Assembly: GCA_013373595.1 (NCBI GenBank)
Contig: JABXHO010000031.1
Coordinates: 1 to 48,057 of the forward strand
DNA: 48,057 nt
Origin: Flavobacteriales bacterium
Lineage (GTDB): Bacteria; Bacteroidota; Bacteroidia; Flavobacteriales_D; Crocinitomicaceae
Reading direction: 5' to 3'
Both the position numbers and the translations under genes were made by a program. Within the stretch, counting starts at the first letter, position 1, and every line of letters begins with the position of its first letter. This document shows, in pieces, positions 1 to 48,057 of this stretch. The notes beneath the pieces are model-generated. The model was given only the letters and a program-made list of their open reading frames with translations. It made no database searches and was not told where the DNA came from.

Positions 1-1
1 G

Positions 2-424
2 GTTTAGAACCTTACGAGATTACCTTCGATTGAAACAAAGATGTGGATAACAGAAATGAAATTAATGTTGTGTTTAGAACCTTACGATAATACCTTCGAT
101 TCAAACAACCCGTCTGGAGTGGTGACTAGTAGGTCTATACGTTTAGAACCTTACGATAATACCTTCGATTGAAACCTGAATGCTCCACCATGAGTTCATC
201 CTTTACCGTTTAGAACCTTACGAGAACTCGCCCTGAGCCTGCCGAAGGGTACCTTCGATTGAAACTACCATAGTTTGGAGTTTCAGGTTTTCCAAAAAAT
301 GTTTAGAACCTTACGAGATTACCTTCGATTGAAACTCTGCTTTTGTACGTGACTCTCTTTTTCTCATCATGTTTAGAACCTTACGAGAACTCGCCCTGAG
401 CCTGCCGAAGGGTACCTTCGATTG
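2..424 (+). CRISPR. CRISPR array, trailer end, six repeats
   Basis: Repeats start at 2, 72, 141, 208, 301 and 371. Four are 35 nt, beginning GTTTAGAACCTTACGA and ending ACCTTCGATTGAAAC. The copies at 208-265 and 371-424 are long forms carrying about 23 extra bases in the middle; the last also lacks its final AAAC. Spacers are unique, 32-35 nt (37-71, 107-140, 176-207, 266-300, 336-370). The ATTGAAAC 3' end is typical of type I-B and type III repeats and implies plus-strand transcription with the leader and any cas genes left of the window. The middle of the short repeats varies (GAGATT or GATAAT) and repeat 2 ends TCAAAC. The subtype is a guess; no cas gene is visible here. No spacer matches elsewhere in the window were noticed. 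Confidence 0.85.
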
Positions 425-503
425 GCCTTCATTTCGGCAGGCTTAATGCAGCGCGTCTGCGTTGCTTCGCTCAGTCATCACAACACCCAGTTTTGGATTT
501 AGC

Positions 504-555
504 GTTACAGCATTACGATTTTTACCCTTAGCTCGCCAAGGGAATCTTCGAATCG
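504..555 (+). repeat. Decayed long-form CRISPR repeat
   Basis: This stretch aligns loosely to the 58-nt long repeat form. It has a TTACGA block, then a CCCTT...AAGGG hairpin core like the CCCT...AGGG core of the long repeats, then AATCTTCGAATCG in place of TACCTTCGATTG. It lies 79 nt beyond the last clear repeat, on the trailer side, where old repeats decay. Homology is inferred by eye and could be chance. Confidence 0.4.
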
Positions 556-564
556 CCTACACAA

Positions 565-1296
565 CTAATCGAACAAATAATTTTTATGTGCAAAACTGAC
601 CAATTGTGCCAAGCTCACCACTTCGAAACGCTCGAACATCGGGTAAATGCGTTTTTCTACGGCAGAGTGAGAAATACCCAATTCAGCCGCAATTTGCTTG
701 AAGGCATATCCTTTTTCCACCATGCGCAGCGCTTCCAACTCTTTTTGGGAAATAACAATAGACTTGAACAAATCACTATCTAGCGCTTCCTCGAAAGCTT
801 CTTTTTCGGGGCCGTAGGTTCTAAAGCGCATCACCTTTCCAAAGCGCAAACTTCGGTTTACATGGAATCGTCCCATAATACTGGCCAGACTCCCATCTTC
901 TTGCGTGTCGTGAACACTTACACGTGCATAAACGGGAACTTCATGCCCGGCTCTGTGTTTTACTTTTATTTCAATGGTGAAGCTGTATTCTGTTAGACGT
1001 TCATTGCGTTCGTGCAAAAATTGGAGGGCTTTGTCGTTTACTTCTTCTACGAAGGGAGCGAAATCAGAAGCAGTGAAGTTAACTACTCCTGTCATACTTA
1101 ATTCGCTGCTCGGTATTCCAACAACGTCTTCCCAACCATGAGCGTAGAGCATTCGATTCTCTATAAAACTGTATATGTAAATTCCCTCTTCTGGATATTT
1201 TAAGAGGCTCTTATCATAGTCTTGTGCAATGGGAGATGTTAAATCTGCTGGTACATTTGTTATGTAAGCCCGGGAATAGCTTCCACGATTATTCAT
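565..1296 (-). CDS. PAS-like sensor with LuxR-type HTH
   Basis: A 243-residue putative transcriptional regulator. Residues about 30-150 resemble a PAS-type sensory fold (GIYIYSFIENRMLYAHGWEDVVG, then strands ending in MGRFHVNRSL), and residues 180-243 are a LuxR/GerE-type helix-turn-helix (ISQKELEALRMVEKGYAFKQ, then ELGISHSAVEKRI). There is no receiver domain or membrane segment, so it probably senses a cytoplasmic ligand or partner. The ATG at 1296 is the first plausible start. A minus-strand TAATTTTG box at 1352-1359 could be its -7 element, giving a leader of roughly 50 nt. The gene stands alone, between the CRISPR trailer and a long non-coding gap, so no target can be inferred. Confidence 0.75.
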   Translation of the reverse strand: MNNRGSYSRAYITNVPADLTSPIAQDYDKSLLKYPEEGIYIYSFIENRMLYAHGWEDVVGIPSSELSMTGVVNFTASDFAPFVEEVNDKALQFLHERNERLTEYSFTIEIKVKHRAGHEVPVYARVSVHDTQEDGSLASIMGRFHVNRSLRFGKVMRFRTYGPEKEAFEEALDSDLFKSIVISQKELEALRMVEKGYAFKQIAAELGISHSAVEKRIYPMFERFEVVSLAQLVSFAHKNYLFD

Positions 1297-1433
1297 AGTA
1301 GTGATTAAATGGTTTTCATTGAAAGTTAACTATTTACGATTAAACTATCATCAAAATTAAGTGTTAAGTGTATAAGGCGTGACGTGTTTTGGAAATTATC
1401 ACTTTTAGCATTCCTGAACAATATGTTTGCTTG

Positions 1434-1458
1434 CTATCTGCCATACAGATAGTTTTTT
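1434..1458 (+). terminator. Perfect hairpin followed by T6
   Basis: CTATCTG (1434-1440) and CAGATAG (1446-1452) form a perfect 7-bp stem with a CCATA loop, followed at once by TTTTTT. This is the layout of an intrinsic terminator for plus-strand transcription, but no plus-strand gene lies upstream. It may end an unannotated short transcript or be a palindromic operator. Apart from this hairpin and the promoter-like boxes at both ends, I see nothing recognisable in the 573-bp gap 1297-1869. Confidence 0.4.
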
Positions 1459-1841
1459 AAGAAATAATTCAACCCCATACCAAACTACAAACATCAATAT
1501 AATCTCACCTTTACCTAGATCATTTCTACACCGCTCAATTCATTAAAATCTATTTCACCCCTACAAACACAACACCAACTCGCATATCCGGAGCTCGACC
1601 AAACAAATCTGTGATCTTCTTAACCAACATCTGATTATGGAAAATCCGATATTTCTTATAAATAATTTTTTTTGACTCAAACGCTTGAAAAGAGGATAAT
1701 TCATTAGTTATCATGGAGTCCCGTGTTAGATGTGTGCTTCCCTTTGGAAGAGGTCTGTTAATATTCTAACTATACCGTTAAAAAGGTGTTCATTTTCCCT
1801 AAACCGTTTAGTACCAATTTTTTCACGCGATCTAAATTCCC

Positions 1842-1849
1842 TATCTTTG
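1842..1849 (+). promoter_or_regulatory. Bacteroidota -7 box of the T9SS protein gene
   Basis: TATCTTTG fits the Bacteroidota -7 consensus TAnnTTTG and lies 20 nt upstream of the ATG at 1870, predicting a leader of about 14 nt. A TTT in place of the usual TTG lies at the -33 spacing (1820-1822). Confidence 0.5.
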
Positions 1850-1869
1850 GTACTTTAAAAAAAGCTATT

Positions 1870-4800
1870 ATGAAAAAACTTCTACTATTATCCGCTATGG
1901 CGGTGGTCGGTTTGATTGTGCCGAGTATCGTATCAGCGCAGATAACAACTTTCCCGTACTCCCAGGATTTTGAATCATTCGCAACCACAGGTACTTCATG
2001 TACCACGACAAGTCCACTACAAAGTGGTTGGGTCAACGCAGCAACGGCTACAAGAGACTTTCTTGTTGACGCTGGCGGAACAGGTTCAAATCCGACGGGG
2101 CCACAGGGAGTCGATCACAATCCAGGAACCTCATCAGGTATTTACCTTTATGCTGAAACTTCAAGTCCATGTTACACTGGATCTAACTCTTGGCATTTGG
2201 AGTCACCATCAATTGATCTAACAGGATCAAATGATATTCAGTTTACTTTTTGGTACCACATGTTCGGACAGTCTATGGGTACAGCTCACATCGACGTTTC
2301 TGAAGATGCTGGAGCAACATGGACATTGGACGTGATTCCAGCGTGGACAGACGACCAAGACCTATGGCAGCAACAAGTAGTAAGTTTGGCTGCTTTTTCA
2401 GGTACTGTTATCGTACGTATTCGTTATGAAGATCCTTCAAACTTCTACGGAGATTTCGCTATTGATGACGTTTTAATCTACGACCTATTGGTGAACGACG
2501 CTGGGATTTCAGCTTTCATTAATCCTGACGTTCCTACTTGTGTTTTCAACGATTCAGTTTCTGTTGAGTTGACAAACTACGGTACAGATACATTGACTTC
2601 AGTGAATATCAACTGGACATGGAATGCTGCAACTCAAACGCCTCTTGCTTGGACAGGATCTTTGCCTTCAGGACAGTCTGAAGTAGTTTACCTTGGTTCA
2701 GTTGCTTATGGTATTGGTGATGACCTGATCGCATGGACGGATACACCAAACGGTGTTGCCGAGTTTGCTTCTGGGTCGGGTAACGACAACTCATCTTTGT
2801 TTGGATTGAGTACAGGTTTGTCTGGAACGTACACAATTGGTGCTACTGGAGATTACCTCGATTTCAACTCAGCAGTTACTGCGATCAACAGTTTTGGTGT
2901 TTGTGGACCTGTTGTGTTTGAAGTACTAGATGGAATTTACAGCGAGCAATTTGTTCTTGGGCCAGTAGTAGGAATGGATGCAACAAATACAGTTACATTC
3001 CGCGGTCAATCTGGAGATCCTGCATTGGCGATTCTTACAGATACAATTACAACATCAACGGCTAATTATATTGTCGCTTTCAACGAAGCCGATTACTATA
3101 CGTTCGAGGACTTAACAATCGAAAATCAAGGGGCAACTTATGGTCGTGTACTTGACTTTCAGGGAGAGTCAGACTGGAATACAATTTCAGGGTGTCATTT
3201 GATTAGTACTACCACTACAACATCAGCGAATAAAAGTGTTATTTACTCTACTTCAGGAAATAATAACCACAACTGTTCTTTCATCAATAATGTGATTGAA
3301 GGAGGAAGTTATGGTGCTTACTGGTATGGTTCTGGTACAAGTGCATTAGCTGAAGGTACTGTATTCGAAGGGAATGAGTTCTTGGATAACTATTACCAAG
3401 GTGCTCGTTTGTACTACGTGAATAATGCAACGTTTACAAACAACATGATCTACGGAGAGTCTGCTTCTACAGGGACTCGTTACGCAAGCTATTTCTACTA
3501 TTGTGATGGTGGATTTAACATCACAAACAATAGAATATACGCTACAGGTTCGTCAGGTTGGTACTATGGAATCTACCTTTCACAGTCAGATGGTTTAGCG
3601 AACAACAGAGGTTTGTTAGCAAACAACATGATTCAGGTTGGTAAGCCAGGTACAACTTCAACGATGTACGGTATTTACTCTTCGAACTCAGGTTACATGG
3701 ATATCTATGGAAACAACATTTTGGTATCTGAAGGAGGTTCTTCATCTCGTGCTTACTACGCAACAAGTGGTGGTGCAACGAGCGTAATGAACAATAACTT
3801 TGTTAACTACACAGCAGGTTACGGTGTTTATTTGAATAGTTCATTCTCAGTTACTGAAATGGATTACAATAACATTCACTCTCCAGGAGGTAGCGTTGGG
3901 TACTTTAACGGTGACCAATTGACATTAGCTGATTGGCAAACTGCTTCAGGTTTTGATGTAAACGGTATGGATAACGATCCACTTTACCACTCAATTATTG
4001 ATCTTCACGTATGTGCTGATACACTTAATGGAGCAGGAGTTGCTCATCCAGATGTAGCAATGGACTATGACGGACAAATGCGCGGAGCGACTCCAGATAT
4101 TGGAGCTGATGAATTCTCAGCATTGTCTACACCATTCTTGGGTGATGATGTTTCTCTTTGTACTGGAGATAGCGTAATGCTTTCTGCTGGAGCACCAACA
4201 GATGCAATCTTGTGGTCAACAGGTGATACTACATTGTCAATTTGGGTTTCTACACCTGGAACGTACGATGTTTCATTGAACGGTGTTTGTGGTTCTGGTT
4301 CTGATACAATCGTTGTTGAAACGGCTGCAGACGTTTACACTGAGTTCTTAGTAGCAGACACGATGTGGTTCTGTACTGGAGGTTCAGCTACTTTGACATC
4401 TACGATGATGGCTGATTCTTACTCTTGGACAGGTGGTTCAACAAACGATACATTGGTGGTAACAACTGGTGGAACGTACACGTTGGATATCGCCGATGCA
4501 TGTGGTTCAGGTTCTGAGTCAATAACAATTGATGAGTACTCTACACCAGTTGCAGGATTTACCTCAACAACATCATTTGCAACAGCTGTGTTTACAAACA
4601 CAACAACAGGAGGTGGAAATACAACGTACGATTGGGATTTCGGTGACGGAAACTCATCTACGGATACAGACCCAATTCACGCTTACAGCAACACAATTAC
4701 GTACACAGTAACATTGACTGCTACAAATGAGTGTGGAACAGATTCATTTACAGATACAGTAACATTGTCTACTATCGGATTGGATGATCTATTCTTGAAT

Positions 4801-5049
4801 GGTGATGTTTCGGTTTACCCGAACCCATCTAAAGGAGAGTTCACAATCGATATGACGGTATTGGCAAGTTCTGATATTACAGTTGAAGTAGAGAACATTC
4901 TTGGAGCAATCGTTTACGAAAGCACACCAGGATCAGTTCAAGGTAACTACTCTGAAAACATCTCATTAGGTAATGCGCCTGCTGGAATGTACTTCGTACG
5001 AGTGACTGCCGGGAAGCAACAACTTGTGAAGAAAATTGTGATTGAGTAA
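1870..5049 (+). CDS. Secreted multidomain protein with T9SS type A sorting domain
   Basis: A 1059-residue exported protein, probably a cell-surface adhesin or matrix protein. The start is placed at 1870 because a signal peptide follows (MKKLLLLSAMAVVGLIVPS, cleaved after about ISVSAQ-like residues near 22-24); the open frame extends 28 codons further upstream without one. Order of domains: MAM/jelly-roll-like (about 24-205, with FWYHMFG and FAIDDVLIY), a CARDB-like beta domain (about 208-310), a right-handed parallel beta-helix rich in NN and aromatic residues (about 319-748), two Ig-like repeats each with a CTG start and a second Cys (about 755-890), a PKD domain (892-967, YDWDFGDGN), and a C-terminal sorting signal (981-1059, VYPNPSKGEF ... 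KKIVIE). The last is recognised by the type IX secretion system. No catalytic motif was recognised. It is monocistronic, with its own promoter and terminator. Confidence 0.85.
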   Translation: MKKLLLLSAMAVVGLIVPSIVSAQITTFPYSQDFESFATTGTSCTTTSPLQSGWVNAATATRDFLVDAGGTGSNPTGPQGVDHNPGTSSGIYLYAETSSPCYTGSNSWHLESPSIDLTGSNDIQFTFWYHMFGQSMGTAHIDVSEDAGATWTLDVIPAWTDDQDLWQQQVVSLAAFSGTVIVRIRYEDPSNFYGDFAIDDVLIYDLLVNDAGISAFINPDVPTCVFNDSVSVELTNYGTDTLTSVNINWTWNAATQTPLAWTGSLPSGQSEVVYLGSVAYGIGDDLIAWTDTPNGVAEFASGSGNDNSSLFGLSTGLSGTYTIGATGDYLDFNSAVTAINSFGVCGPVVFEVLDGIYSEQFVLGPVVGMDATNTVTFRGQSGDPALAILTDTITTSTANYIVAFNEADYYTFEDLTIENQGATYGRVLDFQGESDWNTISGCHLISTTTTTSANKSVIYSTSGNNNHNCSFINNVIEGGSYGAYWYGSGTSALAEGTVFEGNEFLDNYYQGARLYYVNNATFTNNMIYGESASTGTRYASYFYYCDGGFNITNNRIYATGSSGWYYGIYLSQSDGLANNRGLLANNMIQVGKPGTTSTMYGIYSSNSGYMDIYGNNILVSEGGSSSRAYYATSGGATSVMNNNFVNYTAGYGVYLNSSFSVTEMDYNNIHSPGGSVGYFNGDQLTLADWQTASGFDVNGMDNDPLYHSIIDLHVCADTLNGAGVAHPDVAMDYDGQMRGATPDIGADEFSALSTPFLGDDVSLCTGDSVMLSAGAPTDAILWSTGDTTLSIWVSTPGTYDVSLNGVCGSGSDTIVVETAADVYTEFLVADTMWFCTGGSATLTSTMMADSYSWTGGSTNDTLVVTTGGTYTLDIADACGSGSESITIDEYSTPVAGFTSTTSFATAVFTNTTTGGGNTTYDWDFGDGNSSTDTDPIHAYSNTITYTVTLTATNECGTDSFTDTVTLSTIGLDDLFLNGDVSVYPNPSKGEFTIDMTVLASSDITVEVENILGAIVYESTPGSVQGNYSENISLGNAPAGMYFVRVTAGKQQLVKKIVIE

Positions 5050-5068
5050 ATCAATCAACTGATTTGGA

Positions 5069-5099
5069 AAAGGTCTTCTCGTAGAGAAGGCCTTTTTTT
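5069..5099 (+). terminator. Terminator of the T9SS protein gene
   Basis: AAGGTCTTCTC (5070-5080), loop GTA, and GAGAAGGCCTT (5084-5094) form an 11-bp stem with one G-U pair, followed by a run of T. It lies 20 nt after the stop codon at 5049. Confidence 0.9.
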
Positions 5100-5340
5100 G
5101 TTTGGTTCAATTGCAAGATGCGGCGTGGAAGGTCGTGCCGTTTGAACACGATAGATTTACGCTAGCATTGATTAAGATTACTCCCAAAAACTCGCCTAGG
5201 GCGAAGTGCGGTAGCTTCGTGAAGAAAATGGGAATGAGTGAACAACAGATGCGTATAGCTTGCTAACAGCAGGTGTGTGCTACCCAAACCATTTCTGAAC
5301 GAACTTTAGCACGAAGACTGGCCCGATAGGGAAGGTGCAG

Positions 5341-5376
5341 AAAAACAAAAAGCCACCTCAATAGAGATGGCTCTTC
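5341..5376 (-). terminator. Minus-strand intrinsic terminator
   Basis: On the minus strand AGCCATCT and AGGTGGCT pair around a short loop and run into TTTTTGTTTTT. It is about 280 nt past the stop of the nearest minus-strand gene (5653), so it more likely ends a separate short transcript. Confidence 0.65.
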
Positions 5377-5600
5377 GTTTGTACTGTTCTGAGATCATGA
5401 TACCTAACATAACCAAATCACAACCGTTCGTCAGAACTTAAGTTGTTGGAAAGCGAGATGCTTCAATTAGGAATGAGAGACATTCGGTCTTGAAGGCTTT
5501 TACTTTGACTCTAACCACTATTACGCTTTATAAAAGTTATCTGCTTTGCCAACGGTTTATTAGAGGGGAGTGACAGTTTCTAATAGACTTCAGCTTTACA
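5345..5600 (-). ncRNA. Candidate structured small RNA
   Basis: A gene-free stretch with the parts of an independent minus-strand transcript. A TATATTTG -7-type box lies at 5612-5605. Then come three long-range or local pairings, given as plus coordinates: 5560-5565 with 5509-5514; 5490-5495 with 5461-5466, stacked on 5481-5485 with 5471-5475; and 5442-5446 with 5420-5424, stacked on 5434-5437 with 5426-5429. A terminator at 5376-5341 closes it. No open frame of useful size lies inside. The region from 5100 to 5340 shows nothing I recognise. I could not assign it to 6S, SRP, RNase P or tmRNA. It may be a new sRNA, or a long 3' region of the operon upstream. Confidence 0.35.
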
Positions 5601-5652
5601 GTGACAAATATAAGATAATAAATACACAAAAGTGTAAACTAAGTGTATTTTT

Positions 5653-6924
5653 TTAGAAAAACTGTCCAAAACCAAATGTGAAGCCGCCTGCTGATGGTGA
5701 AAATGGATTGATGGAGTAGTCTACGCGGATGCAGGTATTGTAGAGAATATTGAGGTTGAAGCGCAATCCGCCTCCGAGATATAGGTTCGGAATGAGATCA
5801 TCAAACAAGGTGCTATATGACGCCCCAGCTGTGCGTAAAGCACCGTAATCTGCAAAAATAGCAGATTGAATGGTGACATATTTGTGTATCCAGAGCGAAT
5901 GTCGGTATTCTGCGTTCACAATGATTTCCGCGGTTCCTCGCTCTACGCGGTTGCCAATTCCACGTACATTTAAGAATCCATCCAGTACGAAGGGGGCAAA
6001 TGGACTTTCTGCATTGGAGGCGGTGCCCAAGCGAATAAAACTGGCAAGATTTCCTCGTTTGCCAATCAGTTGGTAATAGCTACCGCTCAATTGCAATTTT
6101 AGAAAGCTTGGCGCTGGCGCATCTGAGTAAGTGTGAATCCACTCTCCGTAAAGGCGAGATTTCCATCCTTTGCGACGCTCGAATAAGTTCTCCACTCTGT
6201 TTGTTTCTAGATGTGAACGAACCTGGTGTTTGTGAAAGTTGAATCGTTTCATTCCAAATAAGTCGAAGGCATTGTCTCGCTGTTTGTAATCTTCGTACAT
6301 GTAGGCGGCTCCAATTCCAATGTTGGTGTAGCGTCCAATCCAATAATGTCCGCCCGCTGAAATGGAATAATTGTCAAAGTTGAACGAGCTTACGGTATCA
6401 TTCCCTGCTGGATCACTAAAATACAAGGGTTCAATGGTTGAATACTTGGCAATTGCAAGGTCGTGTCCCGTTTTTTGATTTGAATGCCGCTTTGCTGAAT
6501 GGAAAATGGAGAGTGAGTGACGGTCGTAATACTGATACAATACTCCGAAGGATTGTGCTCTGCCCAAGAAATTAATGTGATTCACGCCCACTTGTAGTTT
6601 CAGTTGATCATCGAAGCCTGACGCGGAAAGAATGGGATACACATAATTTGCTTCGCGGATGTGAAATGCCAAATGGTAGGAAAGCGAATCTTCGGTGGTA
6701 GCAATTCCTTCAACCTCGAAAAACAAGTTCAGGTTACGCAACAGAAAAACATCATCCTCGAATACTTCTTTGTTGAACATGCTTTTTTCTTTACATGAGA
6801 TGATATCGCGCAAATAGCTTTCTTTCGTACTAGTAAGCCCCGTAAACGTGATGGAGTGAATGTGCTGCGCATAACTTGTTTGGGCAAACAAAAACAACCA
6901 GATGATGGTCAATCGTAGAATCAC
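5653..6924 (-). CDS. Omp85/TamA-like outer membrane protein, single POTRA
   Basis: A 423-residue outer-membrane protein of the Omp85 superfamily. A signal peptide (MILRLTIIWLFLFAQTSYAQ) is followed by one POTRA-like domain (about 21-95, SITFTGLTSTKESYLRDIIS) and a 16-strand-type beta-barrel with the conserved loop-6 VRG motif (VRGI, R321) and terminal aromatic GFGQFF. It is much shorter than BamA (about 800 residues with five POTRA), so it is a small Omp85 relative rather than BamA itself. Its GTG start overlaps the stop of the upstream gene (GTGA), so the two are translationally coupled. A role in inserting or exporting a partner is inferred from the family only. Confidence 0.75.
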   Translation of the reverse strand: MILRLTIIWLFLFAQTSYAQHIHSITFTGLTSTKESYLRDIISCKEKSMFNKEVFEDDVFLLRNLNLFFEVEGIATTEDSLSYHLAFHIREANYVYPILSASGFDDQLKLQVGVNHINFLGRAQSFGVLYQYYDRHSLSIFHSAKRHSNQKTGHDLAIAKYSTIEPLYFSDPAGNDTVSSFNFDNYSISAGGHYWIGRYTNIGIGAAYMYEDYKQRDNAFDLFGMKRFNFHKHQVRSHLETNRVENLFERRKGWKSRLYGEWIHTYSDAPAPSFLKLQLSGSYYQLIGKRGNLASFIRLGTASNAESPFAPFVLDGFLNVRGIGNRVERGTAEIIVNAEYRHSLWIHKYVTIQSAIFADYGALRTAGASYSTLFDDLIPNLYLGGGLRFNLNILYNTCIRVDYSINPFSPSAGGFTFGFGQFF

Positions 6925-8522
6925 TTTGTTAAGAATTTGATGCCTAAATTAAAGGTGTTCCCTAAACCTGAGTTGCGCCCTCGCCAGAAGTTGGTGTACA
7001 GTAACTCGAGGTTGAGATTCGACAAAATCTGGTATTTGAAGCCTACTCCAGATGCGGTATAGTTCATCGGAACAACCCAATCGGTGATATTCGGGTTATT
7101 GGGCTCGATGTTGTTTGTGTAGCGATGCACGTGCTGCGTCATTGCGTAAAAGGTGATTTTCTTGGTTGGGAAGTAGCTGATGAAAGCACTTACAGGAAGG
7201 TCGAGCATACCAATTTGACTTTCATTTCGCTTAAATCGGAACCACAAATCAAATTCTGTAAAGAGTTGAAAATCGCCCCACGTTTTGGAGTAAAAAAACT
7301 GATTCCACCATGTGTAGCGATCCCAATCTGCCCAAAATAGGTTCTCTTCAGAATTAGCGGTGTACAATCCCTCAGGATGTTTAATTGTTGGAATACTGAA
7401 GGTAGATTGAATGGAAAAGTCAGCCACTTGCTTGAAGGGTTGAACCTTTACTCGAATACCCGCTGATGTAATGCCAACACGACTCTCCGGTGAGTTTTGA
7501 TAGGAGAAAGCGGGAGAAATTCCGGCAAAAGTTGAGTCGTTTGAGTTTCCAGATGATCGAAAAGAGACATCGAACCCGATATTAACGCGCTTGTTTTTGG
7601 TGATACCGTAGGTAAATTGGAATAAGTGCGTCATAAACGTTGAGCGATATCCTGAAATGCGATTCCCCATCCAAAGCTGTTTGTTTTCGGTATATAAAGT
7701 GTTGAAAAGAGTCAAGTCAGCTTTGCCTTTTCCCAATAGACTTCCCGCAGTAAATGTTTGCAGATTCGGAGGTGAGCTTATATTGGTTGTGTGCGGTTCC
7801 CCTACATTGATTCCCATTTCAGGAGAGGTTTTGCCGTTCAAGGTCCAATCATACGGGTAGTATTGCACGCGGTGGCTCTCATCAAACTTCTCTGTTCGGT
7901 AGCTGTTAATGAAGGCAACAACTTCCGCTTTGTTCTTCCCAAAATCTTCCTCGTACCAACTGAAAATTTCTGAAAGGTAGATGGTATTGTCGCTGGTGTA
8001 GACAAATTGATCATTATTGAGAGCCTTGGTCGTTTGCTGGTCGAGTTGCGCATCTAACAGCTCTTGACGATAAGCAAAATGGGGAATCGGCGGACATCCC
8101 ACAGCACCGCAAACAAGGGCAAAATGAAGTCGGGGATCAGGATATTCTTTACGTATAATATCGTTTTCGAGGTGATCCAGAGATACTTTCCTGCCGTTGA
8201 GTAGAAAGGATTTGTCGGTGAAGAATCCGCTATCGTCCATCGGGGAACCAATTGGGTAATTCTGTGCAACCTTCGAGATGACATAAATGTTGTACACATT
8301 GATGAGGTAGGCCTTTTCCTTTCCAGATGGAAGTGAGGTTTCTCCGATATACGCGATCATTTTGGGGAGATCAGGATCTGACTTCAGATGGACATAATCT
8401 ACTTTTCCATTGAGACAATACTTGAAAAAAAAGGTGTCGGCTGTTGAGAAGAAATCGAACTCGTTTTGAGAGAACCCAACTGAATAAATTGAGACAAATA
8501 GAAATGTTATTAGTCCTTTCAT
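6921..8522 (-). CDS. DUF547 protein fused to an outer-membrane beta-barrel
   Basis: A 533-residue exported protein (signal peptide MKGLITFLFVSIYSVGFSQ). Residues about 25-235 match DUF547, a papain/transglutaminase-like fold of unknown activity; the conserved H133, C138 and C143 block (HFALVCGAVGCPPI) and the EIFSWYEEDF helix are intact. Residues about 255-533 read as alternating amphipathic strands (MTHLFQFTYGI, NIGFDVSFRSSG, FQLFTEFDLWFRF, ending NLGIKFLTK) and look like an outer-membrane barrel of the transporter or porin kind. DUF547 normally occurs alone, so the fusion is unusual. It is the first gene of an operon with the Omp85-like gene. ATCTC...GAGAT (8555-8568) upstream is a possible operator. 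Confidence 0.75.
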   Translation of the reverse strand: MKGLITFLFVSIYSVGFSQNEFDFFSTADTFFFKYCLNGKVDYVHLKSDPDLPKMIAYIGETSLPSGKEKAYLINVYNIYVISKVAQNYPIGSPMDDSGFFTDKSFLLNGRKVSLDHLENDIIRKEYPDPRLHFALVCGAVGCPPIPHFAYRQELLDAQLDQQTTKALNNDQFVYTSDNTIYLSEIFSWYEEDFGKNKAEVVAFINSYRTEKFDESHRVQYYPYDWTLNGKTSPEMGINVGEPHTTNISSPPNLQTFTAGSLLGKGKADLTLFNTLYTENKQLWMGNRISGYRSTFMTHLFQFTYGITKNKRVNIGFDVSFRSSGNSNDSTFAGISPAFSYQNSPESRVGITSAGIRVKVQPFKQVADFSIQSTFSIPTIKHPEGLYTANSEENLFWADWDRYTWWNQFFYSKTWGDFQLFTEFDLWFRFKRNESQIGMLDLPVSAFISYFPTKKITFYAMTQHVHRYTNNIEPNNPNITDWVVPMNYTASGVGFKYQILSNLNLELLYTNFWRGRNSGLGNTFNLGIKFLTK

Positions 8523-8697
8523 AATGAAGTATGCTTAGCGTAATGTTACCGTTAATCTCTTTAGAGATAGTGGTGAGACGTGCACGTATTCAGTTGCTTA
8601 CAAGAAAGGGAGTTTTTTGGCTTCGACGTTAAACGAGAAGTTCAGGAGTTAACTGCTTACGGAATATCATAAATTACCGAAATAAAATGATTAGAAA

Positions 8698-8731
8698 TTA
8701 ATCAATATGTGATTAAGATATTGTATATTTG
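8698..8731 (+). promoter_or_regulatory. dnaE-dinB promoter with palindromic operator
   Basis: TTAATCA (8698-8704) and TGATTAA (8710-8716) form a perfect 7-bp inverted repeat with a 5-bp spacer. It sits just upstream of a TATATTTG -7 box (8724-8731), covering the place where the -33 element would be; no TTG is found there. This is where a repressor would act, and the genes downstream are damage-tolerance polymerases. The regulator is not in the window. Confidence 0.5.
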
Positions 8732-8786
8732 TTCCTCAACCTCGCAACGAGAGCTGCAAAGCTCAAACAACATTTAATAAGACTGT

Positions 8787-11700
8787 ATGTATTTAAATAC
8801 GCACACCTATTATAGTTTGCGTTATGGGGTTTTTGATGCTCAAACGCTGGTAGAATTAGCACAGGAGAATCGTGTTTCGTCTCTTGCCTTAACGGATATT
8901 AATTCAACATCAGCATGCATCAACTTTATTCGGGAGTCACGGAAACGTGGTGTGAAGCCTATCGTTGGCGTGGATGTTAGAAATGGCGTCCAACAGCGAT
9001 TTATCTTACTGGCAAAAAATAACGATGGATTCCAACGAATCAATCACTACCTAACCACTATTTTGCTGAAAGATGAGGTGCTTCACACTGCTCCTGAATT
9101 GGAGAACGTATGGGTTATCTATCCTTTTGAGAAAGGAAAAATGAGGACACTGAGGGAGAATGAGTTTATCGGTGTGCGTCCTGAGAATATTCCAACCATT
9201 CGCTTGCAAAAATGGGCAACGGATAAAATGGTGATTCTTCAGCCTGTAACGTTTCGAACGAAAAAAGATTTCAATGCGCACCGCTTATTGCGTGCAATTG
9301 ATTTAAATACCTTATTAAGCAAGTTGCCGACTTCTGAACAAGCGCTTCCGAATGATCAAATGTTGCCCATCGAGCGCTTGCTTCAGTTGTTTGAGGCTTA
9401 CCCCGAAATAATTCGGAATACACAAAGAATACTGGATGAAAGTAGTATTCATTTTGACCTTTCGGAAGAGCGTGCCCCACAAAATCAAAAAACATATACA
9501 GGGTCGGAAGAGGAAGATATGAAGCTGCTGTTGGAGTTGTGTAAAGAGGGATTAAAATACCGTTACCCTTCGGCTTCGGAACTGATTTTAGAACGGGTGA
9601 GTCGCGAGTTGGAAACGATTCAGAAAATGGGATTTGTCTCTTACTTTTTGATGAATTGGGATATTGTGACCTACGCGCGCTCGAAAGGGTATTTCTATGT
9701 CGGTCGTGGAAGTGGTGCCAACAGTGTAGTCGCTTATTTGCTTCGAATTACAGATGTTGATCCGATTGAATTGAACCTCTATTTTGAACGATTCATCAAC
9801 CTGTTTCGGAAAAATCCACCGGATTTTGATATTGATTTTTCGTGGAAGGATCGTGATGATGTGACGCGCTATATGTTTACGCGTTTTAAGCATGTAGCAC
9901 TCGTTGGGACGTATAATACATTTCAACGAAGAGCTGTTCTGCGTGAGTTGGGAAAGGTATTTGGACTACCCAAAGAAGAAATTGACCTGTTAACGAAAGA
10001 TCGTTTGCACCCATCGCAACGAACACATTTGACGGATTTGGTGGTGAAGTACGCGCACTACATACACGGTTTCCCAAGTCATTTGAGTGTACACGCAAGT
10101 GGAATTGTGATTTCAGAGCACCCCATCAACTATTTCTCAGCTACGTTTCTTCCTCCGAAAGGCTATCCAACCTTGCAATTTGATATGCATGTAGCCGAAG
10201 ATGTCGGCTTGTATAAGTTTGATATTTTGAGTCAGCGCGGACTTGGGAAAATAAAGGATACACTGGAAATTATCGCTTACAATCGTCCTGAAGCAGGAGA
10301 GATTGATATCCACAACATGCGCGATTTTAAACGTGATGAACGCATCAAGTCAATGCTTCGAGAAGCAGATGCCATCGGGTGTTTTTATGTGGAGTCGCCA
10401 GCGATGCGGATGCTATTGCGGAAGCTGCAAGTAGATGATTACCTCGGGTTGGTTGCTGCAAGTTCGGTGATTCGCCCTGGAGTCGCGAAGTCTGGAATGA
10501 TGAATGCCTACATTAAGCGGTTTCGACACCCTGAAACAAGAAAAGAAGCGCATCCTGTGTTACTTGATTTGATGCCTGAAACGTTTGGGGTAATGGTTTA
10601 CCAAGAAGATGTGATCAAAGTCGCGTATCATTTCGCAGGATTAACTCTGGGGGAAGCGGATAAAATGCGACGAGGAATGTCCGGGAAATTTCGATCTCGA
10701 GAGGAGTTTCAAGCAGTCAAGGAAAAGTTTTTTCGAAGCTGTATTGAGGAAAAAGGGCATCCGCCAGAATTGGCTGCGGAAGTATGGCGACAAACAGAAA
10801 GTTTTGCTGGATACGCATTTGCAAAGGGACACTCGGCATCCTATGCGGTGGAAAGTTATCAATGTTTGTTCTTGAAAGCGTATTATCCATTGGAATTCAT
10901 GGTGGCAACCATCAACAACTACGGAGGTTTTTACAGCACGGAATTGTATGTTCAGGAAGCGCGCAGGCTCGGAGGAGAAATTGTGGCGCCATGCGTGAAC
11001 AATAGTCAATACTTAACGACAATCTCAGGAACGGAAATCTATTTAGGCTTCCATCTCATCAAGTCGCTGGAAAGTAAAATAGGGTTGATGATTACCGAAG
11101 AACGGATGAGAAATGGAGCATACAGAGATCTGAATGACTTCCTGGATCGCGTTCCAATTGGGATCGAACAGTTAATTTTATTGATGCGGATCAATGCATT
11201 CCGATTTACAGGAAAAGACAAACGAACCTTGCTGTGGGAAGCACATTTGAAAGTGAGTAAATCGTCGCATCCAGTTGCAAGTCACGATTTATTCCGTTTG
11301 GCCCCGAAAGAATATGAAATTCCTACGTTTTCACATTCCAAAGAAGAGGCGATTTTTGATCAAATTGAACTGCTTAATTTCCCGCTGTTTAGTCCGTTTA
11401 GAATCGTGCTTCCAGATCCTGTGTCTGAGCAGGGGCGAAGAACACCTTTTGTTTTGGCAAAAGATTTACACCGTTTCAAAGACCAAAAGGTGTGGGTGAA
11501 AGGTTATCTGATTCATGCTAAGAAAACGACCACTTCAAAGGGAGAACGCATGTTTTTCGGAACTTTTTTGGATGAGGAAGGAGCGTGGCTAGATACAGTT
11601 CATTTTCCGCAAATTGCAGCTCAATTTCCTTTTCGGGGAAGAGGTGTGTACAAAATATACGGAACTGTTTTGATCGAATACGATTGCACCAATATTGAAG

Positions 11701-11885
11701 TGACTTCCATGGAAAAAATGAGTGTGATGGAAGATCCACGTTATGCAGAACTCGATAGCAATCGGGTGAAGGAAGCTCCTCCCGAGGTGGTGACGAAAAA
11801 CCGAAGGACAAGTCGGTGGGGACGTTCAAATATCGCTCAATCCGAATTGAAGCTCAGGAAGGAAGACCAAACAATGACTTCGTAA
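8787..11885 (+). CDS. dnaE2: DNA polymerase III alpha subunit, short DnaE2-like form
   Basis: A 1032-residue C-family DNA polymerase. The PHP domain (about 1-200) starts MYLNTHTYYSLRYG: the first metal-ligand His of the usual HxHxxxS motif is Asn4, and ALTDINS lacks the His of ALTDHG, so PHP exonuclease chemistry is probably lost. The palm has GRGSGANSVVAYLLRITDVD and the catalytic PDFDIDF (D346 and D348); the helix-hairpin-helix region and a C-terminal OB fold (about 895-975, VWVKGYLIHAKKTTTSKGER) follow. It is shorter than replicative DnaE (about 1160-1450 residues in this phylum). The pairing with dinB points to translesion synthesis, as in the DnaE2 (ImuC) mutasome. No imuB-like gene or LexA-type repressor is adjacent. 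Confidence 0.85.
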   Translation: MYLNTHTYYSLRYGVFDAQTLVELAQENRVSSLALTDINSTSACINFIRESRKRGVKPIVGVDVRNGVQQRFILLAKNNDGFQRINHYLTTILLKDEVLHTAPELENVWVIYPFEKGKMRTLRENEFIGVRPENIPTIRLQKWATDKMVILQPVTFRTKKDFNAHRLLRAIDLNTLLSKLPTSEQALPNDQMLPIERLLQLFEAYPEIIRNTQRILDESSIHFDLSEERAPQNQKTYTGSEEEDMKLLLELCKEGLKYRYPSASELILERVSRELETIQKMGFVSYFLMNWDIVTYARSKGYFYVGRGSGANSVVAYLLRITDVDPIELNLYFERFINLFRKNPPDFDIDFSWKDRDDVTRYMFTRFKHVALVGTYNTFQRRAVLRELGKVFGLPKEEIDLLTKDRLHPSQRTHLTDLVVKYAHYIHGFPSHLSVHASGIVISEHPINYFSATFLPPKGYPTLQFDMHVAEDVGLYKFDILSQRGLGKIKDTLEIIAYNRPEAGEIDIHNMRDFKRDERIKSMLREADAIGCFYVESPAMRMLLRKLQVDDYLGLVAASSVIRPGVAKSGMMNAYIKRFRHPETRKEAHPVLLDLMPETFGVMVYQEDVIKVAYHFAGLTLGEADKMRRGMSGKFRSREEFQAVKEKFFRSCIEEKGHPPELAAEVWRQTESFAGYAFAKGHSASYAVESYQCLFLKAYYPLEFMVATINNYGGFYSTELYVQEARRLGGEIVAPCVNNSQYLTTISGTEIYLGFHLIKSLESKIGLMITEERMRNGAYRDLNDFLDRVPIGIEQLILLMRINAFRFTGKDKRTLLWEAHLKVSKSSHPVASHDLFRLAPKEYEIPTFSHSKEEAIFDQIELLNFPLFSPFRIVLPDPVSEQGRRTPFVLAKDLHRFKDQKVWVKGYLIHAKKTTTSKGERMFFGTFLDEEGAWLDTVHFPQIAAQFPFRGRGVYKIYGTVLIEYDCTNIEVTSMEKMSVMEDPRYAELDSNRVKEAPPEVVTKNRRTSRWGRSNIAQSELKLRKEDQTMTS

Positions 11886-11890
11886 GTTTC

Positions 11891-11960
11891 GGGCTTCGAC
11901 TCCGCTCAGCCCTCTATTTCTAGTCGCTTAATTGAGTCCTGAGACTCTCGAAGCCCGACA
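11891..11960 (+). repeat. Dispersed small palindrome between dnaE and dinB
   Basis: A compact hairpin with arms GGGCT (11891-11895) and AGCCC (11908-11912) around TCGACTCCGCTC belongs to the CTGAGC-N5-CGAAG type of dispersed repeat also seen inside the CRISPR repeats. A second, larger pairing joins its start (GGGCTTCGA) to TCGAAGCCC at 11949-11957. It fills most of the gap between the stop of dnaE and the likely start of dinB at 11989, and may attenuate readthrough. It is not followed by a T-run. Confidence 0.55.
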
Positions 11961-11988
11961 TCATCAACATTTAAAAAACAAACTCCCA

Positions 11989-13194
11989 ATGCGATCAATA
12001 GTACACATGGATCTCGATACGTTCTTTGTCTCTTGTGAGCGACTCATCGATAGTCGTTTGAACAATCGTCCTGTGCTTATCGGTGGAACATCCGACCGTG
12101 GTGTCGTGGCGTCGTGCAGCTATGAAGCCCGAAAATTCGGAATACACTCGGCAATGCCCATGCGGATGGCCAAACAGTTGTGTCCTGAAGCTGTCATTTT
12201 ACGGGGGAACTCAGGAGTTTATTCCAAATTTTCAAATGTGGTGACGGAGATCATCAAAGAATCAGTTCCGCTCTACGAAAAAACGTCCGTTGATGAATTT
12301 TACATCGACCTAACGGGAATGGATCGCTTCTACGGTTGCCATAAATTTGCGGGAGAATTGCGCCAACGAATCATCAAAGAGAGTGGTTTGCCAATATCAT
12401 TTGGCTTATCGATTAACAAAACGGTTTCGAAAATTGCGACAGGTGAGGCAAAACCGAATAACGAAATAATGATTGAAAATGGAACGGAAAAGCCGTTTCT
12501 CGCGCCTCTGTCGGTGAAAAAAATCCCCATGGTGGGAGATCGAACCTATCGAATGCTTTGCGATTTGGGCGTGAAGCGAATCCAATCGGTACAGGAGATG
12601 CCCGTCGAGGTGATGGAGCGCGTGTTCGGGAAAAATGGAACCGTGATCTGGAAGAAAGCCAATGGAATTGATAATGCCCCCGTGGTTCAATATAATGAAC
12701 GAAAATCCATTTCGACCGAGCGTACATTTGATCGCGATACCATCGATGTGCACAAGTTGCGAGGAATTTTAATCGCCATGGCGGAAAATTTGGTGTTTCA
12801 ACTGCGTAGAGCCAATAAGTTAACCGCCTGTATTACGGTAAAAATTCGCTATTCTGATTTTCAAACCTATACGTTACAGAAGAAAATTCCCTACAGTGCA
12901 GCCGACCATGTGATTATTCCCATTGTCCTCGAATTGTACGAACGACTCTACAATCGACGCGTGTTGGTTCGTTTAATTGGTGTGCGATACAGCCATATTG
13001 TGGAAGGAGCACACCAAATTACCTTGTTTGAAGATCCTCAAATTCTGAATTTGTACCAAGCAATGGATACAATTCGTAAACAGTTTGGAGATCGTGCGAT
13101 TATGAAAGCATCTGGCATGGAAGCGAAGAGTATTAGCCGTTGGAATCCGTTTAGTGGAGAGCCTCCTCCGTTGTTGGCGAATCGGAGAAGGTGA
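11989..13194 (+). CDS. dinB: DNA polymerase IV (Y family)
   Basis: A 401-residue translesion DNA polymerase. The palm motifs are intact: HMDLDTFFVSCE near the N terminus (D8) and KTSVDEFYIDLTG (D102, E103) supply the metal ligands, followed by the thumb, the little-finger domain and a QITLF sequence (343-347) that matches the sliding-clamp binding pentapeptide. The frame is open upstream to a TTG at 11932, but those 19 residues lie in the dispersed repeat and are not DinB-like, so ATG 11989 is preferred. It follows dnaE by about 100 bp in the same direction and is probably co-transcribed as a mutagenic polymerase pair. The C-terminal tail is basic (ANRRR). Confidence 0.92.
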   Translation: MRSIVHMDLDTFFVSCERLIDSRLNNRPVLIGGTSDRGVVASCSYEARKFGIHSAMPMRMAKQLCPEAVILRGNSGVYSKFSNVVTEIIKESVPLYEKTSVDEFYIDLTGMDRFYGCHKFAGELRQRIIKESGLPISFGLSINKTVSKIATGEAKPNNEIMIENGTEKPFLAPLSVKKIPMVGDRTYRMLCDLGVKRIQSVQEMPVEVMERVFGKNGTVIWKKANGIDNAPVVQYNERKSISTERTFDRDTIDVHKLRGILIAMAENLVFQLRRANKLTACITVKIRYSDFQTYTLQKKIPYSAADHVIIPIVLELYERLYNRRVLVRLIGVRYSHIVEGAHQITLFEDPQILNLYQAMDTIRKQFGDRAIMKASGMEAKSISRWNPFSGEPPPLLANRRR

Positions 13195-13274
13195 TGACGT
13201 TTCGTGCGTGCGTCTCTCAAATCGGTGTTCTTTGAATGAAAATATTTGTAACTTTTCAACGTTAAACCTGAGTA

Positions 13275-13688
13275 ATGTCCGAAGTCATCATCACAAAAGA
13301 TAAATCTACGCTAGATATCGCAATGATTGTTGACTACCTCCAAAATAGTTATTGGGGAAAAGAGCGATCTGCAGAAACAATTGAAAGAAGTATCGAGCAC
13401 TCTATTTGCTTTGGCGCTTACCTTGATGGGCAGCAAATTGGTTTTGCACGAGTGGTAAGTGATCAATCCGTATTTGCCTACATTATGGATGTCTTCATTT
13501 TGGATGATTACAAAGGTTGTGGTTACGGAACAGCGATTATGGAAGCGGTAATGACGGACCAGCTATTGGTTGATGTTGAAAATTGGCAGCTTCGAACGCT
13601 CGATGCACATGAACTCTACAAAAAGTTCGGTTTTACAGAGTTGGAATTTCCTGAACGATCGATGGCAAAACGAACATTTATCATATGA
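13275..13688 (+). CDS. GNAT family N-acetyltransferase
   Basis: A 137-residue single-domain acetyltransferase. GAYLDGQQIGFARVV forms strands 2-3, IMDVFILDDYKGCGYGTAIMEAV carries the acetyl-CoA pyrophosphate loop (KGCGYG, matching the R/QxxGxG/A pattern) and helix 3, and HELYKKFGFTEL is the usual C-terminal motif. It resembles the small YjdJ/PhnO-like GNATs; the substrate cannot be told. Its stop overlaps the start of the next GNAT (ATGA), so both are made from one message. Confidence 0.88.
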   Translation: MSEVIITKDKSTLDIAMIVDYLQNSYWGKERSAETIERSIEHSICFGAYLDGQQIGFARVVSDQSVFAYIMDVFILDDYKGCGYGTAIMEAVMTDQLLVDVENWQLRTLDAHELYKKFGFTELEFPERSMAKRTFII

Positions 13689-14290
13689 AACAATTGGATT
13701 TCTCTCGCGACTATATTCTTGAAAATGAGTGCGTGTTATTGCGACCGCTTCAACCTGAAGATTTCGAGTTATTGAAAGAGTTTTCCATCAATGAACCTGA
13801 GTTGTGGACCTATTCTTTGGTTTCTGGAGCGGGTGAGGAGAATCTGCGAACTTATATGAAAGCCGCCTTCGCTGATAAATCCAAGGAAACAGCCTATCCG
13901 TTTATTGTGTTTGACAAAAGAACCCAGCGTTTTGTAGGAAGTACGCGCTTCTACGATTACCAACCCAAACACAATACCGTTCAACTCGGATATACATGGT
14001 ACGGAAAAGAAGCGCAGGGGACAGGACTCAATAAAAACTGCAAGTTTCTTTTGCTTCAATTTGCATTTGAGGAACTCGGTTTGGACCGCGTAGAATTTCG
14101 AGCGGATAACAATAACAAGCGAAGCATCGCCGCCATGAAAAGTATTGGTTGTACCGTTGAAGGTGTTTTGCGAAGTAATTGCGCAAGTCCAACAGGTCGC
14201 AGAGACAGTATCGTTTTGAGTATTTTAAAAGATGAATGGTTCGATGTCATCAAAAGCACGTTGTCCCAACAACTTCTTCTTTCCCATTAA
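13685..14290 (+). CDS. GNAT acetyltransferase, RimJ/RimL-like
   Basis: A 201-residue acetyltransferase of the RimJ/RimL (Acetyltransf_3) type: LENECVLLRPLQPEDFELL opens the fold, FVGSTRFYDYQPKHNTVQLGYTWYGKEAQGTGLNKNCK contains the CoA loop (KEAQGTGLN), and VEFRADNNNKRSIAAMKSIGCTVEGVLR is the characteristic end. Members acetylate ribosomal protein N-termini, amino acids or small amines; which one here is unknown. It is translationally coupled to the upstream GNAT and converges on msrA with 25 bp between stops. Confidence 0.88.
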   Translation: MKQLDFSRDYILENECVLLRPLQPEDFELLKEFSINEPELWTYSLVSGAGEENLRTYMKAAFADKSKETAYPFIVFDKRTQRFVGSTRFYDYQPKHNTVQLGYTWYGKEAQGTGLNKNCKFLLLQFAFEELGLDRVEFRADNNNKRSIAAMKSIGCTVEGVLRSNCASPTGRRDSIVLSILKDEWFDVIKSTLSQQLLLSH

Positions 14291-14315
14291 TTTAAGGTTC
14301 TCTAATTCTGATCTA

Positions 14316-14954
14316 TCACTTCAATACTTCTGGCATCTTCGCTTTAAACGCATTCAATCGTGGAATGGAAACAGCTTTCACGTAAGACTGATTCGGATGG
14401 AGTTTTTCGTAATCTTGATGATAATCTTCGGCTACCCAAAATACATCGAGTGGAGAAACTTCCGTGGTTACTCTTGTTCCTTCAGAACGTAATTTCTTGA
14501 TCGCTGCTTGGGCAATTTCGCGCTCTTCATCTGTTTCATAGAAAATAGCTGAACGATATTGCGTCCCAGCATCTGGACCTTGTCGGTTCAACGTGGAAGG
14601 ATTGTGTGAGTTAAAGAAAACCTCCACCAACGTTTCATACGAAACAACCGATGAGTCGTAATACACTTTCACAGATTCAGCATGACCGGTTTTTCCTGTT
14701 CCAATTTCCTGATAAGTCGGATTCTTTGTAGTCCCTCCAGAATAACCAGAAACGGCTTCTTGAACACCTTTTACCGATTCAAAAATAGCTTCCACACACC
14801 AAAAACATCCGCTGGCGAAATAAGCCGTTTGAAGCGAATCCAAATCTTTATTCATTTCTGGAGAATTGGCATCGTGAGCGGAACTTGCATGTGCATCCGT
14901 TTGCGCGCAAGACATCAACGAAAAACTGATAAGAAGTATACTGAGAAATTTCAT
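14316..14954 (-). CDS. msrA: Peptide methionine sulfoxide reductase MsrA, lipoprotein
   Basis: A 212-residue MsrA that reduces methionine-S-sulfoxide in proteins. The catalytic motif GCFWCVEA is at 49-56 (C50 nucleophile), with GYSGG, GHAESVKV and the QYRSAIFY block present. The N terminus is a lipoprotein signal (LISFSLMSC, lipid-bearing C16) and a flexible Ser/His-rich linker, so this copy is exported and lipid-anchored in the envelope, repairing periplasmic or surface proteins, unlike the usual cytosolic enzyme. Motif recognition is firm; the exact membrane is inferred. Confidence 0.93.
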   Translation of the reverse strand: MKFLSILLISFSLMSCAQTDAHASSAHDANSPEMNKDLDSLQTAYFASGCFWCVEAIFESVKGVQEAVSGYSGGTTKNPTYQEIGTGKTGHAESVKVYYDSSVVSYETLVEVFFNSHNPSTLNRQGPDAGTQYRSAIFYETDEEREIAQAAIKKLRSEGTRVTTEVSPLDVFWVAEDYHQDYEKLHPNQSYVKAVSIPRLNAFKAKMPEVLK

Positions 14955-15053
14955 AGTTTGCTTGTTTTATGCTTAGTACGATCTCGTGCGAAGAAACTTA
15001 CAGTCAGGCTGCAAAGAAATGTTAAAGTCGATTAGTACGATGTTCCGATTCTA

Positions 15054-15085
15054 CGACTATCCGACTATCCGACTATCCGATGATC
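15054..15085. repeat. Tandem 8-bp repeat, four units
   Basis: CGACTATC occurs three times in perfect tandem (15054-15077), followed by a variant unit CGATGATC (15078-15085), which itself opens a CGATG...CATCG inverted repeat ending at 15093. It lies in the 171-bp gap between msrA and the TPR gene, just after the end of the latter. Slippage could change its copy number. Confidence 0.8.
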
Positions 15086-15125
15086 TGACATCGCGAAGCA
15101 GCACCGCAGGTAATCGGAAATTGAA

Positions 15126-16964
15126 TCAATCCAACAAACTCCCCTCACCGCGTAATTTCTGAAAACGTTTTCGTGCTTCAGCCGTGTACAAGCTTCCTTT
15201 GTAGTCGAACAAAATGCGTCGGTAGTATTCTTTCGCTTTGTCAGGATCAAGTAAATGGTTTTCGTAGATGTCTCCTAATTGGAAAAGTGCATCATCGGCC
15301 AAAATATCATCCGAATAGAATTTCAGCAAACGCTCGAGCATATTAATTGCTTCACTCCACTCTCCCCGTAATTGATAGGCGTGGGCTTTTTTCATCAAAA
15401 TTTCATCTCCCAAACTATGTGCGGGATATTCGCGCACGATGCTGTCGAAGTAGGTGAAAGCGCGATCGTATTGATGTTGTTCAATCAATAAATCAGCTTG
15501 CGCAAACCAATTCATAGCGATGTAATTACTGTCCAATCCATAATTGTCGGTAATCATGAGCGACAAGTTCAAGGCGTCATTTGCAATCAGTTTGGTGGTT
15601 GCTTGTTTCAAGACGTCTAGCTGAGATTGCGCGTAATCAAATTCCCCATCGTAATAGAAAATACGAGCATTTTTGAATTTCGCTTCGTGCCCGATACTTT
15701 CAAACTTATAATCTTTATCCACCTGACTATACAGCAATGCTGCTTCCCAAATATCTCCATCCAATACATGGATGTCTGCCAGTTGCATTTTCACTTCCGA
15801 TTTTTGCATCAAGGAAAGCCCTCGAATTTCGAGAGCGTCGGTTAATGTCGCGATCGCTTCACTTGCATTGTTCGCATAAAAAGCCTGAATGTGCGTCATT
15901 TCCAAAATCAGCGGGAGCGAAGAAGGGCTCTTTCCAACGCGATCCAAAGTCGATTTATAGGCTTGAATTGTTTCGTTGAGCTCGGCTGTGGTGAAGTCGC
16001 GTTGCGTGGTTACCTGTAAAAAGCGAACGTTCAATAATGCATTTTCAGCTCTTCGCGCATACAGTTCATCTTTTCCGTTCTTCAAATATTCAAAGCAACG
16101 CTTAGCAGTGGAGTAGTCCTTGTTCTCAATACAGATGTTCCCCAAGTTGTATACGTACTGTCCGCGAGCATCCAAACGCTTGTCCAATGCTTTCACATGA
16201 ACAAAAGCGGCACTAAAATTCTGACGTTGAATAAATAGCCAAGTAAGCATTTCTGCATAAGTTGTGCTGCTCGGGTTTTTCTGGCTGCGTTCGAGCAAGG
16301 ATTGTTTCAATAGTTCGTATTCAGATGATTCTTCTTCCGAGAAATCAATCTGTCGAGAAAGAATGCGTTGCACATCACTGATGTAAGAGCGATGAACTTC
16401 GAGCAAGTCGAGGTATTCATCAATCATCTTTTGGGTTTCGTTTACCGAACCGTAGTAATCGGCAAAATAGTAATTCAGCGGATACGACTTCTTCAACAAT
16501 TTTCGTCCTTTCACCAATGTTTCGTAGGCAAGATCCGATTTGTTTTGAGCCTTAAACGCGTTGTAGAGCTTTACAACAGAAGAAGAGCTCGGCTGAAGGT
16601 TATCGATTAAATCTCGATAAATGTCATTGGCCTTTCCCGTTTCTCCTTGCTCTTCATAGAATTTGGCAAACAGAATTTCAAACTCTTGTTTATACTGCTG
16701 ACGAGAAATGTGTTTTTTGAAGGTTTTTTCTGCTTTTCTAGCATCTCCCGTTTGTGTCAAGCACTCAACGTAGCGCATAAAATTGATCTTCGATGGATTT
16801 TCACCATACAATTTTTCGTAGTAAATCAATGCCTTGTCGTACTCGCCATTATCGTAATAATGTTGAGCCAATTGCTGATCGCTGCCACCATCCTGTCCAA
16901 AGGAAACAAGCGCGAATTGAAAAGCGAACAAGAAGAGTAAGAATTTTTTCATCATTGATTTCAT
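15126..16964 (-). CDS. Exported tetratricopeptide-repeat protein
   Basis: About 612 residues: a signal peptide (MMKKFLLFLFAFQFALVSFGQ) followed by TPR units through nearly the whole length, e.g. AQHYYDNGEYDKALIYYEKLY at the start, DRAFTYFDSIVREYPAHSLG and DPDKAKEYYRRILFDYKGS near the end. The spacing of A, Y and G residues fits TPR helices. Such proteins act as periplasmic scaffolds; no enzymatic motif is seen. In-frame ATGs at 16964, 16955 and 16952 are all possible starts (16970 is only a TTG). The gene starts about 20 bp after the coiled-coil lipoprotein gene and they are probably one operon; together they may form an envelope complex. Confidence 0.8.
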   Translation of the reverse strand: MKSMMKKFLLFLFAFQFALVSFGQDGGSDQQLAQHYYDNGEYDKALIYYEKLYGENPSKINFMRYVECLTQTGDARKAEKTFKKHISRQQYKQEFEILFAKFYEEQGETGKANDIYRDLIDNLQPSSSSVVKLYNAFKAQNKSDLAYETLVKGRKLLKKSYPLNYYFADYYGSVNETQKMIDEYLDLLEVHRSYISDVQRILSRQIDFSEEESSEYELLKQSLLERSQKNPSSTTYAEMLTWLFIQRQNFSAAFVHVKALDKRLDARGQYVYNLGNICIENKDYSTAKRCFEYLKNGKDELYARRAENALLNVRFLQVTTQRDFTTAELNETIQAYKSTLDRVGKSPSSLPLILEMTHIQAFYANNASEAIATLTDALEIRGLSLMQKSEVKMQLADIHVLDGDIWEAALLYSQVDKDYKFESIGHEAKFKNARIFYYDGEFDYAQSQLDVLKQATTKLIANDALNLSLMITDNYGLDSNYIAMNWFAQADLLIEQHQYDRAFTYFDSIVREYPAHSLGDEILMKKAHAYQLRGEWSEAINMLERLLKFYSDDILADDALFQLGDIYENHLLDPDKAKEYYRRILFDYKGSLYTAEARKRFQKLRGEGSLLD

Positions 16965-16982
16965 ACACAAAAATTGTTCCTG

Positions 16983-17528
16983 TTATTGCTCAAGCAAGCT
17001 CAACGAAAAGTTGTTGAGTTCGTCGTGCAGCTCTTTGTAGGTTGAAACGACAGATTCCTTCGTTGTTACGTAATCCTTCAACAATACACGAAGTTGGTTG
17101 ACTTTGTTTTCTTCAAACGCTACATATTCGGCATACTTTTCACGTTCACCATCGCCATTTTCGATGTCATTTTTGAGTTCTTTGAGTTTTGTGCGCTCCT
17201 CTTCAATACTTACTGGAATTGAACTTTGCGCAGTTCCAAGCGACTTCAAGCTCTTACGCATCAACTTAAACGCATCCATTTTGCGACCCAATTCCATGTC
17301 AATGGTATCCGCTTGATAGTTTCGCTTTACTCGGTTTTCGATCGTGTAGGCGTTCAAAGAGATCGCTCCAATCGAATCCATTTTGTGCTCATTGAATACC
17401 GTCTCTACACTATCAACAGTTTGATTCAACTCGGCAATTCTATCCAAATGCTGCGATGCTTCAATATCCATACACGAAGTGAGTGAAATCAATCCAAAAC
17501 CAATAATCCCAACGAGTGATCGTATCAT
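16983..17528 (-). CDS. Coiled-coil lipoprotein, unknown function
   Basis: A 181-residue protein with a lipoprotein signal (IGFGLISLTSC, lipid-bearing C19). The rest is almost entirely helical and charged, with heptad-like stretches (IEEERTKLKELKNDIENG, then YVAFEENKVNQLRVLLKDYV), so an elongated coiled coil is expected. I do not recognise the family. It is the first gene of an apparent operon with the TPR protein, 20 bp away, which suggests that the two exported proteins work together. Confidence 0.75.
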   Translation of the reverse strand: MIRSLVGIIGFGLISLTSCMDIEASQHLDRIAELNQTVDSVETVFNEHKMDSIGAISLNAYTIENRVKRNYQADTIDMELGRKMDAFKLMRKSLKSLGTAQSSIPVSIEEERTKLKELKNDIENGDGEREKYAEYVAFEENKVNQLRVLLKDYVTTKESVVSTYKELHDELNNFSLSLLEQ

Positions 17529-17644
17529 AAAAATGTCTTTTTACGTAAAAATAAGAAAGATCACGCTCATAACTCTTCTAAAAAGGGAGCTTTAAGGATA
17601 TTTGGGAGTTTGATTGAGTAAAGCAGTTATTTGAATAAGCCTTT

Positions 17645-17757
17645 GGGCGTTCCCCAAACCATTCCTGACGTCTTGGTTGGGTCGCGTCTTCCGCTGTATC
17701 TCCGACACCCCGAAAACAATCGGGATGATCGGAGGATGCCGCTTCAACCGCTAACGC
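17645..17757. repeat. Structured intergenic element, about 113 bp
   Basis: The element is bounded by GCGTT (17647-17651) and AACGC (17753-17757) in inverted orientation. Inside it has a smaller stem (CCCAAACC with GGTTGGG) and a nested hairpin in which ATCTCCGA (17698-17705) pairs with TCGGAGGAT (17729-17737) and CCCGA (17709-17713) pairs with TCGGG (17720-17724). From memory, very similar GGGCGTTCCC...GGGTCG...CTTCCGCT...CTAACGC elements recur between genes of many flavobacteria. It fills most of the gap between serS and the lipoprotein gene. No second copy was noticed in this window. Confidence 0.5.
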
Positions 17758-17772
17758 AACATCCGTTAGAAA

Positions 17773-17806
17773 TAAAAAAAACGCTCATCCGAAAAAGATG
17801 AGCGCT
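17773..17806 (-). terminator. serS terminator
   Basis: On the minus strand GCGCTCATC pairs with GATGAGCG around a T-rich loop and is followed by eight T. It lies about 25 nt after the serS stop at 17830. Confidence 0.9.
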
Positions 17807-17829
17807 TCAAGTATGTGTAAATTCTGAAC

Positions 17830-19101
17830 CTACGAGATCTTCGTAAATCCAGTGTAAGGATGCAATGCTTCAGGAATTTCAATTCCATCTTCTGTTTGGA
17901 AGTTTTCTAACAACGCGGCCATAATTCGTGGCAATGCCAAAGCAGAACCATTCAATGTGTGACACAGTTGTGTTTTCTTATCTGCATTTTTGAAACGTAG
18001 CTTCAAGCGGTTTGCTTGGAAGGTATCGAAACGAGACACAGAACTTACTTCAAGCCATTTGTCTTGTGCAGCAGAATACACTTCGAAATCGTAAGTCATG
18101 GCAGAAGTAAATCCGCAATCGCCACCACACAAACGAAGAATTCTGTACTGAAGTCCAAGTTTCTCCAACAATCCTTTCACGTGATCAACCATTTCATTCA
18201 AGGCCGCTTCCGTGTTGTTTGGGTGTTCCAAGCGCACGATTTCCACTTTGTCGAACTGGTGCAAACGGTTCAATCCACGAACGTCAGAACCGTAAGAACC
18301 TGCTTCACGACGGAAACAAGGTGTGTATCCTGTCAATTTGATCGAGAAATCTTCATTCGGAAGAATTACGTTGCGGTACAAGTTGGTAATAGGAACTTCC
18401 GCGGTTGGAATCAAATAAAGATCATCACGCGAGTCGTGATACATTTGTCCTTCTTTGTCTGGCAATTGACCTGTTGCAATCGCAGACGCTTCATTTACCA
18501 TGTGTGGTGGAATCACTTCCTCGTAACCAGCTGTTTCTGCTTCTGCCAAAAAGAAGTTAATCAATGCGCGTTGCAATTTCGCTCCTTTTCCTCGGTAAAC
18601 AGGGAATCCAGCTCCAGTGATCTTTACACCCAATTCAAAATCGATCAAGTTGTAATCTGCAGCAAGCTCCCAGTGTGGTTTAGCTGCAAATGAAAATGCA
18701 GGTGGTGCTCCATGCGTTTCAACAATTTCATTGTCTTCCTCACTTTTTCCAGCTTTCACCAACTCATTTGGCACGTTTGGAAGCTGATACATCAATTCTT
18801 GAATCTGTGCATCAATGCCATCCACTTTCGTTTTTAATTCGGCTTCAGAAGTTTTTAGCTCGCCCGTTTTCGCTTTTGCAGCATTTGCTTCTTCTTGCTT
18901 TCCTGCCTTAAACAATTGCCCAATCTCTTTCGAAATCTGATTCATTTCTGCAGCAATGGATTCCAATGCTGTTTTTGAAGTTCTCCATTCTTGATCCAGT
19001 TCAAGAATCTTCTCGATGATTGGCGCAGCATCAAAGTGACGTTTTTTTAGTCCTTCAATGATGCCGTCTTTGTCTGTGCGAATACGTTGTATTTCTAACA
19101 T
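17830..19101 (-). CDS. serS: Seryl-tRNA synthetase
   Basis: A 423-residue class II aminoacyl-tRNA synthetase that charges tRNA-Ser. The N-terminal long coiled-coil arm (about 25-105, with SEAELKTKVDGIDAQIQELM) binds the tRNA; the catalytic core has class II motif 2 (TGYTPCFRREAGSYGSDVRG) and motif 3 (LCHTLNGSALALPRIMAALL), plus the serine/ATP site sequence TAEVPITNLYRNVI. The length equals the bacterial norm. It is transcribed alone with a strong terminator and ends in the usual IPEALHPYTG. No anomalies were seen. Confidence 0.97.
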   Translation of the reverse strand: MLEIQRIRTDKDGIIEGLKKRHFDAAPIIEKILELDQEWRTSKTALESIAAEMNQISKEIGQLFKAGKQEEANAAKAKTGELKTSEAELKTKVDGIDAQIQELMYQLPNVPNELVKAGKSEEDNEIVETHGAPPAFSFAAKPHWELAADYNLIDFELGVKITGAGFPVYRGKGAKLQRALINFFLAEAETAGYEEVIPPHMVNEASAIATGQLPDKEGQMYHDSRDDLYLIPTAEVPITNLYRNVILPNEDFSIKLTGYTPCFRREAGSYGSDVRGLNRLHQFDKVEIVRLEHPNNTEAALNEMVDHVKGLLEKLGLQYRILRLCGGDCGFTSAMTYDFEVYSAAQDKWLEVSSVSRFDTFQANRLKLRFKNADKKTQLCHTLNGSALALPRIMAALLENFQTEDGIEIPEALHPYTGFTKIS

Positions 19102-19119
19102 TGTAAATAATTTATATTG

Positions 19120-19151
19120 ACCCGAGCGTTGAGCCTGTCGAAGGTCGAAGT
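19120..19151. repeat. Dispersed CTGAGC/CGAAG-type repeat upstream of serS
   Basis: GAGCGTTGAGCCTGTCGAAG with GACC/GGTC flanks is a third variant of the small repeat present in the CRISPR long repeats and between dnaE and dinB. It lies about 20 bp upstream of the serS start, in the rpmA-serS gap. Confidence 0.6.
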
Positions 19152-19203
19152 GCGAATTTAATGAATGTCCCCAAATTTTGCTTCGGAAAACAGGTTAGGA
19201 TAA

Positions 19204-19242
19204 ATAAAAAATCCCATTCCGAAGGCTATCGGAACGGGATTA
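19204..19242 (-). terminator. rplU-rpmA operon terminator
   Basis: On the minus strand AATCCCGTTCCG (19241-19230) pairs with CGGAATGGGATT (19221-19210) around an 8-nt loop and runs into TTTTTTATTTA. It lies 23 nt past the rpmA stop. Confidence 0.9.
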
Positions 19243-19264
19243 ATACCAATACGGTTGCGTTCAA

Positions 19265-19534
19265 TTAAGCCTCAGCAGTTTCAAATGGAACTACCGATAC
19301 AAACGAACGATTATTTTTCTTTTTACGGAATTCTACTACACCGTCAGTCAAAGCAAACAAGGTGTGGTCTTTACCAATACCTACGTTTTCACCTGGGTGG
19401 TGCTGTGTTCCTCTTTGGCGAACAATAATGTTTCCTGCAATTGCAGCTTGTCCTCCGAAGATTTTAACTCCTAATCTTTTACTTTCTGACTCACGACCGT
19501 TCTTAGAACTACCGACTCCTTTTTTATGTGCCAT
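19265..19534 (-). CDS. rpmA: 50S ribosomal protein L27
   Basis: An 89-residue ribosomal protein. The start [20 protein letters not shown] is the conserved L27 N terminus that reaches toward the peptidyl-transferase centre, with no N-terminal extension needing cleavage of the firmicute kind. [21 protein letters not shown] and [11 protein letters not shown] are the signature blocks. It is the second gene of the rplU-rpmA operon, ending in a strong terminator. Confidence 0.97.
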
Positions 19535-19557
19535 CGTTTTTCGTTTTTATGCCTTCT

Positions 19558-19590
19558 CCCAATTATTTCCAATAACTATCGGAATTGGGG
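19558..19590 (-). other. Hairpin between rplU and rpmA
   Basis: CCCAATT and AATTGGG form a stem enclosing CCGATAGTTATTGG-type sequence (minus strand). There is no T-run, so it is more likely an RNA-processing or stability hairpin between the two ribosomal cistrons than a terminator. Confidence 0.4.
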
Positions 19591-19601
19591 TCAGGTGTCA
19601 T

Positions 19602-19913
19602 TTATGCTTTTATATCGTTAATCGTTAGAGCAGTGAACTGCTGACGATGTCCGTTTTTCTTTCTGTAACCTTTTCTTCGTTTCTTTTTGAAAACGATTAC
19701 TTTGTCACCTTTAACGTGCGAGTCTACTGTTGCAGTAACTTTTGCACCTTTTATAGCTGGGGCGCCAAGTGAAACTTTACCATCGTTGTCTACTAAAAGA
19801 ACTTTATCGAAGTTTACCTTCTTTCCTTCTTCTGCATCCAAACGGTGAACAAAGATCTTTTGGTCTTTTTGCACCTTAAATTGCTGCCCTGCTATCTCTA
19901 CAATTGCGTACAT
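19602..19913 (-). CDS. rplU: 50S ribosomal protein L21
   Basis: A 103-residue ribosomal protein of the large subunit. [20 protein letters not shown] opens as in all L21, and the basic block [20 protein letters not shown] binds 23S rRNA. The length is standard. First gene of the rplU-rpmA operon, with a well-placed promoter just upstream. Confidence 0.97.
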
Positions 19914-19955
19914 AATAGCTTATTTAATGTTTTAATATCCCGAAAAATCGGAGGA

Positions 19956-19985
19956 CAAAGATAGGAGTTTTTATTAACAATGCAA
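19956..19985 (-). promoter_or_regulatory. rplU-rpmA promoter
   Basis: On the minus strand TTG (19985-19983), 19 bp, then TATCTTTG (19963-19956), matching the Bacteroidota -33/-7 pattern. The predicted transcript starts about 35-40 nt before the rplU ATG. Confidence 0.7.
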
Positions 19986-20035
19986 CGTTGAAGCGCTAAA
20001 ATGTGTGATTTCCTCACCAATCAAATTCGATTCCT

Positions 20036-21463
20036 TCAATTTTTGCGTTTTTTCAAGCGCATCATTTGGAAATAACTCACGTTTGATGCCAATACGAAGT
20101 AGATAAATTTAGGAAGGTTTGTGAGTTTCCCTTTTTTGATTTTCTGGAGCAGTTGTTTTTGTCGGAATCGTCGATGCAGAAAGCGATGTAGCTTTTTGTA
20201 AAACGCAGGTGAGTACGTGCCTTTATACATCAAGAGCAATTCGTCGGAATCTTCCCAGTTTGCTTTCTCTTCTAACTGAGAGGAAACAATGTCGTAGAAT
20301 TTCGTTCCGGGTAAAGGATAAGAAACGGAAACACCAATGTCATGCGGCATCAGCTCGAAAAGCATGTCCAATGTAAGCTGAATGTCTTCCATGGTTTCTC
20401 CGAGGTAGCCAAACTGTAGGAAAAAGCAGGGCTTAATTCCGTGCTCCTTCATCAACCGCGTCGATTCGTAGATTTGTTCTACGTCCGTTCCCTTATCCAT
20501 CGCGTCCAAGATCTTCTGCGAGCCACTTTCGGCTCCAATCCACACTTCGTCACATCCTGATTCTGCCAGTGCTGTGATGGTGTCTTCTTTCAAAAGTAAA
20601 TCCGCACGCGACTGAATTTTGTACTTCAACTCAATATTTTCTTCTTTCAACAGGCGATTGAATTCCTGTACCCAGTTGGGTTTGAGTCCAAAAATGTCAT
20701 CACAAAACCAAATGTGATCGAATTGAAAAAAGGTATGGATGAGCTTAATCTCGGAAACAACATGTTCTGGAGATCGACTATTGTATCGATTTCCGTAAAT
20801 CGGCTTGGCGCACCAATTGCATTTGTATGGACAACCACGCGTTGTTGCCAAGTTGATCGAAAAATAACCGTGTTGACTCCATGCGTTTTGATAATCTTCA
20901 ATCTGAATCAAATCCCAAGCAGGGAGAGGTAGTTCGTCCAAATGTACCATCACCTTTCGAGGCGGAGTGCGTTCACTTTTCGAATCGTTTGAATAAGCGA
21001 GTCCATTAACGGAAGCAACATCGCCATTCGTTTGAATGCATTGAATGAGTTCCAATAAGGTTTGGTCGGCTTCTCCCAATAATACTTCGTCTGCACCTCT
21101 GGAAAGATAACTTTCAAAGTGGTCGGTAGAATCGCTGCTTGAAACAATCACGTGTATGTTGCGTTCCTTTGCAAAAGCGATCATTTCGTACGCCGCCTCT
21201 CTCATCTTCGTGAGGCACATCTTCGTAAGGTAGTTGAATCCATCATCGTAAATCACCAAAACATCGGGTTGCTGGCGATCTAATTCAGGGATAATCTCCG
21301 AAGCAGAACGACGAAAATTGGTATCGAAAAGCGATACGTCAAATCCGTTCTTCCGAAGAAGTGAAGCAGCTTGTATTGTTGCAAGTGGCGGATACGGCTT
21401 GCTTTGTTCCCATTGCTTCTGATCGAAATGCAGAAAATAGCTATGTGTGAAAAGTACATTCAT
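20036..21463 (-). CDS. Cobalamin-binding-type radical SAM protein A
   Basis: A 475-residue class B radical SAM protein. Residues about 1-150 form the B12-binding Rossmann-type domain (KPYPPLATIQAASLLRKNGF, then GADEVLLGEADQTLLELI); the DxHxxG base-on motif is absent, as in most of this class. The radical SAM core begins at TTRGCPYKCNWCAKP, whose CxxxCxxC (C211, C215, C218) holds the 4Fe-4S cluster; DEVWIGAESGSQKILDAMDKG and a GYLGET loop follow. The C-terminal tail is helical and basic. Its start overlaps the stop of the nucleotidyltransferase gene by ATGA. It is a clear paralogue of the protein at 34891-36276. The reaction is unknown; methylation or ring rearrangement at unactivated carbon is typical of the class. 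Confidence 0.88.
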   Translation of the reverse strand: MNVLFTHSYFLHFDQKQWEQSKPYPPLATIQAASLLRKNGFDVSLFDTNFRRSASEIIPELDRQQPDVLVIYDDGFNYLTKMCLTKMREAAYEMIAFAKERNIHVIVSSSDSTDHFESYLSRGADEVLLGEADQTLLELIQCIQTNGDVASVNGLAYSNDSKSERTPPRKVMVHLDELPLPAWDLIQIEDYQNAWSQHGYFSINLATTRGCPYKCNWCAKPIYGNRYNSRSPEHVVSEIKLIHTFFQFDHIWFCDDIFGLKPNWVQEFNRLLKEENIELKYKIQSRADLLLKEDTITALAESGCDEVWIGAESGSQKILDAMDKGTDVEQIYESTRLMKEHGIKPCFFLQFGYLGETMEDIQLTLDMLFELMPHDIGVSVSYPLPGTKFYDIVSSQLEEKANWEDSDELLLMYKGTYSPAFYKKLHRFLHRRFRQKQLLQKIKKGKLTNLPKFIYFVLASNVSYFQMMRLKKRKN

Positions 21464-22350
21464 TTCGTGGGCTCAAAGTTATCAATTCGGGTTTGATATT
21501 CTTGCAAAACCTTGCTTTGGAAATCTCTCGGATGATGTTTCGAAACTCCTCGGTTCGTGCGCATGGTCAATTCAAACTTATCCGCATCAAAGTTTTTGAA
21601 TTTCTGCTGCCAACGCTTGTATGTCTTTTTCATGAAGAATAAGTCTATACGATCGCCAAAGCCACCAAAGAAAAATGATTCGGGGATTTTCTTGAAAGTA
21701 AACCCTTTTTTCGGTTCGAGTGGCAACAATTTGGAGTGCGAAAGTTGTCCTGGAACGAACTCCTGCGTCCAATTGTTTTTTTGCTTTACCTCATTCATGA
21801 GTGCTGAGTTATAGACGGTAATCAGCGATTTGACCTCAATGGCAGTAAAGATGTTTTTATCAATTATTTCCAAGTTGTTTTCATCCACAAAATAATTGAG
21901 ACAAAAGTATTTTCGCGAGTTCAGCAAGAAGACCTTCTTGAAAAGAACCAATAACGTTCGGCAAACCCAAAGGCGATTGGCTGCAGTGATGATGAAATAA
22001 TCAATATCACCATCTTCGGGCATAACATTTTTAGATAATGACCCGGAAATGGCTACGCCTCGAACAAAAGGAAACGCTTTAATTAATCTCAAATAGCGCG
22101 GTAATTTTTGATAATAGCTTTGCGCTCTGTCTTCCTTTTCATTTCGAATCGAAATTTGTTCTGAAATCGTTTCACGAATTCCGTAGAGATCATCCTGGCG
22201 GAAAACAACTCCTTTTTCAATCAATGTTTCCAGAGTGGCATGAATTTTCTTCTCGTCTTCCTCGTGCGCAAGCGCTTTGAGTTCACGCACCGATAAGGGG
22301 TGATTGAACACATCAAAATAACACAAGAAACGAAGTAATTTCAATTCCAT
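21460..22350 (-). CDS. Winged-helix protein with pol-beta nucleotidyltransferase domain
   Basis: About 296 residues. The N terminus (1-70, LLRFLCYFDVFNHPLSVREL ... LIEKGVVFRQDDLYGI) reads as a winged helix. It is followed by GVAISGSLSKNVMPEDGDID, the GS...DxD signature of the pol-beta nucleotidyltransferase fold (about 97-120), and a helical C terminus. The third acidic residue was not located with certainty. ATG 22350 is used; the codon before it is TTG. The gene is coupled by ATGA overlap to the radical SAM gene, so the two should act together, perhaps by nucleotidyl transfer to a glycan precursor, lipid head group or protein. Function is not known to me. Confidence 0.65.
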   Translation of the reverse strand: MELKLLRFLCYFDVFNHPLSVRELKALAHEEDEKKIHATLETLIEKGVVFRQDDLYGIRETISEQISIRNEKEDRAQSYYQKLPRYLRLIKAFPFVRGVAISGSLSKNVMPEDGDIDYFIITAANRLWVCRTLLVLFKKVFLLNSRKYFCLNYFVDENNLEIIDKNIFTAIEVKSLITVYNSALMNEVKQKNNWTQEFVPGQLSHSKLLPLEPKKGFTFKKIPESFFFGGFGDRIDLFFMKKTYKRWQQKFKNFDADKFELTMRTNRGVSKHHPRDFQSKVLQEYQTRIDNFEPTK

Positions 22351-22486
22351 CAAGGAAGGGAAGTTAGATTATTGAATGGCTTAAAATTAGTGAATAAAAT
22401 ACTGGGAATGCTGATCATACGATTTCATGTTTTATCCAATTGCAACAAAAAAGGAGTTTGAAATAGTGGGAGTTACTCCATAATCG

Positions 22487-22494
22487 TAAATTTG
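22487..22494 (+). promoter_or_regulatory. -7 box abutting the glycosylphosphotransferase start
   Basis: TAAATTTG fits TAnnTTTG and ends only 5 nt before the ATG at 22500, so transcription would start at or very near the start codon: a leaderless message, unless translation starts further in. No TTG is found at the -33 spacing. Confidence 0.4.
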
Positions 22495-22499
22495 TTGAG

Positions 22500-23864
22500 A
22501 TGCCTCAGCTCATAAATAGATCACTCAAATCCATTAAAACGCTTGCCGAAAGAAGTAGGGTGTTTCCCAAGTTTTTTCATTATTTCGCAGCGTCACTATT
22601 GTTGGATTTAGCGTTTTTAGGCATTTCATCGTTTGTCTTTCTTTCTGAGCATTTCTGGGCTTGGATAGCTCTTTTTTGGACGGTTTCCAGCATTTTGAAA
22701 TACCCTCCAATGCGTGACCGACGTTTTGTACGGTATGCTGCGATTTTTAGCTTGACATTAATCCAATTGTTGATTTTTGGAGTGCTTTACACGGGGTTTT
22801 CCAGTCTTGAAATGGAGGTGTGGAGCCGGGAATATTTGATGGATGTACTGGTTCTATTCGGCACCTTGATTTTTAGTAAAATGTTTTTCGTCTACCTCGT
22901 TCGATTGTATCGAAAGTCGGGGTATGGATACAATCGCTTCCTAATGATTGGAAATAGAGAGGAGCTGAAAGTGATAGCGGACTTAATTGAGGATCAGCAA
23001 TACAGCGGCTGTCAGCTTGATGAAATTTTGGAGGCACAGCCATCGATAAAAGAGTTGGAGCGGAGGATTACGGAGAATGCCTTGAATGAGATTTATTGCT
23101 CCGCTGACATCAAGGATTATTTGTGGCTGACAGATGTGCTCAATCTGACGAGTAAGTACGGAGTGAGTTTGTATATCGTTTCCGATGCGAAGCAGTTTCA
23201 GAATTGGCGTTCCATCACGAGTGTCAACCGTGAAGTGTTGCATGGCACGATGCAGTACTTTCCCTTGTTAGATAAGCGAAATATGGTGATCAAGCGTGTG
23301 TTTGATCTTGTGCTTTCGGTTGTCGTGATTTTGGGTGTTTTGTCGTGGTTGATACCGATTTTAGCCATCATTATTCGCTTGGAATCGAAAGGTCCCGTCT
23401 TTTTCCTTCAAGCAAGAGCAGGTCGAGGTGGTGAGTTGTTCAAGTGCATCAAATTCCGTTCAATGCTTCCTTCGAAGCATTTTGTGCAAGCGAAAAAAGG
23501 GGATCAACGCATCACGAAGTTTGGAGCGTTTTTACGTCGAACAAGTTTGGATGAGTTCCCACAATTCTTCAATGTGTTTTTGGGACAGATGTCGATTGTT
23601 GGGCCGCGCCCGCATGTGAAGCAGTTAAATGATAAATTTGTAAACGAAATTCAGAATTACGACGATCGTTTATTGGTGAAACCCGGAATTACAGGACTTT
23701 CTCAAGTGATGGGGTATCGAGGTGAAACCCGCGACTTGGAATCGATGGCCGATCGAATTCGAGTAGATTTGAGCTACATTAAAAATTGGTCGTTGCTGGT
23801 GGATATTAAAATTGTTTTGAAAACGATCACACACGTACTGTTAAAACGAGAGAATGCCTACTAA
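22500..23864 (+). CDS. Polyprenyl-phosphate glycosylphosphotransferase (priming enzyme)
   Basis: A 454-residue membrane enzyme of the WbaP/WcaJ/PglC family that moves a sugar phosphate from a nucleotide sugar to undecaprenyl phosphate, starting lipid-linked glycan assembly. Four or so N-terminal membrane segments (about 25-145) lead into a Rossmann-like central domain (YNRFLMIGNREELKVIADL), then a re-entrant hydrophobic segment (266-290) and the bacterial sugar-transferase domain with KCIKFRSM, the DE catalytic pair (RTSLDEFPQFFNVFLGQM, D351 and E352) and GPRPH. This is the long WbaP-like form. Its stop overlaps the next gene by 11 bp. Sugar specificity cannot be read. Confidence 0.92.
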   Translation: MPQLINRSLKSIKTLAERSRVFPKFFHYFAASLLLDLAFLGISSFVFLSEHFWAWIALFWTVSSILKYPPMRDRRFVRYAAIFSLTLIQLLIFGVLYTGFSSLEMEVWSREYLMDVLVLFGTLIFSKMFFVYLVRLYRKSGYGYNRFLMIGNREELKVIADLIEDQQYSGCQLDEILEAQPSIKELERRITENALNEIYCSADIKDYLWLTDVLNLTSKYGVSLYIVSDAKQFQNWRSITSVNREVLHGTMQYFPLLDKRNMVIKRVFDLVLSVVVILGVLSWLIPILAIIIRLESKGPVFFLQARAGRGGELFKCIKFRSMLPSKHFVQAKKGDQRITKFGAFLRRTSLDEFPQFFNVFLGQMSIVGPRPHVKQLNDKFVNEIQNYDDRLLVKPGITGLSQVMGYRGETRDLESMADRIRVDLSYIKNWSLLVDIKIVLKTITHVLLKRENAY

Positions 23865-24636
23865 AAAAGCGTATTCAAGAGAGGAAGATGTAAAGGTGTT
23901 GGGAATCCCATTTTTTTCGGGAAATGTCGATCGTGCGTGTACATTTGTCTTGGATGGATGCCGTGAAGAAGTCTATGAAAATCGTTGCGTCAGTGCAACG
24001 GGCGCCCACGGAATGGTGATCTCAAAAAAGGATCAAGCCTTCAAGGAAACCTTGTTGAGCTTCTACTTGAATCTTCCAGATGGAATGCCTGGTGTTTGGG
24101 TGGGGAGACGAAAAGGAGCCAAAAACATGGAGCGTTGCTCGGGACCATTGTTTTTTGAGCGATTGATGGCGGCTTCTGCAAATGAAAACGTAACGCACTT
24201 TTTCTGTGGAGGAAAAGAAGGTGTGGCAGACGAATTGAAGAAGTCATGCGAGGAGAAATTCCAGAATTCCAACGTAGTTGGAACCTTTTGTCCCCCTTTC
24301 AAGAAGGTAGATGAATTCGATTATGCGGCAATAGCAGAGGAAATCAATGCGAAGAATCCAGATGTGGTATGGATTGGTTTGAGTACACCGAAACAAGAGG
24401 TGTTTGCCCGAAATTTGGCGAAATTCACAACCGTAAAATACATCGTTACCGTTGGTGCAGCATTCGATTTTCATACAGGAAAGGTCAAAACGGCTCCGAA
24501 ATTTATTCAGAAGATCGGAATGGAATGGTTCTACCGAATGTGTAGTGAACCAAGAAGGCTATTCAAGCGCTATTTTGAGGTGGTACCCAAGTTTATATTT
24601 TATGCAATCGGCGATTTAATGCGGAAGGAGAAGTAG
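23854..24636 (+). CDS. WecG/TagA/CpsF family glycosyltransferase
   Basis: A 260-residue GT26 enzyme that typically adds the second sugar to the lipid-linked primer. VSATGAHGMVISKKD, NLPDGMPGVWVGR (the conserved Asp of the active site), FFCGGKEGVADELKKS, PDVVWIGLSTPKQEVF and VGAAFDFHTGKVKTAPK are family blocks. It is translationally coupled (11-bp overlap) to the priming enzyme, fitting the expected order of reactions. The C-terminal EWFYRMCSEPRRLFKRY is the membrane-associating tail seen in TagA. Convergent with the GT4 gene at 24640, 3 bp away. Confidence 0.92.
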   Translation: MPTKKAYSREEDVKVLGIPFFSGNVDRACTFVLDGCREEVYENRCVSATGAHGMVISKKDQAFKETLLSFYLNLPDGMPGVWVGRRKGAKNMERCSGPLFFERLMAASANENVTHFFCGGKEGVADELKKSCEEKFQNSNVVGTFCPPFKKVDEFDYAAIAEEINAKNPDVVWIGLSTPKQEVFARNLAKFTTVKYIVTVGAAFDFHTGKVKTAPKFIQKIGMEWFYRMCSEPRRLFKRYFEVVPKFIFYAIGDLMRKEK

Positions 24637-24639
24637 GTG

Positions 24640-25800
24640 CTACTTTTTGTTAATCACGGTATTGTAGCAATCCATTAACCTTTCATAGTTTCTTTCTCTA
24701 CTGTACAGCTTTTCAAAATCAGCAAAGGCCGTCTCTGCAATTTTTCTTGACATTTCTTCATTCTTCATTAACAATTGAATGGATGACAGTAATTCATCTG
24801 CCGAATTGGCTTCAAACAAAAGTCCATTCTCTTGGTGCGATATAATCGTTTGCATTGCACCAAGATTACTTGCAACAACAGGTGTTTTGTGAGCAAATGC
24901 TTCCAAAATGGTCATGGGCATGCCTTCATAACAGAGCGATGGGAAAAGGAGTGCTTTTGCTTGTTGGATCAATGTTAATACTTCATCGTGCGGGCGTTTC
25001 CCGAGCAATTCTACCTTTGGCAAGTCGCGAAGTTGTGCTTCCATCGGGCCTTCTCCAACGATCTTCAATGGGATATCCAATTCCTTACTGATTTCCACAA
25101 ACAACTGAATGCCTTTGTTCTCTTCCAATCGCCCAACGTAAATTAAATACGGTTCAATCTTACCTTCGGTAACTTCTGTTGAAGGTGCTTTCACAAAGTT
25201 GGGCTTCACAACCAACTTCTCTTCGGGCAGTCCACTTTCGATAAACTTACTTTTTGCAAATTCGGTAAAGCAGAAATAAGCATCAACGTGTTTCGTCCAT
25301 GTGCGATCGGCTTTGTTCTTTTCAATCATGCGCGCTACAGCGTAAGTCTGCGTATATGAATGGCGATAGCACTTCTTCGGAACGGAATGATAGGCTGACT
25401 TTCCAAGGCATTCTTCGCATACTTTTCCTTCGCGAAGGAACAATCCATTGGTGCAAATGAGTCGGTAATTGTGAAGCGTTTGTACAACGGGCACCTTGGA
25501 ATCTTTACACGCTTTATAGATGGATGGGGAGATGAGCGGTAAGAAGTTGTGCACGTGACATACGTTTGGTCGTGTCAATCGGATCAACTCCATGGCTTCA
25601 TCGTAGGTTTTTTGCGACCAAGTAGTTGAGTACAGCAATCCCATTTTTCGAAAAAAGGAATAGTCATTGATTTCTTCGTTGTGCTTGTAAAATGGAATTA
25701 CTTCATGACCGTTTTCTTCAAGGAGCGCTTTTTCGTTGGCAACAACAGTGTCTTCTCCTCCCGAGAGCTGGTAATAATTATGTACTTGAAGAATTTTCAT
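24640..25800 (-). CDS. Glycosyltransferase family 4
   Basis: A 386-residue GT-B enzyme. MKILQVHNYYQLSGGEDTVV begins the acceptor domain; the frame extends 13 codons upstream, but ATG 25800 overlaps the upstream stop (ATGA) and fits the family start. A Cys cluster (GKVCEECLGKSAYHSVPKKC) follows the LHNYRLICTNGLFLR segment, as in many O-antigen GT4 enzymes, and may bind a metal. The donor domain has YVGRLEENKGI and the EX7E motif near SLCYEGMPMTILEAFA. It is the last gene of the minus-strand operon 24640-30672 and would add a hexose or similar to the growing repeat unit. Confidence 0.9.
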   Translation of the reverse strand: MKILQVHNYYQLSGGEDTVVANEKALLEENGHEVIPFYKHNEEINDYSFFRKMGLLYSTTWSQKTYDEAMELIRLTRPNVCHVHNFLPLISPSIYKACKDSKVPVVQTLHNYRLICTNGLFLREGKVCEECLGKSAYHSVPKKCYRHSYTQTYAVARMIEKNKADRTWTKHVDAYFCFTEFAKSKFIESGLPEEKLVVKPNFVKAPSTEVTEGKIEPYLIYVGRLEENKGIQLFVEISKELDIPLKIVGEGPMEAQLRDLPKVELLGKRPHDEVLTLIQQAKALLFPSLCYEGMPMTILEAFAHKTPVVASNLGAMQTIISHQENGLLFEANSADELLSSIQLLMKNEEMSRKIAETAFADFEKLYSRERNYERLMDCYNTVINKK

Positions 25801-27050
25801 GCAGTTGATTGTGAATGATCCCAAATGCGGGGTGACCAATAAAATAACGAAGAAATGACTAAGAAAAACACGATTCCGTTCTGGCGCAACATCGTGGATT
25901 CGGTGAGACTAAATGCCGCAAACAAGAAGATAAAAGAAAAGAAAACCATGTTTCGGTGGTTGATGGCTCTTCTCGCTAGCACGAATAAAATCAAAACGAA
26001 TAAAAGTGCTGTTGTGATTCCGTTGGTGAGCCAATATTGCAAATACATGTTGTGGGCATTGAAACGATCGTTTGCACCGATGGTAAAACCAAGTTCTTCG
26101 TAGGTCGCAAACAATTCATCGTCGCCGTCACCTGTTCCTTTTCCTATGAATGGCGCTTCTTGGATGGTTTCCCAGGTGCATTCCCAAATAGCCATGCGCA
26201 TGGTGAGCGGTGTAAGGTGATCATCCGACAACTCATATTTTAGTGAGAAAGATTCCAATTTGGATTGAATCCCGATGTAGGAGAAAATGCCAGCGAGAAC
26301 AACAATTGCGGACAGTACTAGTTTCATTTTTAATGATCCGAGGAGTGTTTTTCGATAGCGAAAGAAGACCAAAAGAAGGCTGGCCAACGGAAAAGCAAAA
26401 GCAAAAATGGATGATTTCAACAAGAAGAGCATCACGGCAAAAAAGACGAAAATCAATGCATAGAGAAATTTCGTAGTCATTTTAGCAGACGAGTGCAGTA
26501 TGCGATTGAGTAATATGAGTGCGGCAAAGGAAAGATACAACGAGTAGTAGATTGCGTGCAGTTGCAGAGGAGAGGACAGGCGGTGATGCATAAAATGGTT
26601 GTACACGAAGTGATCTTTTTGAGTAGCAGTGTACACGGTTCCCGTCGTGAGGTAGTGATTCGTTGCTACACCTAAACAAATCAATGCAGTGATAACTCCT
26701 GTGGCGATAAATACATTCATGATCGCTTCTTTCTGTTTTGAGCTAAACTGCTTAATGGATGCTGCTAGAATCGGGACGCCGATTAGTGCGTAGTGTCGCT
26801 CGATGATCCCCCAGCCGTCCTTCGTGTTTTGAGTGTATATCATCCCGACGAGGAGAAGAAGAAAGAGCACAGGATAAAGAATCAATCCTGAATAACCTTT
26901 GAAAGCATGTTTTTTCTGGATGAACTTCACGATGGTCAACAAGACTAAAAAGACCAAGGCAAATCCCATGGCATTCCCAGGAAGAAAAAAGGAAATCATC
27001 AGCAGGCAGTAGCCCCAAAACTCGATATCTGTCAACTTGATGCTACGCAT
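25797..27050 (-). CDS. O-antigen ligase/polymerase-type membrane protein (copy 2)
   Basis: A 417-residue integral membrane protein with about ten to twelve hydrophobic segments (e.g. MGFALVFLVLLTIVKFI, GLILYPVLFLLLLVGMIYT). It has a large periplasmic loop near residues 285-345 carrying FIGKGTGDGDD and RFNAHNMYLQYWLTNGI, the Wzy/WaaL family signature. It either polymerises repeat units or ligates the glycan to lipid A. It overlaps the upstream homologue by 8 bp and the GT4 gene by 4 bp. Two such proteins side by side suggest one polymerase and one ligase, or two glycans. Confidence 0.85.
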   Translation of the reverse strand: MRSIKLTDIEFWGYCLLMISFFLPGNAMGFALVFLVLLTIVKFIQKKHAFKGYSGLILYPVLFLLLLVGMIYTQNTKDGWGIIERHYALIGVPILAASIKQFSSKQKEAIMNVFIATGVITALICLGVATNHYLTTGTVYTATQKDHFVYNHFMHHRLSSPLQLHAIYYSLYLSFAALILLNRILHSSAKMTTKFLYALIFVFFAVMLFLLKSSIFAFAFPLASLLLVFFRYRKTLLGSLKMKLVLSAIVVLAGIFSYIGIQSKLESFSLKYELSDDHLTPLTMRMAIWECTWETIQEAPFIGKGTGDGDDELFATYEELGFTIGANDRFNAHNMYLQYWLTNGITTALLFVLILFVLARRAINHRNMVFFSFIFLFAAFSLTESTMLRQNGIVFFLVISSLFYWSPRIWDHSQSTA

Positions 27051-28317
27051 CTACTGTTTGTTTAGGTTCATCGGAGAAAAAGCGCCAACGATAAATCAGA
27101 AATCCGATGCACGGCCAGTATATGGCCATGTCAAAAATGGGAATGGTAATACCAATGGTCAGCAGTGGAATAATGGTCATGGCGAAAAAGAATTTACCAT
27201 TATCTACCGAACTTTTCCAATGCTTCACCTTCTGGTAAATGCGTCGTGCTCCCCACACAAAAAAGGCGATTCCTGCAATTCCTGCATTCACAAATAAACT
27301 AAGAATGGCGTTGTGTGCATCGTAGGCTTCGTGCAAAACGGGGTCAATTCTGAGTAAATAATAATTGTCTGGTGAGGCGTATTCCTTGAAGAGTTCTTGT
27401 CCAGATCCCATGCCTGATCCAAAGAGGTAATTCCACACGGAGTAATCGGCAATGGCATCCGAATAAATGTTCCAAATCGATCCTCTTCCAGTAAGCAATT
27501 GAGGAGGAAAGTAATAACCTGTTTGCTGGTAAACGCCGTGAAGAAAGCTCAAAACAACGCCTGAAACAACAATCAATAAGATGGCGGTGTAGCCTAAAAG
27601 TTGTTTTTTGGAGAGCAGTTTTAGTTGTGAAAAGGTGCGATTCATCAAGAAAAGTTGATAGAAGAACAGGATGATAACAGCGCCAAGAAGTGCCTTGTAC
27701 AAGGTTAATTTTGCAATAGCAACGAAAATTAAGAGCATCCAAAAGGCATTCGACCCTTTCTTGAAGAATTGAAAGAGCGCGAGGAAAAAGATGATGATTG
27801 CCAATTCTGATCCGTGGTACAAAAAGCCGTTCGGTCGAGGAAGACGCGTACCATCTGCAAAATACGCCCAGTTGATGTAATCGGCATTCCAGAAGGTGAT
27901 TGGCATTACGCCCAAGGCTTGTAACACACCAATCAAAACGGGAATCCATAAATAACTAATGAATCGGCGTTGGTACTTTTCGAGCGTAGCTTGCGCGAGC
28001 CGTTGGTTGAAAAGTAGGTCGAGTAACACGTATAGAACCAAGGGGCCAAAGAGAATGTCAATGGTATTTTTGATGCTCGGGTGAGGCATGAAATACTGCA
28101 GCAATCCTATGGTTAACGTAAGGTAGAGAACCCATCTTTTTTTAGGATGAAGCGCCAAAAGCATCAGCATCGCAACGAAAATCAATCCAAAGGCGATGAA
28201 GTGAACTTTGATCGGGAAGGGCGGAACAACATTTCCCAAAATGATGAACAGGGGCGTCAGGCAGATCAACTCCAAAAAGGCAATCATCAACGATCGTTCT
28301 ATTCCGCTCGCCTTCAT
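27043..28317 (-). CDS. O-antigen polymerase/ligase-type membrane protein (copy 1)
   Basis: A 424-residue Wzy/WaaL-like protein with many membrane segments (LICLTPLFIILGNVVPPFPI, AIIIFFLALFQFF, AVIILFFYQLFLM). The large periplasmic loop contains LLTGRGSIWNIYSDAIADYS, NYLFGSGMGSG and AYDAHNAILSLFVNAGI, a typical set of O-antigen ligase family residues (Arg and His). It lies between the flippase and the second polymerase/ligase, with 4- and 8-bp overlaps. Which of the two is polymerase cannot be decided from sequence. Confidence 0.87.
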   Translation of the reverse strand: MKASGIERSLMIAFLELICLTPLFIILGNVVPPFPIKVHFIAFGLIFVAMLMLLALHPKKRWVLYLTLTIGLLQYFMPHPSIKNTIDILFGPLVLYVLLDLLFNQRLAQATLEKYQRRFISYLWIPVLIGVLQALGVMPITFWNADYINWAYFADGTRLPRPNGFLYHGSELAIIIFFLALFQFFKKGSNAFWMLLIFVAIAKLTLYKALLGAVIILFFYQLFLMNRTFSQLKLLSKKQLLGYTAILLIVVSGVVLSFLHGVYQQTGYYFPPQLLTGRGSIWNIYSDAIADYSVWNYLFGSGMGSGQELFKEYASPDNYYLLRIDPVLHEAYDAHNAILSLFVNAGIAGIAFFVWGARRIYQKVKHWKSSVDNGKFFFAMTIIPLLTIGITIPIFDMAIYWPCIGFLIYRWRFFSDEPKQTVDA

Positions 28318-29639
28318 TTGTACAAATCGGATTTAAGCAGTTTGAAACTCTGAATGGGTAATGCAATCGCCATGGGAAGCAATGAAGCAATGGTTGCCAA
28401 AATCACACCCGACGATCCCATTTGATCGATCAGAAAAATGGAAAGCGGAATATTGAGCACGGCTCCAAAAATGATTAAGCGCATTTGCCAATCGATTCGG
28501 TCGATGCTACTCAAGTAGTACACGAAGATGTTGTACCATGCGGTAAGCAAAACGGATACACACATCAGCGCACTCAGCAACAGAGGAATCGACAAATCTT
28601 TCCCGATCCAAAAGTCATACACGAAATTGGCAACAGTTAGCATCACAATCCCTAAGATAAGCAGTCCGCCAATCAAAAGAATGAGAAATCGGATGTTCTT
28701 CCGAATCCACTTTCGGTCTTTCATCTGTGTAGCCTCGGCAAAAGATGCCCAATATGGAACAAGGATCAGGTTGAAAATAACGGTGAGGATGTTGAAATAC
28801 TTAAAGGTGATCGCGTATTTGGTTACCTCCGTCCCTGAAATGAAATTAGAGATTATCACGTGGTCGGTAGCGTAAATAACTAGCGTACACACCTGAATAA
28901 TCAAGAATCCATAATTCATCTCGCGGAAACGCTGAGGTTTTGTGAGTAAGATATTTTGGAACGAAGGGCGAATGTTTTTTAGCACGGAACGGAACGTGAT
29001 AATGTTAGCCAATCCCATCACGGCAGTAGGAACGGCTGAAAACCAAATGCACAAAAGTCCAAGCGAAGGCGAGACGTCCGAGTGGGTGAACACGAGAATG
29101 CCGATAAGTAAAATGGTGTTTTGAATTGCAGTGATCAGAAATGTGGTGCTCGTACGATGAACCGACAGCAGAATCATGTTGAGAAATGCAAAGGCATAAT
29201 GAAGCATGTAGAGCGCAAAGCTGATTTGGAAAATGAGTCCGAAGTTTCGGTAATGCGAGCCGCTCGGAACGAAAAATGCTTCAATATCAACGAAAAAAGG
29301 CACGAGAACGAGCAGGAGAATGACACTTCCATACGCTGTTAGCATGGCTTTGTATCCTTTTACAAGTAAAACTCGGATTTCGTCGAATTTCTTTGAAGTA
29401 AAAAGTTTCGTAATCCGATTGCGTAGACTATTCCCGATTCCAACTTCAATAGCCGAAAACCAGGTAAAAAAGGAGGAAAGTGTGAGCCAAATTCCGTAGG
29501 TTTCTTCATTAGCAAAATCAATCGCGAAGCGAACCAGCAGAAAACCAACAACAATGTTTATGGCTTTGTAAAAAGAGGAGCCAAGGATATTGCCGACCAA
29601 TTGCCGACTTCTACTTTCCAAATGCTTTGTGTCAAGCAT
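28314..29639 (-). CDS. Wzx-type lipid-linked oligosaccharide flippase 1
   Basis: A 441-residue protein of the MOP/MATE superfamily with about 12-14 membrane segments. The start GSSFYKAINIVVGFLLVRFA ... TYGIWLTLSSFFTWFSAIEV is like polysaccharide-biosynthesis flippases. It should move undecaprenyl-linked repeat units across the inner membrane to the polymerase encoded next to it. Overlaps of 8 bp upstream and 4 bp downstream show tight coupling. A second flippase is encoded at 31854-33059. Confidence 0.9.
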   Translation of the reverse strand: MLDTKHLESRSRQLVGNILGSSFYKAINIVVGFLLVRFAIDFANEETYGIWLTLSSFFTWFSAIEVGIGNSLRNRITKLFTSKKFDEIRVLLVKGYKAMLTAYGSVILLLVLVPFFVDIEAFFVPSGSHYRNFGLIFQISFALYMLHYAFAFLNMILLSVHRTSTTFLITAIQNTILLIGILVFTHSDVSPSLGLLCIWFSAVPTAVMGLANIITFRSVLKNIRPSFQNILLTKPQRFREMNYGFLIIQVCTLVIYATDHVIISNFISGTEVTKYAITFKYFNILTVIFNLILVPYWASFAEATQMKDRKWIRKNIRFLILLIGGLLILGIVMLTVANFVYDFWIGKDLSIPLLLSALMCVSVLLTAWYNIFVYYLSSIDRIDWQMRLIIFGAVLNIPLSIFLIDQMGSSGVILATIASLLPMAIALPIQSFKLLKSDLYK

Positions 29640-30672
29640 CCAACGGTTTTTTCTTCAAGAAATGGAAGAGGAGGAGTAGAAGAAATGCAACACCGCCAGC
29701 GTACAGGGCAGCGTACACAACTTTTCTAAATGTGCTCATTCCAGCTTTCGTACCGTACGGATTAAAATGTGATTTAATTTCGTAGCAACGATTATACAGC
29801 TCCAAGGATTCTTCTATGTCGACCAACTCCTGATGATAAGAGATGTATTTTTCGCTTACATCAATAGGAGAAAGAGGAGAACTCTGTGGATTATCACTCA
29901 GCGAAATAGAAGTTGTCTCCTTCGAGTTTCCAGATGCTGCGCTCGTCAAAATAGCTTGATTTAAAACGTTTTGTAAGGTATCTAAATCACTCAGCTTTTT
30001 TACATACATCGCTTTTTGAGACTGAAGTTTTGCTCGCTTTCGCTTCAATTTTTCTTTTAAAATAGGTGAGCTCTCAAAGAATGAAAGAAGGGGTGCCTCA
30101 ATGTCACCGAAAATGGCTCCGTCAGAAGATTTTAGGGTAATGACATAACTTTCTGTAAATGCCATATCGTCGAATTGCATGATGCGATTGTAGTCAACTT
30201 TACTCAGTGTCGACGAGTCCATGTGTGTGTTCAACTTTTCAATCAGCCCAACTTTTTGTGAATACGTTGCAGAGGGTTGAATTTTGATTTCTCTCAGTTT
30301 GAGAACTTCATCTTTTGGAATGTTGAGGAGCTTGGAGAGTGTTTCTGACTGCTCATTGGAAATGAGCGAATTCACATAGCGCACATCACTGGACAATTGC
30401 TCCCAAGTATTGATGTTTGATTTAATAATCAAATGGGATTCAAAGGTGTTTTTGAAATGATTGCTGTAAAAATAGGCTGCTGTTCCTCCTAGGGCTGCGG
30501 CAACGAGCAAGATGATGATATTTTTTACCGTAAATGTGAGTAGTCTACGAATCCATTCTACCGTGCCAATGAAAACGCTTTTTCCGAAGGAATAGAGTTT
30601 TTTTGTCACCAGTTCAACATCGCGTAAAACGGGAGTTATCGTTTCATCTTCGGAAATACTGCTTTTATCCAT
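29632..30672 (-). CDS. Wzz-type chain-length determinant
   Basis: A 346-residue inner-membrane protein with two membrane segments (about 52-72, NIIILLVAAALGGTAAYFYS, and about 322-340, VVYAALYAGGVAFLLLLLFH) framing a periplasmic helical domain, the layout of polysaccharide co-polymerases. There is no C-terminal tyrosine kinase. Such proteins set the modal length of the polymer made by Wzy. First gene of the minus-strand operon 24640-30672, so it is transcribed together with a flippase and two polymerase/ligase genes. Low sequence conservation limits certainty to topology and context. Confidence 0.75.
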   Translation of the reverse strand: MDKSSISEDETITPVLRDVELVTKKLYSFGKSVFIGTVEWIRRLLTFTVKNIIILLVAAALGGTAAYFYSNHFKNTFESHLIIKSNINTWEQLSSDVRYVNSLISNEQSETLSKLLNIPKDEVLKLREIKIQPSATYSQKVGLIEKLNTHMDSSTLSKVDYNRIMQFDDMAFTESYVITLKSSDGAIFGDIEAPLLSFFESSPILKEKLKRKRAKLQSQKAMYVKKLSDLDTLQNVLNQAILTSAASGNSKETTSISLSDNPQSSPLSPIDVSEKYISYHQELVDIEESLELYNRCYEIKSHFNPYGTKAGMSTFRKVVYAALYAGGVAFLLLLLFHFLKKKPLDA

Positions 30673-30694
30673 AGGGCGTTAACGTTAATCTGTG

Positions 30695-30702
30695 TAAATT
30701 TA
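30695..30702. promoter_or_regulatory. Palindromic -7-like box between divergent operons
   Basis: TAAATTTA reads the same on both strands and matches seven of eight positions of TAnnTTTG each way. It lies in the 72-bp gap between the divergent Wzz and GT4 genes and could serve both directions. GTTAACGTTAA (30679-30689) next to it is a possible operator. Weak evidence. Confidence 0.3.
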
Positions 30703-30744
30703 GCTTTCTGTAACATTTTGACAAAATTTCCGCCAGATCGCTCC

Positions 30745-31857
30745 ATGAAAGTAGCTCTTTTAACCAACTTTATCCCTCCTTATCGAATAAGCTTGCTGGA
30801 AACCTTGGCGAAAAATGTGAATTCGTTGAAGGTATTTGTCTCAACCGAGATGGAGAAGAATCGGGATTGGAAGAAGGATCATGGAACGCTTGATGTGGTT
30901 GTTCAAAAGTCATGGAGCTACACGAAAAAATGGACAAATGAGAACGGATATTCGGAGCAAAGCACGGTCCATTTGCCTCTCAATACGGTTCGTTTACTAC
31001 GTAAAATGAAACCCGAAGTAGTTATTTCTGCAGAGCTTGGCTTTCGGAGTTTGTTGGCGTCTATCTATTGTAAGTTGTACCGAAAACCACTCATTTTATG
31101 GTTGACACTCTCCGAAAGAACGGAGTCGAATAAAAAAGGTTTGCGAAAAATACTGCGAAAGCGATTGCTGAAATCAGCAACTGCGGTATTGGGGAATGGA
31201 GCAAGTTGCGAGCGTTACATTCGTTCATTGAACTATTCGGGATCTTTCTTTTTTGTGCCGTATACAACGGACTTTATTCAGGAAGAAGATGTTTCATCTG
31301 TACATCAAACAAGAACACTCTTATCTGTTGGACAATTGATTGAGCGGAAAGGAATTACTGAAATGGCAGCTGCTTTATCGCGTTGGTCGAAAGCGAATAA
31401 GGATAAGAAAGTGAAACTCCTGGTGGCGGGAGAAGGTCCAGAAAAGAAGTGGTTGGATGATTTGAAATCCTACGAAAATATCGAATTGGAATTACTGGGA
31501 AATGTGACTTACGATGAGCTTCCAAATGTATATGCGCAGGCAGACCTATTTCTTTTTCCAACTTTGGGAGATGAATGGGGAGTAGTCGTGAATGAAGCGC
31601 TGTCTTATCAAGTCCCTGTAGTGGGAAGTGTGCACAGTCAAGCAGTGGAGGAGTTGATAGAGGATGAAAAAAATGGGTGGGTCTTCCAATCGGATGATGC
31701 GAGCGATTTCGATCGAGTACTCAATCGCGCGCTGAGTTGTTCGGATGACGAGTTGATCCAAATGAAGGGGAAATGTGCACAATCATTGGAAAAAGTAAGC
31801 GTAGCTTTGGCGGTAGAAAATATGGTGAAAGCAATCAACTACGTTCAGAGTAAATGA
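30745..31857 (+). CDS. Glycosyltransferase family 4
   Basis: A 370-residue GT-B transferase. MKVALLTNFIPPYRISLLET begins the first Rossmann domain; the upstream TTG at 30718 is less likely than ATG 30745. The second domain carries SVGQLIERKGITEMAAAL, KLLVAGEGPEKKWL, YDELPNVYAQADLFLFPTLG and DEWGVVVNEALSYQVPVVGS (EX7E-like acceptor/donor residues). It opens the eight-gene plus-strand operon 30745-40023. It probably adds a sugar to the lipid-linked repeat unit; donor unknown. Confidence 0.9.
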   Translation: MKVALLTNFIPPYRISLLETLAKNVNSLKVFVSTEMEKNRDWKKDHGTLDVVVQKSWSYTKKWTNENGYSEQSTVHLPLNTVRLLRKMKPEVVISAELGFRSLLASIYCKLYRKPLILWLTLSERTESNKKGLRKILRKRLLKSATAVLGNGASCERYIRSLNYSGSFFFVPYTTDFIQEEDVSSVHQTRTLLSVGQLIERKGITEMAAALSRWSKANKDKKVKLLVAGEGPEKKWLDDLKSYENIELELLGNVTYDELPNVYAQADLFLFPTLGDEWGVVVNEALSYQVPVVGSVHSQAVEELIEDEKNGWVFQSDDASDFDRVLNRALSCSDDELIQMKGKCAQSLEKVSVALAVENMVKAINYVQSK

Positions 31858-33059
31858 ATCAGGCACGACGAAATAGCGGGAGATTGGATAAGTCGCATCG
31901 ATTGGTTCCTGTCGCATTGAATGGCTTCAAAACCTTTTTGATTCCGGCTATTGCTATCTTGTTTTCGTACATCGTGATTCAATCTTCGGGCAAAGAAGTC
32001 TTCGGAGAGTTTGTTCCATTTCTGCTCTATTTTCACTTGGCGAACATCGTATCGAACTGGGGAAGCAAAGATTTTTTACTTCGATCCTTCAGTAAGGAAC
32101 CGCGGAGCAAAATAAGGAGCTGGCAAACATTGTTTGTGGCGCGAAGTCCAGTTTTATTGGTGGTGATTGCAGGGTCATTTGCTTTCTTTCCAGTGGATCA
32201 TGCGCTATATATTTCCGCAAGTATTGTTTTGGCGTATGTCAGCAATAGTGTCCAGCCAATGGTGAACGACCAGCGCGATTACAGTGCGGTTATTTTGATT
32301 GAATTGTTGGGCTTTTTTGTGCTCTTAACCTTGTGCTTGTACTTTGCTCCGCTTGATCTGGCTGAGTTGCTAATTGTATTTACGATCTATCAAGCGATGC
32401 GATGTTTAAGCTACGCGATACGTTTTGTCAGGTTCTTTCGCTTTCAATCACTCGTCGTTGAGTGGAAATTGCTGCTTGTCTCGTTTACGTTCTTTCTGAT
32501 GGCGATATCAGGATTTTTACAAGGGAAAGTTGACCTCTACATTTTCGAGTCGTTCGCGACAAGAATAGAATTGGCAGATTATCAGATAATTTCGGGGTTT
32601 CTAATGTTTTCTCAAGGTCTTGCAACCATCATTCTAATGCCGTACGTGCGGAATATCTACCGAATGAATAACACAGCATTGGTGAAAGCCAAACGACTGA
32701 TGGTGATCATTGGAATTCCAATCCAACTTGTGAGTACGGCTGTGATCTTTTTGTGTTTAGAATGGTTGTTCGATTTTCAAGCCGATTGGATTCAAACAAT
32801 GTTGTTCTTTTTGATTGGTTATCCGTCATTTACCTATGCCGTTCATGTTTTTTCGGCCTTCGCACAAGGAAAAGAGAAGCAGGTATTGGTGGTTTCATTG
32901 ATTAGTGCGGCATTAAATGGAGTTATGTCTCTGATTCTTCTATCTTTGAACCTGGGAATCACGGGAGTGCTAACAGCGCATGCACTTGCCCAACTCATTG
33001 CGCTCATCGGTTACCGTAGTATTAGATTGAATGAATTCGTACCTCAAGAAGATCAATAA
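31854..33059 (+). CDS. Wzx-type flippase 2
   Basis: A 401-residue protein with about 12 membrane segments (FKTFLIPAIAILFSYIVI, LLVVIAGSFAFFPV, VLVVSLISAALNGVMSLILL), of the polysaccharide flippase/MOP group but clearly different from the flippase at 28314. ATGA overlap with the GT4 gene upstream. Two divergent flippases in one locus suggest two separate lipid-linked products, or different stages of one. The open frame ends 29 bp after the first start codon of the radical SAM gene. Confidence 0.8.
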   Translation: MNQARRNSGRLDKSHRLVPVALNGFKTFLIPAIAILFSYIVIQSSGKEVFGEFVPFLLYFHLANIVSNWGSKDFLLRSFSKEPRSKIRSWQTLFVARSPVLLVVIAGSFAFFPVDHALYISASIVLAYVSNSVQPMVNDQRDYSAVILIELLGFFVLLTLCLYFAPLDLAELLIVFTIYQAMRCLSYAIRFVRFFRFQSLVVEWKLLLVSFTFFLMAISGFLQGKVDLYIFESFATRIELADYQIISGFLMFSQGLATIILMPYVRNIYRMNNTALVKAKRLMVIIGIPIQLVSTAVIFLCLEWLFDFQADWIQTMLFFLIGYPSFTYAVHVFSAFAQGKEKQVLVVSLISAALNGVMSLILLSLNLGITGVLTAHALAQLIALIGYRSIRLNEFVPQEDQ

Positions 33060-34107
33060 AAAAATGGCTCCGTCAAACTATATGTTTGGACCGGAGTGGA
33101 TTGTTCTTGGAGTAAACAATGTGTGCAATTTGCACTGTAAAATGTGCGATGTAGGAACGGCAAATCTGGAAACGAATTTTGCCCAAAATTTAGTGGGCAG
33201 CCATCCCCTGAATATGCCATTAGAGTTGTTTAAAACGGTAGTAGATCAAGCCGCTGATTTTTGGCCAAATGTGAAGTTGGGCTATGCGTTTACAGAACCT
33301 TTGGTGTATCCTGATCTAAAGGAGTCACTTGCTTATGCGAATGATAAAGGATTATTTACCTCGATAACAACAAATGCGTTGAATTTAAAACGCAAAGCGA
33401 CAGATTTGGTAGAAGCGGGGTTGAATGAGTTGTATATCTCTTTGGATGGGCTAGAAGAAACCCACAATTATATCAGAGGAAATAAAAAATCTTTTCAGAA
33501 AGCAATTGAGGGGATTCAGTTTATCACGAGCTTGAAAGGTGCTCCTTCTGTTTCCGTTTTTTGTGTTATTACGGAATGGAATTTTGAAGAACTGGTTGGA
33601 TTCACCGAGTTTTTCCGGGAACTCCCAATTAAGCATGTTGGTTTTATGCATCCGAACTTTGTAACCGAAGAAATGGCAAGCGTACACAATGCAATGTGTG
33701 GGAATCATTATCCGGCAACGCATTCGAATGTGGAAGAAACAGACATGGGAAAAGTAGACCTTGTTAAACTGCAAGCCCAGATAAGCCGTATTAAATCAAC
33801 TGAATTTCCTTTTACGGTATCGTTTTCACCCGAGTTAAATTCCTTAGAAGAGCTCGAGAAGTTTTATCTGAGGCCGATGGAAAAAATTGGCAGAAATTGC
33901 AGTGATGTGTTTAAGAACATGATGGTTAAGACCGACGGTACTGTAATTCCTGCTCATGGAAGATGCTATAATCTAGATGTGGGTAATGTATACAAGGACG
34001 ATTTAAAAACGATTTGGAGATCTCCTGTACTAAGCAAACTACGTTTAGACTTGAATAAAGCTGGAGGATTGTTCCCTGGATGTAATCGTTGTTGTAGTGG
34101 AGTATAG
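33031..34107 (+). CDS. Radical SAM protein with SPASM-like C terminus
   Basis: A 358-residue radical SAM enzyme. VNNVCNLHCKMCDVG carries the CxxxCxxC cluster motif (C32, C36, C39); SITTNALNL and LYISLDGLEETHNYIRG are core strands. Further cysteines at the C terminus (RNCSDVF, GRCYNL, PGCNRCCSGV) resemble a SPASM or twitch auxiliary-cluster domain with the DGTVIPAHGRCYNLDVGNV pattern. Start 33031 overlaps the flippase gene by 29 bp; ATG 33064, 5 bp after its stop, is the alternative. It is directly followed by a methyltransferase. SPASM enzymes modify peptides, sugars or alcohols; here a glycan-linked substrate is inferred from context only. Confidence 0.87.
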   Translation: MNSYLKKINKKMAPSNYMFGPEWIVLGVNNVCNLHCKMCDVGTANLETNFAQNLVGSHPLNMPLELFKTVVDQAADFWPNVKLGYAFTEPLVYPDLKESLAYANDKGLFTSITTNALNLKRKATDLVEAGLNELYISLDGLEETHNYIRGNKKSFQKAIEGIQFITSLKGAPSVSVFCVITEWNFEELVGFTEFFRELPIKHVGFMHPNFVTEEMASVHNAMCGNHYPATHSNVEETDMGKVDLVKLQAQISRIKSTEFPFTVSFSPELNSLEELEKFYLRPMEKIGRNCSDVFKNMMVKTDGTVIPAHGRCYNLDVGNVYKDDLKTIWRSPVLSKLRLDLNKAGGLFPGCNRCCSGV

Positions 34108-34111
34108 AGAG

Positions 34112-34894
34112 ATGGGAAGGCAGCAAGCACCATTTGATCAGGCAGCATCCGCTTACGACGAAACCTTTACGGATAGTACTATTGGGAAAGAACAGCGAAA
34201 ACGCGTATATCATTGGCTCAACCAAGCGAATTTTCCAAAAAAAGGACAGCGAATTTTTGAAATCAACTGCGGAACGGGTGCTGATGCAGCGTATTTCCAT
34301 CAAAAGGGAATAAAAATTAAGGCTACGGATGGTTCGCCAGAGATGATTGAAGTGGCACGGTCTTCCAGAGATCAAGCGATTGATTTCAGCGTGTTGGATT
34401 TTTCTAAAGTGGATCAAACAACGATTATCGGTGAAGCGATTTTTTCCAATTTTGGTGGATTGAACTGTCTGAGTGAAATAGAACTGAAGCAATTGTTTCA
34501 ACGTATTTCCGTGGCTCAAAATTCAGGCGACCTTTTGGCAGTAGTGATTATGCCGAGGTTTTGTTTCATGGAGGGGTTGTATTTTTTTACACGATTGAAA
34601 TGGAGCAAATTATTCCGTAGGAATACATCGAAAGGATTGCCTGTAAATGTCGACGGAAAAGATGTGCTAACTTATTATCATTCACCTCGTGCCGTCCAGA
34701 AAATGCTACCCGATTATTCCATTCAATTGAAAAAACCAGTGGCGATTTGCTTGCCACCTTCTTATTTGGAACCGTTTTTTGCTAAACGTCCACGTTTTTT
34801 GAAGCTTTTGAGTGCATTAGAAAAGAACCTTGGTCGGATTTCCTTATTTTCGGGATGGAGCGATCACTATATATTGATTGCAGAGAAAAAATGA
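34112..34894 (+). CDS. Class I SAM-dependent methyltransferase
   Basis: A 260-residue methyltransferase. QAASAYDETFTDSTIGKEQR resembles the UbiE/Methyltransf_25 opening, FEINCGTGADAAYFHQKGIK is the SAM-binding motif I (Glu in place of one usual residue), KATDGSPEMIEVARS binds the ribose, and IFSNFGGLNCLSEIELKQLF is motif IV-like. ATG 34112, four bases after the upstream stop, is preferred to the in-frame GTG at 34097. Its stop overlaps the next radical SAM gene by ATGA. A sugar O- or N-methyl decoration is plausible in this operon but not shown. Confidence 0.85.
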   Translation: MGRQQAPFDQAASAYDETFTDSTIGKEQRKRVYHWLNQANFPKKGQRIFEINCGTGADAAYFHQKGIKIKATDGSPEMIEVARSSRDQAIDFSVLDFSKVDQTTIIGEAIFSNFGGLNCLSEIELKQLFQRISVAQNSGDLLAVVIMPRFCFMEGLYFFTRLKWSKLFRRNTSKGLPVNVDGKDVLTYYHSPRAVQKMLPDYSIQLKKPVAICLPPSYLEPFFAKRPRFLKLLSALEKNLGRISLFSGWSDHYILIAEKK

Positions 34895-36276
34895 AGGTTC
34901 TACTAACACACGGATATTTCTTACAAGAGGATGAGCGGGAACAGCAAATAATGAAGCCGTATCCGCCTTTGGGAATCCTGTACATTTCGTCTTATCTCGA
35001 AGAACAAGAAATAGAACACGAGGTTTTCGATACAACATTTTCATCGGAAACTGAATGGTGGACGTATGTGGAAGAGAAAAAGCCAGGTGTGATTGCTTTC
35101 TATGTGAACCTCATGACGAAGGTCAAAATCATTCATTTGATTCGAAAGATCAGATCTTCGGAAGGACTGGCATCTACGAAAATAGTGCTGGGTGGTCCAG
35201 ATATCACGTACAATGAGGAGAATTACTTGGAAGCAGGAGCCGATTTTTTGGTGATTGGTGAAGGGGAAGAAACGTTTACAGAACTCGTTCAGTGCTTGAA
35301 GTCAAATGATTCATTGGAAGATGTGAATGGCTTGACGTACAGGCAACAGGGAGAAATCAAGCGAAACAAGCCACGAATCAGAGTGAAGGAGGTAGATTTT
35401 TTGCCGCTTCCGAATCGTTCGCGTTTCCCGATTGAGAAATACTTAGCTACTTGGAAAAAAGCGCATGGAAAGAGTGCGCTAAATGTGAGTACGCAGCGTG
35501 GATGTCCGTATACGTGCAAATGGTGCAGTACGGCGGTTTATGGTCAGAGTTATCGTAGACGATCTCCCGAAAAAGTGGTAGAAGAATTGAAAACCTTGAT
35601 GGAAACGTACCAGCCAGATACGTTTTGGTTCGTAGATGATGTTTTCACAGTTAGTCATAAGTGGATGCGTGGCTTTGCCGAGGCGATGAAGGCAGCTGAT
35701 TTGAAGGTGCAATACGAATGCATTACGCGGGCCGAGCGGATGAACGAAGAAATCATTCAGATTTTAAAAGAAACGGGATGTTTTCGGGTGTGGATTGGAG
35801 CGGAAAGTGGCTCGCAAAAGATCATTGATGCAATGGATCGTCGGGTGGATATTGACGTAGTGCGCGATCAACTCATTGCTACGCGAAAGGCTGGAATCGA
35901 AACGGGAACCTTCATCATGGTTGGGTATCCTGGAGAAACCTACGATGATATTTTGAAAACAGCAACTTACCTCGAAAGTGCACTGCCTGATCAATTTACA
36001 ATTACGAAAAGTTATCCCATCAAAGGAACTTCGCTCTATGATGAGGTGGAAAGTGAAATCACGAAACAGCCTGATTGGTTTTCGAGTACTGATCGAGAAA
36101 TTGACTTCAAACGGGAATACCCTGATCACTTCTACGAAGCGGCTATTCGATACATTCACAATCGGGTAAAGCTGAAGCGAAATGAGATAGGGACAATTGA
36201 TCGAATGAAAACAAAACTCAAGGTGGCAATTTCACACAATACGATGAAACGAATCGCAAAATCAGTGGGGAAATGA
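34891..36276 (+). CDS. Cobalamin-binding-type radical SAM protein B
   Basis: About 461 residues, counted from ATG 34891, which overlaps the methyltransferase stop (ATGA) and gives a start (MKVLLTHGYFLQED) parallel to that of protein A at 21463. The B12-binding-type domain has MKPYPPLGILYISSYLEEQE and GADFLVIGEGEETFTELVQC; the radical SAM motif is QRGCPYTCKWCST (C205, C209, C212), followed by FRVWIGAESGSQKIIDAMDR and VGYPGET. It aligns with protein A over its whole length, so the two are duplicates that have diverged. The substrate is unknown; the setting between a methyltransferase and a GT9 points to a glycan or its carrier lipid. Confidence 0.9.
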   Translation: MKVLLTHGYFLQEDEREQQIMKPYPPLGILYISSYLEEQEIEHEVFDTTFSSETEWWTYVEEKKPGVIAFYVNLMTKVKIIHLIRKIRSSEGLASTKIVLGGPDITYNEENYLEAGADFLVIGEGEETFTELVQCLKSNDSLEDVNGLTYRQQGEIKRNKPRIRVKEVDFLPLPNRSRFPIEKYLATWKKAHGKSALNVSTQRGCPYTCKWCSTAVYGQSYRRRSPEKVVEELKTLMETYQPDTFWFVDDVFTVSHKWMRGFAEAMKAADLKVQYECITRAERMNEEIIQILKETGCFRVWIGAESGSQKIIDAMDRRVDIDVVRDQLIATRKAGIETGTFIMVGYPGETYDDILKTATYLESALPDQFTITKSYPIKGTSLYDEVESEITKQPDWFSSTDREIDFKREYPDHFYEAAIRYIHNRVKLKRNEIGTIDRMKTKLKVAISHNTMKRIAKSVGK

Positions 36277-37370
36277 AGCGGTCGAACCTCGTGCGGATGG
36301 ATAATGCGTTTTTGCCGTTTTATTGGCTCACAAAGCAGTTGAAGTCAATCGCGCCGAGAAGAAATCAAACAAGCCATCAGGTCGTTATTCTTAAACTTTT
36401 TGGGGTTGGTAGCATCACGCGAATTGCACATGTCTTGCAGAATTCAAAGGTTGAAAAGAAGGCGGTTTTTCTCACTTTGAAACGAAACAAAGGCGTTGTT
36501 GATTTACTCGGTTTAGAGGCAATCTATATCAATGATAAAAATCCGTTCGTACTTCTTTTCAGTGCTATGCAACGTGTCGTTACGATCTGGCAGCTGCGAA
36601 AAGCGGAGATTGTCGATATGGAACGTTCTTCGAATATGGCGGGAATGTACAGTTTGATCCTTTCGATCCGAAAAAAACATGCACAGTTCAAAGTGGAAGG
36701 TGAGAATGTGGAAAAGAAAAATAGACGAATCATTTCGCTTGAAAAAAAGGCTGCCACATCTGGAATTGCAGAGATGCTTCATGCAGAACCGTTGGTGTGG
36801 GAAGATACGCCCGTTCAATCCAAATCCATAAAGAGAATTGTTATCAATATCAACGCGGGTGGTTATCTACCTGAACGGAAGTTCCCAATGGAGAAATGGT
36901 CGCAGTTGATAAAAGGTTTGGCGGAATTGTTTCCAGAAGGAGTTTTCTACTTCAGTGGCTTGGAAAGTGAAAGAAAAGGAGTTGAGGCTTTTTGCAAGAG
37001 AATAGCTGCATTCTTACCAACTTCGAGGTGTACGGTATTGGCGGGTGAGCAAAGTTTACCGTCGTTTGTTGATTTTCTGAAAGCATCGGATTTATTTTTA
37101 ACAAATGATTCGGGGCCACTGCATTTGGCACGCTATTTTGGCGTTCGAACGGTGGCGATTTGGGGACCAACGTCGAGTTATTTGGTGGGATATCCAAATT
37201 CTGCGCGGATGCTCAATCTCTCTCATGAACTTGCATGTTCGCCTTGTTTCATAAGTCCGAAATCTGAGGTGGCCAAAGCGTGTAATGGAAAGCTTTCATG
37301 TTTTCATGAGATGGATGTAGAAAAGAATTTATTGAAGATAAATGAGTTTGTGAACAACGGTAATCAATGA
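36273..37370 (+). CDS. Glycosyltransferase family 9 (heptosyltransferase-like)
   Basis: A 365-residue GT-B enzyme. VVILKLFGVGSITRIAHVLQ matches the N-terminal GT9 motif (normally K..GxGD; here the Asp is Ser), and LFLTNDSGPLHLARYFGVRT with VAIWGPTS is the conserved donor-binding block. ACSPCFISPKSEVAKACNGKLSCFHEM has the Cys-rich segment common at the end of GT9. The family adds heptoses in LPS cores and other sugars in surface glycans. ATGA overlaps on both sides couple it to radical SAM proteins B and C. Confidence 0.88.
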   Translation: MKRSNLVRMDNAFLPFYWLTKQLKSIAPRRNQTSHQVVILKLFGVGSITRIAHVLQNSKVEKKAVFLTLKRNKGVVDLLGLEAIYINDKNPFVLLFSAMQRVVTIWQLRKAEIVDMERSSNMAGMYSLILSIRKKHAQFKVEGENVEKKNRRIISLEKKAATSGIAEMLHAEPLVWEDTPVQSKSIKRIVININAGGYLPERKFPMEKWSQLIKGLAELFPEGVFYFSGLESERKGVEAFCKRIAAFLPTSRCTVLAGEQSLPSFVDFLKASDLFLTNDSGPLHLARYFGVRTVAIWGPTSSYLVGYPNSARMLNLSHELACSPCFISPKSEVAKACNGKLSCFHEMDVEKNLLKINEFVNNGNQ

Positions 37371-38797
37371 TGGAAAAGACGAAAATAGTGCTGTTTAATC
37401 CTCCTGGAGGTAAGATTTACATCCGCGATTACTATTGCTCGAAGGTTTCGAAAGCTTATTACTATCCACAACCAGTTGATTTGTTGATGCAGTCGGCGTA
37501 TTTCTCAGAAGATAAGTACGAGCTGACGGTAATTGATGCGATTGCTGAAAAGAAAACGATAGATGAGGTGCTGGAGGAAGTCAAAGGCATTCAGCCCGAG
37601 CTAATCATTGGACTTCTAGGTTCTGTGAGCTTAGAAGAAGATCTTGCAGCATACCGAAAGTTGAAGGAGGTGCTTCCTGAGGTCAAAATTGCCTGTTCGG
37701 GTGATGCGCTTTTGGATAACTACGAGCAAAAATTAAACGACTATGCGTGGCTCGATGTGATCATCACCAACTTCTATATTGATGGAACCAGACAATGGTT
37801 TGAAGCGTTGAATACACCTGTTGATTCCGAAATTACTTTTCGTGGAATTGCTTACTTGAAGGAGGATTCTGGGCAATTTATCTTCGATCCTGGGAAAATA
37901 TCTGGGAAATTGGAGATTCCTGTTCCAAAGCAAGCGACATTCACGGGAAACTACCGCATGCCTTTTGCGAATGCTGAGCCTGTGGCAACCGTTTTGACGA
38001 ATTATGCGTGCCCTTATCCTTGTACGTTTTGCATCATGTCGACTTTGCCCTATGCGACAAGAACAGCTGGATCCATCATTGAAGAATTGAAATACTTGAA
38101 ACGAAACGGTTATCGATTTATCTATTTTTCAGATCAAACGTTTTTTCAATCAAAGGCCATTACGCGTGAGGTGTTGAACTGGATGATTTCAGAAAATTAT
38201 GGAATCAATTGGATGTGCTTTTCTCGTGTAGATGTTGTAGATGAAGATGATTTGAAGCTGATGAAAGCTGCTGGTTGCAAGTTGATTATGTTCGGCGTTG
38301 AATGGGCAGATAACGAACGACTGGAGAAATACAAAAAGCATTATTCGATCGATCAAATCCGAAGCACGTTTGCGAAAAGCAAGGAGCTTGGCATCAAACG
38401 ATTGGGAACATTTTTAATTGGTGTGCCCGGACAAACGAAGGAATCCATTTTAAGCACGGTTCGCTTTGCAAAGGAAATTGATGCAGATTACGCATCGTTC
38501 AATGTGGCGGTGCCGCGGAGTCAGACGTCTTTTCGTGAAGAAGCCTTGGAAATGGGGTTGATTGATGAGTCGGTCGAAGTGATGGATCAGTCGGGGGATG
38601 TAGTGGTTATGGGGAATGGTGTGTTGACAAAAGATGAATTGCACTTACTCAAACGAAAAGCATACCGAAGCTTTTATTTTCGTCCTGGCTATTTGCTGAA
38701 ACGTTTGTTCTCGATTCGCTCGTGGACAGAGCTGAAATTTCATTTGATTGAGGGGACGCATGTGTTTAAATCCATTCTGCGAAAACAAGAGGAATGA
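37367..38797 (+). CDS. Cobalamin-binding-type radical SAM protein C
   Basis: A 476-residue protein of the same class as A and B but a separate lineage. MMEKTKIVLFNPPGGKIYIR begins the B12-binding-type domain; the radical SAM cluster motif is NYACPYPCTFCIM (C215, C219, C222), with FIYFSDQTFFQSK, CKLIMFGVEWADNERLEKYK and LIGVPGQTKESIL following. The long C-terminal extension ends in hydrophobic/basic helices, possibly membrane-associated. It overlaps GT9 and GT87 genes by 4 bp each. ATG 37370 is an equally good start. The reaction is unknown. Confidence 0.88.
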   Translation: MMEKTKIVLFNPPGGKIYIRDYYCSKVSKAYYYPQPVDLLMQSAYFSEDKYELTVIDAIAEKKTIDEVLEEVKGIQPELIIGLLGSVSLEEDLAAYRKLKEVLPEVKIACSGDALLDNYEQKLNDYAWLDVIITNFYIDGTRQWFEALNTPVDSEITFRGIAYLKEDSGQFIFDPGKISGKLEIPVPKQATFTGNYRMPFANAEPVATVLTNYACPYPCTFCIMSTLPYATRTAGSIIEELKYLKRNGYRFIYFSDQTFFQSKAITREVLNWMISENYGINWMCFSRVDVVDEDDLKLMKAAGCKLIMFGVEWADNERLEKYKKHYSIDQIRSTFAKSKELGIKRLGTFLIGVPGQTKESILSTVRFAKEIDADYASFNVAVPRSQTSFREEALEMGLIDESVEVMDQSGDVVVMGNGVLTKDELHLLKRKAYRSFYFRPGYLLKRLFSIRSWTELKFHLIEGTHVFKSILRKQEE

Positions 38798-40023
38798 AAA
38801 AGAACTGGAAGATATTTGTTGCGCTCTGGTTGATGTTGGTCGCGTTCGTTTTGTTTTACAAAGGCATTCGCCCGGGCTGGAACGATACAAAAACGGATTT
38901 CAATAATTATTATGCTTCCGCAAAATTGATCCAGAAGGGAGAATCGATTCACGCATTTTATTCAAATGATCGTTTCAAGGAGATGGCGCAATCGGTAGCT
39001 GTAAAAAATGGAGCGAAATTTTCACCGTTTCCACCGCCTACAGCAGTTTTGTACTGGCCACTAAGCTTCTTTGATTTGTTAACTGCTAAGCGGATTTGGT
39101 TGGTCTTCAATATGCTTTTGTTGGTGTGGTTGCCGTTCAGGATGAAGCGTTATTTTCGTTCGTCGGTGTGGAAGAATGCATTAATGTTGAGTTTGTTTGT
39201 TATTCCGCTTTCGTCGAACCTTCATTTTGGTCAGTTTTACTTCGTAACAGCGTTTGTGTTGGTGGAAGCAATAGGTCATTTTCGGGTGACGAAAAAGTCG
39301 ATGCTTTCGAGTGTGCTCATTGGAGTATTGGCGAGTGTCAAGTATGTTCCAATCTTGTTTTTAGGCTATTTGATGAGATTTTCAAAAGAGTCGATGAAGC
39401 CTATTTTTACGGCTATAGCAACTCTTTTGGTGATTACGGGCATCTTTGTGTTGATTGATTTTGAGGCCTATGGAGTGTATTTGCGCGATCTTGGTGGACA
39501 CGTAAATGGTGACTTGTCTGGACAAGGGAAATATGCCATTGGTTTTCAATCGTTGGATGCCTTGTTTAATAATCTGTTTGTGGCAGATGCAGTCGAAAAT
39601 CCAAAGCCGTTCTTCGAGGCGGAGTGGTTAAAACCTGTGTTGAAATGGATGATTGTTGCAGTAGTGGGAGTGGCGTGCTTTCTCATGCTGAGAAAGGAAA
39701 AATATGCGTTTTCACCGTCGACGGTTTCTGTTGGAATTATTGGAGCGTTCGTCTTAATTCCCGCGAGTGCGTCGTATCATTTTTTATTGTTGATTCTTCC
39801 GATCTTTTTCATCCTTAGGTGGTTGGTTAAAGAACGATCAGTTGGTCATTTTCTAATAGCAATCGCTCTCATTTTTGGTGCATTTTCGATTCAGGCATAC
39901 CAAATTCCGAGTGTGGAGCAGTGGCCTTTTGCTGATCTTTTGATTCATTTTCCGAGGTTGTGGCTTATAGTGGCTTTATTCTCATTCTTGGTGTACTGCA
40001 AGCAAAGCGTTAAAAATAGCTAG
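38794..40023 (+). CDS. GT87-like polyprenol-phosphate-dependent mannosyltransferase
   Basis: A 409-residue multi-pass membrane protein of the GT-C fold (formerly DUF2029). After the first membrane segment it has DTKTDFNNYYASAKLIQKGE, whose Asp in the first periplasmic loop is the expected catalytic base, and KFSPFPPPTAVLYWPLSFFD, a family block; about ten membrane segments follow. Family members use polyprenyl-phosphate mannose and act on the periplasmic face, so it may decorate the glycan after flipping. Last gene of the operon 30745-40023; convergent with the lipoprotein gene, 5 bp away. Confidence 0.85.
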   Translation: MKKNWKIFVALWLMLVAFVLFYKGIRPGWNDTKTDFNNYYASAKLIQKGESIHAFYSNDRFKEMAQSVAVKNGAKFSPFPPPTAVLYWPLSFFDLLTAKRIWLVFNMLLLVWLPFRMKRYFRSSVWKNALMLSLFVIPLSSNLHFGQFYFVTAFVLVEAIGHFRVTKKSMLSSVLIGVLASVKYVPILFLGYLMRFSKESMKPIFTAIATLLVITGIFVLIDFEAYGVYLRDLGGHVNGDLSGQGKYAIGFQSLDALFNNLFVADAVENPKPFFEAEWLKPVLKWMIVAVVGVACFLMLRKEKYAFSPSTVSVGIIGAFVLIPASASYHFLLLILPIFFILRWLVKERSVGHFLIAIALIFGAFSIQAYQIPSVEQWPFADLLIHFPRLWLIVALFSFLVYCKQSVKNS

Positions 40024-40028
40024 GCGTT

Positions 40029-41174
40029 TTAATCCAGCCAATTGACTTCAATACCAATGCGTTCTCGAACACTACTCGAAACCCCGAGCGGGGTGTGTGG
40101 AGCCAATGCTTCTACATCTTTTCGGTGGTAAAGCTCTCCTAAAAAGGTGAATTCTTCTTGTTGATGTGTCGGCAATCCAGAAAGTAAGGTGAGGACTTCC
40201 GTTTCAGATATTTTCCATTCCAACGCAAGTCGAGAAGCAGATGGTTCCATGTATGATATATAAAGTAGTTCCATTAAAACATGTCCTTGAAAGTCGGTAA
40301 AATCTACGCCATTAAAGAGAAGGTTTTGCTTCTCTTTGTGTCTCAGTCGGAAATGAATCAAGGTGTCTGCCATTTCGTTGGGAGATAAATAGCCTGCCTG
40401 AAGCGTTTGCGAACTTAGTAATGGTTGGATACTTGATTCGTGGCACCACATGCATTTCCCAGGCTTTCCAGCGCTTGAAACACCTGGAAAAGCACCAATT
40501 ATTCGGTTTCCAGATGGATCGTAAATACCAAATCGAGGTTGACCATTTGGGAGTAAATCAAGGGTTTCGAATTCCAATATTTCACCTGTTACGGAATCAA
40601 TTTCTTGGGAAATGAATAGTTGCGAAAGCCCACTTTGACTCGAAAATAGAATTTCGCGATGCTCTTCAGAAATGGCGGAGTTTGAAATGTATCCAATAGC
40701 TGGATCAAGCGTGTATTGATTTTGAAGCTCAGATAGCTGATCGGGGAGGTTGATCAACTGGTAATAATGTTCGGATGATCCGAGAATCAAAGCAACGTAA
40801 TGTCCAATGTCTGTGTATCCGTTTGAATTATACGCAATGGATTCCTGTATGGCACGATGCAGTTTTTTGAGTGTCTGTTTGCTTTGATGTGGTATTGATA
40901 ATGCATTTGGATCGATGCTGATAGTTTCTTTTTCGTATGAAATCCAGTCGTCGAGAATGCGTTTTTCGACACCAATTTGAGAGAGTGCCCAATTAAGACC
41001 TGTGATGGATTTTTCAAATGAGTCATCGCTATAGGATCTGTGCCATTTTAAGATGACGACCTCGTTGTGGTAAAGTTGAGTCTTGTCTCGATTACATCCT
41101 GAAATTAGGACGAGTAGACCAACGAGTAAAGTGCTGGTGAATACGAGGTGTTTCTTATAATTGTTTGAGCGCAC
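40029..41174 (-). CDS. Lipoprotein with a CxxCH haem-binding motif
   Basis: A 381-residue exported protein of no family I recognise. The N terminus is a lipoprotein signal (LLVGLLVLISGC, lipid-bearing C27). One CxxCH lies at 241-245 (GKPGKCMWCHESSIQPLL), followed by a region of helices. This fits covalent attachment of a single c-type haem, with distant methionine candidates at 268 or 290 as second ligand. The start is GTG 41174; an in-frame TAG two codons upstream rules out a longer form. TAACTTTA on the minus strand just upstream may be its -7 box, which would leave almost no leader. It is a single gene opposed to the two glycan operons around it. Confidence 0.7.
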   Translation of the reverse strand: MRSNNYKKHLVFTSTLLVGLLVLISGCNRDKTQLYHNEVVILKWHRSYSDDSFEKSITGLNWALSQIGVEKRILDDWISYEKETISIDPNALSIPHQSKQTLKKLHRAIQESIAYNSNGYTDIGHYVALILGSSEHYYQLINLPDQLSELQNQYTLDPAIGYISNSAISEEHREILFSSQSGLSQLFISQEIDSVTGEILEFETLDLLPNGQPRFGIYDPSGNRIIGAFPGVSSAGKPGKCMWCHESSIQPLLSSQTLQAGYLSPNEMADTLIHFRLRHKEKQNLLFNGVDFTDFQGHVLMELLYISYMEPSASRLALEWKISETEVLTLLSGLPTHQQEEFTFLGELYHRKDVEALAPHTPLGVSSSVRERIGIEVNWLD

Positions 41175-41197
41175 GTGAGTCTAAAGTTACGAAAAAC

Positions 41198-41226
41198 TTG
41201 AGTTCGAAAAATAAGTCTTACATTTG
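41198..41226 (+). promoter_or_regulatory. Promoter of the radical SAM D operon
   Basis: TTG (41198-41200), 18 bp, then TACATTTG (41219-41226): a good Bacteroidota -33/-7 pair. The transcript would start near 41232. Confidence 0.65.
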
Positions 41227-41232
41227 ATTCTC

Positions 41233-41244
41233 AGCCTAAAGGCT
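41233..41244 (+). promoter_or_regulatory. Small hairpin in the leader of radical SAM D
   Basis: AGCC (41233-41236) and GGCT (41241-41244) can pair around TAAA at the very 5' end of the predicted transcript, 8 nt before the ATG. It may stabilise the message or mask the ribosome site. Confidence 0.35.
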
Positions 41245-41251
41245 ATACAAT

Positions 41252-42775
41252 ATGACGAGTCAGAAAAAATCCGAAATCATACTTTTTAACCCGCGAAGTG
41301 CTAAGTGGAAACACCGCGTTCCAAATTCCATTTTGCAGGTAGGAGCGTCCATTTTTGGAAAGTATCTTTTCGACTTTGTGGATGGGAACTTGGAAGAAGA
41401 TCCTTGGGCTGTCATTGAATCAAAGTTGAAAACGGGAAACTACAAATATTTCGGTGCTACTGTAATGCCCGGTCCTCAGTTGAAGGAAGCGATTCCGTTT
41501 AGTAAACGAATTCGAGAGCAATTCCCCGAGGTGAAGATTATTTGGGGAGGCTATTTTGCGGCTAATCAGTACAAGGTTGTGTTGGGAAGTGGTTATGTGG
41601 ATTATGTCATTAACGGTCCTGGAGATATCGCTTTTCCTTCTTTGTTAGACGCGTTAGAAAACAATGAGCCACTTGATGGAATAAAAAATTTGATTTACAA
41701 AAAGGACGGCCAGATTGTAAAAACAGCACTGGAAGCTTTGTTGAATCAAGATGAATTGCCTCAATTGCCGTATTCCTATTTGGATTCATTTTACCCTTTG
41801 CAAAATTATCTTGCGAAGACCTTTATGGGAAATAAAACAATGGCATACCATTCAAGTATGGGGTGCCCTTTTACGTGCTCGTTTTGTGCGGTTGTTCCAA
41901 TTTACAACGCGCGATGGAAAGGGAAGTCAGCTGAGAAAATTTATCAGGATGTCAAATGGTTGAAGGAGAAATATGGCGTGGATTCCATTGAGTTTCATGA
42001 TAATAACTTTTTCACTTCTCGAAAGCGTGTTGTTGAGTTTTCCAAACTGATGCGCAACGAAAACATGAAGTGGTGGGGAGAAGGTCGAATTGATACCATT
42101 GATAAATACTCAGACGATGATCTCAAATTGATGAGTGAGGCTGGTTGTTGCATGATTTTCTTAGGTGCTGAAACAGGAAGCGATGAGGTGTTGAAGCAAA
42201 TGGATAAAGGTGGAACGCAGTCGTCTAAGCAGATTTTAGATTTCGCGGTACGCATGCGTAAGTTTGATATTGTACCCGAGTATTCGTTTGTGTTGGGCTT
42301 GCCTGGAGAATCTAAGGAGAAAGTAATGGCGCAAATTGATGCGGATATCGCTTTTATTAAAAAGGTGAAGAAGCTCAATCCTGATACGGAGATTATCATT
42401 TATTTATACAGCCCAGTTCCTACGGAAGGTTCCGAGTTGTACGAACAAATTACGAAGGCAGGATTTGAGTTTCCAGAAGATTTGGAAGATTGGTTGAATC
42501 CTTCTTGGGAAAATTTTGACCTTCGAAAGAATCCATTGACTCCTTGGCTCACGCCGAAAATGATCAATAAAATCAAGAACTTTGAAACGGTACTCAATGG
42601 GTACTACCCAACGAATTCAGATTTTCGAATCAAGGGGGCAAAAAGGTCTGTTTTGCGTCTGAGTTCATGGTGGAGATACAAGTCTGGAATATACAATCTT
42701 CCCTACGAGATCAAGGTGCTTCACAAGGTTTGGAAGTATCGTCAGCCTGAAACCGAAGGTTTTTACAGCGAGTAA
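41252..42775 (+). CDS. Cobalamin-binding-type radical SAM protein D
   Basis: A 507-residue class B radical SAM protein. EIILFNPRSAKWKHRVPNSI and KIIWGGYFAANQYKVVLGSG belong to the B12-binding-type domain; the cluster motif is SSMGCPFTCSFCAVVP (C205, C209, C212), then SIEFHDNNFFTSRKRVVEF, CMIFLGAETGSDEVLKQMDK and VLGLPGESKE. It is distinct from A, B and C. The C-terminal part (about 430-507) is rich in Trp and Tyr (LSSWWRYKSGIYNLPYEIKV). The TAATG junction couples it to the following methyltransferase. The substrate is unknown. Confidence 0.88.
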   Translation: MTSQKKSEIILFNPRSAKWKHRVPNSILQVGASIFGKYLFDFVDGNLEEDPWAVIESKLKTGNYKYFGATVMPGPQLKEAIPFSKRIREQFPEVKIIWGGYFAANQYKVVLGSGYVDYVINGPGDIAFPSLLDALENNEPLDGIKNLIYKKDGQIVKTALEALLNQDELPQLPYSYLDSFYPLQNYLAKTFMGNKTMAYHSSMGCPFTCSFCAVVPIYNARWKGKSAEKIYQDVKWLKEKYGVDSIEFHDNNFFTSRKRVVEFSKLMRNENMKWWGEGRIDTIDKYSDDDLKLMSEAGCCMIFLGAETGSDEVLKQMDKGGTQSSKQILDFAVRMRKFDIVPEYSFVLGLPGESKEKVMAQIDADIAFIKKVKKLNPDTEIIIYLYSPVPTEGSELYEQITKAGFEFPEDLEDWLNPSWENFDLRKNPLTPWLTPKMINKIKNFETVLNGYYPTNSDFRIKGAKRSVLRLSSWWRYKSGIYNLPYEIKVLHKVWKYRQPETEGFYSE

Positions 42776-43431
42776 TGAAGTGGTTTCGTAAGCGCATTAT
42801 ATCACCAATTCTCCAACGTTTTGTTCGTTTCTATTTTAAAAAAGAACGGAAGTTTCACTATGGTTCGATAAAAGCGGTGGTGTTGCCGGGTGTTTTCTTT
42901 CCTCATTTTACGCTGAGTACGCGCTTTTTGATGTCGTTTCTGGAACATCAAGATTTAAATGGAATGTCGTTTTTAGAGTTGGGTTGCGGAACGGGTATGA
43001 TTAGCGCGTTGGCGGCAAAAAAAGGAGCGAAAGTCTTGGCAACGGATATCAACCCCAAGGCGCTCGAAAATGCGAAGCGAAACGCTGATCTAAATCAGGT
43101 GAAGCTTGAAACCTTACATTCGGATTTGTTTAAGCAGATTCCTTCTCAGCAATTCGACTTCATCGTGATTAATCCTCCATATTATCCAAAACAACCGAAC
43201 AATGATGCAGAGAAGGCATGGTTTTGTGGTGAGAATTTTGAATATTTCGAAAAGCTTTTTTCTACACTGAAACCGTATGTTCAGGTTGATTCAAAGGTGC
43301 TAATGGTGCTTTCGGAAGATTGCGAACTGGCAAAAATTCAATCCATAGCTCAACGGAATGGCTTTAAGTTCTTGAAGAAAGTGGAAAAGAAAATTCGAGG
43401 GGAGCGAAATTATATCTTTCAGATTGTCTAG
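42775..43431 (+). CDS. SAM-dependent methyltransferase with NPPY motif
   Basis: A 218-residue class I methyltransferase. SFLELGCGTGMISALAAKKG is SAM motif I, VLATDINPKALENAKRNADL motif II, and FDFIVINPPYYPKQP contains NPPY, the signature of enzymes that methylate a planar nitrogen (PrmC, RlmG and similar). The N terminus carries a short basic helix. Its start shares the A of the TAA stop of radical SAM D (TAATG), so both proteins should be made together. Whether it modifies a protein, RNA or the same small molecule as protein D is open. Confidence 0.82.
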   Translation: MKWFRKRIISPILQRFVRFYFKKERKFHYGSIKAVVLPGVFFPHFTLSTRFLMSFLEHQDLNGMSFLELGCGTGMISALAAKKGAKVLATDINPKALENAKRNADLNQVKLETLHSDLFKQIPSQQFDFIVINPPYYPKQPNNDAEKAWFCGENFEYFEKLFSTLKPYVQVDSKVLMVLSEDCELAKIQSIAQRNGFKFLKKVEKKIRGERNYIFQIV

Positions 43432-43531
43432 CTGATGGTTCTACTCACGGAAAATGGGCGTGAACCGTCTTGGTTTTCGTTGTGCTTGTGTCTCATTTTA
43501 AAATGAAAGAGAGTGACGGACGTTCCACTTA

Positions 43532-44446
43532 TTAATCAGTCTTTAGTTTTCTGCGTTTGGGTGCATTTGCGATGAATACACCTGAAATAACAACACCCAT
43601 CGAAAGGATTTGCCAGAGGTTAATCGTTTCTCCAAATGAAATTCCAATAATCACAGCGACGATTGGAATTAAGTACGTAACACTACTCGCGAACACCACC
43701 GAAGAAAGAGCAATCACCCGATTGAAAACAATCAAGGCGAAGGCGGTTCCAATCACACTTAAAATAATCACGGCAATCAAGCCTTCTGTTGCGCCATCGG
43801 TTGAGGTGAGTGTGCCTAAAACATCTTGCTTCCAAATGAGAAAAGTACTCGGTAAAAAGGTGATAAGGAAGGCTAGTGAGGCAATTTGCACGCTTTTCAA
43901 ATGAGAAAGTGTGTGTCGAATAGTGTTTAAGCTGATGGCGTAGCACAAGGTGGCAATAACAACAGCAATCACGTGAGTCCAGTTTCCGCTAATGGATAAA
44001 TCCTGACCTGCAAGCATTAATGAAATAACACCTGCTGTTCCTATGGAAATCCCAATGATTTGAATGCGTGTTAGCCTGTCTTTGAAGATAAATGCACCAA
44101 TCAAGATGGCGAAAATCGGGGTACAACTGTTGAGCATGCCTGCATATCCGGATGAAATGCCTGTTTCTGCGTAAGTGAACAAAAAGGCGGGAAAAAAGTT
44201 TCCGCAAAAACCTACAATGGCAAGTTTGCCAATGGTGCCCCAGTCTCGAAGCGTGGAAAGGTGTTTGATGGAAAATGGAAGCAAGGCGAGTGCCGCTAGA
44301 AACATGCGGAGTGCACCTACCTGCGAATCGCTGAAAAGTGGGGCGCCGTCAATGGTGAACATTGCGCGTTTCATCAGGATGAATGAACTCCCCCAAATAA
44401 GAGCCAGAAATACCAGTAAAACCCAACTCAATGTTCGTTTCGACAT
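43532..44446 (-). CDS. EamA/DMT family transporter
   Basis: A 304-residue protein with ten membrane segments in two EamA repeats. LVFLALIWGSSFILMKRAMF begins the first, GYAGMLNSCTPIFAILIGAFIF is the conserved end of the first repeat, and VFASSVTYLIPIVAVIIGISFGETI that of the second. The family exports amino acids and other metabolites. It is transcribed away from the dcw cluster; the upstream region contains one of two MraZ-like box arrays. Substrate unknown. Confidence 0.92.
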   Translation of the reverse strand: MSKRTLSWVLLVFLALIWGSSFILMKRAMFTIDGAPLFSDSQVGALRMFLAALALLPFSIKHLSTLRDWGTIGKLAIVGFCGNFFPAFLFTYAETGISSGYAGMLNSCTPIFAILIGAFIFKDRLTRIQIIGISIGTAGVISLMLAGQDLSISGNWTHVIAVVIATLCYAISLNTIRHTLSHLKSVQIASLAFLITFLPSTFLIWKQDVLGTLTSTDGATEGLIAVIILSVIGTAFALIVFNRVIALSSVVFASSVTYLIPIVAVIIGISFGETINLWQILSMGVVISGVFIANAPKRRKLKTD

Positions 44447-44510
44447 ACGGCAAATGTACTGGATTTTTCAATGTGAATAACGGACTACTTTTCAACAGTT
44501 GGATTTTTTC

Positions 44511-44640
44511 TACCACTTTCTACCACTTTTCTAAAATCCCTATAAATATTGATCTTTAAGCTGATTAGCTGTAACCTTTTTGCTATTTTAGCGTTCAGAG
44601 TTATGAACAATGTAAATCTGAGTGGTAAAAAGTGGTAAAA
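44511..44640. promoter_or_regulatory. Two oppositely oriented MraZ-like box arrays
   Basis: On the plus strand two 10-bp units AGTGGTAAAA (44621-44630 and 44631-44640) follow each other, with TGTGATTA as a weaker third; on the minus strand two GAAAGTGGTA-like units (44520-44511 and 44530-44521) form a second array. A 10-bp period of (A)AGTGG boxes is the known binding pattern of MraZ (TGGG or AAAGTG repeats in other phyla). The right array is in the mraZ leader and fits autoregulation; the left one points to the EamA gene. A TATTTTAG box at 44584-44591 may be the mraZ -7 element. Confidence 0.65.
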
Positions 44641-44672
44641 TGTGATTATTTTTACCTAATTATTGTACCGTT

Positions 44673-45131
44673 ATGGCAGGCTTAGTAGGAGAATTTGAAG
44701 TGAAATTGGACGCCAAAGGGCGTTTCATGTTTCCTTCCGGTTTACGGAAGCAGCTTCCTCCTGCAGCTCAGCGAGATTTTATGTTGAACAAAGGGTTTGA
44801 GGATTGCCTCACCCTGTTTCCACTTGCAGAGTGGGAAAAACTCAGCGAGAAACTATCGAAATTGAACTTGTTCAAGCCGAAAAACCGAATGTTTTACCGT
44901 TTGTTCCACCAAGGAGCAAAATTGATTAGTCTCGATAAAGCGGGGCGAATCTTGATTCCGGTAGCGCATGCGGAAAGAGTAGGATTGTCGCAAGAAGCAA
45001 TGTTGATAGCTTACAACGATCGTGTTGAGATTTGGGACAAGTCGAAGTACTTCGAAATGATCGAAGGCTCCATGGCGGACTTTGCCGATTTGGCGGATGA
45101 AGTAATGGGAGACTTGGGCGATGACGAATAA
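44673..45131 (+). CDS. mraZ: Transcriptional regulator MraZ
   Basis: A 152-residue protein with two SpoVT/AbrB-like halves, each with the DxxxR motif (KLDAKGRFMFPSGLR and SLDKAGRILIPVAHAE). It binds tandem repeats upstream of the dcw cluster and controls it. It is the first gene of the division/cell-wall cluster and overlaps rsmH by 11 bp. The acidic C-terminal tail (ADFADLADEVMGDLGDDE) is usual in this phylum. The box arrays upstream fit self-control. Confidence 0.96.
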   Translation: MAGLVGEFEVKLDAKGRFMFPSGLRKQLPPAAQRDFMLNKGFEDCLTLFPLAEWEKLSEKLSKLNLFKPKNRMFYRLFHQGAKLISLDKAGRILIPVAHAERVGLSQEAMLIAYNDRVEIWDKSKYFEMIEGSMADFADLADEVMGDLGDDE

Positions 45132-46035
45132 TCAAGAATATCATATACCGGTAATGCTACAGGAATGCATTGATGGATTAAACATCAATCCTGATGGTAT
45201 TTATGTAGATGTCACTTTTGGTGGTGGAGGTCACTCTCGAGCGATTTTTGAACGTTTGAGTTCGAAGGGGCGCTTGATTGCATTCGATCAAGATCCAGAT
45301 GCTCGAAAAAATGCGTGGGATGCACCAAACTTTGATTTAGTGCCTGCAAACTTTGCGTTTTTGGCCAATCATCTTCGCCTTCTTGGAATTAAGCAGGTGG
45401 ATGGTTTGTTGGCTGATCTTGGAGTGTCTTCGCATCAGTTTGATGAGGATTCTCGTGGGTTCTCAATTCGTTCTGAGGCGCGCTTGGATATGCGAATGAA
45501 TCAGCAAAGTGATTTGACCGCAGAGAAGGTGGTGAATACCTACGAAGAAAAGGATTTGTTGAGAATCTTCCGTGCGTATGGTGAAATCAAAAATGCGTAC
45601 CGATTAACGCAAGAGATTATAGCAGCTCGTCGCGGTGCAAAGATTAAAACAACAAATGATCTGAATGAAATTGGTGTGAAATGCGCGCCGAAACATAAAG
45701 AGAATAGATACTTGGCTCAACTGTTTCAGGCAATTCGAATCGAAGTGAATGATGAGATGGATGCTTTGGAGAAGTTGTTAGAGCAAAGTGCAGATGTATT
45801 GAAGCCGACGGGAAGGTTAGTGGTGATGTCTTACCATTCTTTGGAAGATCGCTTGGTGAAGAATTATACAAAACGTGGGTCGTTTACGGGTGAAATTGAA
45901 AAGGATTTTTTCGGGAATGTGTTGAAGCCATTTACGGAAGTGATAAGACATCCAATTGTACCTTCGGATGAGGAGATTGAACGAAATAGTCGTGCACGTA
46001 GTGCAAAGTTGAGAATAGCAGAGAGAAATGGATAA
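45121..46035 (+). CDS. rsmH: 16S rRNA (cytosine-1402-N4)-methyltransferase RsmH
   Basis: A 304-residue SAM-dependent enzyme that methylates N4 of C1402 in 16S rRNA. YHIPVMLQECIDGLNINPDG, YVDVTFGGGGHSRAIFERL (SAM motif), DGLLADLGVSSHQFDEDSRG, RLDMRMNQ and VMSYHSLEDRLVKN are all family blocks. The length is normal. It sits in the conserved mraZ-rsmH-ftsL-ftsI order, with an 11-bp overlap upstream and 8 bp downstream. Confidence 0.97.
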   Translation: MTNNQEYHIPVMLQECIDGLNINPDGIYVDVTFGGGGHSRAIFERLSSKGRLIAFDQDPDARKNAWDAPNFDLVPANFAFLANHLRLLGIKQVDGLLADLGVSSHQFDEDSRGFSIRSEARLDMRMNQQSDLTAEKVVNTYEEKDLLRIFRAYGEIKNAYRLTQEIIAARRGAKIKTTNDLNEIGVKCAPKHKENRYLAQLFQAIRIEVNDEMDALEKLLEQSADVLKPTGRLVVMSYHSLEDRLVKNYTKRGSFTGEIEKDFFGNVLKPFTEVIRHPIVPSDEEIERNSRARSAKLRIAERNG

Positions 46036-46450
46036 CGAGTACGTCGACAAAGAGAAAGTGGATGCTCAAAAGGCATTGGAGACTGCTAAGAAGAAGGAGA
46101 AGAAGCAGCGTGCGCGTCAACAGGTGGAGAAAAAGCCAAGTGCGTTCGTGCAAATTTTAAATGGTGACTTCCTGACAAAGGAATTCATGATTAACAATCT
46201 CGGATTCATCTTTTTTGTCATGCTCTTGCTGTTGCTAATTGTGTCGAAGGGGTATTACGGGAAGCGATTGTCGGACGATGTAAATAAAACACAGCTAGAG
46301 TTGAATGAATTGACGTCAGATCACTTTGAGGCGAAAACGAGATTGGAAGAGGAGACGCAACGCGTGAAGTTGGTGGATGAATTGGAGTCGAGTGGATTGA
46401 AAGAAACGGTGAATCCAACGAAAGTGATTCGATTAAAGAAAAACAAATAA
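46028..46450 (+). CDS. ftsL: FtsL-like division protein
   Basis: A 140-residue bitopic membrane protein. A basic, Lys/Gln-rich cytoplasmic tail (1-52) precedes one membrane helix (about 57-73, NLGFIFFVMLLLLLIVSKGYY) and a short periplasmic coiled coil (KTQLELNELTSDHFEAKTRLEEET). Sequence similarity is low as in all FtsL, but the size, topology and place between rsmH and ftsI are diagnostic. It would join FtsB-like partners and activate the FtsW/FtsI septal synthase. The cytoplasmic tail is longer than in E. coli FtsL. Confidence 0.85.
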   Translation: MDNEYVDKEKVDAQKALETAKKKEKKQRARQQVEKKPSAFVQILNGDFLTKEFMINNLGFIFFVMLLLLLIVSKGYYGKRLSDDVNKTQLELNELTSDHFEAKTRLEEETQRVKLVDELESSGLKETVNPTKVIRLKKNK

Positions 46451-46474
46451 ATCTAAGTCGAGAGGACGAAGAAA

Positions 46475-48057
46475 ATGAGTGAGAAAAAAGACATATACTG
46501 GAGAGCATACCTTGTTTATTTTGGTGTGGCAACCTTGATGTTGATTGTGATCATTCGAACGGCAATGATCCAATTCGAAGGTGGTCAGCCTGTGTTCTTG
46601 TCTTCTGCGTCTGGAAATGAAAAAATGCCGACCAAAACGGTGGAGCGCCAGCCACGACGCGGTCAGATTTTAGATGCCAACTACACGCCGCTTGTAACGT
46701 CGGTTTCCTACTATGATATTCATATGGACCCAACGGTAGTGCCAAAGGCTATGATTGATTCTAGCTTGTCGGATTTGGCGGTGGCACTCAATGAATTGTA
46801 CCCAGAGAAAACAGCGCGTGAGTACGAACGCATTATACTGAAGGGGATTGCTGATACGAATCGCTACGTGTTGATTCATAAGCGTGCAACCAATGAGGAG
46901 CGCAAGAAATTGCGTGAAATGCCAATTTTCAATCAAGGTCGATTCAAAGGTGGTTTGTTGGATAACGACGAGACGATCCAGCGTGTGCTTCCGCATGGTG
47001 AATTGATGCGTCGTACGCTTGGGTACGTGAAAATGGAAGGCGATAGCGTAATTAAGGCGGTTGGTTTGGAAGGAGCGTACCATGAATATTTAAAAGGTGT
47101 GCCAGGTCAAGAGGTGATGCAGAAAATTTCTACAGGTTGGAAGCGCATCGGGCCAATTGTTCGTGAGCCTGTTGAGGGAGCAACCATTGTGACAACAATT
47201 GATAAAGAAATTCAAGAGGTGGCGCATTCGGAGTTGATGCGTCAGTTGACAAAGCAAAAAGCAATTAACGGTTCGGCAATCGTGATGGATGTACGCACGG
47301 GCTATGTGAAAGCGATTGTCAATTTGGTAAGACACGACGATGGTCAATATTATGAATCGTACAACAACGCAATTGGTACAAAGGAAGTGCCTGGATCAAC
47401 GTTTAAGTTGGCTTCACTCATGGCGCTTTTGGAGGATCAGAAGGTGTCTCTTTCGGATAAGGTGAATGCTGTTGGGGTGTACAAATTCTTTGACGATAAA
47501 TTGACCGATTCGAACCACGGATATGGTTACGGTGAGATTACTGTTCAAGAGGCATTCGAAAAATCATCAAATGTCTTTTCACGAATTGTATACGATGCAT
47601 ACAAAGATGAGCCGCAACGTTTTGTGGATCGACTGAAGTCATTTGGAATTGGTTCAAAATTGAATCTTGATTTGAAAGGTGAGCCGGAGCCAACATTGTA
47701 TGAGCCTGGAAAAGGTGGTTGGTCGGGAATTTCACTCCCGTGGATGGCTGTTGGGTATGAGGTGCAACAAACGCCGCTTCAAACCTTGGCTTTCTATAAT
47801 GCGGTGGCAAACAATGGAACGTATGTTCGTCCGCAGTTTGTAAAGGAAATCCTTCGAGGAAATGAGTTGGAGGAGAAGTTTCCACCTGTAATTATCAAAG
47901 ATAAAATCTGTTCTGATCAAACGTTGGCTGATTTGAAAACATGTCTCAAAGGTGTTGTTCAGCGAGGAACAGGGAAGTCATTGAACTCAACCTTCTTCGA
48001 TATTGCAGGGAAAACAGGAACGGCTCGAATCCTTGGGAAGGACAATAACTACGAGGA
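46475..48057 (+). CDS. ftsI: Division transpeptidase FtsI (PBP3), 3' end cut by window
   Basis: The first 527 codons of a class B penicillin-binding protein that cross-links septal peptidoglycan. A short cytoplasmic start and one membrane helix (about 11-32, YLVYFGVATLMLIVIIRTAM) lead to the pedestal domain (RQPRRGQILDANYTPL, VLPHGELMRRTLGYV). The transpeptidase has all three motifs: STFK (S308), SSN (364-366) and KTG (513-515). The start at ATG 46475 is 24 bp after ftsL. About 100-200 residues, including any PASTA domain, lie beyond the window. Confidence 0.95.
   Translation, partial: MSEKKDIYWRAYLVYFGVATLMLIVIIRTAMIQFEGGQPVFLSSASGNEKMPTKTVERQPRRGQILDANYTPLVTSVSYYDIHMDPTVVPKAMIDSSLSDLAVALNELYPEKTAREYERIILKGIADTNRYVLIHKRATNEERKKLREMPIFNQGRFKGGLLDNDETIQRVLPHGELMRRTLGYVKMEGDSVIKAVGLEGAYHEYLKGVPGQEVMQKISTGWKRIGPIVREPVEGATIVTTIDKEIQEVAHSELMRQLTKQKAINGSAIVMDVRTGYVKAIVNLVRHDDGQYYESYNNAIGTKEVPGSTFKLASLMALLEDQKVSLSDKVNAVGVYKFFDDKLTDSNHGYGYGEITVQEAFEKSSNVFSRIVYDAYKDEPQRFVDRLKSFGIGSKLNLDLKGEPEPTLYEPGKGGWSGISLPWMAVGYEVQQTPLQTLAFYNAVANNGTYVRPQFVKEILRGNELEEKFPPVIIKDKICSDQTLADLKTCLKGVVQRGTGKSLNSTFFDIAGKTGTARILGKDNNYE

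Follow-up and report, generated by a model that had tools for sequence, protein, structure and literature searches.

Gene content of the window

The window, i.e., the whole 48,057-nucleotide stretch analysed from a Flavobacteriales bacterium of the family Crocinitomicaceae, carries five radical SAM proteins, which account for 5 of the 21 radical SAM matches of the host genome and all exceed the Pfam Radical_SAM cut-off of 29.5 bits. Two of them, RS1 (20036..21463, minus strand; Radical_SAM 84.8 bits) and RS5 (41252..42775, plus strand; 60.5 bits), are B12-fold radical SAM proteins, RS3 (34891..36276, plus strand; Radical_SAM 80.5 bits, B12-binding 54.3 bits) is a B12-binding paralogue of RS1, RS4 (37367..38797, plus strand) is HpnJ-like, and RS2 (33031..34107, plus strand; Radical_SAM 60.8 bits, SPASM 32.2 bits) is a radical SAM/SPASM protein. 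They are accompanied by two class I methyltransferases, namely MT1 (34112..34894, plus strand; PF13649 32.4 bits) and the small MT2 (42775..43431, plus strand; PF05175 71.2 bits), the latter overlapping RS5 by 1 bp. An earlier note on this DNA had described four B12-fold radical SAM proteins, one SPASM protein and two class I methyltransferases joined by tight overlaps, and our analysis confirmed their positions and overlaps. Indeed, all three CxxxCxxC cysteines are invariant in the alignments of each of the five proteins (for RS1, C211, C215 and C218 in 12 of 12 aligned sequences). The Pfam B12-binding domain scores above its cut-off in RS3 only, while RS1, RS4 and RS5 remain below it. The structural model of RS1 displays a B12-binding-type fold as well as two long predicted C-terminal helices. 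In addition, the MetH B12 domain was detected in 16/16 RS1-positive genomes (the search covered positive genomes only), which suggests that cells carrying these genes use cobalamin and says no more than that. NCBIfam returned only generic matches for the radical SAM and methyltransferase proteins, all far under their cut-offs and naming no substrate, and the PDB matches of MT1 were assorted methyltransferases pointing to no substrate either.

Next to RS1 lies NT (21460..22353, minus strand), a gene absent from the gene list of the earlier note. Structure comparison suggests that its product combines an N-terminal winged helix with an aminoglycoside-nucleotidyltransferase-like fold, the core resembling the aminoglycoside enzyme ANT(4') (14–16% identity); Foldseek structure searches were run against the library pdb_via. 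No family reached its cut-off for NT in Pfam or NCBIfam, and a profile search against PDB sequences found nothing convincing. The protein carries the motif hG[GS]...Dh[DE]h, which we take to be the pattern of polymerase-beta-type (ANT-like) nucleotidyltransferases, together with a third carboxylate (G104, S105, D116, D118 and D157, invariant in 11/11 sequences), and we read D157 as the probable third catalytic residue.

A separate Wzx/Wzy-type polysaccharide locus of a more ordinary kind (22500-30672) lies between these genes, with some of them to either side. It begins with a WcaJ-type polyprenyl glycosylphosphotransferase (22500..23864, plus strand), whose TIGR03025 score of 334.8 bits (cut-off 295.55) identifies it as the initiating phosphoglycosyltransferase, followed by a WecG/TagA/CpsF glycosyltransferase (23854..24636, plus strand; PF03808 177.1 bits). 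The next four genes lie on the minus strand: a GT4 glycosyltransferase, GT4a (24640..25839; PF00534 104.4 bits), a Wzy/O-antigen-ligase-like protein (25797..27050; PF04932 69.9 bits, cut-off 31.7) that provides the Wzy polymerase candidate in a family also including ligases, a second and weaker protein of this type (27043..28317; PF04932 29.1 bits, under the cut-off), and a Wzx-like membrane protein, Wzx1 (28314..29639), with 11 hydrophobic segments in a simple hydropathy count and an NF041503 match of 18.2 bits (E 0.001) against a cut-off of 300. A putative Wzz-like protein (29632..30672, minus strand) was named from its position and two hydrophobic segments only, with no reliable family match. 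Beyond this block, we found a second GT4 glycosyltransferase, GT4b (30718..31857, plus strand; PF00534 92.4 bits), and Wzx2 (31854..33059, plus strand), a putative flippase-like membrane protein adjoining RS2, with 9 hydrophobic segments and no Pfam or NCBIfam match of its own. Note that two proteins in the combined Wzx2/Wzx1 set (13 in all) match MatE, neither window protein being above any model cut-off. Further genes encode a GT9 (heptosyltransferase-type) glycosyltransferase (36273..37370, plus strand; PF01075 61.4 bits), a GT87 GT-C transferase (38794..40023, plus strand; PF09594 73.6 bits) and a lipoprotein-like protein, h381 (40029..41174, minus strand), whose single CxxCH motif occurs in 10/10 proteins compared.

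Distribution and genomic setting of the cassette

Using a sample of 198 Bacteroidota genomes, we found that NT and RS1 match the identical 16 genomes (15 genera, the window's own included), the naive chance of two identical 16-genome sets being ~7e-24, and that the distance between the two genes is at most 4.5 kb in all 16. MT1 was found in 18/198 genomes, among them all 16 with RS1 and NT, and is no more than 6.2 kb from RS1 in 15 of these 16 (12.6 kb in the window), while RS5 was found in 10/198 genomes, every one RS1-positive. In one genome, RS1 and MT1 form a natural fusion of 727 aa (locus L137). Over 80 RS1 loci, MT1 was matched in 72, NT in 68 and RS5 in 58, with a gene order that differs from locus to locus. 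What is conserved is a portable cassette with RS1, MT1 and NT as its core, often extended by RS5 together with a partner methyltransferase, by RS3 and by a radical SAM protein of the SPASM type. Within a sample of 120 same-family genomes, RS3 occurs in 12, each of which also carries an RS1-type paralogue, and RS4 in 5. RS4 and h381 were left out of the shared core because each was found in a single genome of the 198, the window's own; RS4 is a local addition. RS2 was likewise left out, since the window-type and Mucilaginibacter-type SPASM clades share only 20–22% identity. A plasmid-borne cassette was considered and rejected, as a tblastn search with RS1 against PLSDB, the sole mobile DNA searched, gave no match at E 1e-30. 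In the open-licence literature (titles and abstract starts, most subscription papers lying outside this scope), no description of such a cassette was found.

The cassette is linked to glycan assembly, as the earlier note had proposed. In the phylum sample, we detected glycan-assembly genes at 12 of 15 cassette loci but in only 2 of the 20 regions used as controls (Fisher p 5e-5); 10 of the 12 had at least two such genes, and none was detected in 3 of the 15 (20 kb fetched each). Given these proportions, homologues are not mostly found away from glycan genes. In contrast, the conserved set is not tied to Wzx/Wzy loci as such, the setting emphasized in that note. The window resembles Wzx/Wzy-dependent loci by its WcaJ, WecG, Wzy_C and GT4 genes; however, the cassette also occurs without any detected Wzx/Wzy gene, and these genes frequently went undetected at cassette loci, congeners included. 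As an example, six loci of the same family (L040-L045), half of which come from the window's genus, pair the cassette with a single GT4 and a single GT-C transferase, and BLAST with the window's proteins detected no Wzx/Wzy gene there. At many loci of Mucilaginibacter and Chitinophagaceae, it is accompanied by an ABC exporter (27 of 80 loci).

Related enzymes and proposed pathway

The RS1 model resembles AprD4, MgmA, OxsB and TsrM, its top score being against AprD4, about one Z unit above the methylase MgmA and the cobalamin enzymes OxsB and TsrM. AprD4 is a sugar-acting radical diol dehydratase of apramycin with AprD3 as its reductase partner; RS1 shares only 18% identity with it, and none of the B12-fold proteins approaches the NF033070 cut-off of 500 (RS1 88.5, RS3 84.8, RS4 82.7 and RS5 51.2 bits). 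Sequence similarity to MgmA and to the cobalamin-dependent radical SAM enzymes OxsB, TsrM, CysS and TokK is distant. The best PDB sequence match of RS2 (E 2.5e-8) is the cytosylglucuronate decarboxylase BlsE, which acts on a sugar nucleoside, but this match is restricted to residues 63-189, with a TIGR04466 score of 38.7 bits against 400. NT differs from ANT(4') by its added winged-helix domain, its low identity and its lack of sequence-level matches in Pfam or PDB. In hopanoid synthesis, HpnJ has been reported to complete a lipid-linked cyclitol ether from BHT glucosamine, and the HpnI-HpnK-HpnJ pathway combines a glycosyltransferase with a radical SAM protein on a lipid-linked sugar (PMC12583986). 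RS4 aligns with the HpnJ family TIGR03471 across residues 27-473, but its score (166.7 bits), like those of RS1 (134.0), RS3 (129.6) and RS5 (118.3), falls far below the cut-off of 577.6, and the host displays no match to squalene-hopene cyclase (PF13243). To our knowledge, NT and the paired methyltransferase have no place in that pathway.

Altogether, the exact co-occurrence of NT and RS1, the presence of MT1 in all 16 genomes, the RS1-MT1 fusion and the enrichment of glycan genes, along with the resemblance of the RS1 model to AprD4, of the NT core to ANT(4') and of RS4 to HpnJ, lead us to consider it probable (about 60%) that the product of the cassette is an unusual sugar or glycolipid unit, which is placed in a surface glycan or glycolipid. 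NT would nucleotidylate a hydroxyl group on a sugar-like substrate, which would thereby be activated or protected; RS1, via a 5'-deoxyadenosyl radical, would then abstract a hydrogen, leading to C-methylation, deoxygenation or rearrangement, and its substrate would also be methylated by MT1. RS5 and MT2 may perform a second radical and methyl round, RS5 in relatives being presumably paired with another methyltransferase and an amidohydrolase, while RS2, RS3 and RS4 would vary the product. Finally, local glycosyltransferases with Wzx2 or an ABC exporter may assemble and export the unit. A more demanding version, which we advance tentatively and hold to be rather doubtful, is that NT, RS1 and MT1 act as an obligate module of three enzymes, in which a sugar hydroxyl is first nucleotidylated, then C-methylated or deoxygenated by radical chemistry and last capped with a methyl group. 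Such a module would occur here and there in Bacteroidota and, provided that the MAG labels are correct, in a few further phyla.

Alternative products and biological meaning

Alternatively, the product could be a small molecule or a modified lipid, which the neighboring genes merely glycosylate or export and which would not belong to a surface polysaccharide; we judge this unlikely, while giving it real weight. One locus (L139) combines NT, RS1, MT1, RS5, two more methyltransferases, an amidohydrolase and a SPASM protein with a nearby nucleoside transporter and no detected glycan gene, L137 carries NT and the fusion without RS5, and an ABC exporter lies beside the cassette at 27 of the 80 loci. 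However, none of the 40 neighbor proteins run through Pfam is a polyketide or peptide synthase, and the frequency of glycan-assembly genes, often several per locus, argues against this product. Less probable still, the radical SAM proteins would modify a polyprenyl or membrane-lipid anchor, as HpnJ, HpnP and HpnR do for hopanoids. The full-length similarity of RS4 to HpnJ, the fact that HpnJ or BchE rank as the top two NCBIfam matches for RS1 and RS5, and the C-terminal helices of the RS1 model are consistent with such a role, but every family score is far under its cut-off, and tailoring of a hopanoid anchor was rejected as the main reading since squalene-hopene cyclase, unmatched in the host, gave any match in only 2 of the 16 positive genomes and exceeded its cut-off in one. 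An ordinary Wzx/Wzy locus having gathered unrelated radical SAM genes by shuffling, as the rarity of RS4 and h381 and the variable gene order might suggest, was rejected as highly improbable in view of the NT/RS1/MT1/RS5 co-occurrence and the RS1-MT1 fusion.

Returning to the surface sugar or glycolipid unit, one cultured cassette host (Mucilaginibacter) has been reported to make exopolysaccharide (PMC6260751). The cassette comprises few enough genes to be tested, and cultured type strains are among its hosts. Radical SAM enzymes can alter carbon atoms beyond the reach of ordinary glycan enzymes. If our reading is true, the cassette would point to surface sugars or glycolipids of a class that may escape standard glycan analysis, and the three-enzyme module, if real, would diversify surface sugars by a new radical route.

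Radical SAM genes and assembly lines of the window

The radical SAM and methyltransferase genes noticed earlier in the window were confirmed at their positions, i.e., four B12-fold radical SAM proteins (RS1, RS3, RS4 and RS5), one SPASM radical SAM protein (RS2) and two class I methyltransferases (MT1 and MT2). The window holds two assembly lines. The first, at 22500-30672, resembles a Wzx/Wzy-type polysaccharide locus; it encodes a transferase of the WcaJ type, WecG, one GT4 and a pair of Wzy_C-type proteins (one under the cut-off), together with Wzx-like and Wzz-like membrane proteins, for which no model gives a firm identification. The second (30718-40023) is a plus-strand run comprising a separate GT4, another flippase-like protein (Wzx2), RS2, MT1, RS3, GT9, RS4 and GT87; Wzx2 itself has no Pfam match, and MatE was matched by 2 of 13 proteins of the combined set of both flippase-like proteins (Wzx2/Wzx1).

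A lipoprotein-like protein, h381 (40029-41174, minus strand), carries a single CxxCH (c-type haem-like) motif, present in 10/10 proteins compared; among the 198 phylum genomes it occurs in the window's own genome only, and its relatives adjoin several cassettes. We take the adjacent genes at 8787-11885 and 11932-13194 to be a DnaE-type and a Y-family polymerase, resembling an error-prone repair pair, and locus L107 also has matches to both proteins. The gene at 1786-5049 encodes a protein of 1087 residues that is predicted to be secreted and whose C-terminus is like a type IX secretion sorting domain.

Co-occurrence and co-inheritance of NT, RS1 and MT1

Profiles of NT (21460-22353, a winged-helix and nucleotidyltransferase-fold protein; E 1e-20) and RS1 (E 1e-80) were run against a single fixed set of 198 Bacteroidota genomes; each matched 16/198, and these were the identical 16 genomes (15 genera, the window's genome among them), with both genes lying within 4.5 kb in 16/16. 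The weakest NT matches were 7e-24 and 4e-27 and the weakest RS1 match 3e-128, while the values for RS3-type proteins, seen in three of these 16 genomes, lay between 1e-98 and 3e-110. The MT1 profile matched 18/198 and covered all 16, at no more than 6.2 kb from RS1 in 15/16 and at 12.6 kb in the window; in the two further MT1-positive genomes, the other cassette genes were not found in the stretches examined. All 10/198 genomes matched by RS5 (E 1e-100) belong to the 16, with distances to RS1 of at most 7.5 kb in nine and 19.8 kb in the window. The chance values computed for co-occurrence treat genomes as independent, an assumption that does not hold.

In genome G219 (locus L137), RS1 and MT1 form a single 727-residue protein located behind NT, and RS5 was found neither in the stretch examined nor by its profile at E 1e-100, so that NT, RS1 and MT1 constitute the smallest set seen. 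The fusion also argues that RS1 and MT1 would share one substrate.

Pairwise distances of RS1 correlated with those of NT (rho 0.78, 81 loci), RS5 (0.71, 65), MT1 (0.56, 84), RS3 (0.46, 22) and a neighbouring GT4 family (0.84, 34), although part of this could be explained by vertical descent alone. Correlations were low for some pairs, e.g., NT-RS3 (0.29, 20 loci) and RS5 with another GT4 family (0.19, 29).

Cassette layouts in the family and in wider relatives

Among 120 same-family genomes, RS3 occurs in 12, each of which also has an RS1-type paralogue (32-36% identity to RS3), and RS4 in five, one being the window's genome and the other four members of genus g12; the loci of these four (L030, L032, L034, L037) repeat the RS4/GT9/GT87 layout. 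Loci L040-L045, three of them from the same genus as the window, run in the order NT, RS1, MT1, RS3, a methyltransferase of a third family, GT4 and a GT-C (PMT_2-like) transferase, followed by RS5 wherever the examined stretch extends that far; a BLAST comparison with the proteins of the window detected no Wzx/Wzy in these loci, in which several ORFs are without annotation. Four of the family's cassettes encode an arylsulfotransferase-like protein close to RS5 (L044:14440-15975 and relatives in L040, L042 and L045). Extra B12-fold-type radical SAM genes stand beside the cassette at L043:1-1125 (HpnJ 125.6 bits, under the cut-off) and L041:16639-18054 (Radical_SAM and B12-binding above the cut-off).

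A contig scan matched at least 590 stretches, at least 577 of them encoding RS1 relatives. The best 80 loci come mostly from Chitinophagaceae, Mucilaginibacter and unclassified Bacteroidetes, but also from Niastella, Dyadobacter, Aureispira and others, and include MAGs labelled Verrucomicrobia (L050), Ignavibacteriaceae (L075, L089) and Thermoanaerobaculia (L088), labels that can be wrong. BLAST against the window's proteins recovered MT1 in 72/80, NT in 68/80, RS5 in 58/80, SPASM proteins in 40/80, MT2 in 32/80, WzyA in 25/80, WcaJ in 24/80 and RS3 in 20/80, counts in which contig ends cut many loci and four loci (L047, L048, L049, L065) are contigs already in the alignments. A frequent Mucilaginibacter layout comprises an ABC exporter, two GT4, an amidohydrolase, a methyltransferase, RS5, a methyltransferase, a SPASM protein, RS1, MT1 and NT, then Wzy and more GTs; its SPASM proteins form a clade distinct from RS2 (20-22% identity). 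The amidohydrolase, present in 26/80 of these best loci, is deaminase-like; in many loci of Chitinophagaceae and Mucilaginibacter it adjoins a methyltransferase in the vicinity of RS5 (L085:1292-2437 and relatives).

Association with glycan-assembly genes

Glycan-cluster genes were found in 61/80 of the best RS1 loci and in 42/51 of those of at least 18 kb, figures that count gene clusters only; some of the nine misses hold weaker Wzx, Wzy or GT matches. Profiles of eight glycan-assembly classes, built from proteins of the window and of cassette neighbours, matched 12/15 cassette loci of the phylum sample (two or more matches in 10; two stretches shorter than 20 kb) vs 2/20 control regions (Fisher p 5e-5, with genomes treated as independent, which they are not). 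Sixteen controls came from the genomes of the 15 cassette loci and four from two cassette-bearing same-family genomes. Of the earlier reading as a tailoring system built into a Wzx/Wzy glycan locus, the link of the conserved set to glycan genes stood, but not its being a feature of Wzx/Wzy loci. L137, L139 and L140 gave zero matches to the eight profiles, and RS1 and NT are both present in L140. A concentrative nucleoside transporter (L139:17893-19251) lies close to a cassette without a detected glycan gene nearby.

In Mucilaginibacter pedocola TBZ30 (L094), NT, RS1 and MT1 lie amid GT, deacetylase and Wzy genes. Exopolysaccharide production was reported for this strain via aniline blue staining (PMC6260751), and the same article gives its EPS genes in a main text where the word 'radical' does not appear. 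The co-existence of cassette and exopolysaccharide in one strain is a phenotype hint, the cassette itself not being tied to that polysaccharide.

At the level of titles and abstract openings, no published description of such a cassette was found in the openly licensed literature. Altogether, our results partly support the earlier interpretation: a conserved set is linked to glycan genes, but it takes the form of a portable cassette built around NT, RS1 and MT1 and does not characterise Wzx/Wzy loci.
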